From: Candidatus Micrarchaeota archaeon
GTDB lineage: Archaea; Micrarchaeota; Micrarchaeia; Micrarchaeales; Micrarchaeaceae
Length of the DNA stretch: 64,000 bases
Reading direction: 5' to 3'
Assembly: GCA_028866575.1 (NCBI GenBank)
Contig: JAGWHU010000005.1
Coordinates: 1-64,000, forward strand
Each line of letters begins with the position of its first letter. The first letter of the stretch is position 1. The position numbers were made by a program, and so were the translations under genes. Below, in pieces: positions 1-64,000 of this stretch. Under the pieces are notes generated by a model. It had not been told where the DNA came from. It did not search any database and saw only the letters and a program-made list of their open reading frames with translations.

Positions 1-45
1 TTGAGGTATGTTGACGTTCGTCCACGGTTTACCAACCGCTGGTTT

Positions 46-122
46 ATATCTCTCCAATTCCTAAGGTCGTTCATGTTTGTCGCCAAAACAAACATGCCTG
101 GGGGTTTCTATAAACCCCTAGG
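46..122 (+). other. TATA-like box followed by two back-to-back hairpins
   Basis: A TATA-like stretch (tttatat, about 46-52) is followed by two strong inverted repeats. The first pairs CATGTTTGT (72-80) with ACAAACATG (88-96), a perfect 9-bp stem with a 7-nt loop. The second pairs 97-107 with 112-122, an 11-bp stem with one G-T pair and a 4-nt loop. No protein is evident here. It could be a small structured RNA, the 3' end of an upstream RNA gene cut by the window edge, or a structured leader of the next gene. Confidence 0.4.
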
Positions 123-173
123 AAATAGTGGAATTATTGGACACAGGCTTTGCGCCCGAAGCTGCACGATAAG

Positions 174-184
174 CTTATATATTA
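174..184 (+). promoter_or_regulatory. TATA box upstream of the 123-aa gene
   Basis: The sequence CTTATATATTA lies about 35 bases before the ATG at 214, which is the usual distance for an archaeal TATA box driving a nearly leaderless transcript. Confidence 0.5.
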
Positions 185-213
185 TAATCGCCGCAAGCAT
201 TTGATGTGGTAAT

Positions 214-585
214 ATGTCGATGAGCGCAGGGTTCGGCTTCAAGAGAGATTTTACAATATCAAAAAAGGGAATAGAAATCGAGGGAAAGACCAACCCGACC
301 CTGGGCGAGTTGAAGCGTCTCGTGCGTGAGGGCATCCACGGACAGGAAAATACCGTTCTCGTGGCGGTAGATGTCGGAAATTTCAGGAACCCGAGGGAAG
401 TTACAAAGGCGATGTCGATAACCTTTTCGGGAAACGGGATGGTAGAAGTAGATGGCAAGCAAGTAAATACGACAGAGGAGCTGATGTCCAATATGGACGG
501 CCTGAGCTTTTCGTACAGGAGGCCGAGAGGAATACAGGAAAGCGCGGCAGGCAGGCTGAAGAACCTTGCAAGGAAACACAGTTGA
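214..585 (+). CDS. hypothetical protein, 123 aa
   Basis: I do not recognise this protein. It is soluble, with no signal peptide or membrane segment. The middle looks like alternating strands (for example TVLVAVDVG near residue 50) and the C-terminus is basic and probably helical (RLKNLARKHS). Codon use is like the chromosomal genes around it. A TATA box precedes it and a T-rich run at about 593-600 follows. It stands alone before the ABC transporter genes. Function unknown. Confidence 0.7.
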   Translation: MSMSAGFGFKRDFTISKKGIEIEGKTNPTLGELKRLVREGIHGQENTVLVAVDVGNFRNPREVTKAMSITFSGNGMVEVDGKQVNTTEELMSNMDGLSFSYRRPRGIQESAAGRLKNLARKHS

Positions 586-655
586 AGCATTTTGTTTTTA
601 CTGATTTTACAACTAGCAATAAATACGTTAACCCCTAGTATTATCTAGTGGGAAA

Positions 656-1510
656 ATGCCAGTCCTTGAGCTTAAAGGCGTGAATTCGGGCTATAACGGG
701 AATGCCGTAATACATGGCATAAGCTTCACCTCGAAGGAATCATCAGTATATGTTGTACTCGGGCCCAACGGCGCAGGCAAGACAACGCTTTTCAGGACGA
801 TAGCTGGCATATTGGAGCCCTTATCAGGCAAGATTCTGCTTAATGGCAAGGATATAAGCTCCTCGAAGGAGCTTAGAAGCAGCATAAACTACCTATCGCA
901 CTACAACGCGCTTCCGGAAGAGATGACAGTGCATAATGCGCTCAAATTCTACTCCGACATGGAGGGCGGAGATCCTGAGAAGGTTATAAAACTGTTGGAT
1001 CTTGATGAACTCAGGGACAAGAAAGTCTCTGACCTTTCGCAGGGGCAGAAGAAGCGCGTGTCGATAGCAAAGGTATTCCTCAGGGACAGGGACATATACC
1101 TGCTGGATGAGCCAACCGCAAACCTTGATCCGGGGCTATCCAAGGAAATTAGGGATATAATACTGAAGCTTAGCAAGGACAAGCTCGTACTCTATTCGTC
1201 GCACAATCTTTACGAGGCGACCGACATAGGGACCAACCTAATCCTGATAAAAGGAGGGAAGCTTGCCATGTTCGACAAGATAGCAAATGTGAGGTCCAGT
1301 AATTACAGGGTAGGCATTAGGGCGTCCAAGGACATTACCAGGATAGTTGACGCGAAGAAGGATGCTAGCGGCTATTACATAATGACTGTGTCAAACCCCG
1401 AGGAGGCCGGAGTGGCCCTCAAAAAGATCATAGAGAAAGGCATACTAGTGACAGAGATGAGGGAGATGGACAACCCGCTGCAGGAGCTTTTCGGGAAGGA
1501 TGGGAAGTGA
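656..1510 (+). CDS. ABC transporter ATP-binding protein
   Basis: This is the nucleotide-binding subunit of an ABC transporter, 284 aa. Walker A is at residues 36-44 (GPNGAGKTT), the signature is LSQGQKKR near residue 138, Walker B ends in YLLDEPT and the switch histidine is in SSHNLYEA. The Q-loop position reads YLSHYN, so the usual glutamine appears to be histidine, which is odd. The C-terminal 80 residues resemble the regulatory tail of CcmA/NatA-type subunits. It lies directly before its presumed permease and probably forms a two-gene operon. The substrate cannot be inferred. Confidence 0.93.
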   Translation: MPVLELKGVNSGYNGNAVIHGISFTSKESSVYVVLGPNGAGKTTLFRTIAGILEPLSGKILLNGKDISSSKELRSSINYLSHYNALPEEMTVHNALKFYSDMEGGDPEKVIKLLDLDELRDKKVSDLSQGQKKRVSIAKVFLRDRDIYLLDEPTANLDPGLSKEIRDIILKLSKDKLVLYSSHNLYEATDIGTNLILIKGGKLAMFDKIANVRSSNYRVGIRASKDITRIVDAKKDASGYYIMTVSNPEEAGVALKKIIEKGILVTEMREMDNPLQELFGKDGK

Positions 1511-1516
1511 ACTTAT

Positions 1517-2323
1517 ATGCCGGTAAAAGAGAATGGGAAAAAGGGAATTATGGACGCTCCGACGCTTGTCACTGCCAGGAGGGCGTTCGGCATCTCAAAG
1601 ACATATGTAGCTGCGACAATTTTCATGTCGGTGCTTGCGATTGCCCTGTGGGGCAGTGTCATGTACATAAACGTCAACACCAACACTTCCAACAGCACCA
1701 TATCAAACACTTTGGCAGTCAATACTGTAGCAAGCAATGCGATACTCACCGGCAAGAGCTCCAAGGCAGGCTCTGGGGTGCCGCTGCTGGCCTTGCCGCT
1801 CGATATGATCCCGGTAGTTATGCTTCTAACCCCGGTGGTGCTGCTCTTTGTCTACGACAAGAATAACGGCGTGCTGGAGTATATGCTATCGTTGGGAATG
1901 ACGCAGCGCGACATATACATGCGATATCTAAAAGCGGCGCTGCTGCTCGTATTTATATTCGAAATATTATTTGTTACGGTTGATTTTGCGTACGGCTATT
2001 TATTGTACGGAGCAGGCGCTGTTGCGACAATCATCCCCATCCCGTTGCTCGCAATTCCTTTTTCGTTAGCCATAACTGCATTCATGATTATGGCCATGAT
2101 GGCGTTCAGCGCGCTGCAGAAAACAAGGGCAGGAAGCAACCAGCCCCTTGGCCTGCTTGTAGGAGTTCTCAGCACAGTCCCAGCTTATCTGGTGCCGTTC
2201 GTAGTTCCGTTCGCGATAGGCGTATATGTAGATCTGGGAATCGCGGTTGCCATAGCCGCAGTTGCGTTGGTTTTCCTGATGTATTCGGATAAACTCATAA
2301 GGAACGAGAAGCTGCTGCCGTGA
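1517..2323 (+). CDS. ABC transporter permease (ABC-2 type)
   Basis: This membrane protein of 268 aa has about six hydrophobic segments: one near residues 30-52, then others near 95-115, 135-165, 170-195, 205-225 and 230-258. It begins six bases after the ATPase stop codon, so the two are almost certainly co-transcribed and form one exporter. The loop after the first segment is Asn/Thr/Ser-rich and probably extracellular. An alternative ATG at 1550 would shorten the cytoplasmic N-terminus by 11 residues. Family assignment rests on context and topology rather than on a motif. Confidence 0.8.
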   Translation: MPVKENGKKGIMDAPTLVTARRAFGISKTYVAATIFMSVLAIALWGSVMYINVNTNTSNSTISNTLAVNTVASNAILTGKSSKAGSGVPLLALPLDMIPVVMLLTPVVLLFVYDKNNGVLEYMLSLGMTQRDIYMRYLKAALLLVFIFEILFVTVDFAYGYLLYGAGAVATIIPIPLLAIPFSLAITAFMIMAMMAFSALQKTRAGSNQPLGLLVGVLSTVPAYLVPFVVPFAIGVYVDLGIAVAIAAVALVFLMYSDKLIRNEKLLP

Positions 2324-2401
2324 CATTCATCCGGGAATTTATTATCCGGTTATGCTTCCAGGCTTGGTGCCTGAAGACCCTTTTAAAAGACTTTTTGGTC
2401 A

Positions 2402-2416
2402 GGGTATTTTTTTTAA
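2402..2416 (+). terminator. T-run terminator after the ABC operon
   Basis: A run of eight T residues (2407-2414) follows the permease stop by about 85 bases. Archaeal RNA polymerase terminates at such runs without needing a hairpin. Confidence 0.5.
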
Positions 2417-2487
2417 CGTCGGTTTCTCTCTGCAAGTGCCTCTAAAGGCTTATATATTGTGAATTTCGTAATATTTATGTGATATAA

Positions 2488-2814
2488 ATGGCAACACAAC
2501 AGACTACAAATAATAGGTATTCTAGCTTGCTGCTTGAAATCGCAAACGAAACAGGTGACAGAGATACTTTGAATAAGATAGTTGCGACTCTTATTGTTAG
2601 GCCCGGACCCAGAACTACTGAAGATGTGAGTATATTAAAGGCAGCTCTTGGTAACAAATCAATAGGTGATAGCACTGTAAGGATTGCTAAACAAGTTGAA
2701 GAGGGCAAAGGATCTGCGAGAAATGATGAGATATGCGATATTATTTCAAAGCAACTGGCCATGGTCTTGAGGAGGGAGGAAAATACAATGGATAGTCAGG
2801 GCTGTTGGTATTGA
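2488..2814 (+). CDS. hypothetical protein, 108 aa
   Basis: I do not recognise this protein. It is predicted to be mostly helical and soluble. It has its own TATA box (ggcttatatattg, about 2449-2461), roughly 30 bases before the ATG. It is more AT-rich than the ABC genes and similar in composition to the toxin-antitoxin pair that follows, so the three genes may have arrived together. A CxY tail (GCWY) ends the protein. Function unknown. Confidence 0.6.
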   Translation: MATQQTTNNRYSSLLLEIANETGDRDTLNKIVATLIVRPGPRTTEDVSILKAALGNKSIGDSTVRIAKQVEEGKGSARNDEICDIISKQLAMVLRREENTMDSQGCWY

Positions 2815-2872
2815 AAACCTACAAAATAAGAATGTTACTCAAGAGTTTTTGACATATATTACTAAAGAAAGG

Positions 2873-2930
2873 TTTATATATAAAAGTAAGACAACAACTA
2901 AAAGTAAGGCATAAATATCTTTTCTTACAT
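2873..2930 (+). promoter_or_regulatory. vapBC promoter with repeated operator-like motifs
   Basis: Two direct copies of AAAAGTAAG (2882-2890 and 2900-2908) lie 18 bases apart. An inverted near-copy, CTTTTCTTAC, lies at 2919-2928. A TATA-like ataaata (2911-2917) falls between them, about 30 bases before the antitoxin ATG. The spacing and overlap with the promoter fit an autoregulatory operator for the AbrB-type antitoxin; that role is inference. Confidence 0.5.
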
Positions 2931-2947
2931 TATAATATAGTGAGACC

Positions 2948-3211
2948 ATGGAAACCGTAACTGTATCTTCAAAAGGGCAAATAGTCATACCTGCTAGATT
3001 AAGAAGAAGAATGAGACTAAAAACGAAAGATAGGCTAATCATAGCAGAGGAGAAAGGTGGCATATTACTCAAACCAATTGTAAAGCTTTCAACTATGTTA
3101 GGAAAATACAAGATACCTAGTGGAACAACAGCACTTCAAAATATGAGGGCAGAAGACGACAAGGCCTGGATTGCTCGCATCTTGGCAATGGAGAAGAAAG
3201 TTAAGAATTAG
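2948..3211 (+). CDS. AbrB/MazE-fold antitoxin (VapB-like)
   Basis: At 87 aa, this is an AbrB-family DNA-binding protein. The N-terminal swapped-hairpin signature is clear in residues 1-45 (TVSSKGQIVIPARLR, then LIIAEEKGGILLKPI). The C-terminal tail should wrap around and inhibit the partner toxin. It lies eight bases upstream of a PIN-domain gene, the classic VapBC arrangement. Direct and inverted repeats in its promoter suggest that it represses its own operon. Confidence 0.9.
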   Translation: METVTVSSKGQIVIPARLRRRMRLKTKDRLIIAEEKGGILLKPIVKLSTMLGKYKIPSGTTALQNMRAEDDKAWIARILAMEKKVKN

Positions 3212-3219
3212 GTGATTAA

Positions 3220-3615
3220 GTGAGGTATCTTTTTGACACTTCGTCATTGATCGCCTTTTTTAATGAAGAGAAAGGAGCTGATTTTGTTAAAAAGCTTCTT
3301 GAAGGCATAGAACATGGGGTTTCAGAAGGTTTTGTAAGCACTATTACTTTAACTGAGCTTTTTTATATTTTTTACGCCAAGACCAAAGGTTCAACAGCTA
3401 AAGACGTAATAGAAACAATCGTAAAATCTAAACTTAAGATACTCCCAGTAGACATAAGTACCTCACTTTTGGCTGGAAAGTACAAAACCAGAGCAATACC
3501 CCTTGCAGATGCTCTTATAGCAGCAAATGCAAGCGAGGTTGAGGCAAAAGTTGTAACAGATGACCCTCACTTTTCAAAAACTGATGTAGAAATAGTAAAT
3601 TTTAGAGGGCACTAA
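3220..3615 (+). CDS. PIN-domain ribonuclease toxin (VapC-like)
   Basis: This 131-aa PIN-domain protein starts with GTG. The acidic metal-binding residues of the family are visible: D6 (FDTSS), E46 (TLTELFY), D97 (LADALIAA) and D114/D115 (VTDDPHF). VapC toxins cut RNA, often initiator tRNA or rRNA, when released from the antitoxin; the target here is unknown. It follows the AbrB-type antitoxin by eight bases. All catalytic positions are present, so the toxin should be active. Confidence 0.92.
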   Translation: MRYLFDTSSLIAFFNEEKGADFVKKLLEGIEHGVSEGFVSTITLTELFYIFYAKTKGSTAKDVIETIVKSKLKILPVDISTSLLAGKYKTRAIPLADALIAANASEVEAKVVTDDPHFSKTDVEIVNFRGH

Positions 3616-3634
3616 GCAGGGGAATTGGACATTT

Positions 3635-3997
3635 CTACAGGAGCTTGAATCCCCTTGTGAACTGGTCTATATCTGATGCCTTCCATGGGCCTATGCCAAG
3701 CGCCGTTTTTGTGCCGGGAGGGAGCTGCGTTAGTCCGGCGTCGCTCACAAGAGCGCACGGTATTTTCTTGTATTCGAAGGCCTTGTAGAGCTTGGACAAT
3801 GATTCCTCGTCGCTAACCTTCAGGACTATCTTCTTCTCTCCCGTATCGAGCCATTCCTTCGCAACGCCCCTGTCTGATTTTTCAGCCTCGAAATAGCTCA
3901 TCAGCGACGCATGCGCCACCTGCGCCGCAGTCTTTCCCCTGCTCATCTCTATGTCCGTCCTTACGATTATTACCTGCTTTATCTCCTCCTTGAGCAT
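3635..3997 (-). CDS. pth2: peptidyl-tRNA hydrolase, archaeal Pth2
   Basis: Pth2 releases peptides from prematurely dissociated peptidyl-tRNA so that the tRNA can be reused. This 120-aa protein matches the family length. Conserved blocks are SRGKTAAQVAHAS near residue 19 and DAGLTQLPPGTKTALGIGP near residue 87, which hold the catalytic and substrate-contacting residues. It is transcribed opposite to vapC and diverges from priS, sharing a short AT-rich promoter region (about 3998-4061). Confidence 0.96.
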   Translation of the reverse strand: MLKEEIKQVIIVRTDIEMSRGKTAAQVAHASLMSYFEAEKSDRGVAKEWLDTGEKKIVLKVSDEESLSKLYKAFEYKKIPCALVSDAGLTQLPPGTKTALGIGPWKASDIDQFTRGFKLL

Positions 3998-4061
3998 GAA
4001 AACATTCCAATATTGATTTATAGATTAATAGCGCAACAATATAATTAATACTGGTGCTCTG

Positions 4062-5210
4062 TTGCTTGGCGATAAGGAATCCCGTTTGGTAAAGGGCCTT
4101 CTGAAAAGATTCTACGAGGCTAGGGCTAACATAGCCCCAAGAAACGTGGCAAGGAGGGAGTTCGGCTTCGGCGACTTCGAAAGGAAGATATCATACAGGC
4201 ATTACAGCTTCAAGGACGAGGCTTCGCTCAGGTCTTATCTTGTGAAGGAAGCGCCCGCATTCGTCTCCTATTCCTTTGCGGAATACGAAAGGCCTGACGG
4301 AAGGCCCATGGAAAGCAAAAAGTGGCTAGGCGGCGACCTCATCTTCGACATAGATGCGAGCGACCTGAACCTCAAGTGCAAGAAGGAGCACTCAAGCTCG
4401 TGGGTATGCGGCAAATGCCTTGACGGGGCAAAGGAGGAAACCACAAAGCTTATCGAGGACTTCCTGATCCCTGATTTCGGCTTTTCCGAGAAGGAGATAA
4501 GCGTGAATTTCAGCGGCAACCGCGGCTACCACATACACGTATACAACGAGATGACGTTCAAGCTAGACAGCAATGCAAGGAAGGGCATAGGCGACTACAT
4601 AACGGGCAACGGCATACAGCTCAACTCTTTCTTCCCGACGCTAGGTAGGAGGGGCGTCAGGCTTGACGGCCCTAAACCAACAGATTACGGATGGGGGGGC
4701 AAGCTTGCAAACGGGGTTATAAAGGCGCTGGGAGAGGGAACAAGCGGCCTGATGGATTTGGGAATTGACAAAAGGACAGCGGAGATGCTGACAAGAAAAA
4801 GCGCTGAGATACGCCTTGGCATAACAACAGGCAACTGGGACAAGATAAACATACCGAAAAAGGCGGAGTTCTGGGGCAACGTATTGAAAAGAATAGCCAT
4901 AAGGCAGAGCGATGCCATAGACAAGAACGTCAGCACCGACATCTATCATCTTATAAGGCTTCCGGAGACCATACACGGCGACACCGGGCTGGTAGCAAGG
5001 GGCGTGAAATCGTTGAAAGACCTGGATAGGTTCGAACCAATGAACGACGCGATAGCGTTTGATGACGAGCCAGTATCGGTAAGCGTTGATAACGCGCCCA
5101 AGTTCGTCATGCGCCACAAAGAATTCGGGCCGTATTCAAACAGCACAGTGACATTGCCGCGGTACGCCGCTGCGTACTTGATGCTCAAAAGGCTGGCGCA
5201 CCTCGCCTGA
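4062..5210 (+). CDS. priS: DNA primase small (catalytic) subunit PriS
   Basis: PriS synthesises RNA/DNA primers with PriL. The 382-aa protein shows the archaeo-eukaryotic primase core: LIFDIDASDL near residue 95 with the catalytic DxD, a Cys/His cluster (CKKEHSSSWVCGKC, about 105-118) that should bind zinc, and SGNRGYHIHV near residue 150. A later block (GDTGLVARGV) matches the C-terminal conserved region. The start is TTG at 4062, since no ATG fits before the conserved N-terminus. Other replication genes (FEN1, PolD, PolX) lie elsewhere in the window. Confidence 0.95.
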   Translation: MLGDKESRLVKGLLKRFYEARANIAPRNVARREFGFGDFERKISYRHYSFKDEASLRSYLVKEAPAFVSYSFAEYERPDGRPMESKKWLGGDLIFDIDASDLNLKCKKEHSSSWVCGKCLDGAKEETTKLIEDFLIPDFGFSEKEISVNFSGNRGYHIHVYNEMTFKLDSNARKGIGDYITGNGIQLNSFFPTLGRRGVRLDGPKPTDYGWGGKLANGVIKALGEGTSGLMDLGIDKRTAEMLTRKSAEIRLGITTGNWDKINIPKKAEFWGNVLKRIAIRQSDAIDKNVSTDIYHLIRLPETIHGDTGLVARGVKSLKDLDRFEPMNDAIAFDDEPVSVSVDNAPKFVMRHKEFGPYSNSTVTLPRYAAAYLMLKRLAHLA

Positions 5211-5849
5211 TCATATTTTCGTATGGTCGAATGAGAGGTTTATCGACTTTATGTGCATGTTAGATATGGGCGCATATTTCAGGTCTATCCTGTTATCCTT
5301 GAAGAAGAGGAAGTCCTCGAGGTCGTGCCCCTCAGTCCTGAACCTGTAATCAAGGGGCGTCTTTATGTAGCACACCGCCAGCCCGGAGTATGCGCACCTG
5401 GTTTCAAGGGGCTTTGCGTTCCTGAGCTCCTCGTCGGTGTAAGCTTCGTAATTCCCTGGATCGCCTTTCACGATCGTATTTGATATCTTGCCTGTATTGC
5501 CGTCTATGCTCCGGCAATTTGTTGTAAAGGACGCGCCGATCCTTTCCGCTTCCGTTATGTATCCTGCGATCCTCTTTGGATCCTCCATCAGCACCATGTC
5601 CGAATCAAGCCAGAACATGTACGCTTCATTTTCCCCGGGGAACATCTCCCTTATCGCATCTATGCACTTCTGCCTCGTGTTCGCCAACCCGGTTCCCGTT
5701 TGCGCGTTGAGCAGGAATCTCCTTTTCAGTATCGAGGCAACGCCCATCAGGTCCATAACGCTTTTCGGCACGGCCCTTCCATCGTGCGTCGGCATTGACA
5801 GTATGAGGCATTCGCCTGATTTCGCCATATGGCAATATTCCAAACGCAT
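5211..5849 (-). CDS. glycosyltransferase-like (GT-A fold) protein
   Basis: The 212-aa protein has a strand-rich Rossmann-like N-terminus and a FWLDSDM motif near residue 80 that resembles the DxD metal site of GT-A glycosyltransferases. Further acidic and aromatic blocks (CAYSGLAVCYI, HDLEDFLFF) fit the acceptor half. No membrane segment is seen. The TATA-like aataaattta (about 5856-5866, opposite strand) is closer to ideal for the second ATG at 5828, which would give 205 aa. The donor sugar and acceptor are unknown. It ends next to the priS stop codon (convergent). Confidence 0.65.
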   Translation of the reverse strand: MRLEYCHMAKSGECLILSMPTHDGRAVPKSVMDLMGVASILKRRFLLNAQTGTGLANTRQKCIDAIREMFPGENEAYMFWLDSDMVLMEDPKRIAGYITEAERIGASFTTNCRSIDGNTGKISNTIVKGDPGNYEAYTDEELRNAKPLETRCAYSGLAVCYIKTPLDYRFRTEGHDLEDFLFFKDNRIDLKYAPISNMHIKSINLSFDHTKI

Positions 5850-5879
5850 CTACTTAAATTTATTTGAATGCAAGGGGCA

Positions 5880-5916
5880 TACGTCTTTAGACGTACGGTA
5901 AAAAAGCCTATAAATA
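5880..5916 (+). promoter_or_regulatory. palindrome next to a TATA box
   Basis: TACGTCT (5880-5886) and AGACGTA (5889-5895) form a perfect inverted repeat with a 2-base centre. A clear TATA box, TATAAATA (5909-5916), follows 13 bases later. The palindrome sits where an archaeal regulator could control a promoter reading to the right, towards the DUF373 gene. Confidence 0.5.
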
Positions 5917-5938
5917 CAGGAAAAGCCCAATTTGCTTG

Positions 5939-6013
5939 GTGGGAAAGGTCGCGCTGGCATATGAGTCATTCCTGACAACGCTAGAAGGGGTTGCATCGGT
6001 TAACTTCTTCTAA
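5939..6013 (+). CDS. possible leaderless small protein, 24 aa
   Basis: A GTG codon lies 27 bases after the centre of the TATA box at 5909-5916, the expected distance for a leaderless transcript. It opens a 24-codon frame (begins MGKVALAYESF) ending in TAA. Nothing in the sequence identifies it. It could equally be untranslated leader of the DUF373 gene. Low confidence. Confidence 0.2.
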   Translation: MGKVALAYESFLTTLEGVASVNFF

Positions 6014-6070
6014 AAGTTGTCAGTGATAGGCTTTTTATCCTTTCCATGGACAAATTTATACGATGAGAGG

Positions 6071-7291
6071 ATGGCTGACAGGATACTGGTACTTGCGGTA
6101 GATATCGACAACGACCTGTACAGGAAGACGAAGATAACAGGTCCGGTCATTGGCAGGTCCGACAACCTGAAGGCAGCCGCAGCCCTAGCCCTTGCAGATC
6201 CGCAGGATACAGATGCCAACACGATGTTTGAAGCGGTTAGGAAATACGACGAGCTCAAGTCGCAGGGGAATTCTGCAAACATAGCCACTGTTACAGGGGC
6301 GGAGAAGGAGGGCTACGTCGCGGACACTGAGCTCGTAAGGCAGGTAGAGATGGTACTGGAAAGGCTCAAGAGCGACGTCTGCGTGCTCGTAACCGATGGG
6401 AGTAGCGACGAGAGGGTGCTGCCGCTGCTTAAGAACAGGATAAAGGTCAACAGCGTGGACATAGTGCGTATGAAGCAGGCGCCTGGCCTGGAGAACACGT
6501 ACTTCACCATATTGGAGAAGCTCAAGGAGCCTCACTATTCAAGGATAGTCTTCGGCATACCTGCCGTGCTGTTCATATTGTTCGCTGCAAGCTACTACTT
6601 CAACTTCGGCTGGCAGCTCCCGGTTGCGCTGATAGGAATATACCTGATAACCAAGGCGTTCGGCCTCGAGGATGCGCTCATAAACTCCTTCAGGGGGCTA
6701 GGCTTCAGCGTTGAAAGGCTGAGCTTCGTGTTCTACATAGGCTCTATAATATTCTTCGCGATAAGCCTGATAATAGCGTATGGCACCTATTCGGCAACGC
6801 TTGCAACGACAAGCAACTCGCTCATACTGGGGTCGCAGGCCGTCGAGGGGTTCCTTACCCTGTTCCCGGTGAGCCTGGTGCTCTACCTTGTCGGGAGGGT
6901 CATAGACCTTGAGAACAAGCGCATGCGCTACAGGGCGATATCGCAGGGCACATACGTGGGCTACTCGATAATAGCGATAGCAATGCTTTACATCGCCTCT
7001 TCCTGGATGGTGGGGCAGATATACTTCTGGGAATTCCTGGTGCTCAGCATGGCTGCGCTCCTTGCCGGATACGGGCTCTCGCTGTTCAGCGCATTCCTGA
7101 AGAGGAGGGCGATAAGGCATGCAAAGATAAAGGACAAGCGCGTGATAAACGACATAGGGGCATACATAGGCAGGATAACAGACATAGACTCCAAGCGCGG
7201 CTTCATATTCGTCAAGACTGACTACGGCAGCGTCATAAAATACGACGTCGACAGGATAACCGGGGTTTCGGACAGGGTAGTGATAAGGTAA
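6071..7291 (+). CDS. DUF373 family membrane protein
   Basis: The first 165 residues form the soluble DUF373 domain (ILVLAVDIDNDL near residue 5, CVLVTDGSSDERVLP near 105). After it come about six membrane segments (near residues 160-180, 185-200, 218-245, 255-285, 300-320 and 325-345) and a soluble tail of about 60 residues with a beta-rich pattern. DUF373 proteins are almost confined to Archaea and have no firmly known role. The ATG at 6071 is chosen because homology begins at once; an upstream GTG at 6017 is open in frame. A regulated promoter lies at 5880-5916. Confidence 0.85.
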   Translation: MADRILVLAVDIDNDLYRKTKITGPVIGRSDNLKAAAALALADPQDTDANTMFEAVRKYDELKSQGNSANIATVTGAEKEGYVADTELVRQVEMVLERLKSDVCVLVTDGSSDERVLPLLKNRIKVNSVDIVRMKQAPGLENTYFTILEKLKEPHYSRIVFGIPAVLFILFAASYYFNFGWQLPVALIGIYLITKAFGLEDALINSFRGLGFSVERLSFVFYIGSIIFFAISLIIAYGTYSATLATTSNSLILGSQAVEGFLTLFPVSLVLYLVGRVIDLENKRMRYRAISQGTYVGYSIIAIAMLYIASSWMVGQIYFWEFLVLSMAALLAGYGLSLFSAFLKRRAIRHAKIKDKRVINDIGAYIGRITDIDSKRGFIFVKTDYGSVIKYDVDRITGVSDRVVIR

Positions 7292-7405
7292 TCGTGTTTT
7301 TATATTGTGCGTTGCAAATTATGAACACTCGGAACTGCGCGGCAATCCGTTTTGCTGGAAAACCGTATATGTGAGTGTAAATCGCCAAAAGAAAGGTTTA
7401 AATTC

Positions 7406-7705
7406 ATGCACGGCTATAATAATAAGAACATTGTCCTTCATGAGCTGATAGGTCTTGAGGCCGTTGTAATAGACTGCTCTGACCGCTCACAGATAAAAAC
7501 AAGAGGAAAAGTAATAAACGAGACAAAAAACCTTCTATATCTGAGGCATGGTTCGAAAATAAGCAAAGTAGTTAAGAAAATCTCCAAGTTCAGGTTCACC
7601 CACAACGGCAGCAGCTTTGTAGTGGACGGAAAGGAGATAAATTTTAGAGCGCATGAGCGCACCGAGAAGGCGCTTAAGTTCTACAAGAGAAGATCTCTGA
7701 AGTGA
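7406..7705 (+). CDS. rnp1: RNase P protein component 1 (Rpp29)
   Basis: Rpp29 is a protein subunit of the tRNA 5'-maturation enzyme. The Sm-like barrel is visible: [19 protein letters not shown], then [15 protein letters not shown]-like segments and a basic C-terminus. In many archaea this gene lies inside the ribosomal cluster just before uS17, as here. The ATG at 7406 gives 99 aa; an upstream TTG at 7352 would add 18 residues with no visible homology. It starts the long translation operon in this window. Confidence 0.9.
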
Positions 7706-7709
7706 TTGT

Positions 7710-8003
7710 TTGGAATGCAATGATCCTAAATGCCCGGTGCACGGGATGCTTAAGACTAGGGGCAACGAGGTAGAGGGCATAGTGGTAAGCGACAGGGCGA
7801 AGAAGACGGTAATAGTCGAGCACGCATACACAACCTTCCTCCACAAGTACGAGAGGTCGCTCAGGAAGACATCGAGGATTGCGGCTTACAACCCGGAATG
7901 CATAAGCGCAAAGACAAGGGACACAGTGCTAATATCGGAGACGAGGCGGCTCAGCAAGACAAAGTCGTTCGTAGTGACAAAAATAATAAAGAGAGCTGAA
8001 TAG
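7710..8003 (+). CDS. rps17: 30S ribosomal protein uS17
   Basis: The 97-aa protein has the archaeal uS17 pattern: [10 protein letters not shown] at the N-terminus, then [18 protein letters not shown] and the OB-fold end [17 protein letters not shown]. It binds 16S rRNA early in assembly. The start is TTG at 7710, four bases after the rnp1 stop, so the two are translationally close. The N-terminal Cys/His residues suggest a small metal site. Confidence 0.96.
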
Positions 8004-8005
8004 AA

Positions 8006-8407
8006 ATGAAGGGCCTGTCAACAAAGATATCAAGAGTCATGGTACCCGGGACTGTACTCAGGTGCGCGGACAACAGCGGCGCAAGGACCCTGATGATAAT
8101 AAACAGGATAGGCAAGGGCGGGGGGAGGAAGGGAAGGTACTCCAGGTCTGGCCTCGGGGACGTGGTCATAGCAAGCGTAAAATCAGGCACCCCGCAATAC
8201 GTGAAGAAGAAGGTAAGGGTCATGATAATAAGGCAAAAGTCCCCGATAAGGAGGGCTAACGGCATGCGCGTGAGGTTCGAGGACAATGCAGGCATACTCG
8301 TGACGGATTCGAACCTTGCAGTGGGCACAGAAGTCAAAGGAGCAATGGCAAGGGAGATAGTAGAAAGGTACGTGAAGCTCGCAGGGATAGCTTCCAGGGT
8401 GATTTGA
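8006..8407 (+). CDS. rpl14: 50S ribosomal protein uL14
   Basis: At 133 aa this is a normal-length archaeal uL14. Key blocks are VPGTVLRCADNSGARTLMI, the GKGGGRKGRY loop and FEDNAGILVTDSN. It lies at the subunit interface and contacts uL19e and the 16S rRNA. The stop codon overlaps the ATG of uL24 by one base (TGATG), which points to coupled translation. Confidence 0.97.
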   Translation: MKGLSTKISRVMVPGTVLRCADNSGARTLMIINRIGKGGGRKGRYSRSGLGDVVIASVKSGTPQYVKKKVRVMIIRQKSPIRRANGMRVRFEDNAGILVTDSNLAVGTEVKGAMAREIVERYVKLAGIASRVI

Positions 8408-8892
8408 TGATAAGGAGCAGCAAGCCTAAAAGGCAGCGATTCTTCAGGTTCAATGCGCCGCTGCACGTGAGGCAGCATTTCCTGCATTCGCACATTGACA
8501 AGCAGCTCAGGAAGAGGCTTAGCATCAAGAGGTCTGCGGTGCAGATATCAAAAGGGGATACGGTAAAGGTAATGGCAGGCAAGAACAAGGGCAAGAGCGG
8601 CAAGGTCATAAGGGTGAACCTAAGGACAGGCAAGGTGAGCATAGACACGTTTACGAAGAAAAACGCCAAGGGCAAGGAGTTCAACATACCCATAAGCGCC
8701 AGCAGCGTTTACATAACGGAACTGAACCTCAACGACAAGGTAAGGGCCGCGAAGCTGAACGTGGCTAGGGTCGTTTCCAAGCCCGAGGTAAAGGAGGCAA
8801 AGATCGAGAAGAAGCCCGAAGAGGAGACCAAGGAGGCAAAGCCGGTGCAGCAGCATGCGCCACACACTATGAGTGAAACGCTAAAAAAATGA
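8407..8892 (+). CDS. rpl24: 50S ribosomal protein uL24
   Basis: uL24 is an assembly initiator of the large subunit. The KOW motif (GDTVKVMAGKNKGKSGKVIRV) is near residue 50 and is preceded by a basic N-terminus (KPKRQRFFRF). The C-terminal 35-40 residues are a charged Lys/Glu-rich extension that is not part of the usual core. The ATG at 8407 overlaps the uL14 stop codon. Confidence 0.96.
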   Translation: MIRSSKPKRQRFFRFNAPLHVRQHFLHSHIDKQLRKRLSIKRSAVQISKGDTVKVMAGKNKGKSGKVIRVNLRTGKVSIDTFTKKNAKGKEFNIPISASSVYITELNLNDKVRAAKLNVARVVSKPEVKEAKIEKKPEEETKEAKPVQQHAPHTMSETLKK

Positions 8893-8896
8893 TATC

Positions 8897-9568
8897 ATGG
8901 CAAAAAAAGGTAGTAGCAGTCACATAAAGAGGCTCGACGCGCCAAAGTACTTCGCGATACACAGGAAGGAGCACAAGTACGTGATAAAGCAGAATCCTGG
9001 GAGGCACACGCTCATGAAATCGGTGGCGCTTTCGCTGCTTGTAAACAAGATGGAGCTTGCGGGGACAAGATCCGAATCCAACAGGATAATAGGCGAGGGC
9101 AACATAAGCGTGAACGGCAAACAGGTAAGGGAGCCAAAGTTCCCGGTCGGGCTCAATGACGTTATAAGCGCTGCGGAAAGCACCTACATGATCGGGATCG
9201 ACAGGAAGGGGCACGTGCAGCTTGAAAAGATGGACAAGCCCAAGGCTCAGGTTTACAAGGTCATAGGCAAGTACATGAGCAAGGGCAAGCAGATAATGCT
9301 CAGGCTTCATGACGGGAAGTCGATAAAGGGAAGCGCTGATGCGAAGGTGAACGATTCGGTAATGCTATCAAACGGCGGTATCTCCAAGGTGATGAAGCTT
9401 GGGATCGGATCGCGATGCGAGGTCATAGACGGGGTGCACGTCGGCACAATAGGCACCATCAAGGGCATAAGCGAGGGCAACATGCACAAGCAGAAGTCGG
9501 TGAGCGTGGAGCCGCAGAGCGGCGAGCAGTTCGAGACGCTAGTCAAGAACATAATAATAGTGGAATGA
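8897..9568 (+). CDS. rps4e: 30S ribosomal protein eS4
   Basis: The 223-aa protein has the eS4 order: an N-terminal block (HIKRLDAPKYFAI), an S4-type RNA-binding region (EGNISVNGKQVREPKFPVGL), the central domain and a C-terminal KOW segment (VIDGVHVGTIGTIKGI). It is found in Archaea and eukaryotes only. It lies four bases after uL24 and five bases before uL5. Confidence 0.96.
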   Translation: MAKKGSSSHIKRLDAPKYFAIHRKEHKYVIKQNPGRHTLMKSVALSLLVNKMELAGTRSESNRIIGEGNISVNGKQVREPKFPVGLNDVISAAESTYMIGIDRKGHVQLEKMDKPKAQVYKVIGKYMSKGKQIMLRLHDGKSIKGSADAKVNDSVMLSNGGISKVMKLGIGSRCEVIDGVHVGTIGTIKGISEGNMHKQKSVSVEPQSGEQFETLVKNIIIVE

Positions 9569-9573
9569 TTCAG

Positions 9574-10101
9574 ATGGATCACAAGAACGTAATGCAGGAG
9601 GTGATTATAAGCAAGGTAGTCATAAACATAGGCACCGGCAGCAATGATCAGATGCAATTGGGCGCAAGGAAGCTGATAGAGACGATAACCGGAAGGAAGC
9701 CTGCGGACGAGCTGTCAAGGACAAGGAACCCGTCGTTCAGGATAGCGAAGGGGCAGAAGATAGGCGCTTTCGTGACTGTGCGCGGAGAGGATGCGAAGAG
9801 GCTTGCCAAGAGGCTGTTCGATGCTGTTGACAACAAGGTGAAATTGGAATCCGTAACGAGCAACAGCCTGAGCTTCGGAATACCCGAATACATAGACATA
9901 AGCGGAGTCAAGTACGACCCGAGCGTGGGCATGCTCGGGATGAACGTCAACGTTTCCTTCAAGAGGAGGGGCATACGGGTGGCGCAGAAGAAGATAAAGA
10001 GGGCGAAGATACCCGCAAGGCACAGGATGGTAACAAGGGAGGAGATACTTGATTACATTAAAGATGAATTCAACGTGAAGCAGATCGAGCAAGTGAGCTG
10101 A
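9574..10101 (+). CDS. rpl5: 50S ribosomal protein uL5
   Basis: uL5 binds 5S rRNA. Conserved blocks include VVINIGTGSNDQ near residue 15, the ARKLIETITGRKP segment, FGIPEYIDISGVKYDP and FKRRGIRVAQKK. The open frame extends upstream into eS4, but homology starts at the ATG at 9574, giving 175 aa. Its stop codon overlaps the ATG of uS14 by one base. Confidence 0.96.
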   Translation: MDHKNVMQEVIISKVVINIGTGSNDQMQLGARKLIETITGRKPADELSRTRNPSFRIAKGQKIGAFVTVRGEDAKRLAKRLFDAVDNKVKLESVTSNSLSFGIPEYIDISGVKYDPSVGMLGMNVNVSFKRRGIRVAQKKIKRAKIPARHRMVTREEILDYIKDEFNVKQIEQVS

Positions 10102-10259
10102 TGAAAGTTAGATTGGAAGAAAAATTCAAGGGCAAGGGAATACGCAAGTGCAAGATATGCGGAGGGGCGAGAGGCCTCATAAGGTCGCACAACCTCTACA
10201 TATGCAGGAGATGCTTCAGGGAAGTGGCAAGGGACATCGGATTCAAGAAGTATGGTTGA
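10101..10259 (+). CDS. rps14: 30S ribosomal protein uS14
   Basis: This 52-aa zinc-ribbon protein reads MKVRLEEKFKG..., with a CKICGGARG knuckle followed by CRRCFREVARDIGFKKYG. Both CxxC pairs are intact, so it should bind zinc. Length and ending are typical of archaeal uS14. It starts at the last base of uL5 and ends five bases before uS8. Confidence 0.96.
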   Translation: MKVRLEEKFKGKGIRKCKICGGARGLIRSHNLYICRRCFREVARDIGFKKYG

Positions 10260-10264
10260 TTTTA

Positions 10265-10645
10265 ATGGACAGGTTCGCTGACGCTATAAACAAGATAAAG
10301 ACCAACGAGCGCATAGGAAGGATGGAGTGCAGCTTGTACTCAACAAAGCTCCTCAAGACCGTGCTCGAGGTAATGAAGAGGGAATCGTACATAAACGGCT
10401 ACGAGGAATACTCGGAGAAAAGGATAAAGAAGCTAAAGGTCGCGTTATCCAACAGGATAAACAGCATAGGAGTCATAAAGCCCAGGTACTCTGTCCATAG
10501 CGACATGATACAAAAATACGAGGCAAGGTACATACCGAGCAAGGACTTCGGGATATTGATACTCACTACCCCGCAGGGCATAATGACGAACAGGGAGGCG
10601 AGGCAGAAGGGCATAGGAGGAAGGTTGTTGGCATATGTCTACTGA
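10265..10645 (+). CDS. rps8: 30S ribosomal protein uS8
   Basis: The 126-aa uS8 starts MDRFADAINKIKTNE and ends with the conserved block TTPQGIMTNREARQKGIGGRLLAYVY in shortened form. It is a primary 16S rRNA binder. The upstream open frame overlaps uS14 and is ignored. The end overlaps the start of uL6 by 11 bases, a tighter overlap than elsewhere in the operon. Confidence 0.96.
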   Translation: MDRFADAINKIKTNERIGRMECSLYSTKLLKTVLEVMKRESYINGYEEYSEKRIKKLKVALSNRINSIGVIKPRYSVHSDMIQKYEARYIPSKDFGILILTTPQGIMTNREARQKGIGGRLLAYVY

Positions 10646-11174
10646 AAACAAACCGATAAAAATAGCAATACCGCAGGGCGTAGAGGTAGAGGTAAAAGGC
10701 AACGACATAATCATCAAGGGCAGCCTGGGCGCCAACACCAGGAGATTCAACGATTCGCTCATCAAGGTCAAGAAGGAAGGCAACGAGATAGTAATGGAAA
10801 CGGTGAAGGAGCGGGGACTGGTGAAGAAGGCGCAGAAAGTGGAAAACGCGTTCAGGAAGGAGCTGGAGAACGACATGAAGGGCGTAAACCAGTACTTCGA
10901 GAGGAACATGAGGATGGTTTTCGCGCATTTCCCGATAAACGTGGAGGTCAAGGGGGACAGGCTCAACATAAACAACATAATAGGCGAAAGGGTCCCGAGG
11001 GTTTCGAAGATCGTGGGCAGCACCAAGATAGAATCCAAGGGCCAGAACGTCAGGATATACGGAACCAGCATCGATGACGTGTCCCAGACAGCGGCTAACA
11101 TAAGGCTTGCATGCAGGATACGCAACAAGGACAGCAGGGTATTCCAGGATGGGCTTTACTACGAGATAGAGTGA
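10635..11174 (+). CDS. rpl6: 50S ribosomal protein uL6
   Basis: uL6 sits near the factor-binding centre. The 179-aa protein shows IAIPQGVEVEVKGNDIIIKG near residue 8, the two-domain repeat, and the end IRNKDSRVFQDGLYY, which matches archaeal and eukaryotic uL6/L9. It starts 11 bases inside uS8. Confidence 0.96.
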   Translation: MSTENKPIKIAIPQGVEVEVKGNDIIIKGSLGANTRRFNDSLIKVKKEGNEIVMETVKERGLVKKAQKVENAFRKELENDMKGVNQYFERNMRMVFAHFPINVEVKGDRLNINNIIGERVPRVSKIVGSTKIESKGQNVRIYGTSIDDVSQTAANIRLACRIRNKDSRVFQDGLYYEIE

Positions 11175-11179
11175 TACTC

Positions 11180-11551
11180 ATGAAAATAAAAAAGAAGGGG
11201 CATCCGACATTCAGCATACCGAATTACGGGGCAAAGAAGAGGAAGAGGGTATTGCCCAGGTGGAGGAAGCAGCGAGGGATAGACAACAAGAAGAGGATAA
11301 AGAAGAGCTTCATGGGGGCCGAGCCCACAATAGGCTACAAGAACCCCGACGCATTGCAGGGCGTGAGGGCAAACGGCAGGAGGATAATGCTGGTGCACAA
11401 CCCGGAGGAGCTGAAGATGCTCATAGGTAAGAAGATGCTTGGCGGGTATGACGTGACCATAGCCAAGAGCGTCTCTGCAAGGAAGAGGATAGCGATAACC
11501 GAGATCGCCATAAAGGAGAAGGTAAACATAACCAACGGTGCCTACAAATGA
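11180..11551 (+). CDS. rpl32e: 50S ribosomal protein eL32
   Basis: eL32 of 123 aa. The signature is PRWRKQRGIDNKKR followed by GYKNPDALQGVRANGR and the C-terminal IAKSVSARKRIAITEIA. The longer open frame that begins at 11111 overlaps uL6; homology starts at the ATG at 11180. Its stop overlaps the eL19 start (ATGA). Confidence 0.95.
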   Translation: MKIKKKGHPTFSIPNYGAKKRKRVLPRWRKQRGIDNKKRIKKSFMGAEPTIGYKNPDALQGVRANGRRIMLVHNPEELKMLIGKKMLGGYDVTIAKSVSARKRIAITEIAIKEKVNITNGAYK

Positions 11552-12021
11552 GCGTTAGACTGACAAAAAGGATAGCAAGCGAGCTTCTAGGAAGGGGCAC
11601 GAGCAACGTAAGGATAAAGCCGGACTCCATAAAGGAGGCGGAGAAGGCGATAACAAGGGAGGATGTAAGGGCCCTCGTGAAGAGCGGAGGCATTTATGTC
11701 ATAAAGAAGAAGCACAACATCAGCGCCTATTCAAAGGTGCTCAACGAAAAGAGGAGGAAGGGAAGAAGGAGAGGCATGGGAAGGAGAAAGGGTACGAAAT
11801 CAGCCAGGGGCATCCTTGAATACAAGAAGAAGGTGCGCGGGCAGAGGAGGATGCTGAAGGCCCTGAAGGGTGAAAAGCTCATAGAAAACGAAAGGTTCAA
11901 GAAGTACTACGCCCTGGTCAAGGGGGGCAACTTCGCGAGCAAGGCCTCGCTCCTCAGCCACATACGCAACGAGGGCCTTGAGATAAGCGAGGATAAGGCG
12001 AAAGAACTGAGACACGTGTGA
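11548..12021 (+). CDS. rpl19e: 50S ribosomal protein eL19
   Basis: eL19 of 157 aa. The N-terminal block LTKRIASELLGRGTSNVRI and the very basic GRRRGMGRRKGTKSARG stretch near residue 75 are diagnostic. It is helical and contacts both subunits. The ATG overlaps the eL32 stop by four bases. Confidence 0.95.
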   Translation: MSVRLTKRIASELLGRGTSNVRIKPDSIKEAEKAITREDVRALVKSGGIYVIKKKHNISAYSKVLNEKRRKGRRRGMGRRKGTKSARGILEYKKKVRGQRRMLKALKGEKLIENERFKKYYALVKGGNFASKASLLSHIRNEGLEISEDKAKELRHV

Positions 12022-12026
12022 TATTG

Positions 12027-12590
12027 ATGCACAAGGTTATAAGGCACAGGAGAAAATCGGCAAGGACGAACTACAGGAAAAGGATAGCCTCGCTCAAGGG
12101 GGGAATGGACAGGGTAGTGGTAAGGAAGAGCAACAAGGCGATAAGCATGCAGGTGGTCGAGTACAGCATAAGCGGAGACAAGGTAGTTGCGAGCGCCAAT
12201 TCACGTGAACTGAAGGCCATTGGATGGGAGCCCAGGTGCAACACACCCACAGCTTACCTTACCGGGATGCTGCTAGCCAAGAAGGTGGGCGCCAGGAAGG
12301 ACAGGATACCGGATTTCGTGCTTGACATAGGATTGTACAGGCCGGTAAAGGGATCTGTCATATTCGCCGCTGCAAAGGGGTTCAAGGACAGCGATGCGGG
12401 ACTCAATTTACATGCTAACATAGAATTTGACAGCGGAAGGCTGTCAGGAAAGCACATTTCCGATTATGCTGGGAGCCTCAAGGAAGAGAAATACAAGGAG
12501 AGGTTCTCCTCTTACGCTAAATCGGGGTTCGATGCAAAGGACATAACAAAGAAGTTCGAATCCGTGAAGAAGGAACTGGCAAGCAAGTGA
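12027..12590 (+). CDS. rpl18: 50S ribosomal protein uL18
   Basis: uL18 binds 5S rRNA together with uL5. The 187-aa protein has the archaeal N-terminus (RRKSARTNYRKRIASLKGG), the central AYLTGMLLAKK and DIGLYRPVKGSVIFAAAKG blocks and a C-terminal extension rich in Lys and Glu. The ATG at 12027 is used rather than an in-frame GTG nine bases earlier. Confidence 0.95.
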   Translation: MHKVIRHRRKSARTNYRKRIASLKGGMDRVVVRKSNKAISMQVVEYSISGDKVVASANSRELKAIGWEPRCNTPTAYLTGMLLAKKVGARKDRIPDFVLDIGLYRPVKGSVIFAAAKGFKDSDAGLNLHANIEFDSGRLSGKHISDYAGSLKEEKYKERFSSYAKSGFDAKDITKKFESVKKELASK

Positions 12591-12594
12591 TATT

Positions 12595-13278
12595 TTGATA
12601 AGAAGAAAAAGATACGATTCAGGGGGCAATGCGGAAAGGGAGAGGGAGCGCATAAGGATGAGCGTTGAGACATGGGAGCCCAAGACAGAGCTGGGGAAGG
12701 AGGTAAAGTCGAAGACCGTGACATCAATAGACCAGATATTCCATGACGGGAAGGTGATAGAGGAGCCGGAGATAATAGACGCGCTGCTCCCGGACCTCAA
12801 GAATGAGGTAATAGAGATAGCTAGCGTCCAGCGAATGACGAAGAACAACAGGAAGCAGAAATTCCGCGCAACTGCGATAGTCGGGGACGGAAAGGGGCAC
12901 ATCGGAGTGGGCTCCGGAAAGGACGCGGAAGTAAAGGCAGCCATAGAAAGCGCGATAATAGACGCGAAGAGCAACGTAATACCGATCATAATGGGGTGCG
13001 GCTCGTGGCAGTGCAACTGCGGCACCAAGCACAGCCTTCCGTTCAAGGTAAGCGGGAGGTGCGGGAGCGTCGACGTGATACTGAAGCCAGCTCCAAGAGG
13101 GCTTGGAGTAGTTGCAAGCACACCGGTAAAAAGGCTGCTGGAGCTTGCGGGAGTCAAGGATGCATGGACTTTTTCAAAGGGCAGGACAAGGGCCCGTTAC
13201 AATACGGTAGTAGCAGTTTACAGGGCGCTTGGCAGCATAAACGAGATGAAGAACATATCTGAAAGCCTTGTGGAATGA
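12595..13278 (+). CDS. rps5: 30S ribosomal protein uS5
   Basis: uS5 of 227 aa. The S5 double-stranded RNA-binding domain is clear (TAIVGDGKGHIGVGSGKDAEVKAAI in shortened form), followed by the GRCGSVDVILKPAPRGLGVVAS block. The start is TTG at 12595; ATG at 12658 is an alternative that begins just before the conserved WEPKTELG. In most archaea uL30, uL15 and secY follow; here an exosome gene follows instead. Confidence 0.95.
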   Translation: MIRRKRYDSGGNAERERERIRMSVETWEPKTELGKEVKSKTVTSIDQIFHDGKVIEEPEIIDALLPDLKNEVIEIASVQRMTKNNRKQKFRATAIVGDGKGHIGVGSGKDAEVKAAIESAIIDAKSNVIPIIMGCGSWQCNCGTKHSLPFKVSGRCGSVDVILKPAPRGLGVVASTPVKRLLELAGVKDAWTFSKGRTRARYNTVVAVYRALGSINEMKNISESLVE

Positions 13279-13282
13279 TTTT

Positions 13283-13909
13283 ATGGAAAATGGAATATTT
13301 GTTACGCCTGGGGAAAAGATCGCAACAGAGGAGGAATTCGCCGCAGGAAGCAACACCTACGTTGAGAATGGCATGATATATTCTGCTGTTGTCGGCAAGG
13401 TGCTCAAGTCGGAGGGGTCCGTAGGAGTCTCAACAGCGGCGAGGGAGATAATACTCATAGGTAAGGATACGCTGGTGATCGGGATTGTAACCGATGACAT
13501 GAAGAACGTGACGTTCGTGAAGCTTGACGACATAAACATAGAGCGCAAGGACTACCTTGCATTGAAGGACGGGAAGATAGTCGCGCCGAAACCGAGGATG
13601 GGCCGCTTCGACAGGGGCCCCAGGGGCAGGTTCGATGACAACAAGTTCAGCGAGCAGAAAAGGGAAAAGCCATGCGGCGTAGGCGACGTCATATTGGCAA
13701 GGGTGCAGTACAACGACAAGGATTCGTATACGCTTTCGCTTTTCGGGAGGGAAACAGGGGTCATATACGCCAGGTGCGAGCTGTGCGGAGGGGAGGTCGA
13801 GCAAAAAGGAGAAGGACTGCTTTCCTGCACTGAATGCAGTCACAAGGAGCGCAGGAAGCTTAGCGAGCTCTACAACAAGCCCGCGGAGATACAAAAACTA
13901 TTTGCATGA
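13283..13909 (+). CDS. csl4: exosome subunit Csl4
   Basis: Csl4 caps the archaeal RNA exosome and helps recruit substrates. The 208-aa protein has an N-terminal strand-rich domain (FVTPGEKIATEEEF), an S1-type domain (about residues 65-165, with a Gly/Arg/Asp-rich loop GRFDRGPRGRF) and a C-terminal zinc ribbon with CELCGG and CTECS. It starts four bases after uS5 and probably belongs to the same operon, joining translation and RNA decay. Confidence 0.92.
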   Translation: MENGIFVTPGEKIATEEEFAAGSNTYVENGMIYSAVVGKVLKSEGSVGVSTAAREIILIGKDTLVIGIVTDDMKNVTFVKLDDINIERKDYLALKDGKIVAPKPRMGRFDRGPRGRFDDNKFSEQKREKPCGVGDVILARVQYNDKDSYTLSLFGRETGVIYARCELCGGEVEQKGEGLLSCTECSHKERRKLSELYNKPAEIQKLFA

Positions 13910-13920
13910 TTGGTGGTTGA

Positions 13921-14202
13921 TTGAAAATAAAAGTATTGAAGGATGAGAGCAAGGAGCTAATGATAGAATTCGACACTAAGGACCTTACAATACCGGACCT
14001 CATAGCAAATGCGCTGGTGAACGAGGATGATACGGAGTTCGCAGGGGTATCCAAGGACCATCCCGAAACTGGGAATGCGGTACTGGTGCTCAAGAGCAAG
14101 AAAACAGCAAAGACGGAATTGCTGAAGGCAATCGGAAGGCTTGACGAGCAGTTCGCAGACCTGAAGTCCCAGATTTCCTCGTCCAAGAAGAAGGCAAAAT
14201 AA
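13921..14202 (+). CDS. rpoL: DNA-directed RNA polymerase subunit L (Rpo11)
   Basis: Rpo11 pairs with Rpo3 to build the polymerase assembly platform. The 93-aa protein has the family motifs ELMIEFDTKDLTIPDLIANAL and the FAGVSKDHPETG loop (usually YAGYRVDHP-like). It starts with TTG, 12 bases after csl4. The Lys/Ser-rich tail is a little longer than usual. Confidence 0.93.
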   Translation: MKIKVLKDESKELMIEFDTKDLTIPDLIANALVNEDDTEFAGVSKDHPETGNAVLVLKSKKTAKTELLKAIGRLDEQFADLKSQISSSKKKAK

Positions 14203-14274
14203 CCTGTTTTTACTATTTTGGGTTCCATGCTCGGAACTGAAAATATATGTATTAGCTAGTGGTAAGTATACCTT

Positions 14275-14829
14275 ATGAAAAGCGGGATAAGGTATCTTGC
14301 AATAGCCAGCGGGCCGATAAAAAACCGCAAGGATACAATACTCATAGGCATAGTCTTTCGCAACGGGTACATTGAAGGATTGCTGTCCACGAGGATAACC
14401 GTGGATGGGACAGACGCAACGGGAAAGATAACTAAGATGGTAAGGAAGTCGAGGTTCAGGGACCAAATAAGGATGATTTTATTCAATGGAATAGCCCTTG
14501 CAGGCCTTAACGTAATAAATCCAAACGCGATTGAGAAGGCACTTGGAGTTGGTATCGTCATCCTGAACAGGAGGAGGCAGAATCCAAAGGAGCTAACAAA
14601 GGCTCTGGATGGATTTTCAAGGATTACTGGAATAGACACATCAAAAAGGGCGGATATAGTAAGGGATTATTCCAATGTGGAACCCGTAAGGGTTAACGGC
14701 CTGTACATACAAAGCAGACTTGAGAAGCACCACATAAGGAAATTCGCGGAAAGTGCGTTTGAGGCGCTAAGGGTGGCGCACATAATCGCAAGAGGGGTGT
14801 CCACAGGCGAATCCAGGGGGAGGCTCTGA
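14275..14829 (+). CDS. DUF99 family protein (endonuclease V-like fold)
   Basis: DUF99 proteins share the endonuclease V/RNase H-like fold and occur mainly in Archaea, often next to exosome or RNA polymerase genes. This 184-aa protein shows YLAIASGPIKNRKDTILIGIVFRNG at the N-terminus (shortened here), the VDGTDATGKI acidic strand region and the RVNGLYIQSR segment near the C-terminus. Activity is not established. It is downstream of rpoL, separated by a T-rich stretch (about 14206-14217), so it may have its own promoter. Confidence 0.85.
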   Translation: MKSGIRYLAIASGPIKNRKDTILIGIVFRNGYIEGLLSTRITVDGTDATGKITKMVRKSRFRDQIRMILFNGIALAGLNVINPNAIEKALGVGIVILNRRRQNPKELTKALDGFSRITGIDTSKRADIVRDYSNVEPVRVNGLYIQSRLEKHHIRKFAESAFEALRVAHIIARGVSTGESRGRL

Positions 14830-14850
14830 AAATGGCAACAATACGTGCAC

Positions 14851-16324
14851 TCACACATGCCTTCTGAATACGAGCAGGTATGCCATGTAGGATGCGAGGC
14901 CCACTATGACCACGATCAGCGCCGCAAGGGTCATGTATTCCGCAGGCGTAGGAGATGATCCAGATTTCCGGCCAGTTCCAGAAGGTGAGTACTTGAACAG
15001 TCCGACAACATGGTTGTTCGGGGCGCTGAATGTTATGGTGCAGGTGCTCTGAATCGCGAAGCTGTTGTATATAGGCACCCATGTATTATTGGATAGATAG
15101 AATGGTGCAAGCTGTTGGGAGTTTACCCCGCAGTCATATCTCTCTGTCACGTTTATAGTTACATTGTTTCCCGGCGAGGCGCTGAGGTAGAACTCGAATA
15201 GCTCCGAGTAGTTTGCAGGCGGGGGCACCCTGTTGTTCTCGTTCTTTACTAGTATGTTGATCATCCTAGGAGCCGAGAAGTTGCCGCTGATGTTCAACGA
15301 GAGCGCGCCGTTCAGCACTTCAACGCTAGTACTGTTGTTGGCTGATACCACAACCGACACGTTCTCCGATATCGGAATTACTGTAGTAGTCGCAGTCGTG
15401 GACGTGGTGTTGATTGTTGATGTGGTAGTGTTGATTGAAGTCGTCGAGGTGTTTGCCGGAATGATGGACGTTGATGATATAGTTGTGTTTACAGACGTGG
15501 TAGTGGTATTGACAGAAGTGGTTGATGCCGTGGTATTTACCGTAGTGGGCTGCGTTGTCGTGTTAAGCGTTATCGTCGTGGAAGGCGTGGACAATGCGGA
15601 TGTGGTCGTGGTGGTAGAAGTAGTTGATATTGTTGTAGAATACGAGGTTGACGGGCCTGTTGTCGTTGATTGTATTGTCGTTGTATAGGAAACCGATGAG
15701 GTTGATGCGGTTGTCGTTGTTGATGTCTGCGGGATTGTAGTTGTCTGATATGACGTTGAGGAGGTTGACTGTGCTGTAGTGGTTGTCGTGCTGCCGGTAG
15801 TGGTGTAGGATGTCGTAGAACGTGAATACGTTGGCGCCGGTGTCGTATTGCGCGTATGTTGATGATAGTTGGGGTGCTTCTCCAGTAATCGTGTTGCTGA
15901 AGAGGTTTGTCGCCAATGGTGCAAAGCCCATGTATATGATTACATTGCTGCTGGGTAGCATACTGTTAGCATCATTGCCCCTTCCTAGTATTGAGTTTGT
16001 AAGTTCGACCCAGTAGATCGTTCGCGTGGATGTGTTGGTGTTGTTGCTTTCCAGCCATGATGGTATTATGTTGCCGGTTGAATTGAAGAACTCGATGTTC
16101 TGGAGGTTTGCCGACTCTATCGACGTATAATTCATGCTGTTTACCGTTATCATTTCCTGGAACGGCGAAGGAACGTTTGATGTTTGTATGTTGTTTATGG
16201 TTATTGGAACATAGACAACTATACCAGAAGGTACCGTTACTGCGCTTGCGTTTTGTATTATTATAAGTAAAATTGGCAATAAAAGCCATACAATATTAGC
16301 ATACTTCCTCGGATAGGTCATCAA
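14851..16324 (-). pseudogene. Thr-rich DUF2341-type surface protein, split by a frameshift
   Basis: The 5' part (from 16324) encodes a signal peptide (residues 1-28) and a DUF2341-like domain (IPSWLES, VIIYMGFAP, YAQYDTGANVFTFYD). The 3' part, in a frame one base off, encodes a long Thr/Ser stalk, a domain with an NCxxx-poor, N-glycosylation-rich pattern, a Cys pair and a C-terminal membrane segment (residues near YMTLAALIVVIVGLASY). The switch must lie near 15805-15825, where the DUF2341 homology stops and the Thr repeats start. Both frames stay open for about 250-360 bases, as expected for a low-complexity repeat. It may be a real disruption, a recoded site or a sequencing error. Confidence 0.75.
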
Positions 16325-16468
16325 CTACAATAGACTGTTAACTTTTAAATTATTTTATGTAAATGGCATAATATGACGTATAAGCGATTTTCGCTAGCCT
16401 TACGGGTATTTGGGCGCTTTATGGGCTTCAATTTCTGGATTGACGCACCAGACCGTGGGCACATAGAA

Positions 16469-16479
16469 TAGATTTATAT
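16469..16479 (+). promoter_or_regulatory. TATA box in the 16325-16602 gap
   Basis: GATTTATATAC lies about 125 bases before the PRC-barrel ATG, so the transcript should carry a leader of roughly 100 bases. The rest of the gap shows no gene. Confidence 0.4.
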
Positions 16480-16602
16480 ACCTTTACATTATATTGATAA
16501 TCAGTTTTGTGTGACGAGAGGTTTGGCCTATCTGAGGGATCAAAACATAAGATTATTAATCTATCCGTTGAATAATATTCAGTACGACTAAAGGTGGCTT
16601 GT

Positions 16603-16854
16603 ATGGTAAAATTCATCATAGCGAAACAGCTTGTAGGGAAGAAAGTGATAACAAACGATGGTTTTGATCTGGGAAGGTTCGTGGATGCGGAGATAAGCAA
16701 GGTAACCGGCAAACTCAACAATTTGCTAGTTGAGCCGGATCCTGACAGCTCATTGGCCAACAAGATAAAGAGCGATGAAGATCAGATAAAAGTTCCCTAT
16801 AATTCCGTTATGGCTGTTAACGACTACATAGTTGTTGACAGGAAGAATCTCTAA
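16603..16854 (+). CDS. PRC-barrel domain protein
   Basis: The 83-aa protein is a single PRC-barrel (KQLVGKKVITNDGFDLGRFVDAE, LVEPDPDSS, VPYNSVMAVNDYIVV). Small archaeal PRC-barrel proteins are common and several have been linked to cell division and to RNA-related functions. A strong ribosome-binding site (AAGGTGG, 16591-16597) precedes the ATG. It lies 12 bases before rnhB and probably shares its transcript. Confidence 0.88.
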   Translation: MVKFIIAKQLVGKKVITNDGFDLGRFVDAEISKVTGKLNNLLVEPDPDSSLANKIKSDEDQIKVPYNSVMAVNDYIVVDRKNL

Positions 16855-16866
16855 CTTCTTGCAGTT

Positions 16867-17586
16867 GTGGGCCTATCTGGTGTGGTCTTGTCAATACAGT
16901 GCGGTGGGGACGAAGCTGGACGTGGAGCCATACTGGGTCCGCTTGTCATAGGCATGGTAGTTGTAAAGAGCACCAGCCTGCACAAGTTGTCTGACATAGG
17001 GGTAAGGGACTCAAAGATGCTTTCGGAGAAGCGCAGGAACTCGTTGTATGACGACATAGCAACCATAGCCTCTGACATGCAGGTTGAGAAGATATTCCCT
17101 AGCGAGATAAATGAGGCGATGAAGAACCACATATCGCTGAACGAGCTCGAGGCCAAGCATTTCGCCGCGCTGTTCGACAGGATAGGGAAGGGCGTCAATT
17201 CCGTTTACCTTGATTCCCCGGATGTGATACCGGAAAGGTTCGGGACAAGGTTCAAGATGTCATGCAGCAAGCCTACAGTTGTCACTGGGGTTAAATCCCA
17301 GAGGGAGAAGGGGGTCAAGTACGTCAGGATAGTATCGGAGCACAAGGCCGACAGCAGATATCCGTTGGTTTCCGCGGCAAGCATAATAGCAAAGGTCACA
17401 AGGGACAGGGAGATAGCCAAGCTCGAGAGATCGCTTAAGATACCTATAGGCTCAGGCTATCCGTCAGACTACAAGACCATTGACGCCATAAGGAGGAACC
17501 TGAGGACAGGCATACTTGACGAGCACATACGGCACAGGTGGATAACAATGGACAGGATAAAGCAAACAAAGCTAACGAGCTTCTGA
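16867..17586 (+). CDS. rnhB: ribonuclease HII
   Basis: RNase HII removes ribonucleotides and RNA primers from DNA. The 239-aa protein has the catalytic signature CGGDEAGRGAILGPLVIG near residue 12, DSKMLSEKRR, then SIIAKVTRDREI and GSGYPSDYKT. The four acidic active-site residues (D14, E15, then D in VYLDSP and D in VTRDR) are present. The start is GTG at 16867; a TTG at 16891 is also possible. Confidence 0.95.
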   Translation: MGLSGVVLSIQCGGDEAGRGAILGPLVIGMVVVKSTSLHKLSDIGVRDSKMLSEKRRNSLYDDIATIASDMQVEKIFPSEINEAMKNHISLNELEAKHFAALFDRIGKGVNSVYLDSPDVIPERFGTRFKMSCSKPTVVTGVKSQREKGVKYVRIVSEHKADSRYPLVSAASIIAKVTRDREIAKLERSLKIPIGSGYPSDYKTIDAIRRNLRTGILDEHIRHRWITMDRIKQTKLTSF

Positions 17587-17629
17587 TTGTGCAACTAATT
17601 AATATCTTGTATGACAATCTAGTCTACAA

Positions 17630-17743
17630 GGGCCTGTGGCGCAACTTGGATAGCGCGCCTGGCTTCGGACCAGGCGGTTGCGGGTTCAAATTGGGCTTTT
17701 TGGCAGATCGCTGCCCAAAGCCATGAAAATCCCGTCAGGCCCG
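17630..17743 (+). tRNA. tRNA-Arg(TCG) with an intron in the T-loop
   Basis: The acceptor stem is GGGCCTG (17630-17636) with CAGGCCC (17736-17742) and a G discriminator; CCA is not encoded. The D-stem is GCGC/GCGC. The anticodon arm is CCTGG-CTTCGGA-CCAGG, giving anticodon TCG. The T-arm starts GCGGG-TTCAAA (17680-17690) and resumes at T-CCCGT (17730-17735), so about 39 bases (17691-17729, edges ambiguous by up to three A) interrupt the T-loop near position 59/60. The insert contains TTGGGC and GCCCAA, which can pair. Confidence 0.9.
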
Positions 17744-17871
17744 CTATTATTTTGATGCATTGCCATGACGGCAACGTTGCTCTTTGAGGCATTAGGCCGG
17801 CATCCGGAAGCAGCCTGTGCGGCCTATTGGCCGGATCGGCTTTTACTGCTGGCAAGGATAAGAGCAGCAAC

Positions 17872-17883
17872 GTTTATAAATTT
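17872..17883 (+). promoter_or_regulatory. TATA box of the uL1-uL10-P1 operon
   Basis: GTTTATAAATTT lies about 65-75 bases before the uL1 start, so the transcript should have a leader of roughly 45 bases. Archaeal uL1 often represses its own mRNA by binding a leader structure; no clear uL1 target mimic was worked out here. Confidence 0.55.
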
Positions 17884-17946
17884 AGCAGGAAGAATAGATA
17901 TGCTGATTTTCCCGGCATAACTGCACTTGTGCAGGAGGGATATTTC

Positions 17947-18579
17947 ATGAACAAGGAATCGTTAGACAAATTCAACGCCTTTATTCAGGAGAACAAGGGC
18001 AAGCGCAAGTTCAACCAGAGCGTGGAGCTTGCGATAAACCTAACCGGCATAGACATAAGCAAGCAGGACAACAGGCTTAACCTGGAGATAAAGCTTCCCA
18101 ACCCCAAGGGCAAGAAGCACGCGGTCATAGTGTTCGCTGACGATGATGACATAAGAAGCAAGGCGCAGGCGTCAGGTGCCAAGATAATACAGGGCTCAGA
18201 GATAGCGTCCATATCCAATGACAAGGAGAGGATGAACGAGCTGCTCAAGAGCGAGCTGCTTGCGCAGCCGAGCCTCATGCCGCAGGTTGCGAAGGCTCTC
18301 GGCCAGTTCCTTGGACCTAGGAACAAGATGCCCAAGCCGCTCATAGGGATGGACATAAACAAGGCCGTGGAAGACACAGCAAGGTCCGTTTACATAAGGA
18401 GCAAGGGCAAGTACCTGCCTACAGTGCACTGCATGGTCGCGACGGAAAGCATGGACGCAAGTGCCATAGCAGCGAACATAGACGAGGTAATGAATGCGGT
18501 AATGAAGAAAGTGGGGAAGGAGCACATAAAATCGGTATACGCAAAGCTCACAATGAGCAAGCCGATAAAGCTCATGTAA
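17947..18579 (+). CDS. rpl1: 50S ribosomal protein uL1
   Basis: uL1 forms the mobile L1 stalk. The 210-aa protein shows the typical blocks FNQSVELAINLTGID, ADDDDIRSKAQASGAKII and LGQFLGPRNKMPKPL. The ATG at 17947 follows a good ribosome-binding site (GGAGGG, 17935-17940); the longer upstream frame overlaps the promoter and is not used. In many archaea uL11 precedes it; here a tRNA does. Confidence 0.96.
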   Translation: MNKESLDKFNAFIQENKGKRKFNQSVELAINLTGIDISKQDNRLNLEIKLPNPKGKKHAVIVFADDDDIRSKAQASGAKIIQGSEIASISNDKERMNELLKSELLAQPSLMPQVAKALGQFLGPRNKMPKPLIGMDINKAVEDTARSVYIRSKGKYLPTVHCMVATESMDASAIAANIDEVMNAVMKKVGKEHIKSVYAKLTMSKPIKLM

Positions 18580-18589
18580 TGGTGTGATT

Positions 18590-19432
18590 ATGCTTACAAA
18601 AACCCAAAAGGTAAGTTTCGTAGACGAGCACAAGAGGATGCTCAAGTCCTACAAAGTGGTAGGCATAGTCCAGCTAAGCGGCGTGCCGGACAGGCTGCTC
18701 CAGTCGACGAAGAACCAGCTCAGGTCCGAAGTGAAGTTCATAATGGGCAGGAAGACCCTGCTCAAGAAGATACTGGAAAGCAGCGAAAAGACGAAGAAGC
18801 TTGCAGGTGAGCTTACGGGAACCTCTGCGATAATACTCAGCAACGACGATCCCTTTGAGCTTTACGGCAAATTCAAGTCAAACAGCCTCAAGCTTTCTGC
18901 AAAGCCGGGGCAGACAGCACCTGAGGACGTCAACGTCCTTGCTGGGGAGACAAGCATACAGCCGGGCCAGACGGTAACAGACCTGAAGAGCGCAGGCATA
19001 GACGTGCAGATACAGAAGGGCAAGGTCGTCATAGCCAAGGACAAGGTGCTGGTCAAGAAGGGCGATGTAATAGGCTCGAAGGTCGCCAAGGCTCTTCACA
19101 CACTTGAGATACTGCCTTTCAAGGCGGTAATGGAGCCAACTGTGCTTTTTGCTGACAATATGACGTTCAGCAAGGCTGTTCTTGGCATAAGCAGGGAAGG
19201 GACGACCAATGAAATGATGGTATGCTTCAGGAATGCATTGGGATTGTGCCTCGAGCTTAACATAGTAAACGCTTATACCATATCAAGCTTCATAACCAGG
19301 GCTTACAACAACGCATTGCACGTTGGGCTGGAGGCCAAGGCGCTCGACTCGGGAATAGTCGAGCTTCTGCTCTCAAGCGCTGCGGTTCAGGCTGCCGCCC
19401 TGGGCAGCAAGGCAGGGCAGGAGGCCAAATGA
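18590..19432 (+). CDS. rpl10: 50S ribosomal protein uL10 (P0)
   Basis: uL10 anchors the P1 dimers of the ribosomal stalk. The 280-aa protein has the RNA-binding N-terminal half (KVVGIVQLSGVPDRLLQ, GRKTLLKKIL) and a C-terminal helical P1-binding region (QAAALGSKAGQEAK). The acidic/phenylalanine tail seen in many archaeal P0 proteins appears to be missing: it ends at AGQEAK. The ATG at 18590 lies ten bases after uL1. Confidence 0.93.
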   Translation: MLTKTQKVSFVDEHKRMLKSYKVVGIVQLSGVPDRLLQSTKNQLRSEVKFIMGRKTLLKKILESSEKTKKLAGELTGTSAIILSNDDPFELYGKFKSNSLKLSAKPGQTAPEDVNVLAGETSIQPGQTVTDLKSAGIDVQIQKGKVVIAKDKVLVKKGDVIGSKVAKALHTLEILPFKAVMEPTVLFADNMTFSKAVLGISREGTTNEMMVCFRNALGLCLELNIVNAYTISSFITRAYNNALHVGLEAKALDSGIVELLLSSAAVQAAALGSKAGQEAK

Positions 19433-19458
19433 GACATTTATGCTAAAAGGTGAATTAA

Positions 19459-19782
19459 ATGGAATATGTATACGCTGCACTTCTTTTGGATGCTGCAGGA
19501 AAGGAGATAAACGAGAAGAACATAGAGGAGGTAGTCAAGGCAGCAGGATTCACGCCTGACGAGGCACAGGCCAAGGCCATAACCGCTTCGCTGAAGGGAG
19601 TGAACATAAAGGACGTCATAAAGAACGCCCAGACAATGCAGGTGCAGGCTGCCGCAGCGCCAGCAGCAGGGGCCGCAGCTCCGTCCGCGCACGGGGAGAA
19701 GAAGGAGCACAAGGACGAGAAGGCAGAGGCCAAGAAGGAGGAGGAGGCCGCAGGAGGGCTAGCCAGCCTGTTCGGAGGCTGA
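19459..19782 (+). CDS. rpl12: 50S ribosomal protein P1 (L12)
   Basis: The 107-aa acidic stalk protein starts [17 protein letters not shown] and carries an Ala-rich hinge, a Lys/Glu-rich stretch and the conserved end (A)GGLASLFGG, which recruits translation factors. It is the last gene of the operon and is followed by a terminator. Confidence 0.96.
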
Positions 19783-19788
19783 ATATTG

Positions 19789-19807
19789 CGGAATTCCGGG
19801 TTTTTTT
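19789..19807 (+). terminator. palindrome plus T-run after the stalk operon
   Basis: CGGAATTCCG (19789-19798) is a perfect palindrome and is followed by seven T residues (19801-19807), a plausible terminator right after P1. Confidence 0.6.
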
Positions 19808-19878
19808 GTAGATTACGTAAAATCCGGAACAGCAAGCAATATATAGGTTGGCGGAATGTTATAGTGTAGGGGTTGTCA

Positions 19879-20238
19879 ATGGACGTTTACGTGAACAAGA
19901 CCAAATGCACAGGTTGCCAGCACTGCAAGGACGTATGCCCTGTCGCAGTATTCGAGATGCACAGCAGGAAGGACATGGAGAAGGCGAACGCGGATACGGC
20001 ACCGGAGGATGCTAAATGGAAGGGCACCACCGAGCCCGCAGTCCATGAGAAGTGGGCCAACGTGCAGGACGGCCACAAGCACTTCGCTGACGAGAACGAC
20101 GGCACGAGCGGGGGTCTTTCAGTTGCGGTGCAGGGGAGCGCGTGCATACTGTGCCAGGCCTGCCTCATAGAATGCGAAGGCGAGTGCATACACATAACCG
20201 ACGACTCTGGAGTAAGGTACGACTCGATATACAAATAG
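19879..20238 (+). CDS. two-cluster ferredoxin-like protein
   Basis: The 119-aa protein has two four-cysteine motifs: CTGCQHCKDVCP near residue 13 and CILCQACLIECEGEC near residue 92, each suited to one [4Fe-4S] cluster. Between them is a long charged insert of about 65 residues rich in Lys, His, Asp and Glu, longer than in ordinary 2[4Fe-4S] ferredoxins. It is soluble and probably an electron carrier. The ATG at 19879 is preferred over a TTG six bases upstream. Monocistronic, with its own terminator. Confidence 0.85.
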   Translation: MDVYVNKTKCTGCQHCKDVCPVAVFEMHSRKDMEKANADTAPEDAKWKGTTEPAVHEKWANVQDGHKHFADENDGTSGGLSVAVQGSACILCQACLIECEGECIHITDDSGVRYDSIYK

Positions 20239-20264
20239 CCGTTTTAATTCACCGTATTTTATAT

Positions 20265-20289
20265 GCCAGCTTTGCTGGCAATCCTTTTT
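20265..20289 (+). terminator. hairpin terminator after the ferredoxin
   Basis: GCCAGC (20265-20270) pairs with GCTGGC (20274-20279) and a T-run (20285-20289) follows. The layout is unusually bacterial-looking for an archaeal gene end. Confidence 0.6.
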
Positions 20290-20355
20290 AGATTTTAATT
20301 GAGAATGGGTACCGCATTGGAGCGGTGCGCCCTACTGCAACTACTTGTGATTTCC

Positions 20356-23028
20356 ATGATAACTTACGCAGACAAGAAGCCGTTCAGCGATTCGGAGAGC
20401 CTTGGCGTGCTCAACAAGTACGTAAGGGAATGGTTCACCAAGAGCTTCGACGGGCTTACGCCTCCGCAGAAATACGCCTTCAAGCTCATAAGCGAGAGGA
20501 GCAACGTGCTGGTTACCGCGCCGACCGGCAGCGGCAAGACGATGTCGGGATTCCTGTCAATAATAAGCAGGCTGTTCGATTACAGCCTTGAGGGCAAGCT
20601 GGAAGATAAGATATACTGCCTTTACGTATCGCCCTTGAGGGCGCTTAACAACGACATATACAACAACCTTTCCAGGCCGCTTGAGGAGATATACGAAATG
20701 ATAAAGAAGGAGAAGGGAACCGACATAATAAAGAACAACATACAGCAGGTAAGGATAGGCATAAGGACAGGTGACACCACGCAGCAGGAGCGCCACAAGA
20801 TGCTCGTAAAGCCGCCGAACATCCTTGTTACAACCCCAGAAAGCCTTGCCATACTCATAAACTCCGAGAAGTTCGTCGAGCACTTCAAGGGCCTCGAGTA
20901 CATAATAATAGACGAGATACACGAGCTTGCCAACAACAAGCGCGGCGTTCATCTCTCCCTCAGCATCGCAAGGCTTGAGAGCATAATAGGGCACAGCACA
21001 TCGAAGATAGGCCTCGGCGCAACGCTCTATCCGCTTGACGAAGCTGCAAAGTTCCTCGTAGGATGGAAGGGGAATGGGCCCAATGATTGCATTGTCGTGG
21101 ATGCGTCCTGGAGCAAGAAGCTCGAGGTCAGGGCACTGAGCCCTGTCAAGGACATGATATACACGAAGGACGAGGAAGTTGAGAACGCGATGTACAAGGA
21201 GATAAACGACATAATAAAGAGGAGCAAGTCCACGCTCATATTCACCAATACGAGAAGCGGCACGGAGCGCGTAGTTTTCAATTTGAAAAAGAGGTACAAG
21301 TACGGCGAGGACATAGCCGCGCACCACAGCTCTCTTTCAAGGGAATCGAGGCTGGAGGTTGAGGAGCTTCTCAAGAAGGGCTCGCTGCGATGCGTCGTAT
21401 CTTCAACCAGCCTTGAGCTTGGCGTCGACATAGGGGCAATAGACAACGTCCTGCAGTTGGGATCGCCGAAGAGCGTGACAAGGGCGGTGCAGAGGATAGG
21501 GCGCGCCGGGCATTCGTACAAAGCCACCGCAAGGGGCGAGATCGTGGTCCTGAACAGGGACGACCTCGTTGAGTGCGCCATACTTCTTGACGCGGCCATG
21601 AAAAGGCACCTGGACGCGTTCGTTGTCCCGCAGAATGCGCTTGACGTCCTTGCGCAGCACATAATAGGCATGTCCCTCACGAAGAAGTGGGACGTCGACG
21701 ACGCATTTAATCTGATAAAAGGCGTTTATCCATACCATAGCCTGGAAAAGGACGATTACATGTCGCTGATAAACTACCTTGCGGGAAACTACGTGGGGCT
21801 TGAAAGCAGGAGGGTGTACGGGAAGATATGGTATGACGACAAGGAGCGCATTTTCGGGAGGCGCGGCAAGCTCGCCAAGGTGATATACATGCTGAACCTG
21901 GGCACGATACCCGACGAAGTTGCGGTCAACGTCCTTGACACCAGCAGGAAGTGGATAGGCAGCATCGAGGAGGAATTCCTGACGAGGCTGAAGGTCGGGG
22001 ACATATTTTCATTGGGGGGAAGGCTGTACAGGTTCGAATATGCGAAGGGCATGAAGGCGTTCGTAACCCCAGCGCATGCAACTGCACCAACGATACCGCC
22101 TTGGTTCTCCGAGCAGCTGCCGCTGAGCTACGAGCTCGCGAACGAGATTGGCGAATTCAGGGCGAGGCTTTCGGCGATGTTGAGGGACCATATAGCAAAG
22201 AACAGGATACGCGGCATCGGAAAATCCATGAAGATGCCGAAGGAGATAGACGATTACCTTTCTGCCCTGCCGGTTGATTCGAACTCGAAGAAGGCGATGT
22301 TCGGGTATTTCATGGAGCAGATGCTCTTTGCAGGAGAGGTTCCAACCAACAAGCTGCTCCTCATAGAGATAACCAGGGACATTTCCGGAGAGGGCAATTA
22401 CATTGTCTTCCATTCGCTTTTCGGAAGGAGGGTGAACGACGCGATATCAAGGGCGTTCGCATTGCAGATGTCCGAGAACCTTGACATAGACGTCGACATA
22501 ATGGTGAACGACAACGGATTCGTGTTCAAGACCGAGGAGCCGGTGAGCCTCACGGGCAGGGAGATGAAGGACATGATAGACGACATTTGCACCAGCGGGA
22601 TATCGCTATTGCTGAAGAGGAACATAAGGAGGACCGAGCTGATGCGGAGGAAGTTCAGGCACGTAGCCGCGAGGAGCTTCATGATACTCAGGAACTACAA
22701 GGGCTACAAGATACCTGTGGGAAGGCAGCAGGTCAATTCGCAGCTGGTGTTCAAGGCGGCTGAGGAGATAGACCCCAACTTCCCGGTGATAAAGGAAACC
22801 TACAGGGAGATAATGAACGAGACGATGGATCTTCCCAGGGCTAGCGAGCTGATTTCGAACCTGAGGGACAGGAAGGTGATGTACAAGATAATAAAGACGC
22901 CGATGCCGTCGCCCTTCTCTCATTCCATGATGACTTTCGGGCATGCGGATGCGATACTGATGAAGGAGAGGCACAAGTACCTGCAGAAGCTGCACAAGAA
23001 CGTGATGAAAAGGATAGGCAAGGGTTGA
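20356..23028 (+). CDS. Lhr-type superfamily 2 DNA helicase
   Basis: This large helicase of about 890 aa has the two RecA-like domains: Walker A APTGSGKT near residue 55, motif II IIDEIHEL near 185, motif III-like GLGATLYP, motif IV/V (LIFTNTRSGTERVVF, SSTSLELGVDIGAID) and motif VI QRIGRAGHS near 385. The C-terminal half is the extra region of Lhr-like proteins. These enzymes translocate 3'-5' and remodel replication and repair intermediates. The ATG at 20356 fits the first conserved residues; the frame is open upstream to 20299. The stop is followed at once by the convergent CDGSH gene. Confidence 0.92.
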   Translation: MITYADKKPFSDSESLGVLNKYVREWFTKSFDGLTPPQKYAFKLISERSNVLVTAPTGSGKTMSGFLSIISRLFDYSLEGKLEDKIYCLYVSPLRALNNDIYNNLSRPLEEIYEMIKKEKGTDIIKNNIQQVRIGIRTGDTTQQERHKMLVKPPNILVTTPESLAILINSEKFVEHFKGLEYIIIDEIHELANNKRGVHLSLSIARLESIIGHSTSKIGLGATLYPLDEAAKFLVGWKGNGPNDCIVVDASWSKKLEVRALSPVKDMIYTKDEEVENAMYKEINDIIKRSKSTLIFTNTRSGTERVVFNLKKRYKYGEDIAAHHSSLSRESRLEVEELLKKGSLRCVVSSTSLELGVDIGAIDNVLQLGSPKSVTRAVQRIGRAGHSYKATARGEIVVLNRDDLVECAILLDAAMKRHLDAFVVPQNALDVLAQHIIGMSLTKKWDVDDAFNLIKGVYPYHSLEKDDYMSLINYLAGNYVGLESRRVYGKIWYDDKERIFGRRGKLAKVIYMLNLGTIPDEVAVNVLDTSRKWIGSIEEEFLTRLKVGDIFSLGGRLYRFEYAKGMKAFVTPAHATAPTIPPWFSEQLPLSYELANEIGEFRARLSAMLRDHIAKNRIRGIGKSMKMPKEIDDYLSALPVDSNSKKAMFGYFMEQMLFAGEVPTNKLLLIEITRDISGEGNYIVFHSLFGRRVNDAISRAFALQMSENLDIDVDIMVNDNGFVFKTEEPVSLTGREMKDMIDDICTSGISLLLKRNIRRTELMRRKFRHVAARSFMILRNYKGYKIPVGRQQVNSQLVFKAAEEIDPNFPVIKETYREIMNETMDLPRASELISNLRDRKVMYKIIKTPMPSPFSHSMMTFGHADAILMKERHKYLQKLHKNVMKRIGKG

Positions 23029-23029
23029 A

Positions 23030-23209
23030 TCAGGAGACTTCAATCCTTGTCTCCTTCTCCTCGGCAATCCATCCGATTTCCCTGTGCGTGCTGTCGCAAA
23101 ACGGCTTGTTTTTCGAGTGTCCGCACCTGCACAGCTTGGCTTTGATTTCGCCGTTTACTATTATGTGGTTCGACCCGTCCTTCTTGGAGAAAATTATTAT
23201 CTCTGCCAT
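23030..23209 (-). CDS. CDGSH-type iron-sulfur protein, 59 aa
   Basis: A short frame reads MAEIIIFSKKDGSNH and then CRCGHSKNKPFCDSTH near residues 27-42. This is the CDGSH pattern C-x-C-x2-S-x3-P-x-C-D-x-x-H, three Cys plus one His holding a [2Fe-2S] cluster, with Ser in place of the usual Gly after CD. It overlaps nothing and ends one base beyond the helicase stop on the other strand. Redox or cluster-transfer role is known for the family; the partner is unknown. Confidence 0.88.
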   Translation of the reverse strand: MAEIIIFSKKDGSNHIIVNGEIKAKLCRCGHSKNKPFCDSTHREIGWIAEEKETRIEVS

Positions 23210-23294
23210 AAAATCACTTTATCCAAATTAATCCGGATTATATAAGAATTGGATGCCTGGTGCCTTTTACCGCGGTCGCACATTTGCGCTCCGC

Positions 23295-24617
23295 TTAAGT
23301 TGGCAGCTCTATTTCCTTGCCGTATATGCCGTCTATCTTGAATACCCTTACGGTGTTGCCCTTTTTCAGCGTTATCCTATAGATTGGAAGGTGAACAACC
23401 CGGAACTCCGTCAAAAACGAATTCGGGAAGAATTTTTCAAGGCATGCAGATGCATTTTTCTCTCTGAGCGTGCCTTTCATTATGCTATCCTTCTGCACGT
23501 CTACGCTTTCAATATCTGGACTAGTCCCAGCGAGGCGCTTCCTGTGCTTGTTTGGGCTTTCACCGGCTCCGATGAAACTTACCCTTTTGTCCATGTCCAC
23601 CATATTGCATTTGCCGTACATCATCATGTGGTATTCGAGGAACTCGTTCCTTTTTCCAGTAGGTATCCTGAACGTGAGCTCGCCTGCGGGAATATACTGC
23701 AACTCTATCGATTCTACCCTCTCGGTGGCGCTGCCGAACACCGCGAACCTTTTTTTTGCAATCCTCTGCGCGTATGCCCTTGCGTCTCCTTCCGGAAATG
23801 AGGCCGGAATCGCATCTATGGTGACAATGCCAGTGCTTTTACCGCTTTGCGGCCTGGATTTTGCACCCGTCTTGAGTTCCCTTATCAACGAGGACAATTT
23901 GTTTGACTGGGGCTTGTAGCTCCCAACTTCGGGGGTCATCCCGATGTGCCTTGCAACCCTTCCCTTGACCTTGAAGCCCTTTGACGCGCCTATGCCGAAA
24001 GTCACGAATTCACCCACCCCCAGTCTTGTTATCGCAACAAGCCTGCTCCTGTCCTCGAAGAGTATCTTTATGGCGTTAAGGTCGTTTTCTATCGTGAGCT
24101 TGCCTATGAAGCCGTAGGAGCATTGCGAGAGCACGTTCTTGCTTATGTTGGCTGGACGCTGCGTTGCTATGAGAAGCCCTATGCCCCTTTTCCTGCCCCT
24201 TACGCTTATTTCCTCTATAACGTTTATCCTCTTGCCTATTACCTGCGGTGCGAACTTGTCCCCCTCCTCAACCATTACGAGATACGGCTTTCTTAGCCTG
24301 TTTTCCAGCAAGTACAATGACTCGAGGGCCTTGAACACCAGCTCCCTGCTGTCGACAACTTCCGATACGTCGATTACCACAGGTATGTCGTTTTCTATGC
24401 TGGCGCTGAACAGCCTCGGGAAATCGACATCTGAATTTACGTCCCCGTCGGCCCCTACGACAATCACATTTGTCAGGCTTTTCAGGGACCTGTACTCGCC
24501 TTCCGTGTCTATCACGCAGAAGGGCATGTTCAGCCTGCAGAGCTCCTCAGCAATTACCCCAACAAGGAAAGACTTACCGGATCCGCTCTGCCCTATCACG
24601 CAGCCCCTTCCGGTCAT
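23295..24617 (-). CDS. HerA/DUF87-family ATPase
   Basis: The 440-aa protein has a Walker A GQSGSGKS at residues 9-16, the CVIDTEGEY strand after it, Walker B (LVMVEEGDKF) and the sensor/arginine block ATQRPANISKNVLSQC, all typical of HerA-type hexameric translocases. The barrel that normally precedes Walker A is missing; the frame upstream of 24617 is open for about 25 codons to a TGA but has no ATG, GTG or TTG. The last 200 residues are a separate mixed domain I do not recognise. No nurA lies next to it, so a role in end resection is uncertain. Confidence 0.82.
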   Translation of the reverse strand: MTGRGCVIGQSGSGKSFLVGVIAEELCRLNMPFCVIDTEGEYRSLKSLTNVIVVGADGDVNSDVDFPRLFSASIENDIPVVIDVSEVVDSRELVFKALESLYLLENRLRKPYLVMVEEGDKFAPQVIGKRINVIEEISVRGRKRGIGLLIATQRPANISKNVLSQCSYGFIGKLTIENDLNAIKILFEDRSRLVAITRLGVGEFVTFGIGASKGFKVKGRVARHIGMTPEVGSYKPQSNKLSSLIRELKTGAKSRPQSGKSTGIVTIDAIPASFPEGDARAYAQRIAKKRFAVFGSATERVESIELQYIPAGELTFRIPTGKRNEFLEYHMMMYGKCNMVDMDKRVSFIGAGESPNKHRKRLAGTSPDIESVDVQKDSIMKGTLREKNASACLEKFFPNSFLTEFRVVHLPIYRITLKKGNTVRVFKIDGIYGKEIELPT

Positions 24618-24730
24618 TATCGTCTGGACGCTGACGTCAACGTTATCCGCAAGATTTGCTTCCGTAGAACCACAGTAATAATTGTCGAATCAGACTAAAA
24701 AGACTTGTTTTAGAGCCGCATTCCTTTGAC

Positions 24731-25600
24731 CTACGACTTTCTCATGAATTTCGCCACGTCAGCAACTATATCAGTGTTCTCGTTTTTAGTGCCTATGCCA
24801 AAATGGGTAACAAAACCTGAAATCTTTGTTTTTTCCCCTTCCAACCTAATGGGCATTGTTTTCGTTATGTATGTTTCATATCCAACGTATATCTTTTTCC
24901 GCTGCTTGAATATGTGGTTGAAATATGCTCTCCTTACATTTCCCCTCTGGTATTTTCCAGATTCTATTTCTGCTATAACTTTTTTCAGGTTCCTTGAGCC
25001 TTCCTTCATATATGTTATGGCTGGTTTTAGCACATCCCTAAAGAACTTCTCGCTGCCGTGTTCTTGGACGTACTTGGATATTACGAGGAAAGACCTCTGG
25101 ATCCTTGCTTCTGTTGCCGCAAGAGGATTTATCGTTGTAGCTATTATGTAATCAAGAGATGCATGCCTTAGCTCAAGCCCTTCTACATTACATTTCACAG
25201 AGTTGCCAAGCACGCGCTCATCTATGCTTATCGGCCCAATCCCTGTCGATGGTGTGAATATGTCCATCTTGTAATCATTTATGCGCATCAGCGTAAAAGG
25301 AGATCTGTAATTTATCTCTTCGCCACTTAGCGACATTCCGCCGCCTAATTTTATTGCATGGCGGTCCACCATGTTGTCCTCTACAAGCTCATGTTGCAGG
25401 GACTCGCTTAGCTTGATAGCTTCGCGATCTGTCATAACTACGTCTATATCTGAAGAGCGCGGATAACGCTCACATGCAATCTTTTCAGGACCGAGCATTA
25501 TTGCTATTGCCGAGCCGCCGACAAGGACCGACTTTTCGCTTAGCAGTTTTAGCTGCTCCATGTCAAGGAAGTCGCTTATTTTGTGAGTTTTTGTTACCAT
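24731..25600 (-). CDS. nucleotidyltransferase (AbiEii/AbiGii-like)
   Basis: The 289-aa protein has the nucleotidyltransferase signature GGSAIAIML near residue 28 followed by SSDIDVVM near 49, which supplies the catalytic DxD; a third acidic residue is in KMDIFTPS. Architecture and length fit AbiEii-type toxin/nucleotidyltransferases. No AbiEi-like antitoxin gene is adjacent. It is more AT-rich than its neighbours, which hints at transfer. Substrate unknown. Confidence 0.75.
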   Translation of the reverse strand: MVTKTHKISDFLDMEQLKLLSEKSVLVGGSAIAIMLGPEKIACERYPRSSDIDVVMTDREAIKLSESLQHELVEDNMVDRHAIKLGGGMSLSGEEINYRSPFTLMRINDYKMDIFTPSTGIGPISIDERVLGNSVKCNVEGLELRHASLDYIIATTINPLAATEARIQRSFLVISKYVQEHGSEKFFRDVLKPAITYMKEGSRNLKKVIAEIESGKYQRGNVRRAYFNHIFKQRKKIYVGYETYITKTMPIRLEGEKTKISGFVTHFGIGTKNENTDIVADVAKFMRKS

Positions 25601-25709
25601 TAGTTACATCTCGACTAAAGTGTATTACGCTTGTCCAAATATATATACTTTAATATGGCACACGAATATGTACCGCAACGCATAATATTTTCGGATACAT
25701 TATCGTATT

Positions 25710-26459
25710 ATGCACATAGGCAAGGATATCGAGCTTCTTGACGGGCTTCCGATAGCGTACATAAAAAGCATCAATGCGATCATAGTCGCTGATTTGCACC
25801 TCGGGTACGAGAGCCACATGGCCAAGAGCGGGGTCTTCATACCCAAGGCTAACCTGGGCAAGATACTCAAGGAGCTTAACAACGGGATTGCCAGGACAGG
25901 GGCCAAGCGCATAATAGTCGTGGGAGACATAAAGAACGAGTTTTCCAGCGTTGAGCAGGACGAGTTCAACGAGCTTTACGAGATAATCAAGTTCTGCAGA
26001 GGCGCAAACGTTGAGCTCGTGCTCGTGAAGGGCAACCATGACAACTTCATAGACAGGTACAGGGATCCGCTGAAACTGAAGACGTACAACGGCGAGGCGA
26101 TGATAGGTGACTATTTATTCTTCCATGGGGACAAGTTGCCGAAGCTTACCGGCAAAAAGCCGAAGATGCTGATATCAGGGCACGAGCACCCTTCGATAGG
26201 CATAGTGAACTTTTCCGGAAGGACCGAGAGGCTCAGGTGCTTCCTTCTGGGAGAATACAGGAAAACAAGGCTGCTGGTGCTTCCCGCGATAAGTTACTTT
26301 GCCACCGGTACCGACATAAACCTGCGCCCCGAGGGAAGCCTGCTCTCCCCGGTGCTGAAGGAGATGGACTTGGGAAAGGTGCATGCAATAGCCTTCGGGT
26401 ACGGCTCCACGCTCGACTTCGGAGCCATAGGCAACCTCAGGAAGCTTGCTCATGCATAG
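25710..26459 (+). CDS. metallophosphoesterase (archaeal MJ0037-like)
   Basis: The 249-aa calcineurin-like phosphoesterase shows the metal-binding motifs in order: ADLHLGYES near residue 28, VVGDIKNEF near 70 (Asn-Glu where many have GDH), LVKGNHDN near 106, FFHGDK near 138 and SGHEHPS near 155. All binding residues are present. Such archaeal proteins are often annotated as exonuclease-like, but the substrate is unknown. It overlaps the end of the convergent protease gene by ten bases. Confidence 0.88.
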   Translation: MHIGKDIELLDGLPIAYIKSINAIIVADLHLGYESHMAKSGVFIPKANLGKILKELNNGIARTGAKRIIVVGDIKNEFSSVEQDEFNELYEIIKFCRGANVELVLVKGNHDNFIDRYRDPLKLKTYNGEAMIGDYLFFHGDKLPKLTGKKPKMLISGHEHPSIGIVNFSGRTERLRCFLLGEYRKTRLLVLPAISYFATGTDINLRPEGSLLSPVLKEMDLGKVHAIAFGYGSTLDFGAIGNLRKLAHA

Positions 26460-27904
26460 AACAGCCAGGGCAATACGTTTATTATGAGAAGGATTATGAC
26501 GAACGCGCCTATAGTACCTATGAGGCGCTTGCTCCTTACGTTCACATGGTATATGCGCCATCCGTCAAGCCCGGGTATCGGAAGCAGATTGACGACAGCA
26601 ACAAGGAAATTGAGCAGCATTGAAAGCGCGAATACGGAATAGATGAAGTACACGGCCTTTGCGTACGGCGTCGATATTACCGGCTCGTACGATAGCAGGA
26701 CGCCTATGACGCCCCTTGACGAGTTGCCCTGGCTTGCTATCGACTTGAATCTGTACAGGCCCTGGTTTGTAAGCACGGCAATCGTGCTGTTCGGAGCGTC
26801 TCCGGCGCTGGCTGCGGTCAGGCTGCTCATGCTCGTTATCGTGTGGTTGTTCCACTCCAGTATCTGCATCCCGCTTTTGAGTATGCCGTTTGCGGGATAG
26901 TTAGGTATTGTACCTGTAACCACTACGCTGTAGTGGAATGCGGTCGGCGCCACGAAAGTCACTGTGAGCAGCATAAGCGCGAAGAACACCAGCATCGCCA
27001 CGAAGTTCGCAGCTATCCCTGCGGAGAATATCTTTGTCTGCTTTGCGCTGCCAAGCTTCTCCACCATCTTTTCGTCCGGCTCGACATAGCCGCCTATTGG
27101 TATGAACCCTATTACGAGTATGCCTATCGATTTCAGCTTCACCTTCGCCTTCCTTGCAAGTACGCCGTGCGAGAACTCATGCACCATGAGCAGCAGCGCC
27201 AGGGATATTATTCCTGCAAACAGCGGTATGTCTATGCCCGGTATTATAGGAGCGACTCCCGGGACCTGCGACCCAATACCGGATCCCGCAACTCCGAGGG
27301 ATGGGTTCGTTATGTAAAGCACGATGCTGTAGAGTATGGATTCGGTGTTGGCGAAAAGCGAGAAGAGTATGGAGCCTGAAAATCCACCTATTATTGTAAC
27401 CGCGGTGCCTATGTACTGCAATGCGCTGGTGACTGTGCTTCCGGAGGACCTGGAGGATACCGCGTTTTGCAACTGCGATATGTTTATGAACTGGAATCCG
27501 TAGGTGTATACGTATGGAAGCACCAAGAGCAATATAACGGCAAGGGATATTATGCCGAATGCGTATACGCGCTTGTCGATCCTGCCCTTCAGCAACGGGT
27601 ATGTGAGCAGGCCGAATCCAAGGGTCAGGCCCCACACGGCCATTACGTCCCAGAACCTGCCGTATTTCCTTGAGGTCTTGTCTATCGTCGCAAGGCCCCT
27701 CCTGCTTCCCATCATGTAAAATCCGTATCCTCCCTGGAGCGAGAGCAGCCTCTGTATTATCATCCCTGTAGATATTAGCAATGCTATGGCGAGCACCACT
27801 CGGAGCACTATGCTTGCACTCGAATCGAGGTACAGCAGCGAAAGCGCGATTACGGAAAGCACAATCAGGATTGCGACTACTGCCTTTGATGTTGATTCCC
27901 TCAT
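26450..27904 (-). CDS. site-2 protease family intramembrane metalloprotease (M50)
   Basis: The 484-aa protein has about eight membrane segments. The zinc site is VHEFSHGVLARK near residue 242, inside a membrane segment, and the third ligand is in NLLPIPGLDGWRI near the C-terminus. A PDZ-like region (GILKSGMQILEWNNHTI) lies between them. These proteases cleave membrane-bound substrates such as anti-sigma or transcription-factor anchors; the target here is unknown. Both catalytic motifs are intact. Confidence 0.92.
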   Translation of the reverse strand: MRESTSKAVVAILIVLSVIALSLLYLDSSASIVLRVVLAIALLISTGMIIQRLLSLQGGYGFYMMGSRRGLATIDKTSRKYGRFWDVMAVWGLTLGFGLLTYPLLKGRIDKRVYAFGIISLAVILLLVLPYVYTYGFQFINISQLQNAVSSRSSGSTVTSALQYIGTAVTIIGGFSGSILFSLFANTESILYSIVLYITNPSLGVAGSGIGSQVPGVAPIIPGIDIPLFAGIISLALLLMVHEFSHGVLARKAKVKLKSIGILVIGFIPIGGYVEPDEKMVEKLGSAKQTKIFSAGIAANFVAMLVFFALMLLTVTFVAPTAFHYSVVVTGTIPNYPANGILKSGMQILEWNNHTITSMSSLTAASAGDAPNSTIAVLTNQGLYRFKSIASQGNSSRGVIGVLLSYEPVISTPYAKAVYFIYSVFALSMLLNFLVAVVNLLPIPGLDGWRIYHVNVRSKRLIGTIGAFVIILLIINVLPWLFYA

Positions 27905-28037
27905 CTAAATCATTCTAGCTAGATATTATCATGTGCAGATTTTATATAGCTTTCACAAAAACCGAAACCGGCGCGATGCCTTGCTTATCCCTGCAAAGTA
28001 TTTTTAACCTTATATGAGATTTATTATAGGGGATAGG

Positions 28038-28490
28038 ATGGAGGAGTGCGAGATATGCGGAATCAAGGCAGGCGACATATACATAGTGGACGTGGAGGAC
28101 GTTGAATTAAGGGTGTGCACCAAGTGCGCAAGGGGCAAGAAGGTCGTATCCCAAGTAATTGAAAGGCCGGGCTTCGGCAGGAAGCGCGTTGCGGAAGGCA
28201 ACGAGGATGAGCCGCAGCTCATAGAGAACTACGGCAGCGCAATACACAGCGCGCGCGAGGCTATGAAGATACCCCTCAAGGTTCTTGCTGAAATGCTCAA
28301 CGAGAAGGAAACCCTACTGCTAAGGATCGAGCAGCAGAGGACGCTGCCATCGGTTGAGCTCACCAAGAAACTGGAGAAGGCCCTTGCCATACGCCTCATG
28401 GAAAAGGGGCAGCAGGGCGAGAATCCGGGAGCTTCAAGGGGAAGCAGGGACAGGGCAACCCTAGGTGACTTCATAAAGGATAACAGGTAG
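28038..28490 (+). CDS. mbf1: multiprotein bridging factor MBF1-like regulator
   Basis: The protein of 150 aa has an N-terminal zinc ribbon (CEICG, then CTKCARGKKV) and a C-terminal Cro/XRE helix-turn-helix (SAREAMKIPLKVLAEMLNEKE, ending LIEKALA-like), the archaeal MBF1 layout. In eukaryotes MBF1 bridges TBP and activators; in Archaea it associates with ribosomes and may tune translation. The ATG at 28038 follows GGGGATAGG. It lies 11 bases before fen1. Confidence 0.9.
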   Translation: MEECEICGIKAGDIYIVDVEDVELRVCTKCARGKKVVSQVIERPGFGRKRVAEGNEDEPQLIENYGSAIHSAREAMKIPLKVLAEMLNEKETLLLRIEQQRTLPSVELTKKLEKALAIRLMEKGQQGENPGASRGSRDRATLGDFIKDNR

Positions 28491-28501
28491 GCAGTGCTTT
28501 T

Positions 28502-29554
28502 ATGGCTGTGGACTTAAGCAAGCTAGTCAGCAAAAGAAGGCTCAACTTCGAGGAGCTGAGAGGCAGGAGCATAGCCATAGACGCGTACAACGTCATCTAC
28601 CAGTTCCTTTCGATAATAAGGCAGCAGGACGGCACCCCGCTCATGGATTTCAAGGGCAACGTGACCAGCCACCTCTCCGGCATATTCTACAGGACCATAG
28701 ACATCCTGGACTACGGGATAAGGCCGATATACGTTTTCGATGGGATACCGTCAATACTCAAGCAGAAGACCACAATGGCAAGGATAAAGAGGAGGGATGA
28801 GGCGAGGAAGGCCTGGGAGGAGGCCAAGGAATCCGGGGATGTAGAGGCCATGCGCATGCATGCGATGGCCAGCACGAGGATAACAAAGGAGGTTGTTGAA
28901 AGCTCAAAGGAGCTCCTCAAGTACATGGGAATAGGATACGTGAATGCCCCAGGGGAGGGCGAGGCCCAGGCAAGCTACATGTGCAAGGAGGGCCTGGTCT
29001 ATGCTGTTGCCAGCCAGGACTATGACACGCTCCTTTTCGGCTCGAGGAACGTTGTCAGGAACCTCACCTTCAGCGGAAGGAGGAAGCTGCCAAGGAAGAA
29101 CGTCTACATCAACGTCGAGCCGGAGATGGTGAGCCTGGAGGACACGCTCAACTCGCTCGGCATAAACCAGAGGCAGCTCATATGGCTCGGCATAATGCTG
29201 GGCACGGACTTCAACAACGGCATAAGGGGCGCCGGGCCCAAGACCGCGCTCAGGATAGCAAGGAACTCAAGCAGCATAGATGATGTGAAGGGCGCAATAA
29301 TGGAAAGGTTCAAGACGGAATTCGAGCTGGACATAAGAGAAGTGGAGGATCTGTTCACCAATCCTGAAGTGCGGGAGATGGACGGCGATGCGGTCGAGTC
29401 GCTTCTCAAGGGAAGCTACGACAAGGGGAAGCTCGTCGATTTCATGTGCAGGGATCACGGGTTCTCAGAGGAAAGGATAGCAAAGACAGCGGAAAGGCTT
29501 GCGAAGGCGAAGCCCAGCACGAACCAGAAAGGTATAGGCAGCTGGCTGAAATAG
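28502..29554 (+). CDS. fen: flap endonuclease FEN1
   Basis: FEN1 trims 5' flaps during Okazaki fragment maturation and repair. The 350-aa protein has the N-terminal region (IDAYNVIYQFLS, VFDGIPS), the internal region (GEGEAQASY, SQDYDTLLFG, GTDFNNG) with all acidic metal ligands, and a C-terminal PCNA-binding motif QKGIGSWL. The length is normal. It probably shares a transcript with mbf1. Confidence 0.97.
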   Translation: MAVDLSKLVSKRRLNFEELRGRSIAIDAYNVIYQFLSIIRQQDGTPLMDFKGNVTSHLSGIFYRTIDILDYGIRPIYVFDGIPSILKQKTTMARIKRRDEARKAWEEAKESGDVEAMRMHAMASTRITKEVVESSKELLKYMGIGYVNAPGEGEAQASYMCKEGLVYAVASQDYDTLLFGSRNVVRNLTFSGRRKLPRKNVYINVEPEMVSLEDTLNSLGINQRQLIWLGIMLGTDFNNGIRGAGPKTALRIARNSSSIDDVKGAIMERFKTEFELDIREVEDLFTNPEVREMDGDAVESLLKGSYDKGKLVDFMCRDHGFSEERIAKTAERLAKAKPSTNQKGIGSWLK

Positions 29555-29612
29555 CATTTATATAGCTTTAAGCAGATAGTATAGCCAGCAATTGTAAGGC
29601 AGGTGTGAATAT

Positions 29613-29723
29613 ATGCAGATAAAGGTAAAAAGATCGACAAAGCGCATAGGCAAGTCCTACAGGAAGAAGCAGAAACTGAAGAGGCTCAGGCGGCCGCACA
29701 GGAAGCTCCTCAAGAAAAGATAG
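29613..29723 (+). CDS. very basic small protein, 36 aa
   Basis: This short frame (starts MQIKVKRSTKRIGKSY, ends LLKKR) is almost entirely Lys, Arg and hydrophobic residues. A TATA-like tttatata (about 29562-29569) lies about 50 bases upstream and the stop codon faces the convergent gene at 29725. The composition resembles tiny ribosomal proteins such as eL41 or eL39, but the sequence does not clearly match either. It is too regular and well placed to ignore. Confidence 0.5.
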   Translation: MQIKVKRSTKRIGKSYRKKQKLKRLRRPHRKLLKKR

Positions 29724-29724
29724 C

Positions 29725-30318
29725 TCAGTATAGGTCGGAATACATCTGGTTGTTGAATTCGTAAGCAGATATGTTCTCGTTTATTTCCAGCGAATCCAGC
29801 ATTTTCTGCTTGTCCTCGTATTCCCTTATGCCGCTGCCGTCCATCACGTAGACCCTGTTTTTTAGCTCGTAGTAGACGAACACGTCCCTGTATGCCTCGA
29901 CGGTGCGTATCAGCGCCTTAGCCGATGGGTTTCCCAGGTTGACAAGTATGCTGCACAGGAGTATCCCCTTGTCCATTGTGTCACCCATCATGAATGTAAG
30001 AGTCTCTTCGGGGGTGAGCCAGAACTGGAGCGGCAGCACTATGTCCGTTATGCTTTTCGTCACGAACTCGTGCGCCATGGATGCGGCCTCCTGGAAATTG
30101 GTTTCGTAGTCGTAATTCAGGAAGCGCTCCCTTATCTCCTTGGCCTTCTGCGCGACGCGCTCGTTGCCTGGCGTGACAAGCGTCGGCAACTCCGCGACAG
30201 ACAGGCTTTCCTTCTCCTCGATGTATTCCTTGTACCTTGATATTATAGCTAGATATATCTGGTTCAGCCTCTGCTCCCTCTCGGCAGGGCTTTCGGACGA
30301 ACCCTCCATTTTTACCAT
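29725..30318 (-). CDS. transglutaminase-like protein lacking the catalytic Cys
   Basis: The 197-aa soluble protein has a central block FMMGDTMDKGILLCSILVNLG near residues 110-130 that looks like the transglutaminase GDCxDKAxLLxxLL helix, and a later strand pair (VFVYYELKNRVYVMD) like the HVWVEVxxxxxYVLD part. In active members the first position after GD is Cys and the strand starts with His; here they are Thr and Asp/Val. So the fold is plausible but the usual activity is not. The N-terminal 90 residues are helical. It is convergent with the small basic gene. Confidence 0.5.
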   Translation of the reverse strand: MVKMEGSSESPAEREQRLNQIYLAIISRYKEYIEEKESLSVAELPTLVTPGNERVAQKAKEIRERFLNYDYETNFQEAASMAHEFVTKSITDIVLPLQFWLTPEETLTFMMGDTMDKGILLCSILVNLGNPSAKALIRTVEAYRDVFVYYELKNRVYVMDGSGIREYEDKQKMLDSLEINENISAYEFNNQMYSDLY

Positions 30319-30451
30319 TATAGTAATTGCTGCGAAGCATAAAAATAGCTTCTGTACTTACGGGCATGCCTTTTAAAGAGCTATCGGCGCAAAAAATGTC
30401 ACATTATCAGCAATTATTGGACCATTTTCTGTGGATATGGAAAAAGATACA

Positions 30452-30460
30452 TTTATATAT
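30452..30460 (+). promoter_or_regulatory. TATA box of the Nudix fusion gene
   Basis: TTTATATAT lies 31-39 bases before the ATG at 30491, giving a nearly leaderless transcript. Confidence 0.55.
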
Positions 30461-30490
30461 GAGGAGATGCGCTAATTTAGTCGTGATAGA

Positions 30491-31567
30491 ATGGCAGAAA
30501 CCAAGGCCACAGTAACAGAAATGGCCCTGTGCCACGTTATAAAGGGAGGTAACAATATACTGCTCATAAAGTCAGACGAAGGAGTAAGCAAGGGCAAGTG
30601 GAACGCCCCGAACGGCGAGATCGCCAAGGGAGAAGCCCCGGTAAAGAGCGCGATGCGCCACGTGTTCCAGCAAACCGGGCTTTACGTAAGCAAGGCCAAC
30701 TACCACGGCACGGTAAGGCTTTTCCTCAACGGCAAGAACGAATACAGCTACAGGATCCACGTATTCTCGACCAAGCTCTTCAGCGGCGACCTGAAGCCCA
30801 ACATAAAAGGGGAGGCAAAATGGTTTGCGGTTTCGGAAGTGCCGTATTACGAGATGTGGGCCGATGACAAGTACTGGATAAACCTTGTCCTGCAAGGCAA
30901 GGAATTCGATGCTGATTTCTTCTTCGACGAGACCAACGAGAAGATAGTGAAATACCAGATAAAGGAGAGGCAGAAGGTGCTCCAGAAGATAATACTCCCG
31001 GTAATACTCGTAGCAGTGATAGGCATTTTGATATTCGGTGTGGTAAGCATATACGGCAATGCCAAGAAGAGCTCCCAGGGCAAGACCTCAACAGCAAAGC
31101 CCATAGTTCTCCTGCCAGGCGGCAGCTCCACAATAAAGAACACGAGCAGCAGCACCTCAACAACAACAGTAAGGACAACCACAGTAAACACGAGCACTAC
31201 GACTATACTTCCCCCTCCGCCAGCAACGATCACCATAGACAACATAAATGCCTTCTACAATTACAGCGGGCCTTCGTACGAGGGCAGCCAGTTCTGCGGG
31301 CAGGCCGCAAGGTCAGAGGTGCTTTACGCGAAGAGGATATTTACAGGCAACACTATGTTCTACATGAACCAGACAGTATACAGCTACGGATGCAACCTGA
31401 CGATAACTAGAATATATTCAACAACGCCTGGATTCGTGGTGAACAAAACAGTTCCAGCGCTGCCGCTCCACCTGCCCCCTGGATCGACGCAGTACATAGA
31501 GATACAGCTTAGGACGCCGAACAGCACGTTCGTCGGGCCTATGTCTGTAACATTCAATGCAAGGTAA
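30491..31567 (+). CDS. Nudix-like domain fused to a membrane anchor and extracellular stalk
   Basis: Residues 1-150 resemble MutT/NUDT1-type Nudix hydrolases (GKWNAPNGEIAKGE, EAKWFAVSEVPYYEMW). The Nudix box keeps G and the first E but reads RHVFQQTGL where active enzymes have RExxEExG, so three metal-binding Glu are replaced by His, Gln and Gln. A membrane segment follows (about residues 164-187), then a Ser/Thr-rich stalk, a Pro run and a C-terminal domain with two Cys and several N-glycosylation sites. This suggests an inside nucleotide-binding or sensing domain tied to an outside domain. Catalysis is unlikely. Confidence 0.75.
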   Translation: MAETKATVTEMALCHVIKGGNNILLIKSDEGVSKGKWNAPNGEIAKGEAPVKSAMRHVFQQTGLYVSKANYHGTVRLFLNGKNEYSYRIHVFSTKLFSGDLKPNIKGEAKWFAVSEVPYYEMWADDKYWINLVLQGKEFDADFFFDETNEKIVKYQIKERQKVLQKIILPVILVAVIGILIFGVVSIYGNAKKSSQGKTSTAKPIVLLPGGSSTIKNTSSSTSTTTVRTTTVNTSTTTILPPPPATITIDNINAFYNYSGPSYEGSQFCGQAARSEVLYAKRIFTGNTMFYMNQTVYSYGCNLTITRIYSTTPGFVVNKTVPALPLHLPPGSTQYIEIQLRTPNSTFVGPMSVTFNAR

Positions 31568-31644
31568 GCGCGCATATACAGCTCCGGCTTTCCCTTGCAA
31601 AGCAATCCCTACCAATTTTTATCCCTTTTCTCATATACTTATAG

Positions 31645-33384
31645 TTGGTGGTGGTCTTGGAGAACAGGGTTATTGCCGACATGCTGGACGAGATCGCATC
31701 CATGCTCAGCATAGAGGAGACGCAAAGCTCGAGGTTCGAGGTCAGGGCCTACAGGAAGGCTGCGCTTACCGTGGGAACGCTTCAGGAGCAGGTCGAGGAC
31801 ATATACAGGAAGGAAGGTACGAAGGGGCTGATGGAGCTTCCGGGCATAGGGAAGGGAATAGCTGGCTCCATAGAGGAATACATCAAGACAGGGCACATGA
31901 AGAAATACGAGATGCTCAAGAGGAAGTACCCGATAGACATGAAGGGCCTGACCAACATAGAGGGGCTTGGGGCCAAGAGGGCGGTTGCTCTCTACAAGGA
32001 GCTTGGCGTCAGGAGCATAGCGGATTTGAAGAAGGTGGTCGAGGAGCACAGGATAAGCAAGCTCCCGGGATTCGGGGAGAAGAGCGAAAGCGCAATAGGG
32101 AAGAACATAAAGCTCGAGGAAGCAAGGAAGGGAAGGATGCTCCTGGGTGATGCGTTCCCCGTTGCAGAGCGCATCGCCGGCAAGCTGGCTGGCAGCAAGC
32201 TTGTCGATACTGTAATGGTAGCGGGATCGCTCAGGCGCATGCGCGAGACTATAGGAGACATAGACATACTCGCGCTTGCTGACGACAGCTCCAAGGTCAT
32301 GGATTTCTTCTCCGGGCTTCCAGAGGTTTCAAGTGTAGTGGCAAAGGGCAGGACCAAGACAACGGTAAACCTAGAGATAGGCCTGAACTGCGACTTGCGT
32401 GTCATAGCGCCAGAGAGCTTCGGCGCTGCGCTGCAGTATTTCACAGGGAGCAGGGACCACAACGTGCAGGTGAGGACCATAGCCGTAAACAAGGGCTACA
32501 AGCTGAACGAGTACGGGCTGTTCGACTCCAAGGGCAAGATAATACCCACAAAGGACGAGAGCGCGATATACGAGCGGCTTGGCATGCAGTACATGCCCCC
32601 GGAGATGAGGGAGGCGAGGGGCGAGGTAAAGCTTGCCCAAGTTGGAAAGATACCCGAACTGGTTGATCTGAGGGACGTGAGGGGCGACATGCATACGCAC
32701 ACCAACGATACCGACGGGGCAAACAGCATAGAGGAGATGGCTGATGCAGCTATAAATGCAGGGCACGAGTACTTCGCCACTACAAACCACACCAAGAGCC
32801 TCGGCATTGCAAGGGGTATGGACGAAAAGCAGTTCGCCAGGTTCTTCAGGCGCGTTGACAAGCTAAACGAATCCCTAGATGGCAAGATAACGATACTGAA
32901 GGGCGCTGAGGTCGACATACTCAAGGACGGGAGGCTGGACCTGTCAAGGGAGTGCCTGGAATCCATGGACTGCGTTGTTGCAGCCATACATTCATCCTTC
33001 AAGATGTCGGAAAAGGAGATGACCGACAGGATAATCAAGGCGCTGGATACAGGCCTTGTCGACATACTCGCGCACCCTACCGGAAGGGAGATAAACATAA
33101 GGGAGCAGTACCCGCTTGATATCGAGAGGGTTTTCGAGGCATCGGAGCGCAACGGCGTGGCGCTGGAGATAAATGCATTCCCGAACAGGCTTGACCTCAA
33201 CGACACCAACATAATGAAGGCGTCGCACTACAAGGTAAGCTTCTCATTGGGTACTGATGCGCACAGGACCTCGCACCTCGGATTCATGAAGTACGGGGTC
33301 GGCACGGCAAGAAGGGGCTGGCTCACCAAGGACAGGATAATCAGCACGCTGCCGCTGAAGCGCCTGATGAAGGAATTGGCCTGA
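31645..33384 (+). CDS. polX: DNA polymerase X family protein with PHP domain
   Basis: The 579-aa protein has the PolX order: two helix-hairpin-helix motifs (LPGIGKGIAGSI near 68 and IEGLGAKRAVALY near 105), the nucleotidyltransferase core (GSLRRMRETIGDIDILA near 190-206) and a C-terminal PHP phosphoesterase domain (GDMHTHTNDTDG near 350, ATTNHT, AIHSSF, DILAHPTG, GTDAHR). PolX with PHP can fill gaps and trim 3' ends in base-excision repair. All PHP metal ligands seem present. The start is near 31645-31657 (GTG or TTG). Confidence 0.94.
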   Translation: MVVVLENRVIADMLDEIASMLSIEETQSSRFEVRAYRKAALTVGTLQEQVEDIYRKEGTKGLMELPGIGKGIAGSIEEYIKTGHMKKYEMLKRKYPIDMKGLTNIEGLGAKRAVALYKELGVRSIADLKKVVEEHRISKLPGFGEKSESAIGKNIKLEEARKGRMLLGDAFPVAERIAGKLAGSKLVDTVMVAGSLRRMRETIGDIDILALADDSSKVMDFFSGLPEVSSVVAKGRTKTTVNLEIGLNCDLRVIAPESFGAALQYFTGSRDHNVQVRTIAVNKGYKLNEYGLFDSKGKIIPTKDESAIYERLGMQYMPPEMREARGEVKLAQVGKIPELVDLRDVRGDMHTHTNDTDGANSIEEMADAAINAGHEYFATTNHTKSLGIARGMDEKQFARFFRRVDKLNESLDGKITILKGAEVDILKDGRLDLSRECLESMDCVVAAIHSSFKMSEKEMTDRIIKALDTGLVDILAHPTGREINIREQYPLDIERVFEASERNGVALEINAFPNRLDLNDTNIMKASHYKVSFSLGTDAHRTSHLGFMKYGVGTARRGWLTKDRIISTLPLKRLMKELA

Positions 33385-33439
33385 CTGTTTTGCCGTTGCG
33401 CGAATGACGTACATCCAGATAACATATAAATATTAGGAA

Positions 33440-33994
33440 ATGCGCTTTACTAACAGTGGTAAATTGAGCCTATACGACAAGCCGCACAGGCTTTTTGGGA
33501 AGCACGTGGCAATGCCTATTGCGGCCCATTACACCAAAAAGGCGCTGGGTGCAGTCAAGGGAATAGCGATTGCCGGGTCTGTTTGGGCAGGCACGGAGCT
33601 GCTGGCGCACGGTGTTGACAATCTTTTCAACGGAATCAGCATAAGGAACAACATAGGCATGGAATCCGCATACATCGCTGCAGGTGTTGGGCTTACATAC
33701 ATACCAAAAGTAGTGAAGGACCTTTGGAGGGGCGAATTGAAGGCCAGCGAGCTGGCCCTGGGGGCAGTGGGGATTGTGGGCTCTGGCGCAGCATACAATT
33801 ACATGCCAAGCATAAATTCCTGCATAAACGGCATACTTACCGCGCCGAATCCGTTGCAGCACCAGATGTCCCTAACGAACCCGGAAATGGGTGCTGCGCT
33901 GCTCACCATAGGCCTGATTACAGGAGTGGTGTGGCAGGGAGTGACTGACATAAGGTCCTATTCGTCCAGGAAAAGGGAGAAATCCGCTACATGA
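33440..33994 (+). CDS. hypothetical membrane protein, 184 aa
   Basis: I do not recognise this protein. It has about four moderately hydrophobic segments (near residues 36-60, 75-92, 106-125 and 150-168), with Gly/Ala-rich helices and a basic C-terminal tail (SSRKREKSAT). A TATA-like stretch (ataaatatta, 33425-33434) is close to the start. It overlaps the end of the convergent polD large-subunit gene by eight bases. Confidence 0.65.
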   Translation: MRFTNSGKLSLYDKPHRLFGKHVAMPIAAHYTKKALGAVKGIAIAGSVWAGTELLAHGVDNLFNGISIRNNIGMESAYIAAGVGLTYIPKVVKDLWRGELKASELALGAVGIVGSGAAYNYMPSINSCINGILTAPNPLQHQMSLTNPEMGAALLTIGLITGVVWQGVTDIRSYSSRKREKSAT

Positions 33995-36900
33995 ACCTTG
34001 AGAGGTTGAACTGCTTTACAGGAGCATTGGGCTCGGCGTCCGTGCCGAATACGTCCCTTATCTCCTCCTTTATCAGCACAAGGCGCTGCTTTATGTAGGG
34101 CTCGAGGTCGTACCTGTCGGCCAGGTCTATGGCCATGGTAAGGTATTTCTCTATGCTGCCCTTTGAGATCGTGAGCACCAGCTTTCCGTTGCACCGCGTG
34201 CATTTGCCTATCAATGGGACCCTCCTGTACTTGGCGTTGCATGCGACGCACCTGAAGCTCTGCCTGGAGAACGAGTGCATGTTACCTATCAGGTCCGGTA
34301 TGAAGTGGCTGAGGAGCAGTCGCTTTGCGGAATCCGCCTTGTCTACGCTGTAGAGCATGTCTATCAGCCTGAACTGCGCCTCTATCTTTTCCTTCATGCT
34401 GTTCAGCCTGGTGTATATGCTCTTGTGCGGCGAGCCGTTTATCGCGTCTATGCCGCTCAGGTGGGTGAACATTATGTCCGAGAATTCGTGGCTTTCCTTG
34501 AGCCTGTCCCTTACTATGCACACCTCTGCTTCCGACGGGGACGCATACTGGTTGGTCTTCTCGTAGAAGTCCAGGCCGTAGCTTGTTACCACTTCCATCT
34601 CGTGCACCTCGTCGTCTATCTCGCTCACGTCCAGCTTTGTAGTAAGTATGAGCGGAGCGTCCATGGTGCCGCCTATGGTCACGGGCAGGTAGCTCCTTGA
34701 GAAGTTGATCAGCGCGTCCATGAGCAGCATCATCGTGTCCTCGTCGCCGTCGCAGTTCCTCCTCCTGGCGCAGATTACGTACGGATGCGCAAAGCCCACA
34801 TGCGCATCGGTGAAACCTGCTATCCTGCAAAGCACGCCTGCGCTAGTGTGCGGGGAGAGCGTTATCACGTAGTGTCCAACCAGGTCTTCCATCGAGCTTA
34901 TGTTGTAGAACGGCTCCATCTTGTAGAATTTCACGAGCAGCTGGTCTATGAACTTCGCGACGTTGAGCATGCACTGCGCTCCGTCCCTGTTTATCACTAT
35001 GTCCTGCGGGAACATTTCCACGAGCTGGTCCTCACCAGTAAGCTCCTTGCCGTAGCAGTCCCTCTCGTAACCCATATCCCTTAGCTTTTCCACAGGAACC
35101 ATCACCTCCCTTGGATAGAAGTGTGTCATCGGCATGTCCGTGGCATCAAACCTGGAAGTGCCGTCCTTGAATATGTGCACGTTGTTCATGGCGCGCAATA
35201 TCCCCTTCTCCATTGGCTCTGGTATCTTGTCCCTGTTCATGAGGAGCTTGACGCCCTTGAAGCTCTTGCTTAGCGAATTCACGCCGAGCCCTGACATTGC
35301 GGATTCTATCAGCTCCATTATGTGTATGCTCCTCTGCTCCTTCGCGTATGCGTTGCCGCCGCAATTTGGGCATACGCGCTTCTCCGTTACCCTTCCGCAA
35401 CTGGCGCAGGTTCGCTCAAGGCGCGCGAAGGAGCCGTGCTTGCTGCAATACGGCTGGGAGAGCACCTCCCTACCGGACCTGCACCTGTACTTTGCAACTT
35501 CCACGCTTATGCCCCTGTTGCCGAACTTGTTTTTCTCGTTGCTGTATACCTTCGTTATGCTTCGCTCCTTGCCGCCTGATTCGCCAACAGGGAACAGCAC
35601 ATGCGGCGAGGGCTTCATGAGCCTTTCCTTTGCCTTTTCCGGCCTTCCTATCCTTCCGCCTATTCTTGTTGCCCTGCGCATGACCTTGAACGGCGCCACG
35701 GAGTTGACATTCTCTAGAGATGTCTTGGATTCGTCATATTCGTGGGTTTTGGACATGTCAAGCGCACCGTCCTTGGAAAAGCCCAACGACGCAAGCAGGC
35801 TCTGCGCATGCTCGCCATCGACAGTAATGGACCTTTCCCCCTCGGCATGGGGTATGCAAAGCCTTTCCATGACCTCCACTATGGAGTCGTCCCCGTGCGC
35901 CTTGGGGAAGGTTATCCTTTTTACCCCGAAAAGGCCTTCCTGAGCGCCCTCCACCTCAGACATGGAAACGCATTCGGACAGGATGCCAAGCTCCTGCGTG
36001 CTTATGTCCGAATAGTCGTATATGTATTGGGGGTGCATAGGTACCCCGTGCCTCTGCGACAATTCGTATGCAGACCTGAAGCCAGTTTTTCCGGGCGCAT
36101 CTGCACCCGATGCCTTGAGCTGCTCAGTCCAGTACTCCTCAACGTAGCTCGTTGGCTGCAGCGGCGTATTCGACTTCTTGAAGTCGCCGTACGTTACTAG
36201 TATGTCACCGACTGATATTATCTTCGTGACCCTGCCCTTGAGCGCGCGTGCGGTTTCTGCGTCGCTTATCCTCAAGGCCTCTCCAGTGTCAAGCTTCACG
36301 AACGGGCCCTCTATGCTGTCTACCGGCGCGGCAACGCATCCCTTTCCGGGCTTTTCGACCCTCAGCTGGGTGCCGCAGACTATGAAATCGTCTAGTATTA
36401 TCATTGTTGCTGGGTTGAAGCCTTTCGCGGCTATTCCGGTTATCCTCGACCTGCCGTACCTCAGCCTGAACCCGCCGTTCCTGTTCGGGTATGCGATGAC
36501 CGGCCTTCCAGCTACCAGCTCCTGCAGGAATACCGCGCTTGTCTTGGATTTTTCCTTTGGATCCTCCTTTGCAGGGCTCTTGTCGAATCTTATGATGCTG
36601 TTGAGCCAGTTCCAGTCAAGGTCGAAGGCTTTGGTGTACTTCAGCACGCTCTTCGCCTTCTGCGCTATGCCCTCGCATATGACTAGGCCTATCCCGCCGC
36701 GCACCTTGTTCGTTATCATTTCCTCCTTGCCGGACTTGTCAAGCCTCTTTATGTTGCGGTGTATGTTTATCTCTATCCTTTCCGTGGGCATCCCGTCAAC
36801 GCATACGCTAAGGTTCTCCAGTATGACCCTCATGTCGCTTTCCGGGGGGTAGTACTGCAGCCTTGCTATCCTTGCATGGTACAGCTGCATCTCCTCTATG

Positions 36901-37433
36901 CACCTTTCCACCTCTGATTGCTGCGCCCTGTATGCGCCTATCCCGAGCAGCTTCCTCCCGTAATCTGCGAGCGCAACGGACATCGCTGCGCCCGTACCGC
37001 CCGCTCCCCTTATCGGCCCTGCATACACTATTGCGATGTAATCGGAACCGTCGGCGCTCTTGTGGAGCACCACTGCCTGCAGGCCCTCGGTAGCCGCCAC
37101 GACCACTGCATCGGTTAGTATTGCAAGCCCCACGCGGACAGCTATCGTAAGCCTTTCCTCTACATCCTTTCCGGAGAATGCGCTCCCGGTGCATATCTCC
37201 TTCACCATATCGAATGCAAGCTCCTTCCTTCCCCTTCCCTCCATTTTTCCCTTTATCATCCCCGTAAGGCCCTCTATGCCTATTATTCCCTCAACCCTTG
37301 ATGCGAGGTCAGGAGCGGGCTTAATCTCAACGAACCTTTCAGGGTCAAGGCCCCTCTCCCTTGCGCCTGTGGCAACTGAGTAAGCAGCGTCGAAATCCGT
37401 CTTGAGCCTGCCGAAGTAACCGGAGGTGTCCAT
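33987..37433 (-). CDS. polC: DNA polymerase D large subunit DP2
   Basis: DP2 is the catalytic subunit of the archaeal replicative PolD. The 1148-aa protein has the invariant acidic block NCDGDEDTMMLLMDALINF in its C-terminal third, zinc-binding CSCG-type knuckles (CASCGRVTEKRVCPNCGG near 700; CVACNAKYRRV and CTRCNG near 1080) and a C-terminal PIP-like motif (QFNLSRFM) for PCNA. No intein interrupts it. The ATG at 37433 is used; the upstream open frame overlaps DP1. It starts four bases after the DP1 stop, so the two subunits form one operon. Confidence 0.96.
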   Translation of the reverse strand: MDTSGYFGRLKTDFDAAYSVATGARERGLDPERFVEIKPAPDLASRVEGIIGIEGLTGMIKGKMEGRGRKELAFDMVKEICTGSAFSGKDVEERLTIAVRVGLAILTDAVVVAATEGLQAVVLHKSADGSDYIAIVYAGPIRGAGGTGAAMSVALADYGRKLLGIGAYRAQQSEVERCIEEMQLYHARIARLQYYPPESDMRVILENLSVCVDGMPTERIEINIHRNIKRLDKSGKEEMITNKVRGGIGLVICEGIAQKAKSVLKYTKAFDLDWNWLNSIIRFDKSPAKEDPKEKSKTSAVFLQELVAGRPVIAYPNRNGGFRLRYGRSRITGIAAKGFNPATMIILDDFIVCGTQLRVEKPGKGCVAAPVDSIEGPFVKLDTGEALRISDAETARALKGRVTKIISVGDILVTYGDFKKSNTPLQPTSYVEEYWTEQLKASGADAPGKTGFRSAYELSQRHGVPMHPQYIYDYSDISTQELGILSECVSMSEVEGAQEGLFGVKRITFPKAHGDDSIVEVMERLCIPHAEGERSITVDGEHAQSLLASLGFSKDGALDMSKTHEYDESKTSLENVNSVAPFKVMRRATRIGGRIGRPEKAKERLMKPSPHVLFPVGESGGKERSITKVYSNEKNKFGNRGISVEVAKYRCRSGREVLSQPYCSKHGSFARLERTCASCGRVTEKRVCPNCGGNAYAKEQRSIHIMELIESAMSGLGVNSLSKSFKGVKLLMNRDKIPEPMEKGILRAMNNVHIFKDGTSRFDATDMPMTHFYPREVMVPVEKLRDMGYERDCYGKELTGEDQLVEMFPQDIVINRDGAQCMLNVAKFIDQLLVKFYKMEPFYNISSMEDLVGHYVITLSPHTSAGVLCRIAGFTDAHVGFAHPYVICARRRNCDGDEDTMMLLMDALINFSRSYLPVTIGGTMDAPLILTTKLDVSEIDDEVHEMEVVTSYGLDFYEKTNQYASPSEAEVCIVRDRLKESHEFSDIMFTHLSGIDAINGSPHKSIYTRLNSMKEKIEAQFRLIDMLYSVDKADSAKRLLLSHFIPDLIGNMHSFSRQSFRCVACNAKYRRVPLIGKCTRCNGKLVLTISKGSIEKYLTMAIDLADRYDLEPYIKQRLVLIKEEIRDVFGTDAEPNAPVKQFNLSRFM

Positions 37434-37437
37434 AGCA

Positions 37438-38952
37438 TCATTTGTTGAAGTTAACTGTGATGAAGCTGTTCGACTTTGCCTCGTACACAGGCACGACGCA
37501 CGGGCTCGGTATGTGCCCCTGCACAAGCTGGTATTCTGTTGTTGCCTGCCATGTCCCGCTGTTTATTATATCGACGCCGTGGTAGTTGGATATGCAGTTC
37601 TTGTGGACATGGCCCATCAGGAGTATGTCAGGAACCTTGTCTATTACAAGATTGTCGTCCCTGCTCGGCACTATTATGTTCCCGCCCCATATCGGCGAGA
37701 GGTGCCTCCTTTTCAGTATTTCTATCATCGCCTTCTCGGGGTTCGCATAGCTAGTACCAGGGATTGACCTTATTATTGAATCCAATGAAGTGCCGTGGTA
37801 AGCGAGCACGTCAATCCCGTGAAGTGTCAGGAAGCTTGGGTTTGGGAGTATGTGGACAGTATCGGACTTGAAGTCGCCGACGAGCTCGCTGTTTAGGGCA
37901 GGCTGGGGCTCGGCCCTCTGCACCGCATCGTGGTTGCCAGGTATGACGAACACGTGTATGTGCTCGGGTATCATGCTCATGAAATTGAAGAACAGCTTGT
38001 ATTGCGCGTATATGTCCAGTATCGCAAGGTCCCTGTCCTGGTTTGGATAAACGCCTATCCCGTCTACAACGTCGCCGCCCACGACAAGGTATTTCACCTT
38101 CCCGGCGACGTCCCTTTTGTCCTCGTAGTTTCCGTTTATCCATTTTATGAAGTTGGCGAAGTTCTTCTCCATGAAAAGCTTGCTCCCTATCTGTATATCG
38201 GATATGAACGCTATTGCCACATCGTCATCCACGCGCTTCCTTTCGTGTATCGGCACGTCGGGCCATACAAGCTCGGTCGCTATGACGAACGGTCCTGATA
38301 TCTTCCCCTTTATGGCTACCACCTCGTCGTTGACCAGGTGCCTTGCCTTTTCGAACAGGAGCTTCGCCTGCTGCGACGTTCCGTTCATGAACATTATCTT
38401 TGCCTCTGAAGTTTCGTCGTCTATGACCACCATTATGTTGCCGTTCTTCGTGGTTATCTTGTTGAGTATTATGCCTATAACAGCGACCTCGCGACCGCTG
38501 GAGTATGATTTAAGCCCCTCGAGGTTGGACATCATCCCGCTTAACGTGCCCCTGTGCTGCTCGATTATATCCCTGAGCTTTTGCATCCTGCTCCTGAAGT
38601 GCGATACGAATCCGTCAATGCTGCCGTTCGAGTATTCCATCTCGTGGTTGCTTATGCTGTAATTTGCTTCGACATCAGCCGCGCTGGCCCTGAAATCGGG
38701 CTTAGGCACTATCTCTATCGGCCGGGGGGCCTTCTCCAGAAGCATGTCGCTGACTATCCCCTTTATTACAGAATCGTTCACGATCTTAAGCTCAGGATCA
38801 GAAACCCTCCTCTCTATTATCCTCGACGCTATGTCGTCTATTTTGAACCCCTCCAAGACCCCGGGATTCACGTCTGCAGCTACGAGGACGCCGAACTTTG
38901 AAAGGCTTTTCACAAGATACTTGATTGGATCTTCGGTATTTTCGCCAGCCAT
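37438..38952 (-). CDS. polB: DNA polymerase D small subunit DP1 (3'-5' exonuclease)
   Basis: DP1 of 504 aa. It has an N-terminal helical domain, an OB-fold region (about residues 150-215, VVAIKGKISGPFVIA) and a calcineurin-like exonuclease domain: FISDIQIGS near 230, VVGGDVVDGIG near 272, VIPGNHDAVQ near 318, LAYHGTS and LMGHVHKN. The metal ligands are intact, so proofreading should work. It is immediately upstream of DP2 on the same strand and directly downstream of a UPF0147 gene. Confidence 0.96.
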   Translation of the reverse strand: MAGENTEDPIKYLVKSLSKFGVLVAADVNPGVLEGFKIDDIASRIIERRVSDPELKIVNDSVIKGIVSDMLLEKAPRPIEIVPKPDFRASAADVEANYSISNHEMEYSNGSIDGFVSHFRSRMQKLRDIIEQHRGTLSGMMSNLEGLKSYSSGREVAVIGIILNKITTKNGNIMVVIDDETSEAKIMFMNGTSQQAKLLFEKARHLVNDEVVAIKGKISGPFVIATELVWPDVPIHERKRVDDDVAIAFISDIQIGSKLFMEKNFANFIKWINGNYEDKRDVAGKVKYLVVGGDVVDGIGVYPNQDRDLAILDIYAQYKLFFNFMSMIPEHIHVFVIPGNHDAVQRAEPQPALNSELVGDFKSDTVHILPNPSFLTLHGIDVLAYHGTSLDSIIRSIPGTSYANPEKAMIEILKRRHLSPIWGGNIIVPSRDDNLVIDKVPDILLMGHVHKNCISNYHGVDIINSGTWQATTEYQLVQGHIPSPCVVPVYEAKSNSFITVNFNK

Positions 38953-38953
38953 G

Positions 38954-39232
38954 TCAATTACTGGTTTCCGTCTTTATAGACTCCAACATGCTTAGGATGC
39001 TCCATACGGAGGTCCTGGCCTGCGACGGCAGGTTTATGTCGTTGCTTATGGCGTCTATGCTGTATATTGCAGAGGAAACCTTGACCACGTAGTCAGCCTC
39101 GGGCGCATCAAGATGATCTTTTGCCGTCTTTATTGCACTCTTAACGTTCCTGGGAACGCTGGTGTCGTTTAGCAGGAAATCCATCTGCCGCTTTATTTGG
39201 TCCATAAGTTCAGCTAGCTCTTTGTCGTCCAT
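38954..39232 (-). CDS. UPF0147 family protein
   Basis: The 92-aa helical protein matches UPF0147 in length and pattern (FLLNDTSVPRNVKSAIKTAKDHL, then SIDAISNDINLPSQARTSVW in shortened form). The family is archaeal and of unknown function. It ends one base before the DP1 start, so all three genes (UPF0147, DP1, DP2) are probably co-transcribed. Confidence 0.9.
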   Translation of the reverse strand: MDDKELAELMDQIKRQMDFLLNDTSVPRNVKSAIKTAKDHLDAPEADYVVKVSSAIYSIDAISNDINLPSQARTSVWSILSMLESIKTETSN

Positions 39233-39361
39233 TTAAAACACCCCTAGAAATTAGACGTAACTATATTGATATCAATGTATTTATTCTTATCTGAGGCATG
39301 GGAGCCACAGTAAGCTCTATATAGGTTAAATATAACAGCTTATTCGCTAAGGTGCGAAATT

Positions 39362-40069
39362 TTGTCACAATCAAAATCCGGCGATGGCAACAGGCATGTG
39401 CACTCAACGTTCCTGTCGGACTTCATACTCGGGAGCCAGGACGGGCTTGTCAATGTACTTGGGATAATACTGGGAATTGCCGCTGCTACAACGGATGTGC
39501 GGATAATATTCGTAGGCGCGCTTGCGGCGCTCGGGGCCGAATCCATATCCATGGGCGCAGTTGCATACACCTCCACAATGGCTAGGCGCATGCAGTACAT
39601 CAGGGAAACCAAAGAGGTGATGGAGCAGTCAGACAGTACCACAGAGCACGGCAAGAAGGAGATAAGGAAGATACTCGGTAGATGGAACTACAGCGGGAAG
39701 GAGATTGACAGGATAGCCGCAAGCATATCCTCCAATCCCAAGGCATCGCTGGAGTTCATCATGTCGCTCGGGCACAAGATGGAGCCTGTTGAGGATGGGG
39801 CGCCAATGCGCAGCTTCGCGATAGTGCTGGTATCGACGATTTTCGGCTCCATGGTGCCCATAATTCCGTTCATATTCCTGTCCAAACACATACTTCTGGG
39901 CGCGATTGTATCCGTGGCCTTGAGCGGGTGCGTGCTTTTCATGATAGGGTATTATGAGGCAAAGAAGACGGTAGGATCTGTATGGCGCAGCGGAATGCGC
40001 ATGCTGATAATAGGGTTGACTGCAGGTTTTGCAGGATACCTGATAGGACATTTCATAGGAGCCATATGA
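39362..40069 (+). CDS. VIT1/CCC1-type iron/manganese transporter
   Basis: The 235-aa protein starts with TTG. The N-terminal segment FILGSQDGLVNVLGIILGIAAA near residue 22 and GAESISMGAVAYTS near 60 are the VIT family marks, with conserved Asp, Glu and Met of the metal path. A cytoplasmic helical insert (residues 85-140, Glu-rich) is the metal-binding domain and three further membrane segments follow. VIT1-type carriers export or store Fe2+ and Mn2+. The short gap to the divergent UPF0147 gene holds both promoters. Confidence 0.9.
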   Translation: MSQSKSGDGNRHVHSTFLSDFILGSQDGLVNVLGIILGIAAATTDVRIIFVGALAALGAESISMGAVAYTSTMARRMQYIRETKEVMEQSDSTTEHGKKEIRKILGRWNYSGKEIDRIAASISSNPKASLEFIMSLGHKMEPVEDGAPMRSFAIVLVSTIFGSMVPIIPFIFLSKHILLGAIVSVALSGCVLFMIGYYEAKKTVGSVWRSGMRMLIIGLTAGFAGYLIGHFIGAI

Positions 40070-40138
40070 GCCACAAGGAGCGATCCCGGGGCGTTTTTCA
40101 ATGGAAGCAAGATTGTGCCGCTATTGCAGGGCATACGA

Positions 40139-40146
40139 TATAAATA
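40139..40146 (+). promoter_or_regulatory. TATA box of the membrane AAA gene
   Basis: TATAAATA lies 26-33 bases before the ATG at 40172, which fits a leaderless transcript. Confidence 0.6.
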
Positions 40147-40171
40147 TATCATTATCCATGCTAATGTTTGG

Positions 40172-42934
40172 ATGGCAAATGCTAAAAAATCAGACGAGCC
40201 AGTAGAAATCATAGGATACGGGGAGCCCCCAGGCAAGAAAGTCTTGGACGTTCTGGATAGATTGTACAACGGGGAGCTGAACAGTAAGTATCCGCTGCTC
40301 AACAGGGCGCTTAATGTCGTATCCAATGCCAATTTCCTTGATGCAGCGCTCATAGCCCTGGCATTCCTGGCAACTGTCACGGCATTCGGGTTTTATCCTG
40401 CAGTAATAGCCCTCATATTGATAATAGCGCTGTTTGCGGTGACGCTTCGCAAGCCATTCCTGGGACTTATCCTGTTTACGCTCATAGCTTTTCCCATATA
40501 CATGTACCAGGTGCCCGTGCTTGCGTGGGCTTTTCTAGCTGGTGCCGCGTTCATGCTCATATACGGGTACATACACTACAGGGTTGCGGCGTTCATATAC
40601 GCCCTGACTGCGCTTGCGTTCTCCCCATTGGGATACATATTCGAGATTCCGATGCTGCTGTTCTGCATACTCATAATAGGCAACAAAAGAACCGCGATTG
40701 TCGTCGTGGTGACTTTCGTGCTCGTCCTGATGCTTTCGGCAGTTACTGGGGTGCAGAACACAGGCTACATAGCGTATAACGCCGGTAGCGGGCACAGCGC
40801 AATTGCAGGCATATACGAAAACCAGGCATTGGGAATAAAGCAGGGATTCACGGTATTTAATTTCGGCCCAGGGATCGCTGCAACCCTGTCAGGCTTCATG
40901 AGCGATCAAGTCACTTCGCAGATTGCGTATTTCTTCAGCTCGATAGCAAGGATACTGATTGCAAATCCGATTGGATACATAATCCAGATAGGGCTTATTG
41001 CCGCGGTGATATTCGCAGCAGATTGGTATGTGTATTCAAGCAGGTCGAAATACAGGGGAACTGTTGCAAGCCTGTTCGGGATCGTTTATCCCGTATCATT
41101 CATAGCCTTGGCCGGGTTCATAGGCATAGGTACTGACTACTTCATGCCTTTCCTCAGCTTTATTGTAGCCCCGCTGGCGCTCTACTTTGCTGAGTACTAC
41201 AACATCAACACCGTATTGTCGCTAGAGGTAAAGAAGAACGACATAAGGATGAAGTTCGGCGAGCAGTTCAGCGACATAAAAAACAACGCCTATGAAAGTT
41301 TTGACGACATAGGCAATTATGAATCGATAAAAAGGGAGCTTAAGGAAACGGTGATATCCCCGATAGAGGAAAAGAACGCATCAAGGACTTACAGCGTAAA
41401 CCCCGCGAAGGGCATACTGTTCTTCGGGCCCCCGGGAACAGGCAAGACTATGATGATGCGCGCCCTTGCTAACGAGATACATGCCGGTTTCTATTATGTG
41501 AAGGCTACAACTCTTGTCTCGAGCAACATCGGCGAATCCGAGCGGCAGATATCTGGCCTATTCAACACCGCAAAGAGGAATGCACCCTGCATATTGTTCT
41601 TCGACGAGATAGACTCGCTCGCGATAAGCAGGGAGAGCGCGGGAATAGACAACATACACAGGAGGGTGTTGTCGCAGCTACTTGTCGAGATGGACGGGTT
41701 CCAGAAAGTTGGCAACGTGATAATAGTCGGCGCGACCAACAGGCCGGACCTGCTTGACAAGGCGATAATAAGGCCGGGAAGGTTCGACAAGATAATATAC
41801 ATGCCGCTCCCGGATGCGGAAGGGAGGAGGAAGATATTCGAGATCTATCTTGGCAGGTTGCCGGTTTCTGATGATGTGGACCTCAACGAGCTTGCAAAGA
41901 AAACAGAGAGGTACTCCGGAGCAGACATAAAGGCGGTGTGCGAGAATGCTGCAAAGCTTGTGCCTGGCGCAGGAAAAACAGTAAAAATAACCAGGCAGGA
42001 GCTTTCCAAGATCATAAAGGCCACGAAGCCCTCAACATCCATTGCCCAGCTTGAGAGCTACAAAAAATTCAAGCTGGACTTTGAAAGGAGCATATTCCAG
42101 GAAGCAGGAGAGGAGGCGAAAGAGAACATTAGCCTGGACGACATAGTAGGAAATACACAGGCAAAGAGGGTGATAAAGGAGACAATCGAGATACCTCTGC
42201 TCAATCCGGAGCTGTCCAAAAAATATGACATAAAGCCGATAAACGGGCTACTCATGTTCGGGCCCCCTGGAACGGGCAAGACGATGCTCATGAAAGCCAT
42301 AAGCAACAGCATGAAAGGGGTCACGATGCTGGAGCTTAGCGGCGCAGAACTGACAAAGGCAAGCTCCGACAGCTCAACGGCAAAGATAAAGGAGGTATTC
42401 AACAGGGCAAGGGAGAACGCGCCGGCCATAGTATTCCTTGATGAAGCGGACAGCATATCACCGAAGAGGGGCTCTGTCAACGATGGCAGCTCTGCTACAG
42501 GCGAGATACTGAGCCAGATAGACGGGATAAACGGGATTACAGACGTCATAATAATAGGGGCGACCAACAGGCCATCGGCGATAGACCCGGCGCTCCTGAG
42601 GCCGGGAAGGTTCGACAAGCTCATATTCGTGAGGCCGCCAGAGCAGCAGGAAAGGTCAAAACTTTTCAGCATCTACCTGAGCAAGGTTCCGCTGGAGCCG
42701 AACATAGATTTTGGCGTCCTGGGTTCTGAAACCGCAGGCTTCACCGGCGCAGATATAGAAAACGTGTGCAGGGAGGCTAAGATAAAGGCGCTTAAGCGGG
42801 AGCTCAGCACCGGATCCGACGGCAAGATAACCATGGAAATACTCCTAAGCACGATAAGGGCAACTAAGCCATCCGCGCCGGACTCGGTGCTAAGCGAGTA
42901 CAAGGCATTCGTGGATAAATACGGCGAAAGGTAG
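40172..42934 (+). CDS. membrane-anchored double AAA+ ATPase (Cdc48-like)
   Basis: The 920-aa protein has a hydrophobic N-terminal third with about eight to ten membrane segments (residues 50-340), then two AAA modules. Module 1 has Walker A GPPGTGKT near 430, Walker B ILFFDEID and SRH NRPDLLDKAIIRPGRFD; module 2 has GPPGTGKT near 705, IVFLDEAD and NRPSAIDPALLRPGRFD. No protease domain follows, so it is not FtsH. The N-domain of soluble Cdc48 is replaced by the membrane part. A role in pulling proteins out of the membrane is inference. Confidence 0.88.
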   Translation: MANAKKSDEPVEIIGYGEPPGKKVLDVLDRLYNGELNSKYPLLNRALNVVSNANFLDAALIALAFLATVTAFGFYPAVIALILIIALFAVTLRKPFLGLILFTLIAFPIYMYQVPVLAWAFLAGAAFMLIYGYIHYRVAAFIYALTALAFSPLGYIFEIPMLLFCILIIGNKRTAIVVVVTFVLVLMLSAVTGVQNTGYIAYNAGSGHSAIAGIYENQALGIKQGFTVFNFGPGIAATLSGFMSDQVTSQIAYFFSSIARILIANPIGYIIQIGLIAAVIFAADWYVYSSRSKYRGTVASLFGIVYPVSFIALAGFIGIGTDYFMPFLSFIVAPLALYFAEYYNINTVLSLEVKKNDIRMKFGEQFSDIKNNAYESFDDIGNYESIKRELKETVISPIEEKNASRTYSVNPAKGILFFGPPGTGKTMMMRALANEIHAGFYYVKATTLVSSNIGESERQISGLFNTAKRNAPCILFFDEIDSLAISRESAGIDNIHRRVLSQLLVEMDGFQKVGNVIIVGATNRPDLLDKAIIRPGRFDKIIYMPLPDAEGRRKIFEIYLGRLPVSDDVDLNELAKKTERYSGADIKAVCENAAKLVPGAGKTVKITRQELSKIIKATKPSTSIAQLESYKKFKLDFERSIFQEAGEEAKENISLDDIVGNTQAKRVIKETIEIPLLNPELSKKYDIKPINGLLMFGPPGTGKTMLMKAISNSMKGVTMLELSGAELTKASSDSSTAKIKEVFNRARENAPAIVFLDEADSISPKRGSVNDGSSATGEILSQIDGINGITDVIIIGATNRPSAIDPALLRPGRFDKLIFVRPPEQQERSKLFSIYLSKVPLEPNIDFGVLGSETAGFTGADIENVCREAKIKALKRELSTGSDGKITMEILLSTIRATKPSAPDSVLSEYKAFVDKYGER

Positions 42935-42943
42935 CGTGCGTTC

Positions 42944-43849
42944 TCAATGCCCTGTTAGGATCCTCTTCGCTCCGGCATATATCCTCCTGGAGCCCTCAGA
43001 CATTGACGAATACCCCTCAAGTATGGCCTTGGTTATGCTTAGCCTTACGCCCATTTTTCCAGCTTTCTCCACTTCCCAGCTCACCATCTCGGATATCTTT
43101 ACGACAGGAGCATCCTCGGGAAGCTTGTGCTCCTCGACAGCGCTGTATATCGCCTTCATTATTCCCGTAGTTATTGGAGGGCAGGAGCCGAGCAGCCTGA
43201 GCGCCTCCTTTATGTCGAAGTTCATTTCGGGCTGCTTCCCCTTCATTGCGAGCATCAGATCAACACCTTCCGAATACACAGGGAATATGCCATAGAATAT
43301 GCCGTTATGCACAAGCTTGGCCATGTGCCCGGAGCCGCTTGCGCCGACGTAGCCGTAGGTGCCTTTGCCGGATACTGCCTTCAATACGTCCTCTGCCCTT
43401 TCATATGCATCATTGTCCCCGCCGACCATCAATGCGACGCCGTCAAGAAGGTCGCCCGGCCCTCCTGCACAGCCGACGTCCAGGTATGATATGCCGAATT
43501 TTTTCAGCTTGTTGTAGTTGGCGATGGAATCCTCATATATTGAATTGGATCCGTCTATGACAATGTCGTTTTTCCTTAGCATTGCAGAAATCTCCGCTAT
43601 GGTGTCGTTGGTTGCCTTGCCTCCCGGAATCATCATCCATACTATTGAGCTTCCTTCCGAGGCATTGAGCCGATCCGCAAATTCCTTTATCCCTCTGGAC
43701 AGGTATATGCGCTCCCTGTCCTTGAAGTGCGGGTAGTTCTCGTCGGTCCTGTTGTACAAAACAAGCGAATAGCCGCTGTGATGCAGCTTGTCCGCTATGT
43801 TCTTCCCCATATTCCCCAGCCCTATCAAGCCTATCTCTTTTGTACTCAT
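42944..43849 (-). CDS. gnd: 6-phosphogluconate dehydrogenase (decarboxylating)
   Basis: The 301-aa protein starts with a Rossmann NAD(P)-binding loop (GLIGLGNMGKNIA near residue 7) and NRT after the second strand. Catalytic blocks are VGCAGGPGDLLDG near 120 and GSGHMAKLVHNGIFYG near 165, with the family Lys and His/Asn. The short form (about 300 aa) is the YqeC-like, often NAD-dependent type. It makes ribulose 5-phosphate. It converges with the AAA gene, nine bases apart. Confidence 0.93.
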   Translation of the reverse strand: MSTKEIGLIGLGNMGKNIADKLHHSGYSLVLYNRTDENYPHFKDRERIYLSRGIKEFADRLNASEGSSIVWMMIPGGKATNDTIAEISAMLRKNDIVIDGSNSIYEDSIANYNKLKKFGISYLDVGCAGGPGDLLDGVALMVGGDNDAYERAEDVLKAVSGKGTYGYVGASGSGHMAKLVHNGIFYGIFPVYSEGVDLMLAMKGKQPEMNFDIKEALRLLGSCPPITTGIMKAIYSAVEEHKLPEDAPVVKISEMVSWEVEKAGKMGVRLSITKAILEGYSSMSEGSRRIYAGAKRILTGH

Positions 43850-43900
43850 TTAACTCACCATTTGATGAAGCGATTGTAAATAGAAGCGCAATTAAGGGAT

Positions 43901-44692
43901 TTAATTCATTCCGTAATTTCTGACGAATTTTTTCATCTCATTTATCCTCTCTTTTTTGAAGGCCCTGTAAGCCACAGCCTTCTGGATAACTTCCTCAGGT
44001 ATGGGCATTCCTCTTACAACGCGCTCGAATTTCTCGTCAGCTTTCGATGCATCGTCGTTGCTTCTTGCGAAGCTCCTGGACAACGCCTCATCCCAAGCCA
44101 TAGAAAGATCCCTTGGGTTATAGGGATTGGCTATCCTCCTCACGAACAGCTCGTAGAAATTACTATGGGCGGGACTCTCCTTGAACAGCCCCGACAGGTC
44201 CTTGTTGCTCTTCAGCCTACGTATTGTTTCTTCAATCACTTCCCGCGATTTGTAGGGCCGGGACCTGTCTTCCGCCAAAAATTCCCAGTTTTTATACCTG
44301 TACAAATCATCTGTGCCTATGTTAATCGTCAGCGCGGATGCTGCCCTGAAGTACTTGCTTGCGACCCTGTCCATGGGAAACGGATATATGCTGAACGTGG
44401 ACTTTTCCATTTCAACCATCAACGCAGGTATTACCAATACGCTATGGGAGCCGCTTTCGTCCTTGTAGAACGGCTCCTGCTCCCCCTTAAATGGCGTGCG
44501 CGCTTTCAAAATGTCCTGCAGATCGAAAAAGAAGGATTTAAACTCCTTCAAGTTCTCGGTGTTTGGCATAGGAGTGCATATCATGGTATAAGAGCTGCCT
44601 CCGTTCCTGGCAAATTTGTAGATTAATTTACCGTTTACGTGCTCTATGCGCTCCTTCTGCGCCTCGAACAGCGAAACTCTTGCCACAGCCAA
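43901..44692 (-). CDS. hypothetical protein, 263 aa
   Basis: I do not recognise this protein. It is soluble, with a strand-rich first half (KLIYKFARNGGSSYTMICTPMP) and a helical, charged second half ending KKFVRNYGMN. No signal peptide, metal cluster or nucleotide-binding motif is visible. It is on the same strand as the HD gene upstream of it, about 50 bases away, and may share its promoter region. Confidence 0.7.
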   Translation of the reverse strand: MAVARVSLFEAQKERIEHVNGKLIYKFARNGGSSYTMICTPMPNTENLKEFKSFFFDLQDILKARTPFKGEQEPFYKDESGSHSVLVIPALMVEMEKSTFSIYPFPMDRVASKYFRAASALTINIGTDDLYRYKNWEFLAEDRSRPYKSREVIEETIRRLKSNKDLSGLFKESPAHSNFYELFVRRIANPYNPRDLSMAWDEALSRSFARSNDDASKADEKFERVVRGMPIPEEVIQKAVAYRAFKKERINEMKKFVRNYGMN

Positions 44693-44741
44693 AGATCATT
44701 ACCTCCAAAATTCGTTGGTATTAAAGCTATTTAAGCGTTTA

Positions 44742-45413
44742 TTACAGTTTCCCGTCCCACTCCTTGTAGAACCTTTCAAGAAATTCCTGCATGTATTTGT
44801 GGCGCCCCTTGGCAATTCTTCTTGCAGTTTCAGTATTCATACGGTCCTCCAGCAATAGCAATTTTTCGTAGAAATGATTTATCGTGTGGCCCTTGCCGCT
44901 TTTGTACTTCTCGAAAGATTCGTGCATTTCCGGTTTTATTTCAGGATTGTACATCTCCCTTCCGATTTTACCACCGTATGCAAATGCCCTCGCTACGCCT
45001 ATCGCGCCCATCGCGTCAAGCCTGTCGGCATCCTGGACTATTTTGCCTTCCAGGGTCGTTGGGGTCGTCTTTACGCCTGCACCCTTGAACGAAACCTCAT
45101 CTATGGCATTGCATATTTTTGCCGTTGTTGCGGCATCCAGATTTAGGCCCTTGAGCCACTTCCTTGCTGCGTCGGAGCTTGCCTTGTCATTACCCCCGTG
45201 AAACTTCCAGTCGGCTATGTCATGAAGGAGCGCGGAGAGCTCCACTACAAGCGTATCCGCATCGCTCTCTTTTGAAGCTATTTGCATCGCGTTGTTCCTT
45301 ACCCTCAATATATGCCACCAGTCATGTCCGGAGCCCTCCCCAAGGAGCTCTTTTCTGACGTAGTTTTCCGTTTTAGTTATGAGTTCCATTTTGGATGCCA
45401 TGCTTTTTTGCAT
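44742..45413 (-). CDS. HD-domain phosphohydrolase (YedJ-like)
   Basis: The 223-aa protein has the HD metal-site residues: HDWWHILRV near residue 29 (His), LLHDIADWK near 68 (His-Asp) and QDADRLDAMG near 122 (Asp). The overall layout with the GARAFAYGG-like helix fits the YedJ/uncharacterised HD hydrolase group, likely acting on a small phosphorylated metabolite. All four ligands are present. Confidence 0.88.
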   Translation of the reverse strand: MQKSMASKMELITKTENYVRKELLGEGSGHDWWHILRVRNNAMQIASKESDADTLVVELSALLHDIADWKFHGGNDKASSDAARKWLKGLNLDAATTAKICNAIDEVSFKGAGVKTTPTTLEGKIVQDADRLDAMGAIGVARAFAYGGKIGREMYNPEIKPEMHESFEKYKSGKGHTINHFYEKLLLLEDRMNTETARRIAKGRHKYMQEFLERFYKEWDGKL

Positions 45414-45458
45414 TAAGAACCCCTCTTTTTATCGCTGAATCCCGTAAACCAAAGTCGG

Positions 45459-45833
45459 CTAATCTTTGTCCCCTTTTGATAGCTCATTGACAATTTCTGT
45501 TGCAGTCCATTCGATACCAACTACGGGCTCATCGCCGACAACCCAGGCATCATGTCCTGATGGGACAGAAGACACGTCTCCGGGCCCGATTTCGAATTCG
45601 GTCCCGTCTTTCAACTTGATGTGTAATTTTCCGGAAATCTGGTATTGGAAGTGCGAAGCCTCGCACCATTCTGTTTTGACCAAAGGTTTGATATCGACAG
45701 ACCACTTCCACCCTTTTCCCAATACAAAACGCGCGACCTTTGCGCCCCCGACGTTTACGGATTCGAGCTTGGCACGACCTAACTCTCTAACTTCTTCGGA
45801 ACCAGATATATTCTTGACCTCATAGTTTGACAT
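45459..45833 (-). CDS. cupin domain protein
   Basis: The 124-aa protein is a single small beta-barrel. The first cupin motif is around EASHFQYQISGKLHIKLKDG in shortened form and the second around GDVSSVPSGHDAWVVGD, giving two His plus Gln/Glu-like ligands for one metal ion. No substrate can be named. It is the last clearly chromosomal gene before the integration hotspot. Confidence 0.88.
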   Translation of the reverse strand: MSNYEVKNISGSEEVRELGRAKLESVNVGGAKVARFVLGKGWKWSVDIKPLVKTEWCEASHFQYQISGKLHIKLKDGTEFEIGPGDVSSVPSGHDAWVVGDEPVVGIEWTATEIVNELSKGDKD

Positions 45834-46053
45834 ATATTCACCAACAGTTAATTGATATAAAGAAATATAGATTTTTATATCAACGATAAGCCCGATAAGA
45901 ACCTTGTGTGCAGTTTCGATCCTTACGAATCATACAAGATTTAAGGACAATTCCATATCCGGGACGCTGGCTTCCTGCAAAAAGATTTCAGCATTTCAAG
46001 ACGATTGATGCAGGAACAAAAACATATATAAAACATCCTCGTCATGTATTAGC

Positions 46054-46214
46054 ATGGGATTAGGAAAGGGATTGATGATTGGGATAATCATCATTCCCAA
46101 TTCAATGCTGTCGGCGTGAACCAGAGCGATATTATAATACCAAGAGCTTACAGGGATGCGAACCCGTGCAACTTCAACGTCTACAATCCTAACGACACGG
46201 TTACCTTGACCTAG
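46054..46214 (+). pseudogene. decayed small secreted-protein gene
   Basis: A TATA box (catatataaaa, 46023-46033) and an ATG at 46054 open a short hydrophobic frame (MGLGKGLMIGIIIIPNS) that stops at once. A second frame, overlapping its end, continues with a Asn/Tyr/Cys-rich stretch (ANPCNFNVYNPNDTVTL) to a TAG at 46212. Together they look like one gene broken by a frameshift. It ends 14 bases before the left tRNA-derived attachment fragment. Confidence 0.4.
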
Positions 46215-46227
46215 AGAAAGTATTCTG

Positions 46228-46244
46228 ACGCCTTGGCCGGGATT
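46228..46244 (-). other. left attachment-like site: 3' tRNA-Asp fragment
   Basis: The 17 bases acgccttggccgggatt are identical to 61585-61601, the 3' end (complement) of the truncated tRNA-Asp, and after one mismatch the next five bases (gaacc) match too. The intact tRNA-Asp differs by one base in this stretch. The fragment fits an attL or decayed att site. The orientation is that of the tRNA genes. Confidence 0.75.
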
Positions 46245-46313
46245 GGAACCAAGATCATAGTATTGTTAACATTAGTAGAATTAACCTTAATTCTTATCAT
46301 GCATTTGCATGTT

Positions 46314-46751
46314 CTAACCAGCTTGCTTGGTGAAGTAGAACATTGCAAAGTAAGCAACCACAGCCACAATGAATCCCAGGCTCATGGTGTACGAATATAT
46401 GTCATTGGTAAATGCAGTAACCAGGAACTGTATTCCCGATGCGAACGCAATGAGCATACCAAGGAACCCTATGGCGCTTATGGCTGATAGTTTCCTGTCT
46501 TTTGACGCGAACGACATACCCACCACGGCTATCGAGCCTATGAAAACCAGTATTCCGATTACGTAATGAGCCAACAGTATTGGATGCCCTGCAAGCAGTG
46601 GGACGTAATCGGCAGGCTGGACAGCATTTCCAGGATAAGTTGGAAAGCTGGTAAACAGGTTCATGGTCATTCCCAGGACGAACTGTATAACTAAAAAAAC
46701 AAGTATGCCGAGTGCTGCTCGCCTTATCCTTGCACGCCATTTGCTGTCCAT
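46314..46751 (-). CDS. four-span hypothetical membrane protein, 145 aa
   Basis: The protein has four membrane segments (near residues 13-32, 52-80, 88-110 and 115-138) and a basic N-terminus (MDSKWRARIRRAALG). I do not recognise it. Its codon use is like the chromosomal genes and unlike the AT-rich element to its right. It is flanked by two tRNA-Asp 3' fragments (46228-46244 and 46797-46807), so it may belong to a separate, small or older insertion. Confidence 0.75.
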   Translation of the reverse strand: MDSKWRARIRRAALGILVFLVIQFVLGMTMNLFTSFPTYPGNAVQPADYVPLLAGHPILLAHYVIGILVFIGSIAVVGMSFASKDRKLSAISAIGFLGMLIAFASGIQFLVTAFTNDIYSYTMSLGFIVAVVAYFAMFYFTKQAG

Positions 46752-46796
46752 AGATGCATCACCCAGTTAATAGAATAAATGAAAACACATAAAAGG

Positions 46797-46807
46797 CGCC
46801 TTGGCCG
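46797..46807 (-). other. second short tRNA-Asp 3' fragment
   Basis: cgccttggccg (11 bases) equals the first 11 bases of the 3' tRNA-Asp end at 61586. Alone it could be chance, but it lies at the point where base composition falls and the element's gene set begins, 46 bases upstream of the 46314-46751 gene on its strand. Confidence 0.4.
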
Positions 46808-47275
46808 ATAATCAAACTTCCAGTCTGAAGCCTTATAAGGATGTCGTCGAGTGTAAAGTTTTCTTATAGAAGCCTCAACACTAATTTATTGACATATGGT
46901 TTTAAATAATTTATTATTCCAATACTTGTGGTTAATAAACCTCAAGCACCCATTTTTCTTTTACGAGTGGTGCGACATAAGAACGAGATGTCCGGGGATA
47001 AAACCGTCCAAAACAGCCGCTAGGCGCACCCATCACGTATTTTGAATTAAAAAATAAAAGTTTAGCTTTTGCATTTTGGCAAATCTGCCAAAATCAACGA
47101 TTTTTACAGATTGTTAATTGAGTAATTAGCGCGAGCCATTCAGTTTTTGTAGAATGTAAAGGTTAGCGCGAGCCTGCTCGCAGTAAAGGGAATTAGAATA
47201 GGTTTGGTCTAGACCTGTTTTCATATAATCACCAGATTCCCGCTGAATTGAGCAGGCATTATATTGGTAGATTTT
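46808..47275. other. element left-end gap without a gene
   Basis: No gene is evident in about 470 bases. It contains a 12-base direct repeat TTAGCGCGAGCC (47126-47137 and 47163-47174, 37 bases apart); the second copy runs into a small hairpin GCGAG-cctg-CTCGC (47168-47181). These could be protein-binding repeats near the element end or its replication/partition site. Confidence 0.4.
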
Positions 47276-47629
47276 ATGGAAAACCAAAACGAAAATAAGG
47301 GACAAAGGAATAGGACCTCAGACGAGGTTCAAGCAAACAGGAAGTTGGCGATAGAAGCTATAAAGCACGAATTCTTTTCAAAATTGTGGGCTATTCGTCT
47401 CCAAGATGCAGCTAGTGAATGGATTAAAAGGATGGGTAATGACTTCAGCATACCGACTGAGGAATTTTTTGAGTTTAGTAATAAGAACAAAGAGGTTTAT
47501 GACAGCCTGAAGACAGCATCTATAGATGAAGTAGAGAAACTTTTTGATGTTGTTGTTAAGCAAATGCTTTCAGAGAAGGCAAAATCAGATGAATATATGA
47601 GCAAGGTTACGGCTGAAGGTGTAAAATGA
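47276..47629 (+). CDS. element protein, 117 aa, unknown
   Basis: I do not recognise this protein. It is charged, soluble and mostly helical (RKLAIEAIKHEFFSKLWAIR, then LFDVVVKQMLSEKAKS). The ATG at 47276 is preferred over an in-frame start 12 bases earlier. It is the first gene of the long plus-strand element module and lies just before another unknown gene, with the stop and next start almost touching. Confidence 0.65.
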   Translation: MENQNENKGQRNRTSDEVQANRKLAIEAIKHEFFSKLWAIRLQDAASEWIKRMGNDFSIPTEEFFEFSNKNKEVYDSLKTASIDEVEKLFDVVVKQMLSEKAKSDEYMSKVTAEGVK

Positions 47630-47640
47630 TGGTGGGTAAT

Positions 47641-48054
47641 ATGACTAAACAAAACGCAAAAAATGAGCAAAAGACAATCTCGTTCGGGATTAAAGGAACT
47701 CAAGAAGAAATAGTGCAGGAAATAATAGAGAAAATAGAGGAATGTAAGGAGGGACTACTTTCTAGTAATGCTTCGCTATGGGCTAAATTTCCTGTGAATT
47801 TTGCATTATATCTTCAAGGCAGATTGGAGGAATATATTAGGCAAAATAAATTGCCGTTAAAAGTCGGTTGCGGCAGCGAGTCCCACTTTAATTCTCTTGA
47901 TGACGTATCGCTCAATAGTATGGCGACTGTTTATATACAACGGGGTATGATTGAAGGTGATGGTATAAAAGAGATAGATTCAACAATTATACCAACATTA
48001 AAGAAATCGTCTTCCGCACAAGACAGAAGCGATTACAACAATATGTATAGGTAA
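47641..48054 (+). CDS. element protein, 137 aa, unknown
   Basis: I do not recognise this protein. The first 60 residues look helical and charged (EEIVQEIIEKIEECKEGLL), the middle strand-like with a Cys (KVGCGSESHF) and the tail polar. The ATG at 47641 has a ribosome-binding site GGTGGG just upstream. It is directly after the 117-aa gene and followed by a 310-base gap. Confidence 0.65.
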   Translation: MTKQNAKNEQKTISFGIKGTQEEIVQEIIEKIEECKEGLLSSNASLWAKFPVNFALYLQGRLEEYIRQNKLPLKVGCGSESHFNSLDDVSLNSMATVYIQRGMIEGDGIKEIDSTIIPTLKKSSSAQDRSDYNNMYR

Positions 48055-48366
48055 GGTCTGTAAAATCCGCTCTCTGAATTTAAAATAAGTAGAAAATGAT
48101 AGCAAATCAAAGCATAGATACTAGTAGAGATTATTATGGACTCCAAAAAGCATTTTTCTTTTATAGAAGGACTGCACAGTGCAGACTAAACATACAGGTT
48201 GTTAGACGTCAATAAATGGTATATTTTCGACGACAAAAGGTTATTATACCTTTAAGTTTAATGATATAATAAAGCGTTAAAAAATATGCTTGGGGTTGCA
48301 AAAACCCTTCACTTTTGCTCAACTGTGTTCTATAGGTATATTTCTGTAACGCTTTGAGGAATTTGT
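48055..48366. other. element gap with palindrome and repeat
   Basis: There is no gene here. It holds the palindrome CTGCAC-a-GTGCAG (48172-48184) and the motif GACGACAAAAGGTTAT (about 48228-48243), which recurs with one change near 50401. A TATA-like stretch is near 48330-48340, before the next small gene. It is a candidate regulatory or replication region. Confidence 0.4.
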
Positions 48367-48561
48367 ATGCCACAGATTAGTTTCCATATTGATAAACCAC
48401 GATTAAAACTGTTAGAGGAAATGAAACAGGCAGGTTTCAATCGTCAGCAGGTTCTCAGACTTGGAGTTATAGCTATCGCCAAAAAATACGGATTTGACGT
48501 TACGAAATACGGGCTTAACCCAGATGAGAATAACGTAAAGATGCCTAATTCTGAAAAGTAA
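48367..48561 (+). CDS. ribbon-helix-helix-like DNA-binding protein
   Basis: The 64-aa protein has a strand (QISFHIDK) followed by two helices (RLKLLEEMKQAGF, then RQQVLRLGVIAIAKKYG), the CopG/Arc pattern, and a short polar tail. Such proteins usually repress plasmid or viral promoters. The palindrome in the gap upstream (48172-48184) is a possible operator. The family call rests on pattern only. Confidence 0.55.
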   Translation: MPQISFHIDKPRLKLLEEMKQAGFNRQQVLRLGVIAIAKKYGFDVTKYGLNPDENNVKMPNSEK

Positions 48562-48576
48562 TTTTCTTGTGATTTG

Positions 48577-48741
48577 ATGGAAAATAAATCTAAACCCTTA
48601 GCGGAGCCCAGCGATGAGGACGTAGAGCTGTTGCTATGGGGTTTGGAGAATAAAGACCTCATAAGAAAAAATGACAGAACTTTGGCTTTATTGCTTGATG
48701 TTATTGAGAAAAGGATGATGGATGCCCAAAAGATGTTATAA
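48577..48741 (+). CDS. small acidic helical protein, 54 aa
   Basis: A short frame starts MENKSKPLAEPSDEDVE and continues as one or two helices (LLLWGLENKDLIRKN, LALLLDVIEKRMM). An SD-like GTGATTTG precedes the ATG, the same leader type as in several other element genes. It is 15 bases after the ribbon-helix-helix gene. Function unknown. Confidence 0.5.
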   Translation: MENKSKPLAEPSDEDVELLLWGLENKDLIRKNDRTLALLLDVIEKRMMDAQKML

Positions 48742-48753
48742 TTGATTCAGTTC

Positions 48754-48771
48754 GGTGATATAGATGGTAGA
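48754..48771 (+). repeat. 18-base repeat over a start codon, copy 1
   Basis: ggtgatatagatggtaga is repeated exactly at 48954-48971, 200 bases later. Both copies span the ribosome-binding site and the ATG (MVE) of consecutive genes, which suggests a duplicated translation-start unit. Confidence 0.6.
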
Positions 48772-48958
48772 GAGTATTTACAGTAATTTTATAGGGAAAA
48801 ATGTTGTAGTTAGGCTCAAAGGAAGCGGATTTAAAAAGTTTGGAAAATTGACGAATGCTGATAATAATTTTGTAGAATTGTTGTTTAGAAATGGCAAAAC
48901 AGAATTGACCGCAATTGATACTATAGAGAGTATCAAGGAAGATATGTTTGTTAGGTGA
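48764..48958 (+). CDS. Sm-like (Lsm-fold) small protein
   Basis: The 64-aa protein has the strand pattern of an Sm barrel: IGKNVVVRLKGSGFKKFGKL, then NADNNFVELLF and a GKTELTAIDTIESIKE end. The Sm1-like block with a conserved Gly and the D/N after the turn are visible, but the Sm2 RG motif is not. It lies just before the DUF3987 gene. It might bind RNA or DNA of the element. Confidence 0.5.
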   Translation: MVESIYSNFIGKNVVVRLKGSGFKKFGKLTNADNNFVELLFRNGKTELTAIDTIESIKEDMFVR

Positions 48959-48971
48959 TATAGATGGTAGA
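48954..48971 (+). repeat. 18-base repeat over a start codon, copy 2
   Basis: Exact second copy of 48754-48771, placed over the start of the DUF3987 gene. Confidence 0.6.
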
Positions 48972-50358
48972 AGAAAAGGTAACTAATGGAACTGTTGAAG
49001 AAGCTTTGGACGGAACAACAAAAAATGATGGTGATTTTATAACACAATTTACTCAAACTATACTAAAAGACATACAAACCTATAACTTCTGGGCAGAGGA
49101 CATAGCAACCAGCTTGCTATCAACCTGTTGCAGTAAAGTAAAGGCATACAGTAGAATAGGGCAGTTTAGGCTCAACGTATGGCATATAGCAATTGCTCCA
49201 AGTGGCAGAGGAGTAAAGAGTGCACCATTTAACCATTTCTTAGAGCCGACCTTAAAGGAATTAGAGAAATATACAAAAGCAGACTATAAATTGCCTTCGA
49301 GTTTTAGCCCGGAATCAATAGTAGATTATCTGAAAAGACAATCCTATGGCATTATAGCAAGGGATGAGATATCAAAGTTGTTCAAGGAAACTTCAGGCAA
49401 GGGCTATACTGCTCAGATGATAGAGATTATGAGCAATATGTATGATGGCAAGATAGACAAGAGATTTACATTTGCTCACGGTTTAAACGATATAGACGAC
49501 TGCTATATTACTTTGATAGGAGCAGCAACACCATACATATATTCTGTTTTAGAACAAAGTGCCTTCGTTCAGGGACTAGGAAATAGAATACTGTTCGAGC
49601 ATTATAAGATAGATAGACCAGTAAGGAACATTACCGACCTTTTTGGTGATACGCAAATCCATAGACTAAGAGCGGATAAAATAGTAGAGTTTGCTAAGAT
49701 GCTCTATAATATTGATAAACTAGAGAACTTGACAGTAGAGATAAACCCAAAGAGTAAAGCTGCTGAACTAATAACCAAATTTGATAACACAATATCTGAA
49801 AGAGTAAATAAAGGCAAAGAAAGCGACATCAAAAAGTCATATTTAGATAGGTCGTTATTGTCAGTATTAAAACTATCTTCCCTGAAGGCAATTAGTAGCC
49901 AGTATAACACAATAGAAGTGCATAATGCTAAAGATGAGATTAAACTAGAAGTAAGAGTAGAAGACGCACAGTGGGCAATAGACAAGGTAAATAGACACTT
50001 AGACTCATTTGATGAAATGTTAAAAGAATGGTATACACAACCAAGAATCAAGCCCGTAGAATCATACGAAGCATACTTTGAAACCATAAAGAGAACTATA
50101 GCCGATTCACCAGATAAGATACTAACTATGGAAGAGATTTTTAACCAAATCGGCTGGACATACTCAGGAACCCCGTATACCGATGGAAAAGGAAAAATAG
50201 AGGCAGCAGTGGGGCGTGGAGATATTAGACAACTTTCAGATGATGAGATAAAGAGTTTACCAAATGATACTTTAGCAAGGCATAAAATTGACATTAAAAG
50301 AAGGCTACCACGAACTTTCGGTTTAAATAAAAATATGAACGATGATAGGAAAAGGTGA
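48964..50358 (+). CDS. DUF3987-type replication protein (helicase/primase-associated)
   Basis: The 464-aa protein shows a P-loop-like APSGRGVKS near residue 80, a GIIARDEISKLF strand near 130 in the Walker B place, MYDGKIDKRF and TLIGAATPYIYSVL, and GLGNRILFEHY, the DUF3987 sequence of blocks. The P-loop has an extra Val between Gly and Lys, so ATP use is uncertain. The last 100 residues look like a winged helix. Proteins of this kind are replication initiators or helicases of mobile elements. It is followed by a repeat-rich AT region. Confidence 0.7.
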   Translation: MVEEKVTNGTVEEALDGTTKNDGDFITQFTQTILKDIQTYNFWAEDIATSLLSTCCSKVKAYSRIGQFRLNVWHIAIAPSGRGVKSAPFNHFLEPTLKELEKYTKADYKLPSSFSPESIVDYLKRQSYGIIARDEISKLFKETSGKGYTAQMIEIMSNMYDGKIDKRFTFAHGLNDIDDCYITLIGAATPYIYSVLEQSAFVQGLGNRILFEHYKIDRPVRNITDLFGDTQIHRLRADKIVEFAKMLYNIDKLENLTVEINPKSKAAELITKFDNTISERVNKGKESDIKKSYLDRSLLSVLKLSSLKAISSQYNTIEVHNAKDEIKLEVRVEDAQWAIDKVNRHLDSFDEMLKEWYTQPRIKPVESYEAYFETIKRTIADSPDKILTMEEIFNQIGWTYSGTPYTDGKGKIEAAVGRGDIRQLSDDEIKSLPNDTLARHKIDIKRRLPRTFGLNKNMNDDRKR

Positions 50359-50574
50359 AAAATCAATATTTTATTTTCGGTTATAAAAATATGATTTATG
50401 ACGTCAAAAGGTTATATCTTTTATATTTTTACGCTATTTAACTTTATAAATATATATTTTTTATTTTAAGTAAAAGATATAAAAATATAAAAATATGGCT
50501 GTTTGACGACGTAATCAATTATTTATTTTGAAAATAAAAATATGGTTTTAAAGAGAGTAAATTAGAAGGTTTTG
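50359..50574. other. AT-rich repeat region, candidate replication origin
   Basis: Almost pure AT. Four or more copies of the unit TATAAAAATAT(G) occur near 50382-50392, 50480-50500 and 50533-50543. GACGTCAAAAGGTTAT at about 50400-50415 repeats the motif at 48228. GACGACGT lies near 50507. The site directly after the replication-like gene fits an origin, which is inference. Confidence 0.45.
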
Positions 50575-50943
50575 ATGATGTCCAATAAAGCCGAAAGATG
50601 CAATTTGTGGGTTTATAAGGCATTTACTTATAAGAAAAAATTACTAAAAAATGGTTTGATAATTATGTCAATAAAAACAATCATATTAAGAGTAAGTGAT
50701 TTGATGACCTTCACTAAATTTCCCAAAGCTGGGTATATCATTACCTATTTGGGCAAAGATGGTGAAACTCTTGCAGAAAAGCCAAAGAAAGTAGCAAAAT
50801 ATTTTTATGTGGGTGTAGAAGAAGAACCTGTAATAGCTGAACGGGATAAGAATCTAAAGAAAGACCTTGGCGAGCTAAGAAATAGTGGCTGTATCATAAA
50901 GTTCGTTAAGAAACTGTTCTATCCGGGATATATAGTAGAGTGA
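50575..50943 (+). CDS. element protein, about 122 aa, unknown
   Basis: I do not recognise this protein. It is basic at the N-terminus (SNKAERCNLWVYKAFTYKKK) and strand-rich after a possible internal start at MSIKTIILRVSDLM, which has its own GTTTGATAATT leader. The body has no membrane segment. Its stop codon overlaps the ATG of the next small membrane protein, so the two are coupled. Confidence 0.6.
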   Translation: MMSNKAERCNLWVYKAFTYKKKLLKNGLIIMSIKTIILRVSDLMTFTKFPKAGYIITYLGKDGETLAEKPKKVAKYFYVGVEEEPVIAERDKNLKKDLGELRNSGCIIKFVKKLFYPGYIVE

Positions 50944-51116
50944 TGGATATGTCGAGAAAAAACAATAACAACTTAGCATTAGCACTAGTCGTTATATTGA
51001 TAATTCTACTGGTATTTGTGATATTAGGGGCTGGTGGATATCTGTCAATATCGGGAGTAACAAATATTCTGAGCAAACCTGTTGTAAATGTCCCTATAAG
51101 TGCGAAATTGCCTTAA
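50943..51116 (+). CDS. single-span small membrane protein, 57 aa
   Basis: MDMSRKNNNN is followed by a strong membrane helix (LALALVVILIILLVFVILG in part) and a short outer tail. The ATG overlaps the preceding stop. Small one-span proteins of this kind often occur in archaeal viruses and secretion modules. It is 10 bases before the next anchored secreted protein. Confidence 0.6.
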   Translation: MDMSRKNNNNLALALVVILIILLVFVILGAGGYLSISGVTNILSKPVVNVPISAKLP

Positions 51117-51126
51117 AGGTGTTTTT

Positions 51127-51891
51127 ATGCCAAGAAGAGTAAAAAGTGAGAAGCAAAAGGATGGAAACTTGCTGTATGGAATAGTTGCTATATTTCTTAT
51201 AATAATAGTTTTGGGGTTCTTGTTTAGTTCTCATCTATTATCTTTTAGTAGCTGTCCACCACTACCTCCAGCAATTTATAGTGGAGCTAATGCAACTGGC
51301 AGTGAAGGCACAGGGTATTCATCAACAGGCATATCAATAGTGTCTTGCGTTGCTCAATATCAGAATAGCTCATTAACACCTGCTTATATCAACTATAGCT
51401 TTGTGTATTACGTTAATCACAACCCATCTACTGGAGCACCATATCCCGGAGTAGCACAAAGTGCATCAATAAGAGTAGTTTCAACAAGAACAGCTTCGCT
51501 TATATCTGCTTCAAATCAGTATAACCAAATGCAACTACAAACAGTTATGTTAGCTTTAAACCAAACACAAGCACAATTAAAGCAAAACTCGGCTGATAAT
51601 TCCTGTGGTTTTAATAGCAACACTTGTTCAGTAGAACTGCTGGGAATACAAGCTAGCACTGAAACAGCAGCAATTATAAACAGCGCTATAGCGTTTAATA
51701 ATCAGCAATCAACGACTTCTGTTTCAACAGTAACCACAATAGCATCAACAACCAGCACAATAGTAGGTCAATCTACAACACAATCAACAACTACAACAAT
51801 ACAACAAAGTTCTTCAGGTAGTCAAAATATATTACAGCAATTCTTTACTTGGCTACAGAATTTATTTAGTAAGAATTGGATAAGCTGGTGA
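51127..51891 (+). CDS. membrane-anchored secreted protein with Thr/Ser/Gln stalk
   Basis: The 254-aa protein has a basic N-terminus (PRRVKSEKQKDG), a membrane anchor (about residues 17-40), an outer region with several Cys and an Asn/Gln-rich segment, a Thr/Ser/Gln repeat stalk (VSTVTTIASTTSTIVG in part) and an amphipathic aromatic C-terminus (LQQFFTWLQNLFSKNW). The aromatic end could insert into a membrane. It is flanked by two tiny membrane proteins, which suggests one membrane-bound complex. Confidence 0.65.
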   Translation: MPRRVKSEKQKDGNLLYGIVAIFLIIIVLGFLFSSHLLSFSSCPPLPPAIYSGANATGSEGTGYSSTGISIVSCVAQYQNSSLTPAYINYSFVYYVNHNPSTGAPYPGVAQSASIRVVSTRTASLISASNQYNQMQLQTVMLALNQTQAQLKQNSADNSCGFNSNTCSVELLGIQASTETAAIINSAIAFNNQQSTTSVSTVTTIASTTSTIVGQSTTQSTTTTIQQSSSGSQNILQQFFTWLQNLFSKNWISW

Positions 51892-51895
51892 GTTT

Positions 51896-52063
51896 ATGGG
51901 AGCAATAGCTTATGTATTTGCAGGTATGTTGTTGATGTTTTTAATATTTGCTGCTGTATTCGGCTGGATACCGATAATTTATAATTACATTATCGGAGTA
52001 GCAACTTTCTTAACAAATATCTATAATGGGCTAACAGCAGTTGGCAAATATTTAGCTCCGTAA
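51896..52063 (+). CDS. small membrane protein, 55 aa
   Basis: The frame starts MGAIAYVFAGMLLMFL and has one long or two short hydrophobic segments (to about residue 50). The stop TAA shares its last base with the next ATG (52063). It belongs to the 50.9-52.1 kb membrane-protein cluster. Function unknown. Confidence 0.6.
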   Translation: MGAIAYVFAGMLLMFLIFAAVFGWIPIIYNYIIGVATFLTNIYNGLTAVGKYLAP

Positions 52064-52452
52064 TGCTGCCTTTCTTTAAATATGCCAGAAATCACTGGTG
52101 TGATAACTTTCTGTTGCAGGAAAGTAACAGTGAGTGTATGTCAAACAACTTAGATGATGAGGAGGAAACTGAGGAAACCGAAGAAAGCGAGGATGATGAG
52201 GAAGAAGATGATAGCAAAGAAGGTTTTTCGTTATTCAAAAGAAAAGAAAAAACTAGTCTTAAAGAATTATGCAATAGGTGTAATGTGAGAGTAGTAAGGG
52301 ATAGTAAAAGTAAAAAGTTGAGGCTAGTTAAGAAAAATCCTACTGGTGAGAGCCTTGATGGTAGCTGTAAAAAAGAAGTGATATGGGCAACGAATAAACA
52401 ATTCAAGAATGAGAATCAGTTAAAATCGTTCTTGGAACATAAAGCGAGATGA
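52063..52452 (+). CDS. acidic protein with Cys motifs
   Basis: The protein is 129 aa from the ATG at 52063 or 104 aa from the ATG at 52138. After the second start comes a run of Asp and Glu with Thr and Ser, then a basic half with a CNRCNVRVV motif near residue 71 and one more Cys pair (SCKK). The acid run then basic region looks like a DNA-mimic or zinc-binding regulator. I do not recognise the family. Confidence 0.55.
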   Translation: MLPFFKYARNHWCDNFLLQESNSECMSNNLDDEEETEETEESEDDEEEDDSKEGFSLFKRKEKTSLKELCNRCNVRVVRDSKSKKLRLVKKNPTGESLDGSCKKEVIWATNKQFKNENQLKSFLEHKAR

Positions 52453-52456
52453 TTTA

Positions 52457-52675
52457 ATGGCAGAACTTTGTGAGTTTTGTGGCTTTGCTGTTGTAGATAA
52501 TGATGCGAGAATTGGTAGATACCATAAGAAAGAGAAGAAAACAGATGTTTATCATAGAGAATGCTACAAGATAATGATGTTTGAGAAAATATCCAAGTAT
52601 CTAAAATCTATGAATGATGAGTTAGGGTATATCCGTAATGCTTTAGAAGAAAAAGCTGCAGAAGATGAGGACTAG
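52457..52675 (+). CDS. small zinc-finger-like protein, 72 aa
   Basis: CEFCGF near residue 5 and YHRECYK near residue 32 form a CxxC...HxxC set for one zinc ion. The rest is a helix with an acidic end (EEKAAEDED). It lies between the acidic protein and a recombinase gene, with four-base gaps, so all three are probably one transcript. It may regulate or accompany the recombinase. Confidence 0.6.
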   Translation: MAELCEFCGFAVVDNDARIGRYHKKEKKTDVYHRECYKIMMFEKISKYLKSMNDELGYIRNALEEKAAEDED

Positions 52676-52678
52676 AGT

Positions 52679-53269
52679 GTGGTTAATTTGGGACAACTGC
52701 AAGTAGTAGGAAGAAAGGAATTGATGAGAATAGCAAATCGTAAGCCACCAAAGTTTCTTTATCCTGATGATATAAGGACAATCATAAATGGAGCACAGAA
52801 GGACAGGTATAGACTTTTGTTCTTAGTTTTATGGATGACAGGAGCAAGAATATCTGAAGCACTATCATTAAGATATTGTGATATTGATTGGCGAGAGCAT
52901 CAAATCAGAATGCTTACAGTAAAACAAAATGATTTAGCCGAAAGGATGATACCGATTCAACCAGAGTTAGAAACCGCATTATCAACATACATCACAACTC
53001 ATAAATTAAATCCTAATGAACGATTGTTTAAGATGACACCTCAAGCAGCACATTTAGCGTTAAAGCACGTATTGAGAAGAGTAATGCTGCCAAAATGGAT
53101 ACACTTGCATACTTTTAGGCACTCATTTGCTGTTAATTGTTTGAGGAATGGAGTGTTGATTAACACTTTGAAAGTGATTATGGGGCATAGAAATATAGAG
53201 GACACGATGATTTACTTAACAGTGTTTCAACCAGAAGTCCATAAACAAATCAGTCAGGTTAAATTTTAA
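52679..53269 (+). CDS. small tyrosine recombinase (catalytic domain)
   Basis: The 196-aa protein contains the catalytic tyrosine-recombinase domain: Arg in WMTGARISEALSLRY near residue 55, HTFRHSFAVNC near 145 (His and Arg), MGHRNIEDT near 168 (His) and the nucleophile Tyr in MIYLTVF. The core-binding N-terminal domain is almost missing. It starts with GTG. It differs from the larger integrase at 60255 and may serve dimer resolution, inversion or excision. Start and end are clear. Confidence 0.85.
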   Translation: MVNLGQLQVVGRKELMRIANRKPPKFLYPDDIRTIINGAQKDRYRLLFLVLWMTGARISEALSLRYCDIDWREHQIRMLTVKQNDLAERMIPIQPELETALSTYITTHKLNPNERLFKMTPQAAHLALKHVLRRVMLPKWIHLHTFRHSFAVNCLRNGVLINTLKVIMGHRNIEDTMIYLTVFQPEVHKQISQVKF

Positions 53270-53606
53270 TCTATCCGATAGGTAAAGCTTAGTTATCGTT
53301 CCAAAGACCTCAGATAAGTTGCCTCGGCAAGGTTTTGAGAAAGAGGATTGATGTTTAATAAAGTCAGGGTTTTATAAAGGAGAATTAAAGGATGAAAATG
53401 TGCTTCAAAACAGGTAATAGAGATTTTGACGACTGTGATATTTAAAAACCTGAGATAACCTCACAAATGAGAAACAAGACTTTTCCCAGTTCAAACACCA
53501 TCAAATAAAAAGGGTTTAAAGTCAAATGAAAGGGTTAATTTTCAAAGCAAATACAGATTAATTTTGATATTATTGGCGTTTTATAGGGCAATATTGCAGA
53601 GGTTAG
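53270..53606. other. gap after the recombinase, no gene seen
   Basis: In about 340 bases there is no convincing gene. CTATC-c-GATAG (53271-53281) and TTGCC-tc-GGCAA (near 53323-53334) are small palindromes, candidate recombinase or regulator sites. CCTCAGATAA and CCTGAGATAA occur about 130 bases apart. A motif TTTAAAGTC near 53514 recurs at 57781. Confidence 0.4.
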
Positions 53607-53795
53607 ATGCCAATATCCAGAACCACAGAATACGACGATATGTTGAGTAGTTCGCTATCACTTTCTACTCAACCTCTATCGTTTTTTACGCTAAATGCTG
53701 CACCTTTTCTTCCAAATTTGGTGAACGACATTTGGGATGGTGTGTGGGATTTCAAATGGCTTTCGACCACACACCTGATATTTATAGGTGTATAG
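53607..53795 (+). CDS. hypothetical small protein, 62 aa
   Basis: This frame starts MPISRTTEYDDML and ends IFIGV, with one Trp-rich stretch (DIWDGVWDFKW). Its stop TAG abuts the next ATG exactly (53796), which suggests co-translation. I do not recognise it and it could also be a leader region. Low confidence. Confidence 0.35.
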   Translation: MPISRTTEYDDMLSSSLSLSTQPLSFFTLNAAPFLPNLVNDIWDGVWDFKWLSTTHLIFIGV

Positions 53796-54749
53796 ATGAA
53801 AAACAAAAAGATAAATGTAAATAACTACAGAGGCGAATTGCTCCTATCAGCTTTGTTTATATTCATTATAGGAGTAGGTCTTTTATTCCCAGTTAAAAGT
53901 AGCGGTAATAAAGCGAATCTGGTAACAACAAAAACAACAATATCAACAACAAGTATTATATCAAGTTCTACTACCTCACCAACTACTACGACAAGTATTT
54001 TAACGACTACAACAATAAAACCAATAAGAAATGTAACAGTAGAAACTCCTAATTGGGCTGGAATAACTGTTATGCAATTCATAAATTATACTACATTTTT
54101 ACACAGGAATACAACTTACTCTAATCGTTCTGTTTATAACGTAACAAGCGTAAGTGCAAAGTGGAAAGTTCAAAATGTAACTAATAATAGTATGGCTCAG
54201 TGGATTGGTCTAGAAGATAACCACACGAATATACTGCAAGCTGGCACACAAAGTAATGAGGATGGGACGGCTACAATTTGGTGGGAATATTTTCCCGAAA
54301 ACTCTTATACATCTGTTCTTGTGGCTCATATTGGTGATAACATATCGGGAGTTATAAAAGAAACATCGCTGGGTAATTTCACCATAATAATTAATGACAC
54401 CACATCTAATGTTGTTTTTATCAAAAACATTACTGATTTACACACAATAGATTGGGCTTCATCACCCACTAATCTTTCATCTTATTATACGCCAATATAT
54501 GCTGATTATGTAGTAGAACATCCTAGTATTTTTAATCAACTCATAAAGATGGGTTCTTTCAATTCAACAAATTTCACAAATGTTAGTGCTACAATAAACA
54601 ATAAACAAGAGAATCTTTATAATCTGTCAAAAGATGTGTGGCGATGCTCTCCTTGTATAAGCAATAATTCAGGTAGTCAAGAATTAGTGCCTGTTATAAC
54701 AAGCAGTCAAAGTTTCAGAATATCAAGAATGAATATAATTACTAAGTGA
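53796..54749 (+). CDS. membrane-anchored eqolisin-like (peptidase G1/A4) protein
   Basis: The 317-aa protein has a membrane anchor (residues 15-32), a Thr/Ser stalk (42-75) and an outer domain that resembles the eqolisin (glutamic peptidase) fold: NWAGITV near 86, VSAKWKVQNV near 119, QWIGLEDN, then ILQAG with Q148, IWWEYFPEN near 161 and YVVEHPS with E241. Q148 and E241 sit where the family has its catalytic Gln and Glu. It has many N-glycosylation sites. Eqolisins work at acid pH, which would suit an acidophile. Located directly before the 1007-aa surface protein. Confidence 0.7.
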   Translation: MKNKKINVNNYRGELLLSALFIFIIGVGLLFPVKSSGNKANLVTTKTTISTTSIISSSTTSPTTTTSILTTTTIKPIRNVTVETPNWAGITVMQFINYTTFLHRNTTYSNRSVYNVTSVSAKWKVQNVTNNSMAQWIGLEDNHTNILQAGTQSNEDGTATIWWEYFPENSYTSVLVAHIGDNISGVIKETSLGNFTIIINDTTSNVVFIKNITDLHTIDWASSPTNLSSYYTPIYADYVVEHPSIFNQLIKMGSFNSTNFTNVSATINNKQENLYNLSKDVWRCSPCISNNSGSQELVPVITSSQSFRISRMNIITK

Positions 54750-54753
54750 TTTG

Positions 54754-57700
54754 ATGAGAAAAATAATACCAATATTAGCGGTAGCACTGATGTTTCTGTT
54801 GTTTATGGGAGTAAATAGTGCAGTAACACCCCCGACAAATATAGTAAAATATATCCCAATTACATTTACAAATAATCAAGGTAATCCTGTAACTGCCGGA
54901 ACACCACTATCATTTACGTTTAATGCACTTGCATATCAGCAATACGAAACAAATACGCTTAACAATACGGAGCTATTCTTTGCAAATGGAACTATAGCAC
55001 CATCTTGGCTTGAAGGAAACTATCTTAATGAGCAACAGCAAACAAATACATTATACACCTCAAACTCCGTTTTGTTTTGGTTTAAAACACCTGCTTACAC
55101 TTGGATAGGAGCTAACACTGGAACACCATTAACTAATACCATATATCTTGGCTTTGCGGGTAATACAGCTACAACTAGCAATCTACTATTGAGTTTAACT
55201 GCTAATGTAGGAGTAGCACCACAATTAACCTGCTCAAATCCATTAGCAACCGCTTCTTGCAGTAAAGGTAATGGGGTTCAGGGGATTTATGGGGAATATG
55301 ATGATGGAAATTCTATATTTACTGTTTATGATAATTTTAAAGGACAGACCATATCAAGTGGCTGGGATACAAACACACTATCTGGTCAAGTGGTTTCAAA
55401 CGGAATAACTACCGTAGGCACTGATTCATCTGGACAAGCATTATCTTGGAATACATTATATAATCCCTTAGGTAAATCGGTTGATTCTTTAATGGGATAT
55501 GTAAATACACATACAGCATCTGCTAACAGCACAGGATTATCCTTTTCAGCATCTGATACTGAGGGATTAAACTTAGGAAATAATGGCATAATTGGTGGAT
55601 ATATTTGGAGTATCGGTATTGGGGAAAATTCGTTTATAGTAAATCCTGCTCCTCTTTTCAACTATGGTCATATAACTGCATCTTCTGCATCAAATTTTCT
55701 TTTGTCATTAGCGATACCGTCTAATGGCATAACGTCAAGTTTCGCAACAAATTATACTACAGTTTTTACATTAACAAACACAGCTTCTAATACAGTAACA
55801 AGTAATGCGGTTTATGCAGGAATTTATATGGGAAGTTTTGGCAATTTCAAAAACTATAACCAGTGGTTTAGAGTAAGAACACTACCACCAAACAGCATAA
55901 TGCCAGCTGCTACCTTTAATCCAGTTCAGATTTCACTCTCAAATCCTACATTAATAGAAAGTAATACTCTGATAGACCAAGGTCAAGGAATACTATTTAC
56001 AGCAGGAGTTTCTTTTGGTGGGCAGCCGTATAGCTATGCGTATAATGTTTATGCATACAATTCTCAAACCTCATCAAATACGCTAATAGCAAATATGTTA
56101 TTTACAAGCAATTCTTATACATCGAACACTTGGTTCTGGCAGCCTTCAGGTAATCTTTATATTGGCAATAGCATATTCCACGCAAATGTAGTTATTACGG
56201 ATAGCTCGTCTGATGTTGTTAATTCGGTATTCGTATATTTCGGATATAACTCTGTGTTCTTAGTAGGTTCACCTACAGAATCAAATAGTATAATTGATGT
56301 AGGACAAAAGACTTTACAGACCGCTAACCCATCGCAAGGAACTCAACCTTATGTATCTTATCAGTGGTTTACGAATTATGGTTCTACTGTTACTTGCTCT
56401 GGAACTGGTAATGCCATAAGTGGAGCAACATCAAGCACTTATTTTGCATCACCCACAACCTCGAATGCTTACGCATATCAGGTAACTGATTCTGCTTCAT
56501 TAAGTGCTAACACTGCCTGTTCATCAGGTGATTCTGAAACAACTAATCCCGCATTAACATTAACCTCTCTAGTATCGTCTAACACAATTGCTGATAAAAG
56601 TCAATTTGAAACTTTCACTTATAAAATAACTGGAGGACAACAGCCATATACATACAACTTTATTATAACTGATTCGGCAAGTTCGGAAACAAGCAATAAG
56701 ATTTATACTGGTTGCACACTGACAACTAACTCATTTACTCTACAGTTACCTATTTCTATGGCCACAGGATTAACCACCATAACTGCAAATGTGCAGGACT
56801 CAGCAACTACAAATACTCAACTGATAACAACTAACACTTTTGGTGTTAATTCAATACCAGTAATAACAATAAGCCCATCAAATGAAATTATAGACTCAAA
56901 TCAGTTAGAGGTATATACAATATCTGATAGTGGTGGAACCTCACCATTCACTGTTGAGTTGTATAATGTTACAGGCTCAAAACAGCAGGGTTCAAACGTA
57001 ATAATAACAACTGCTGGTGGAACTAATACAGTATCTTTTATTGTTAATAGCCCAGTCAATTCAAACAGCTTCACATTTAATGCTGTGGCTACGGATTATG
57101 GGACAACAGCTAATGATGTTGTTAATTCAATAACAAATACCATAACAGTAAATGCTATGTTAAGTGCTGTAATATTACCATCTACCCAGCCTTCTACTCC
57201 GGGAGCATCAGCAACATTAACTGCTACAGTAACAGGTGGGACTAAACCATACACTTACAATTGGTTAGTTATTGCTCCTGATGGTAGCATAGCTTACAAA
57301 GCATTTGGTAGCACTAGCAACTCTGTAACATTAGGTATAAATCAGAATGGTGGATATGTAGCTAATGTTTTAGTCAGTGATTCTGCATCATATTCAGCAT
57401 TTAACATATCAGTAAATGCCACAATATCATCAAGCACTCCGGGAACTTCTGGTGGTGCAGGTGGTGGGGGAGGCTCACCATTCTCTAATACAATAACAGC
57501 AGTAGCCAATACCATATCTAATACCATAATAACGCCAGTGGCAGTCGCTGTTACCAACTCACCAGTAATTTTAGACTTACAATATGCGTATGGTGTTAGT
57601 GTCATCGGTATCCCAGTATGGATAATTTTTGAGATAATTTTATTATTTACCGCCTTGATACTTTATGGTAATAAACGAAGGCAATGGTCGTATAAAGACA

Positions 57701-57777
57701 ATAACACTAGTTACATAGCCCCAGCCTTAATTGCTGTATTAGTATTTATCCTATTCTTAATGAGCAACATATTCTAA
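54754..57777 (+). CDS. giant surface protein with DUF2341-like and Ig-like domains
   Basis: The 1007-aa protein has a signal peptide (about 1-24), a DUF2341-like domain (IAPSWLEG, NTIYLGFAG, YGEYDDGNSIFTVYDNF), a large middle domain (about 190-390), then about five Ig/PKD-like repeats of 85-100 residues, each with a G-x-QPY- or GGTKPYTY-type strand, a Gly-rich hinge and two C-terminal membrane segments (about 945-975 and 985-1005). It is very rich in Asn, Thr and Ser. The N-terminal domain is related to the broken chromosomal surface protein at 14851-16324. Confidence 0.85.
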   Translation: MRKIIPILAVALMFLLFMGVNSAVTPPTNIVKYIPITFTNNQGNPVTAGTPLSFTFNALAYQQYETNTLNNTELFFANGTIAPSWLEGNYLNEQQQTNTLYTSNSVLFWFKTPAYTWIGANTGTPLTNTIYLGFAGNTATTSNLLLSLTANVGVAPQLTCSNPLATASCSKGNGVQGIYGEYDDGNSIFTVYDNFKGQTISSGWDTNTLSGQVVSNGITTVGTDSSGQALSWNTLYNPLGKSVDSLMGYVNTHTASANSTGLSFSASDTEGLNLGNNGIIGGYIWSIGIGENSFIVNPAPLFNYGHITASSASNFLLSLAIPSNGITSSFATNYTTVFTLTNTASNTVTSNAVYAGIYMGSFGNFKNYNQWFRVRTLPPNSIMPAATFNPVQISLSNPTLIESNTLIDQGQGILFTAGVSFGGQPYSYAYNVYAYNSQTSSNTLIANMLFTSNSYTSNTWFWQPSGNLYIGNSIFHANVVITDSSSDVVNSVFVYFGYNSVFLVGSPTESNSIIDVGQKTLQTANPSQGTQPYVSYQWFTNYGSTVTCSGTGNAISGATSSTYFASPTTSNAYAYQVTDSASLSANTACSSGDSETTNPALTLTSLVSSNTIADKSQFETFTYKITGGQQPYTYNFIITDSASSETSNKIYTGCTLTTNSFTLQLPISMATGLTTITANVQDSATTNTQLITTNTFGVNSIPVITISPSNEIIDSNQLEVYTISDSGGTSPFTVELYNVTGSKQQGSNVIITTAGGTNTVSFIVNSPVNSNSFTFNAVATDYGTTANDVVNSITNTITVNAMLSAVILPSTQPSTPGASATLTATVTGGTKPYTYNWLVIAPDGSIAYKAFGSTSNSVTLGINQNGGYVANVLVSDSASYSAFNISVNATISSSTPGTSGGAGGGGGSPFSNTITAVANTISNTIITPVAVAVTNSPVILDLQYAYGVSVIGIPVWIIFEIILLFTALILYGNKRRQWSYKDNNTSYIAPALIAVLVFILFLMSNIF

Positions 57778-57780
57778 CGT

Positions 57781-57843
57781 TTTAAAGTCGGTATTGATAT
57801 TTTAAAAACCCTTAATGATGTTTAAAGGGTTAAGGACTTTAAA
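57781..57843 (+). terminator. nested hairpin after the surface protein gene
   Basis: TTTAAAGTC (57781-57789) pairs with GACTTTAAA (57835-57843) as an outer stem. Inside it AACCCTT (57807-57813) pairs with AAGGGTT (57825-57831). It starts three bases after the stop codon and probably ends or protects the long transcript. Confidence 0.55.
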
Positions 57844-58118
57844 TAAACTGAGCGTAAGTATGAGAACTGCTAACAGCCTTATTCAAAGATGATAAATAAA
57901 CCATCCTGGATCCCATATTCAAAGAACAAAATCTAATGCACTTCTATTGTATGGACTGCCTGAATAACGCTCCATTTAACTTGGAACAAACGATGTCAGG
58001 GGCTTAACTCTTATATTAAACGTCAAGAATACGAGCCTTGGAGCTTAAATGTAAGCGTTATTTTTACCGCTGTAAAGTGTCATCTCTCATAAATCATAAG
58101 ATAAGATTAAGTGGTAAA
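57844..58118. other. gap between surface protein and next gene
   Basis: About 275 bases without a gene. I see no strong repeat. A TATA-like ttatatt (about 58011-58017) could serve the small membrane gene at 58119. Confidence 0.35.
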
Positions 58119-58364
58119 ATGAAGGTCAAGCATATTGAGAAAACTGCACATAATACATACAATCGAATAAGAGTAGGCTATTACAATTACTTATCTGTCC
58201 CTGTATCAATAGCGACCTTCTTGGTAATATTTGAGGGCTTTTTATTGCTGATATTCCCACAACTTAGAACCTTATCCTCAGGAGCTATCGGACTGATTAG
58301 TTTTATGGTGATGATAGCATTAGCATATTACTTTGGCTATAGGTATGAGAAGATGTATGGGTAA
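58119..58364 (+). CDS. two-span hypothetical membrane protein, 81 aa
   Basis: MKVKHIEKTAHNTYNRI is followed by two membrane helices (about residues 30-50 and 55-76) and a short basic tail (GYRYEKMYG). The ATG at 58119 is chosen; the upstream frame adds a Cys/Lys-rich segment without a good start. It is the last plus-strand gene of the element and converges with the GNAT gene three bases away. Confidence 0.55.
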   Translation: MKVKHIEKTAHNTYNRIRVGYYNYLSVPVSIATFLVIFEGFLLLIFPQLRTLSSGAIGLISFMVMIALAYYFGYRYEKMYG

Positions 58365-58367
58365 TTT

Positions 58368-58766
58368 CTATTTCTTCTTTAGGTCTAAAATCATAAGCAC
58401 ATAATTATTTCTGTATTTCATCATAATTTTAAACCCAAATCTCTCATAAAATTTAGGCTTTGTTGTAGTTAATAAGATAAAGTATGCATCTTTCTTGTTC
58501 TTTATTAGTTGTATAATTCTTTTGACAAGTGTAGTTCCTATTCCTTTACCTTGATGTTCGGGTAAAACATTAACCCAGAACATTTGATAGAAGTTGTAAT
58601 CCATCCACGATTGAATGTAACCAGCAAAACCCAATATTTTACTATTATCTTCTGCTACCAAGTATCTTGGATTATACACATAATTATTAAACATAGCCTC
58701 TATTTCTAGCTTTGACTTCTTTTGATAGAGTTTAGAGTAATTTATGCCGACTATTTTTGATGCCAT
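58368..58766 (-). CDS. GNAT family N-acetyltransferase
   Basis: The 132-aa protein has the acetyl-CoA-binding motif HQGKGIGTTLV near residue 70, the preceding VNVLPE strand and the FYERFGFK end. No ATG, GTG or TTG precedes residue 1 in frame, yet the bases upstream read IRPIRKEEAD, a typical GNAT N-terminus, with an ATA 45 bases before the ATG. The true start may be that ATA. It follows the SET gene. The acceptor is unknown. Confidence 0.85.
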   Translation of the reverse strand: MASKIVGINYSKLYQKKSKLEIEAMFNNYVYNPRYLVAEDNSKILGFAGYIQSWMDYNFYQMFWVNVLPEHQGKGIGTTLVKRIIQLIKNKKDAYFILLTTTKPKFYERFGFKIMMKYRNNYVLMILDLKKK

Positions 58767-58811
58767 ATCTGCTTCTTCTTTTCTTATTGGTCGTATTTTT
58801 ATAGAATCATC

Positions 58812-59207
58812 TCAATTGTAGGTCTTTGGTTTTCTAAAGTTCTTTTCAAAAGAATGATAATCATCAGTTATTTCTTCTCCCTTTTTTATATCTCTAATTG
58901 CTTTAGTTATAACTTCTTCCTCGCCTTTATAATAAGCACTCAAGACATTTGGACTATCTGAATGATTGAAGTATTTACCATTATCCGAAGAAAAACAATA
59001 TTTACCGCTCTTCTTACTTAACCAAACATATTCTTCAAGGTATTTTTGGACTTGATTTGGGAGTTTTTTAATTTGTTTCTTAGTGAATCTTAAATCAAAA
59101 TTAGGTGTAAATCGCCATACAATAGTTCCTTTCTTGATATTCTGGTCAGCAAAAAGCCCTATTCCGTGTATTTTAGATTGTCTGATTTTTGTTTTTACAC
59201 ACATCAT
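58812..59207 (-). CDS. SET-domain protein (putative lysine methyltransferase)
   Basis: The 131-aa protein is a compact SET domain: SKIHGIGLFADQNIKKG near residue 11, YFNHSDSPN near residue 80 (the knot NH motif) and KAIRDIKKGEEITDDY near residue 103 in shortened form, in which the usual ELxYDY reads EITDDY. Methylation of a host or element protein is the family function; the substrate is unknown. No pre-SET zinc cluster is seen. It and the GNAT gene form a likely protein-modification pair. Confidence 0.82.
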   Translation of the reverse strand: MMCVKTKIRQSKIHGIGLFADQNIKKGTIVWRFTPNFDLRFTKKQIKKLPNQVQKYLEEYVWLSKKSGKYCFSSDNGKYFNHSDSPNVLSAYYKGEEEVITKAIRDIKKGEEITDDYHSFEKNFRKPKTYN

Positions 59208-59232
59208 AGAATCAGCATAGGACTTACAGACT

Positions 59233-59790
59233 TTATGATTGTCTTACACATAAGAACTGATTTATGCTTGTATTGAATGTTAGGCTGTATTGACCACTAT
59301 TACCACAGGCATTCGATAATACACATTCTTCTTTTCCGTTCTGTGAGAATAAAGAGTATCCGGCTGTGCAAGAGTCGGGTAGTGGCTCGCATAAACCGTT
59401 CTGTTTATCGTAGACATAACCAGCAGCACAATTACTATTATTTACCCCTAAAGCACCTGCTAATTGTGAGCCCTCTGCTTTACAATTAGAATTATTTTGG
59501 TATACTGCACCAGGAGGACAGTTAGGTCTTACACCACTACCACTAAAGTAAATACTAGCATTCCAATAACAATACCCTAATGACGAATTATAATAAGATG
59601 TTGCAGGGCATCCTGATTCTGTGCAATTATTGTTAGAATTGCAAGAAGGGATAAAAGTAAGAGGCAGTTTATTAGCTGGTTTTTGATTAAAAAGAATAAA
59701 ACCTGCCAAAGCAATTATAGCAATAATTAGAACAGCCAAACCGAATATCAGTTTCTTATTGCCTTGTTTTTTAGGTATTTCTTTAGCCAT
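59233..59790 (-). CDS. membrane-anchored Cys-rich secreted protein
   Basis: The 185-aa protein has a short cytoplasmic basic N-terminus (EIPKKQGNKK), a membrane anchor (residues 13-34) and an outer part with about twelve Cys in short CxnC units (CNSNNNCTESGC, CEPLPDSC), with several N-glycosylation sites. It looks like a disulfide-rich surface or adhesion domain. I do not recognise the family. It reads toward the SET gene. Confidence 0.65.
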   Translation of the reverse strand: MAKEIPKKQGNKKLIFGLAVLIIAIIALAGFILFNQKPANKLPLTFIPSCNSNNNCTESGCPATSYYNSSLGYCYWNASIYFSGSGVRPNCPPGAVYQNNSNCKAEGSQLAGALGVNNSNCAAGYVYDKQNGLCEPLPDSCTAGYSLFSQNGKEECVLSNACGNSGQYSLTFNTSINQFLCVRQS

Positions 59791-59961
59791 AGAAGATATA
59801 CTCTAATAAGGCTTAAAAAGGTTGTCAAAAACGCTACTTCTCTTGGAAGGTCACCCCTCCAGCCCCTTATCTTTATAAGACCTCTCAATTATCGTCTTAT
59901 ACACGTTAATTCCAGCGTGGAAACGGGGTTTTATAGGTTATCTTAACTTAAAGAGTCTGCC

Positions 59962-60027
59962 AGAGCCTTATTTCGCGTGTTCTAAGGCTCTCTACAGAGC
60001 CATATCAGGATAAGCGGGTTATAACCC
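59962..60027. other. hairpin and palindrome upstream of the Cys-rich gene
   Basis: AGAGCCTTA (59962-59970) pairs with TAAGGCTCT (59983-59991), a perfect 9-bp stem with a 12-base loop. A second element, GGGTTATAACCC (60016-60027), is a perfect palindrome. The 59791-60041 gap holds no gene. These may be the terminator of the 66-aa gene, an operator, or a small RNA. Confidence 0.5.
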
Positions 60028-60041
60028 CTTTATAGAGAGAT

Positions 60042-60242
60042 TTACTTAAAATTAAGCCTATTCCTTTGCCTGTTTATATCATCAACCATAACCTTAACCT
60101 CATCCTTAATCATCCCCTGTTTATACTTGCCTTTGGCAACAATCTTTATGCTCTTGTTCTCATAAACCGCCTTTGGGATTTCTACGCTGTAGAAACCATT
60201 CCTGTCCTTATGTGCTTTTACTTCGTATTCGTTTTTCTTCAT
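60042..60242 (-). CDS. small basic protein, 66 aa
   Basis: The protein begins MKKNEYEVKAHKDRNGF and has a strand-rich, Lys-rich sequence (KIVAKGKYKQGMIKDEV) that could be a small DNA-binding barrel. It starts 12 bases after the integrase stop on the same strand, so it may be co-expressed and could be an excisionase-type partner; that is a guess from position. Confidence 0.55.
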   Translation of the reverse strand: MKKNEYEVKAHKDRNGFYSVEIPKAVYENKSIKIVAKGKYKQGMIKDEVKVMVDDINRQRNRLNFK

Positions 60243-60254
60243 AAAATCACCTAA

Positions 60255-61499
60255 TCATTTCTTTTTATATTTTTGTGCTGATTTAAGTAATTTAGCAAGC
60301 CATCTAGGGTCCTGCGATGCAGCAGCAAACATCTCACCCAGCTTGTTTATTTTCTCATCATCAGAGATAGCTATGTAAGTATCAAGAGGAGCACCACATC
60401 TATCGCAGTGAACAGCAGTTAATTTATTCTGATTTTTACACCTTTGACACTCTTTATAGGGCAATTTTGGTGGCGTATTAACCTCTTTCTGCGGATTAAC
60501 TCCGTTTGCTCGCATAACAGCCTCATCCATATCTTTATCATTTAGATGCACATAAACAGCAGCCATTTTAGAGGATTGAGTCCAGCCAAAGTGCTTTTTT
60601 AATTGTTGTTCTGTTAATTGGTTAGCATAATTAGACGCTCTCGCGTGCCTAAAAGCGTGAGGATGCACAGGCTTATTGATTTTAGCTTCTTTACTAAGCC
60701 TCTGTAGCATTCGTCTTATAGATGCACCCTTGACTACACCATTCTTTTCCTCTTCTCTATTATTGCCTAATGCTCGCCAAAGGTTATCATCAGGTTTCAA
60801 GTATTTGTTTTCTTCTAGATAATTAACAAGGTAAGGAACCGACATCATTATCCCTACTTTTCTCATACCAGTTTTACCTTTATACTCTTTATTTCCGACC
60901 ATTATATGCCCTAAACTGCCCTCAAGATTGATGTCCTTTACTCTCAAATGCATTAGCTCACCCACTCTAATTCCACTATCATAAAGAAGGGCTATAATTG
61001 CTCTGTCCCTTGTGTATTTTGAGGCATCAATAAGCTTCAAAACTTCTTCTGGCGTAAGTATATCCTCAGGTAGAATTCTCTTGTGATTTGATGGTAGGAA
61101 TGTCTTAATCCAAGATACTTGTTTTGGATAATAATTATCCTCAATACTGCCCATCAAGTATTTATAGAAATATTTAGTAGTAATGCGTATTTTCAACTTC
61201 GTATTCTCTGCGTAATCTCCAGTTTCTACTTTTAGTATAGCACTTTGAATATCAGCCCTTGTTGCTGATTTATAGTCTTTTTTCTCACCATAAAGCTGGG
61301 TAAATATTCTCAAACAGTATAAATGCCTCAGTATAGTCTTCCTGTTCTTTCCTGATGCTATTAAGAATTGGGTAAAATCCTCAACAGCCTTATAGTTGCT
61401 TTTTGATAGATTAACTGTTATGCTCGACTGCCCACTGGCAGTTTCCTTTTTGTAGCCTTTAAAGTAACGGAGAGCATCCGCTAGTTCCATATAAAACAC
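60255..61499 (-). CDS. int: tyrosine recombinase integrase with C-terminal zinc ribbon
   Basis: The 414-aa integrase has an N-terminal core-binding region (residues 25-130) and a catalytic domain: YDSGIRVGELMHL near residue 178 (Arg), HPHAFRHARASN near 280 (His, Arg), KKHFGWTQ near 306 (Trp in the His position), and nucleophile Tyr in VYVHL near 319. A zinc ribbon follows (CQRCKNQNK ... CDRCGAP, near 355-375). It lies 86 bases from the tRNA-derived attachment site at 61585, the classic position for an integrase. Confidence 0.92.
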   Translation of the reverse strand: MFYMELADALRYFKGYKKETASGQSSITVNLSKSNYKAVEDFTQFLIASGKNRKTILRHLYCLRIFTQLYGEKKDYKSATRADIQSAILKVETGDYAENTKLKIRITTKYFYKYLMGSIEDNYYPKQVSWIKTFLPSNHKRILPEDILTPEEVLKLIDASKYTRDRAIIALLYDSGIRVGELMHLRVKDINLEGSLGHIMVGNKEYKGKTGMRKVGIMMSVPYLVNYLEENKYLKPDDNLWRALGNNREEEKNGVVKGASIRRMLQRLSKEAKINKPVHPHAFRHARASNYANQLTEQQLKKHFGWTQSSKMAAVYVHLNDKDMDEAVMRANGVNPQKEVNTPPKLPYKECQRCKNQNKLTAVHCDRCGAPLDTYIAISDDEKINKLGEMFAAASQDPRWLAKLLKSAQKYKKK

Positions 61500-61505
61500 C
61501 TCTCT

Positions 61506-61557
61506 TATATATAAAAAGACGAGTATTTATACCTTATGATAACCTTTATATATAAGG
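61506..61557 (-). promoter_or_regulatory. integrase promoter with repeated TTATATATAA
   Basis: TTATATATAA occurs at about 61505-61514 and again at about 61548-61557, with a TATA-like tataaata between them (complement), upstream of the integrase start at 61499. Repeats around the TATA box suggest autoregulation. Confidence 0.4.
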
Positions 61558-61585
61558 GGTTAAAGGCTTCAGACTACAAGTAATA

Positions 61586-61644
61586 CGCCTTGGCCGGGAT
61601 TCGAACCCGGGTTACAACCGTGACAGGGCCGTATGCTGACCACT
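61586..61644 (-). pseudogene. 5'-truncated tRNA-Asp(GTC), right attachment site
   Basis: This carries the tRNA-Asp sequence from the D-loop to the discriminator base: anticodon arm with GTC, T-arm CCGGG/CCCGG and the 3' acceptor strand. The first 14 bases (5' acceptor strand and half of the D-arm) are missing and replaced by unrelated sequence, so no acceptor stem can form. Compared with the intact tRNA at 62426 the T-stem differs by a compensatory pair (C-G for T-A). 61585-61601 equals the left site at 46228-46244. Confidence 0.85.
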
Positions 61645-61687
61645 TTTAACCTCTTCCCTTAGACTAAGAGCTTTGTTTCTCATGAAA

Positions 61688-61858
61688 TCACTTTCTTTTT
61701 GAAGGACTGCCCAAGTATAATTTCTTTGCCTGCTTCCATACATTCCAGGCAACCGCAAAAGTTATTATCTCTACCTCTCTTCCACGCGTTGCTTTTTCCA
61801 GAGTAATCCTGTACTTTTTCTCCATGTAGTCCAAAAACTCTTTGTCATACTTTTCCAT
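61688..61858 (-). CDS. small hypothetical protein, 56 aa
   Basis: A frame on the minus strand reads MEKYDKEFLDYMEKKYR and ends LGSPSKRK. It is charged and helical, with a Trp-rich central stretch (AVAWNVWKQAKK). I do not recognise it. It lies between the truncated and intact tRNA-Asp genes, so it probably belongs to an older insertion. Confidence 0.45.
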   Translation of the reverse strand: MEKYDKEFLDYMEKKYRITLEKATRGREVEIITFAVAWNVWKQAKKLYLGSPSKRK

Positions 61859-61891
61859 TATACCATCTTAAAGCCATATTTTCACCAGCAC

Positions 61892-62320
61892 CTATTTTCT
61901 TGTAAACACCGCATCCGCATCACGAATCCATTTCTTGCCATCAGCCGATCTTTCGAATAAGACAGTCATGCGTTTTCCATTTTTGCTTAATCTGCCCTCC
62001 ATGCGCTGATGGAATCCTGGAGCTGCCCTCCATATCCTCCAGATTTGCGACTTCATACTCATCGAATAAATGCGAGATACACCACGTGTATCCGATCCCA
62101 AGACTGTGAAGTTATGCGAGGAGTCATCTCCACCAATGACCCAGTAAGTAGGAAATCCGATTCGAAGCTTGCCTACGAGGAATTGTTCATCTGCAAGCCA
62201 CGTAAAGGTTGCTGACGAGTTGAACTCTCTAGGTCCTTGTCCTCCAGCAAGTTTATAGGTTTCCTCCGACCAGCGGATTCTAGTCTTCCAATGGCCTACC
62301 AGAGGTGCAAGAGGCCGCAA
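61892..62320 (-). CDS. lipocalin-like (DUF1579-type) protein, probably of bacterial origin
   Basis: The 142-aa protein matches the pattern of small bacterial proteins of the DUF1579/nitrobindin-like kind: LVGHWKTRIRW near the start, FTWLADEQFLVGKL, DTRGVSRIYSM, WRAAPGFHQRMEG and SADGKKWIRDADAVFTR. It starts with TTG at 62320; the frame is open upstream to an ATA with a GGTGATT leader, which could be a lost or unusual start. Not recognisably related to its neighbours. It sits between two tRNA-Asp copies. Confidence 0.7.
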   Translation of the reverse strand: MRPLAPLVGHWKTRIRWSEETYKLAGGQGPREFNSSATFTWLADEQFLVGKLRIGFPTYWVIGGDDSSHNFTVLGSDTRGVSRIYSMSMKSQIWRIWRAAPGFHQRMEGRLSKNGKRMTVLFERSADGKKWIRDADAVFTRK

Positions 62321-62425
62321 CGCAGAGACAGATGGTCCCCTAGCCCATGCTTTTGTGATCTTTGGTTTTTTTGATACTATTAAATCACCAATATTAATTT
62401 AGAGAAATAAATTAATAAAAGAAGA

Positions 62426-62497
62426 CGCCTTGGTCGGGATTCGAACCCGAGTCGCAGCCGTGACAGGGCCGTATGCTGACCACTACACTACCAAGGC
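62426..62497 (-). tRNA. tRNA-Asp(GTC), intact
   Basis: Acceptor GCCTTGG/CCAAGGC with discriminator G, D-stem GTGT/GCAT, anticodon arm CGGCC-CTGTCAC-GGCTG giving anticodon GTC, and T-arm TCGGG-TTCGAAT-CCCGA. No intron and no encoded CCA. It is the functional copy at this integration hotspot; elements lie off its 3' end. Confidence 0.95.
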
Positions 62498-62542
62498 ACG
62501 ATATTATTTTGCTGTGATTATTTAATAATCATACGTTAATGG

Positions 62543-62615
62543 CGCCCCGAGCAGGACTCGAACCTGCGACCTATCGGTTAACAGCCGATCGCTCTACCTG
62601 CTGAGCTATCGAGGC
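62543..62615 (-). tRNA. tRNA-Asn(GTT)
   Basis: Acceptor GCCTCGA/TCGGGGC (one G-T pair) with discriminator G; anticodon arm ATCGG-CTGTTAA-CCGAT, anticodon GTT; T-arm GCAGG-TTCGAGT-CCTGC. No intron and no CCA. It is six bases from the gatB stop and 45 bases from tRNA-Asp on the same strand, so all three may be one transcript. Confidence 0.96.
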
Positions 62616-62620
62616 ACGTA

Positions 62621-64000
62621 TTAGCCATTCAGTTGTTCCGTTATCAGCCTTTTTATTACGATTGGATCTCCCTGCTTCTTTGTGCGCGACAGCACTACGC
62701 CTATGAGGAACTGCAGAGCATCGTTGTTCCCCTTCCTGAAATCTTCAACTGCCTTCCTGTTTTCTTCTATTGCCTTGACTACAATATTTCTTAATTCATC
62801 ATTATTTATGTGTATCGAATTCTTTTTTGCGAGCTCCCTCGGAGAAATTCCGGTATCGACATATTCCTTTATCAGCTCCTTTGCGTATCGCTCGGTTATT
62901 TCCTTGCTTTCCATCATCTGAAGAAGCTCGACGAACATTTCCGGCTTAACCTTGGAATCCTTTATGCGCTCGGAGCGCCAGTTCAGGCTTTTCATGAGGT
63001 AATTTGATATCCAGTTTGCCACGGTTTTAGGGTTTTGGTACATCTTGCAGCACTTCTCGAAGAAATCAGCGATGTTCTTGTCGTAGTATATCATGACCTT
63101 GGACGTATACTCGTCAATTCCATATTCCTTTATGAATCTTGCAATCCTTATGTCCGGTAACTCAGGCATAGTCGAGCTTATCCTGCTAACCCATTCCCTG
63201 TCTATTTTCAGCATCGGAAGATCAGGATCGAATATGTAGCCGTAATCCTCCTCGTATTCCTTGGACCTGAGCTTCTTAGTAGTATTAGTATTGGCGTCAA
63301 AGTGCCTTGTTTCGCGGCTTATTTCCTCCTGCATCCTTGCCAGCCCGTTCTGCCGCACTATCTCGAAGTTGAGCGCCTTCTCCACGTTCTCGAATCCGGT
63401 TATGTTCTTGAGCTCGACCCGCTCCCCGTGTGTCGATACGTTCGCATCTATCCTTATGGAGCCCTCCTTGGTGGGCTCGTAGATTCCTATGTGCTCGAGG
63501 ATCGAGGACAGCTTCTCGAGGAAGTCCCTTGCCTCCCTTGGCGACTCGAAATCCGGCTCTGTCACTATCTCTATCAACGGGGTTCCGGACCTGTTGTAGT
63601 TTATGAGCGTGTATTTTGCGTTTGTTATTCCGCCTCCGACATATGCTATCTGCGCAGGGTCCTCCTCAAGATGCACGCGCCTTATCCTTATTTTCTTTTC
63701 ACCTATCGCAAGTTGGCCGTTCTCCGCGATGGGCATCTCGTACTGCGTTATCTGGTAGTTTTTCGACAGATCCGGGTAGAAGTAGGTTTTTCTTGAGAAA
63801 AGCGACCTCTCAGCTATTCCGCATTCCAACGCCAAAGCAGCCATTATCGTGTAGTCTATCGCCATCTTGTTTATCTTAGGCTTGTAACCCGGGAATCCGA
63901 GGCATATGGGGCATGTGTTCTCGTTGGGTTTCGCGTTGCCGGAGCTGGTAAGATCCGCGCAGAACAGCTTTGTACGCGTGTTGAGCTGGCAGTGTATCTC
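62621..64000 (-). CDS. gatB: Asp/Glu-tRNA(Asn/Gln) amidotransferase subunit B, 5' end outside the window
   Basis: The frame continues upstream past the ATG at 63865 to the window edge (EIHCQLNTRTKLFCAD... CPICLGFPG), which is the true GatB N-terminal part with Cys pairs for zinc. Downstream blocks NYNRSGTPLIEIVTEPD, IRIDANVS and DPDLPMLKI fit GatB; the C-terminal YqeY-like domain ends LITEQLNG. There is no GatE-type insertion. GatB helps convert misacylated Asp-tRNA-Asn or Glu-tRNA-Gln. Next to it lies tRNA-Asn. Confidence 0.93.
   Translation of the reverse strand, partial: EIHCQLNTRTKLFCADLTSSGNAKPNENTCPICLGFPGYKPKINKMAIDYTIMAALALECGIAERSLFSRKTYFYPDLSKNYQITQYEMPIAENGQLAIGEKKIRIRRVHLEEDPAQIAYVGGGITNAKYTLINYNRSGTPLIEIVTEPDFESPREARDFLEKLSSILEHIGIYEPTKEGSIRIDANVSTHGERVELKNITGFENVEKALNFEIVRQNGLARMQEEISRETRHFDANTNTTKKLRSKEYEEDYGYIFDPDLPMLKIDREWVSRISSTMPELPDIRIARFIKEYGIDEYTSKVMIYYDKNIADFFEKCCKMYQNPKTVANWISNYLMKSLNWRSERIKDSKVKPEMFVELLQMMESKEITERYAKELIKEYVDTGISPRELAKKNSIHINNDELRNIVVKAIEENRKAVEDFRKGNNDALQFLIGVVLSRTKKQGDPIVIKRLITEQLNG

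Follow-up and report, generated by a model that had tools for sequence, protein, structure and literature searches.

The 64,000-nt window (the whole stretch of DNA analysed) harbors, downstream of a tRNA-Asp gene, a region that probably represents a single array of a site-specific cassette system; in Micrarchaeota, which are tiny, acid-loving archaea, this system would use tRNA 3' ends as anchors. In minus-strand order, tRNA-Asp was followed by segment A (0.84 kb), element B (14.8 kb) and segment C (0.57 kb), each terminated by the last 11 nt of tRNA-Asp. With somewhat less assurance, we favor the broader view of a second, independent cassette platform beside integrons, in which tRNA 3' ends would dock stacked small mobile units with tRNA-mimicking ends, isotype-specialised Xer-like zinc-ribbon integrases would act, and the gene pool would be shared among Micrarchaeota.

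The tRNA-Asp locus and its 3'-end copies

62540-62615 (or 62543..62615), minus strand: tRNA-Asn, chromosomal flank beside GatB (order kept in relatives)
62426..62497, minus strand: tRNA-Asp, putative docking gene, attI-like (ARAGORN and Rfam RF00005; synteny)
61586..62425, minus strand: cassette A, 840 bp, without recombinase (repeats; gene relatives in cassettes elsewhere)
46798..61585, minus strand: element B, AT-rich integrative element with its own integrase, 14,788 bp (11-nt cores, GC profile)
46229..46797, minus strand: segment or cassette C, 569 bp (repeat D2)

The intact tRNA-Asp spanned 62424-62498 (minus strand) according to ARAGORN and 62426-62497 according to Rfam (RF00005), and its last 11 nt (62426-62436, CGACCAAGGCG) form the predicted recombination core. 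Further copies of the 3' end lay in the same orientation at 61585-61644 (60 nt, 92% identical), at 46797-46808 (a 12-nt match) and at 46227-46250 (24 nt, 92%), so that the four copies described in the first-pass annotation are real. An exact 11-mer is expected by chance about 0.0035 times per 14.8 kb of one strand. The division drawn from these copies, into a segment with one membrane gene, a 14.8-kb AT-rich element and a 0.8-kb segment with two genes, was borne out as well, GC content being 31-38% inside the element, whose integrase adjoins its right end, against 46-54% outside.

Successive insertions at one tRNA, the history suggested initially, gained support from two genomes (G043 and G023) that displayed the GatB-tRNA-Asn-tRNA-Asp synteny without element B, and from the location of the integrase family at tRNA 3' ends. 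The GatB-tRNA-Asn order was kept in at least 12 relatives. The orthologous site of G043 was not a clean empty site, however, since six further genes (39.4-45.8 kb) were absent there too. Among the genomes compared, no two of the same species formed an empty/occupied pair.

Element B and its integrase

61563..61581, minus strand: right inverted-repeat arm, just inside B (pair I23, 19 nt, 89% complementary)
60255..61499, minus strand: tyrosine recombinase, Xer-like, C-terminal zinc ribbon, 414 aa as listed (Pfam Phage_integrase, 2.9e-22)
54751..57777, plus strand: large surface-like protein, 1008 aa (relatives in the G202 and G009 elements and in contigs C4 and C2 of the same genome)
53796..54749, plus strand: Peptidase A4 (glutamic peptidase) family protein (PF01828, 1.4e-12)
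52679..53269, plus strand: second, short Xer-like recombinase, 196 aa (Phage_integrase, 5.1e-23)
48964..50358, plus strand: primase/helicase-like replication protein (phrog_3022 DNA primase, 2.6e-16; relatives in the G202 and G227 elements)
46816..46834, plus strand: left inverted-repeat arm, just inside B (pair I23)

The distal core copy of element B was found at 46798-46808. The first-pass annotation had instead delimited a single 15.4-kb element between 46228 and 61585, from an exact 17-base match that does exist (46228-46244 and 61585-61601). This left end was rejected: in a comparison of six elements, the relatives of B had precisely the final 11-13 nt of their own tRNA in common, and the inverted-repeat arms lie just inside the 11-nt core pair, evidence that together puts the left end at 46798-46808. 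The longer match at 46228 is consistent with a tRNA 3' end of greater age, and the 15.4-kb element appears very improbable. The right inverted-repeat arm is likely an integrase arm site; in the joined attP, 13-nt exact arms were located 10-13 nt from the core. The predicted circle junction of B is ...TTGATTATCGGCCAAGGCG joined to TATTACTTGTAG.

A start of the integrase at the ATG 9 nt further in is likelier than the listed one. Residues R178, K209, H281, R284 and Y316, as well as all four cysteines (351/354/365/368), were invariant in 11 relatives. Element B possessed a complete tyrosine integrase with its catalytic residues, and a tRNA 3' end duplicated in direct orientation at its two boundaries, as tRNA-targeting integrative elements do. 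The integrase was encoded in one intact frame, not split at the tRNA as in SSV-type suicide integration. A comparable element was encoded in G202 (contig C34), where a related integrase, helicase/primase and large surface protein lay between tRNA-Thr and its 11-nt copy. In the viral collection, the Asn-type site occurred in no contig, no relative of the B helicase was found, and only distant relatives of the integrase were obtained; a viral carrier is therefore unsupported.

Of 77 testable loci with a relative of the integrase, 52 had it immediately downstream of a tRNA 3' end. The scan of named genomes returned nothing with a single integrase as query and worked with an alignment. Within the genome of the window, integrases adjoined tRNA-Asp, -Arg and -Thr only, which leaves most of its arrays without a matching enzyme. 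Elements with an integrase at tRNA-Asn (L160, G027) had the hairpin site of the cassettes at their end.

Cassettes A and C

61892..62320, minus strand: 142-aa gene of A, distantly DUF1579-like via a relative (relatives at tRNA-Asn)
61688..61858, minus strand: 56-aa gene of A (relatives in Asn-type cassettes)
46314..46751, minus strand: 145-aa membrane protein gene of C (relative in G241)

Segments A and C are probably more than debris and form part of a broader system, missed by the first-pass annotation, in which single-gene cassettes occupy numerous tRNA genes. Cassette A ended in a 59-nt mimic of the tRNA-Asp 3' end (61586-61644) with the core copy inside (61586-61596), and other Micrarchaeota carried relatives of both its genes in cassettes at tRNA-Asn. 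Relatives of the 142-aa gene (31-33% amino acid identity) were encoded downstream of tRNA-Asn, in the first cassette in G059 and G198 and in the second in G223; the G059 relative matched DUF1579 below the Pfam cut-off. The 56-aa gene was 60-67% identical to Asn-type cassette genes in the C2 and C1 arrays of the same genome and in G239 and G242. Because the copy at A is 59 nt long, a crossover within the anticodon loop, as in SSV, was considered; the common 11-nt core is the better fit, although A by itself does not discriminate between the two.

Segment C ended in a 22-nt mimic of the T-arm and acceptor (46229-46250, core 46229-46239). In G241, a relative of its 145-aa gene (about 50% amino acid identity) was located directly downstream of tRNA-Asp, with a degenerate copy of the tRNA-Asp 3' end behind it; because of this same order, C could be an old native neighbor of tRNA-Asp. 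PADLOC returned no defence match for any gene of A or C.

Arrays at other tRNA genes and in other genomes

Anchored copies of tRNA 3' ends (at least 11 nt, within 4.5 kb) were found downstream of 17 of 103 tRNAs in four genomes, against none of 103 upstream, 2 of 103 on the reverse strand and 16 of 1129 with swapped tRNAs (Fisher P = 5e-11 for downstream copies versus swapped tRNAs). In the genome of the window, units of one to a few genes formed arrays at the tRNAs Asn, Thr-tgt, Glu-ctc, Glu-ttc, Ser, Ile and Asp, and in its array C1 a core-like sequence behind a protein gene marked the start. Most units were 0.5-3 kb long, without integrase, and stacked with a common end, and their genes occurred in both orientations.

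The conserved tRNA-Asn-type cassette end was present in 40 of 301 Micrarchaeota genomes, all within two families of one order, while the reversed pattern used as control gave no match. Among the 51 distinct Asn-type ends, a 7-bp hairpin was paired in 95% of cells; double changes affected one pair only, a level often reached by shuffles. The cassette sites matched no RNA family in Rfam. Content varied at the orthologous tRNA-Asn locus, where a single upstream gene family (16 genomes) contrasted with 13 unrelated first-downstream families (19 genomes). Related genes also recurred beside more than one tRNA: for the 142-aa gene these were Asp and Asn, and for RibD, Thr and Asn.

Whole cassettes were common to different genera at 80-98% DNA identity. 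A cassette of the window's genome (C2) and one of G059 were 93.6% identical over 762 nt, the GatB proteins of these genomes being 43% identical, and cassettes of G031 and G035 were 97.9% identical over 1482 nt. Breakpoints of shared cassettes fell at a site in both genomes for 25 of 46 left and 23 of 38 right ends, compared to 0.26% at random; about 45% of the boundaries of shared blocks lay off any recognised site.

Proposed mechanism

Docking would take place at the final 11-13 nt of a tRNA gene, and the units would be small circles of one to few genes plus a core copy, with either a mimic of the tRNA T-arm or a conserved hairpin ahead of that copy. A tyrosine recombinase would insert these units at the tRNA 3' end, each insertion restoring the tRNA and pushing earlier units outward, so that the newest unit would adjoin the tRNA. 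In the window, C would have arrived before B, which would have brought the integrase, and A last. Cassettes may move as circles through excision and integration, and the Xer-like zinc-ribbon integrases of B-like elements may act on them in trans.

If true, a convergent tRNA-based system would explain gene gain and swap in genomes near 1 Mb, the swapped genes including AbiE, restriction-like and toxin-antitoxin genes, and would make mobile genes easy to find in DPANN archaea. It would also offer a testable mechanism, in which the integrase reads the tRNA acceptor end and acts in trans on integrase-free units.

Alternative explanations and comparison with known systems

Ordinary accretion of several full integrative elements at the same tRNA, with A and C as deletion remnants of larger, once integrase-bearing elements, is unlikely but the most plausible of the alternatives. 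B does look like an ordinary integrase element, archaeal elements are known to integrate in tandem at one locus (PMC8371274), and degenerate units occur (an integrase fragment in G198, a broken integrase in G027). However, small intact units with the same end recurred in tandem, different genera had such units in common over their full length at identities of up to 98%, and matching ends are not expected from random deletion. Artefacts of binning or assembly, or homologous recombination by the host across tRNA-like repeats, are extremely improbable as the source of the pattern. Most genomes compared were metagenome bins, and repeats can cause mis-joins, but the arrays lay inside long contigs (C2 of the window's genome, 164 kb; C4 of G231, 484 kb; a single 772-kb contig in G027) beside a conserved upstream gene, units with matching ends occurred in dozens of genomes, and a core of only 11-12 nt is short for homologous recombination.

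Integrons are the best-known collectors of single genes as cassettes, and bacterial ones stack resistance genes. Integrons and CALINs, including archaeal ones (Ghaly et al. 2022, PMC9668308), resemble the Micrarchaeota arrays in their tandem small-gene cassettes with a shared recombination site and a tyrosine recombinase, in clusters far from any recombinase, and in a cargo rich in small enzymes, toxin-antitoxin or abortive-infection genes. As in integrons, arrays of cassettes with a common site were exchanged as units, and integrons with IntI integrase and attC cassettes are reported from archaea including DPANN lineages (PMC9668308). A genuine integron is nonetheless highly improbable, and membership was rejected: none of 119 integrase relatives passed the cut-off of the integron-integrase model TIGR02249 (for the B integrase, 55.5 bits against 265), and the attC motif (R' GTTRRRY, R'' RYYYAAC) was lacking, with GTTRRRY in none of the 51 Asn-type ends and about 5 in shuffled copies. 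Unlike integrons, which dock cassettes at attI beside intI, the Micrarchaeota arrays begin at tRNA 3' ends, at several tRNA species per genome and with genes in both orientations; a cassette terminates either in a mimic of the tRNA 3' end or in a core with a hairpin of conserved sequence, and an Xer-like zinc-ribbon integrase, rather than IntI, is the candidate recombinase.

We know of no description of satellites, hitchers or tycheposons in which units of one gene each line up in ordered arrays and carry a conserved hairpin site. Integrase-less satellites or hitcher elements (PMC11389934) and tycheposons (PMC10872708) do share small tRNA-associated cargo and a possible dependence on a helper recombinase, but they are larger multi-gene elements. 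Tandem tRNA-targeting elements and islands (Islander, PMC4383910; PMC8371274), the kind to which element B belongs, likewise display a tyrosine integrase beside the tRNA, a displaced 3' fragment at the far end and a restored tRNA. Most Micrarchaeota units differ from these by their small size, lack of integrase and stacking with a common end, by being shared singly between genera, and by a core of 11-13 nt.

Organization of the tRNA-Asp array

The window, the initial 64 kb of a contig 83.6 kb long (genome 1.13 Mb, 53 contigs), displayed the minus-strand order tRNA-Asp, segment A, core, element B, core, segment C, a 22-nt copy with core, and normal chromosome, where the core is the 3'-terminal 11-13 nt of the tRNA gene.

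Features of the array
tRNA-Asp and tRNA-Asn: minus strand
Segment A, 840 bp, after tRNA-Asp in minus-strand order: ORFs of 142 and 56 aa
61586-61596: core between A and B, CGGCCAAGGCG
Element B, 14,788 bp: integrase first in minus-strand order
46798-46808: core between B and C, CGGCCAAGGCG, identical to 61586-61596
Segment C, 569 bp: one membrane gene
Core at 46229-46239: 22-nt tRNA-Asp 3' copy beyond C

As the first-pass annotation had stated, tRNA-Asp 3'-end copies were found in the same orientation at 61585-61644, 46797-46808 and 46227-46250. All displaced cores (61586-61596, 46798-46808, 46229-46239) read CGGCCAAGGCG, the form in most relatives' tRNA-Asp, and the intact tRNA-Asp core (62426-62436) read CGACCAAGGCG, with a matching T-stem change.

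The order GatB then tRNA-Asn was kept in at least 12 relatives, and tRNA-Asp directly followed tRNA-Asn in two relatives' genomes (G043 and G023). Two genes of the window's 34-39 kb reappeared about 3 kb past tRNA-Asp in G043, so the two sides of the insert form a single chromosomal neighborhood. Six window genes (39362-45833) between the array and the first G043-syntenic genes were, however, also absent at the orthologous place in G043; this stretch is possibly an older insertion.

Element B and its integrase family

Element B was AT-rich as initially described (31-38% GC versus 46-54% outside), and belongs to the tRNA-targeting integrative elements. Its ends had been placed 15.4 kb apart; because joining the ends of six related elements gave, each time, a shared core equal to the tRNA's final 11-13 nt, and a 19-nt inverted repeat flanked the core of B (pairing 61586 with 46798-46808), a 14.8-kb element replaced the earlier one. 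Among the other products of B were a primase/helicase-like protein and a second, short recombinase of the Xer-like type, along with a glutamic peptidase and a surface-like protein of 1008 aa. G202 carried a relative spanning 12 kb, in which integrase, helicase and surface protein were all present. The glutamic peptidase (A4) family gene (53796-54749) is carried on a mobile element, in an archaeon that is likely acidophilic; B also contained a SET-domain protein gene at 58812-59207. Several tandem or broken relatives of the surface-like protein occurred elsewhere in the same genome (L087, G000:C4:1-8999), with one more on contig C2 (L096).

The integrase harbored the residues typical of tyrosine recombinases and, at its C terminus, a zinc ribbon; both were invariant in 11 relatives. 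Most of its relatives in named genomes belonged to 'Candidatus Micrarchaeota' bins, and the host is accordingly regarded as a micrarchaeon. At 52 of 77 testable named loci, a relative lay on the strand of a tRNA gene, 25-241 nt beyond its 3' end; these tRNAs spanned more than 12 isotypes. On a tree of 52 integrases, isotype labels required 25 changes versus 39.9 when shuffled (0/200 shuffles as low), so integrase lineages keep to one tRNA with occasional switches.

Arrays across the genome and the phylum

Units ended by tRNA 3' copies, frequently tandem, were found in the same genome at Asp, Ser-aga, Asn, Thr-tgt, Glu-ttc, Glu-ctc, Ile and Leu-tag. In four genomes, 17 of 103 tRNAs had a 3' copy within 4.5 kb downstream (controls: 0/103 upstream, 2/103 on the reverse strand, 16/1129 with swapped tRNAs).

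Units at tRNA-Asn ended in a conserved CTTGTCGGA, a 19-nt hairpin and TTGTGCTTCGGGC. This Asn-type end was present in 40 of 301 genomes of the phylum, among which the reversed pattern had no match; 51 distinct copies were gathered, and the covariation signal of the hairpin was weak. TATA-like boxes (TATAAAAA or TTTAAA) lay close upstream of 36 of the 51 ends (e.g., L342, L303), which raises the possibility that a promoter is part of the site too. Contig C2 bore at least five Asn-type units behind tRNA-Asn. On contig C1 (L322, G000:C1:100000-119999; 5735-12329), an array with Asn-type sites and no tRNA started right behind a 282-aa gene, immediately past its stop codon; the sequence at this point matched the tRNA-Asn core exactly, which suggests secondary-site insertion.

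Segments A and C are probably such units too. The 142-aa gene of A had relatives in four other genomes, among them one placed first after tRNA-Asn in G059 and G198, and in the second unit, behind a toxin-antitoxin-like unit, in G223, each of these three units being bounded by tRNA-Asn 3'-end copies. The 56-aa gene was 60-67% identical to Asn-type cassette genes (C2 and C1 arrays, G239, G242). A relative of the C gene lay directly behind tRNA-Asp in G241, followed by degenerate tRNA-Asp 3' ends, and units ending in tRNA-Asp 3' copies also occurred in G003, G019 and G023.

Proposed mechanism and known systems

At tRNA-Asn, elements with an integrase (L160; G027, where the integrase is broken) and integrase-free units shared the same hairpin site as their end, which links the enzyme family to the units. 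The integrase would recombine two cores, the 11-13-nt one of the tRNA 3' end and that of a circular unit; the tRNA would be restored, and the far end of the unit would be marked by its own tail, a T-arm mimic or hairpin, followed by the core. Each insertion would displace older units outward, a pattern drawn from the window, G040:C27 (tRNA, 5-kb segment, core, integrase) and G198 (tRNA, unit, integrase fragment). We infer circular intermediates, action in trans and the order of arrival.

The arrays work like integrons but lack two of their defining characters, the integrase and the attC motif. A literature search of incomplete coverage found no account of such tRNA-anchored cassette arrays, and an earlier description may exist elsewhere; an archaeal integron paper (PMC9668308) does not mention tRNA, a review of archaeal tyrosine recombinases (PMC8371274) mentions only tandem integration, and two Micrarchaeota genome papers mention neither integrase nor cassettes.

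Exchange of units between species

Judged from sequence comparison, units move between species. When 34 array loci were compared, 25 of 46 starts of shared blocks (400 bp or longer, identity 80% or higher) coincided with a site in both genomes, as did 23 of 38 block ends (expected 0.26%). Contig C2 and G059, from another family, shared 93.6% identity over 762 nt, with GatB at 43% protein identity; G031 and G035 shared 97.9% over 1482 nt, and G223 and G198 92.6% over 621 nt. At tRNA-Asn, one upstream gene family was common to 16 genomes, and the first downstream gene belonged to 13 families across 19 genomes; the sole recurring ones were the integrase (six) and a DUF1579-like gene (two). Cargo included RibD-like reductases, AHSA1, VOC, DUF488, GNAT, 2'-5' RNA ligase-like, AAA_14/DUF4143 and AbiE proteins.
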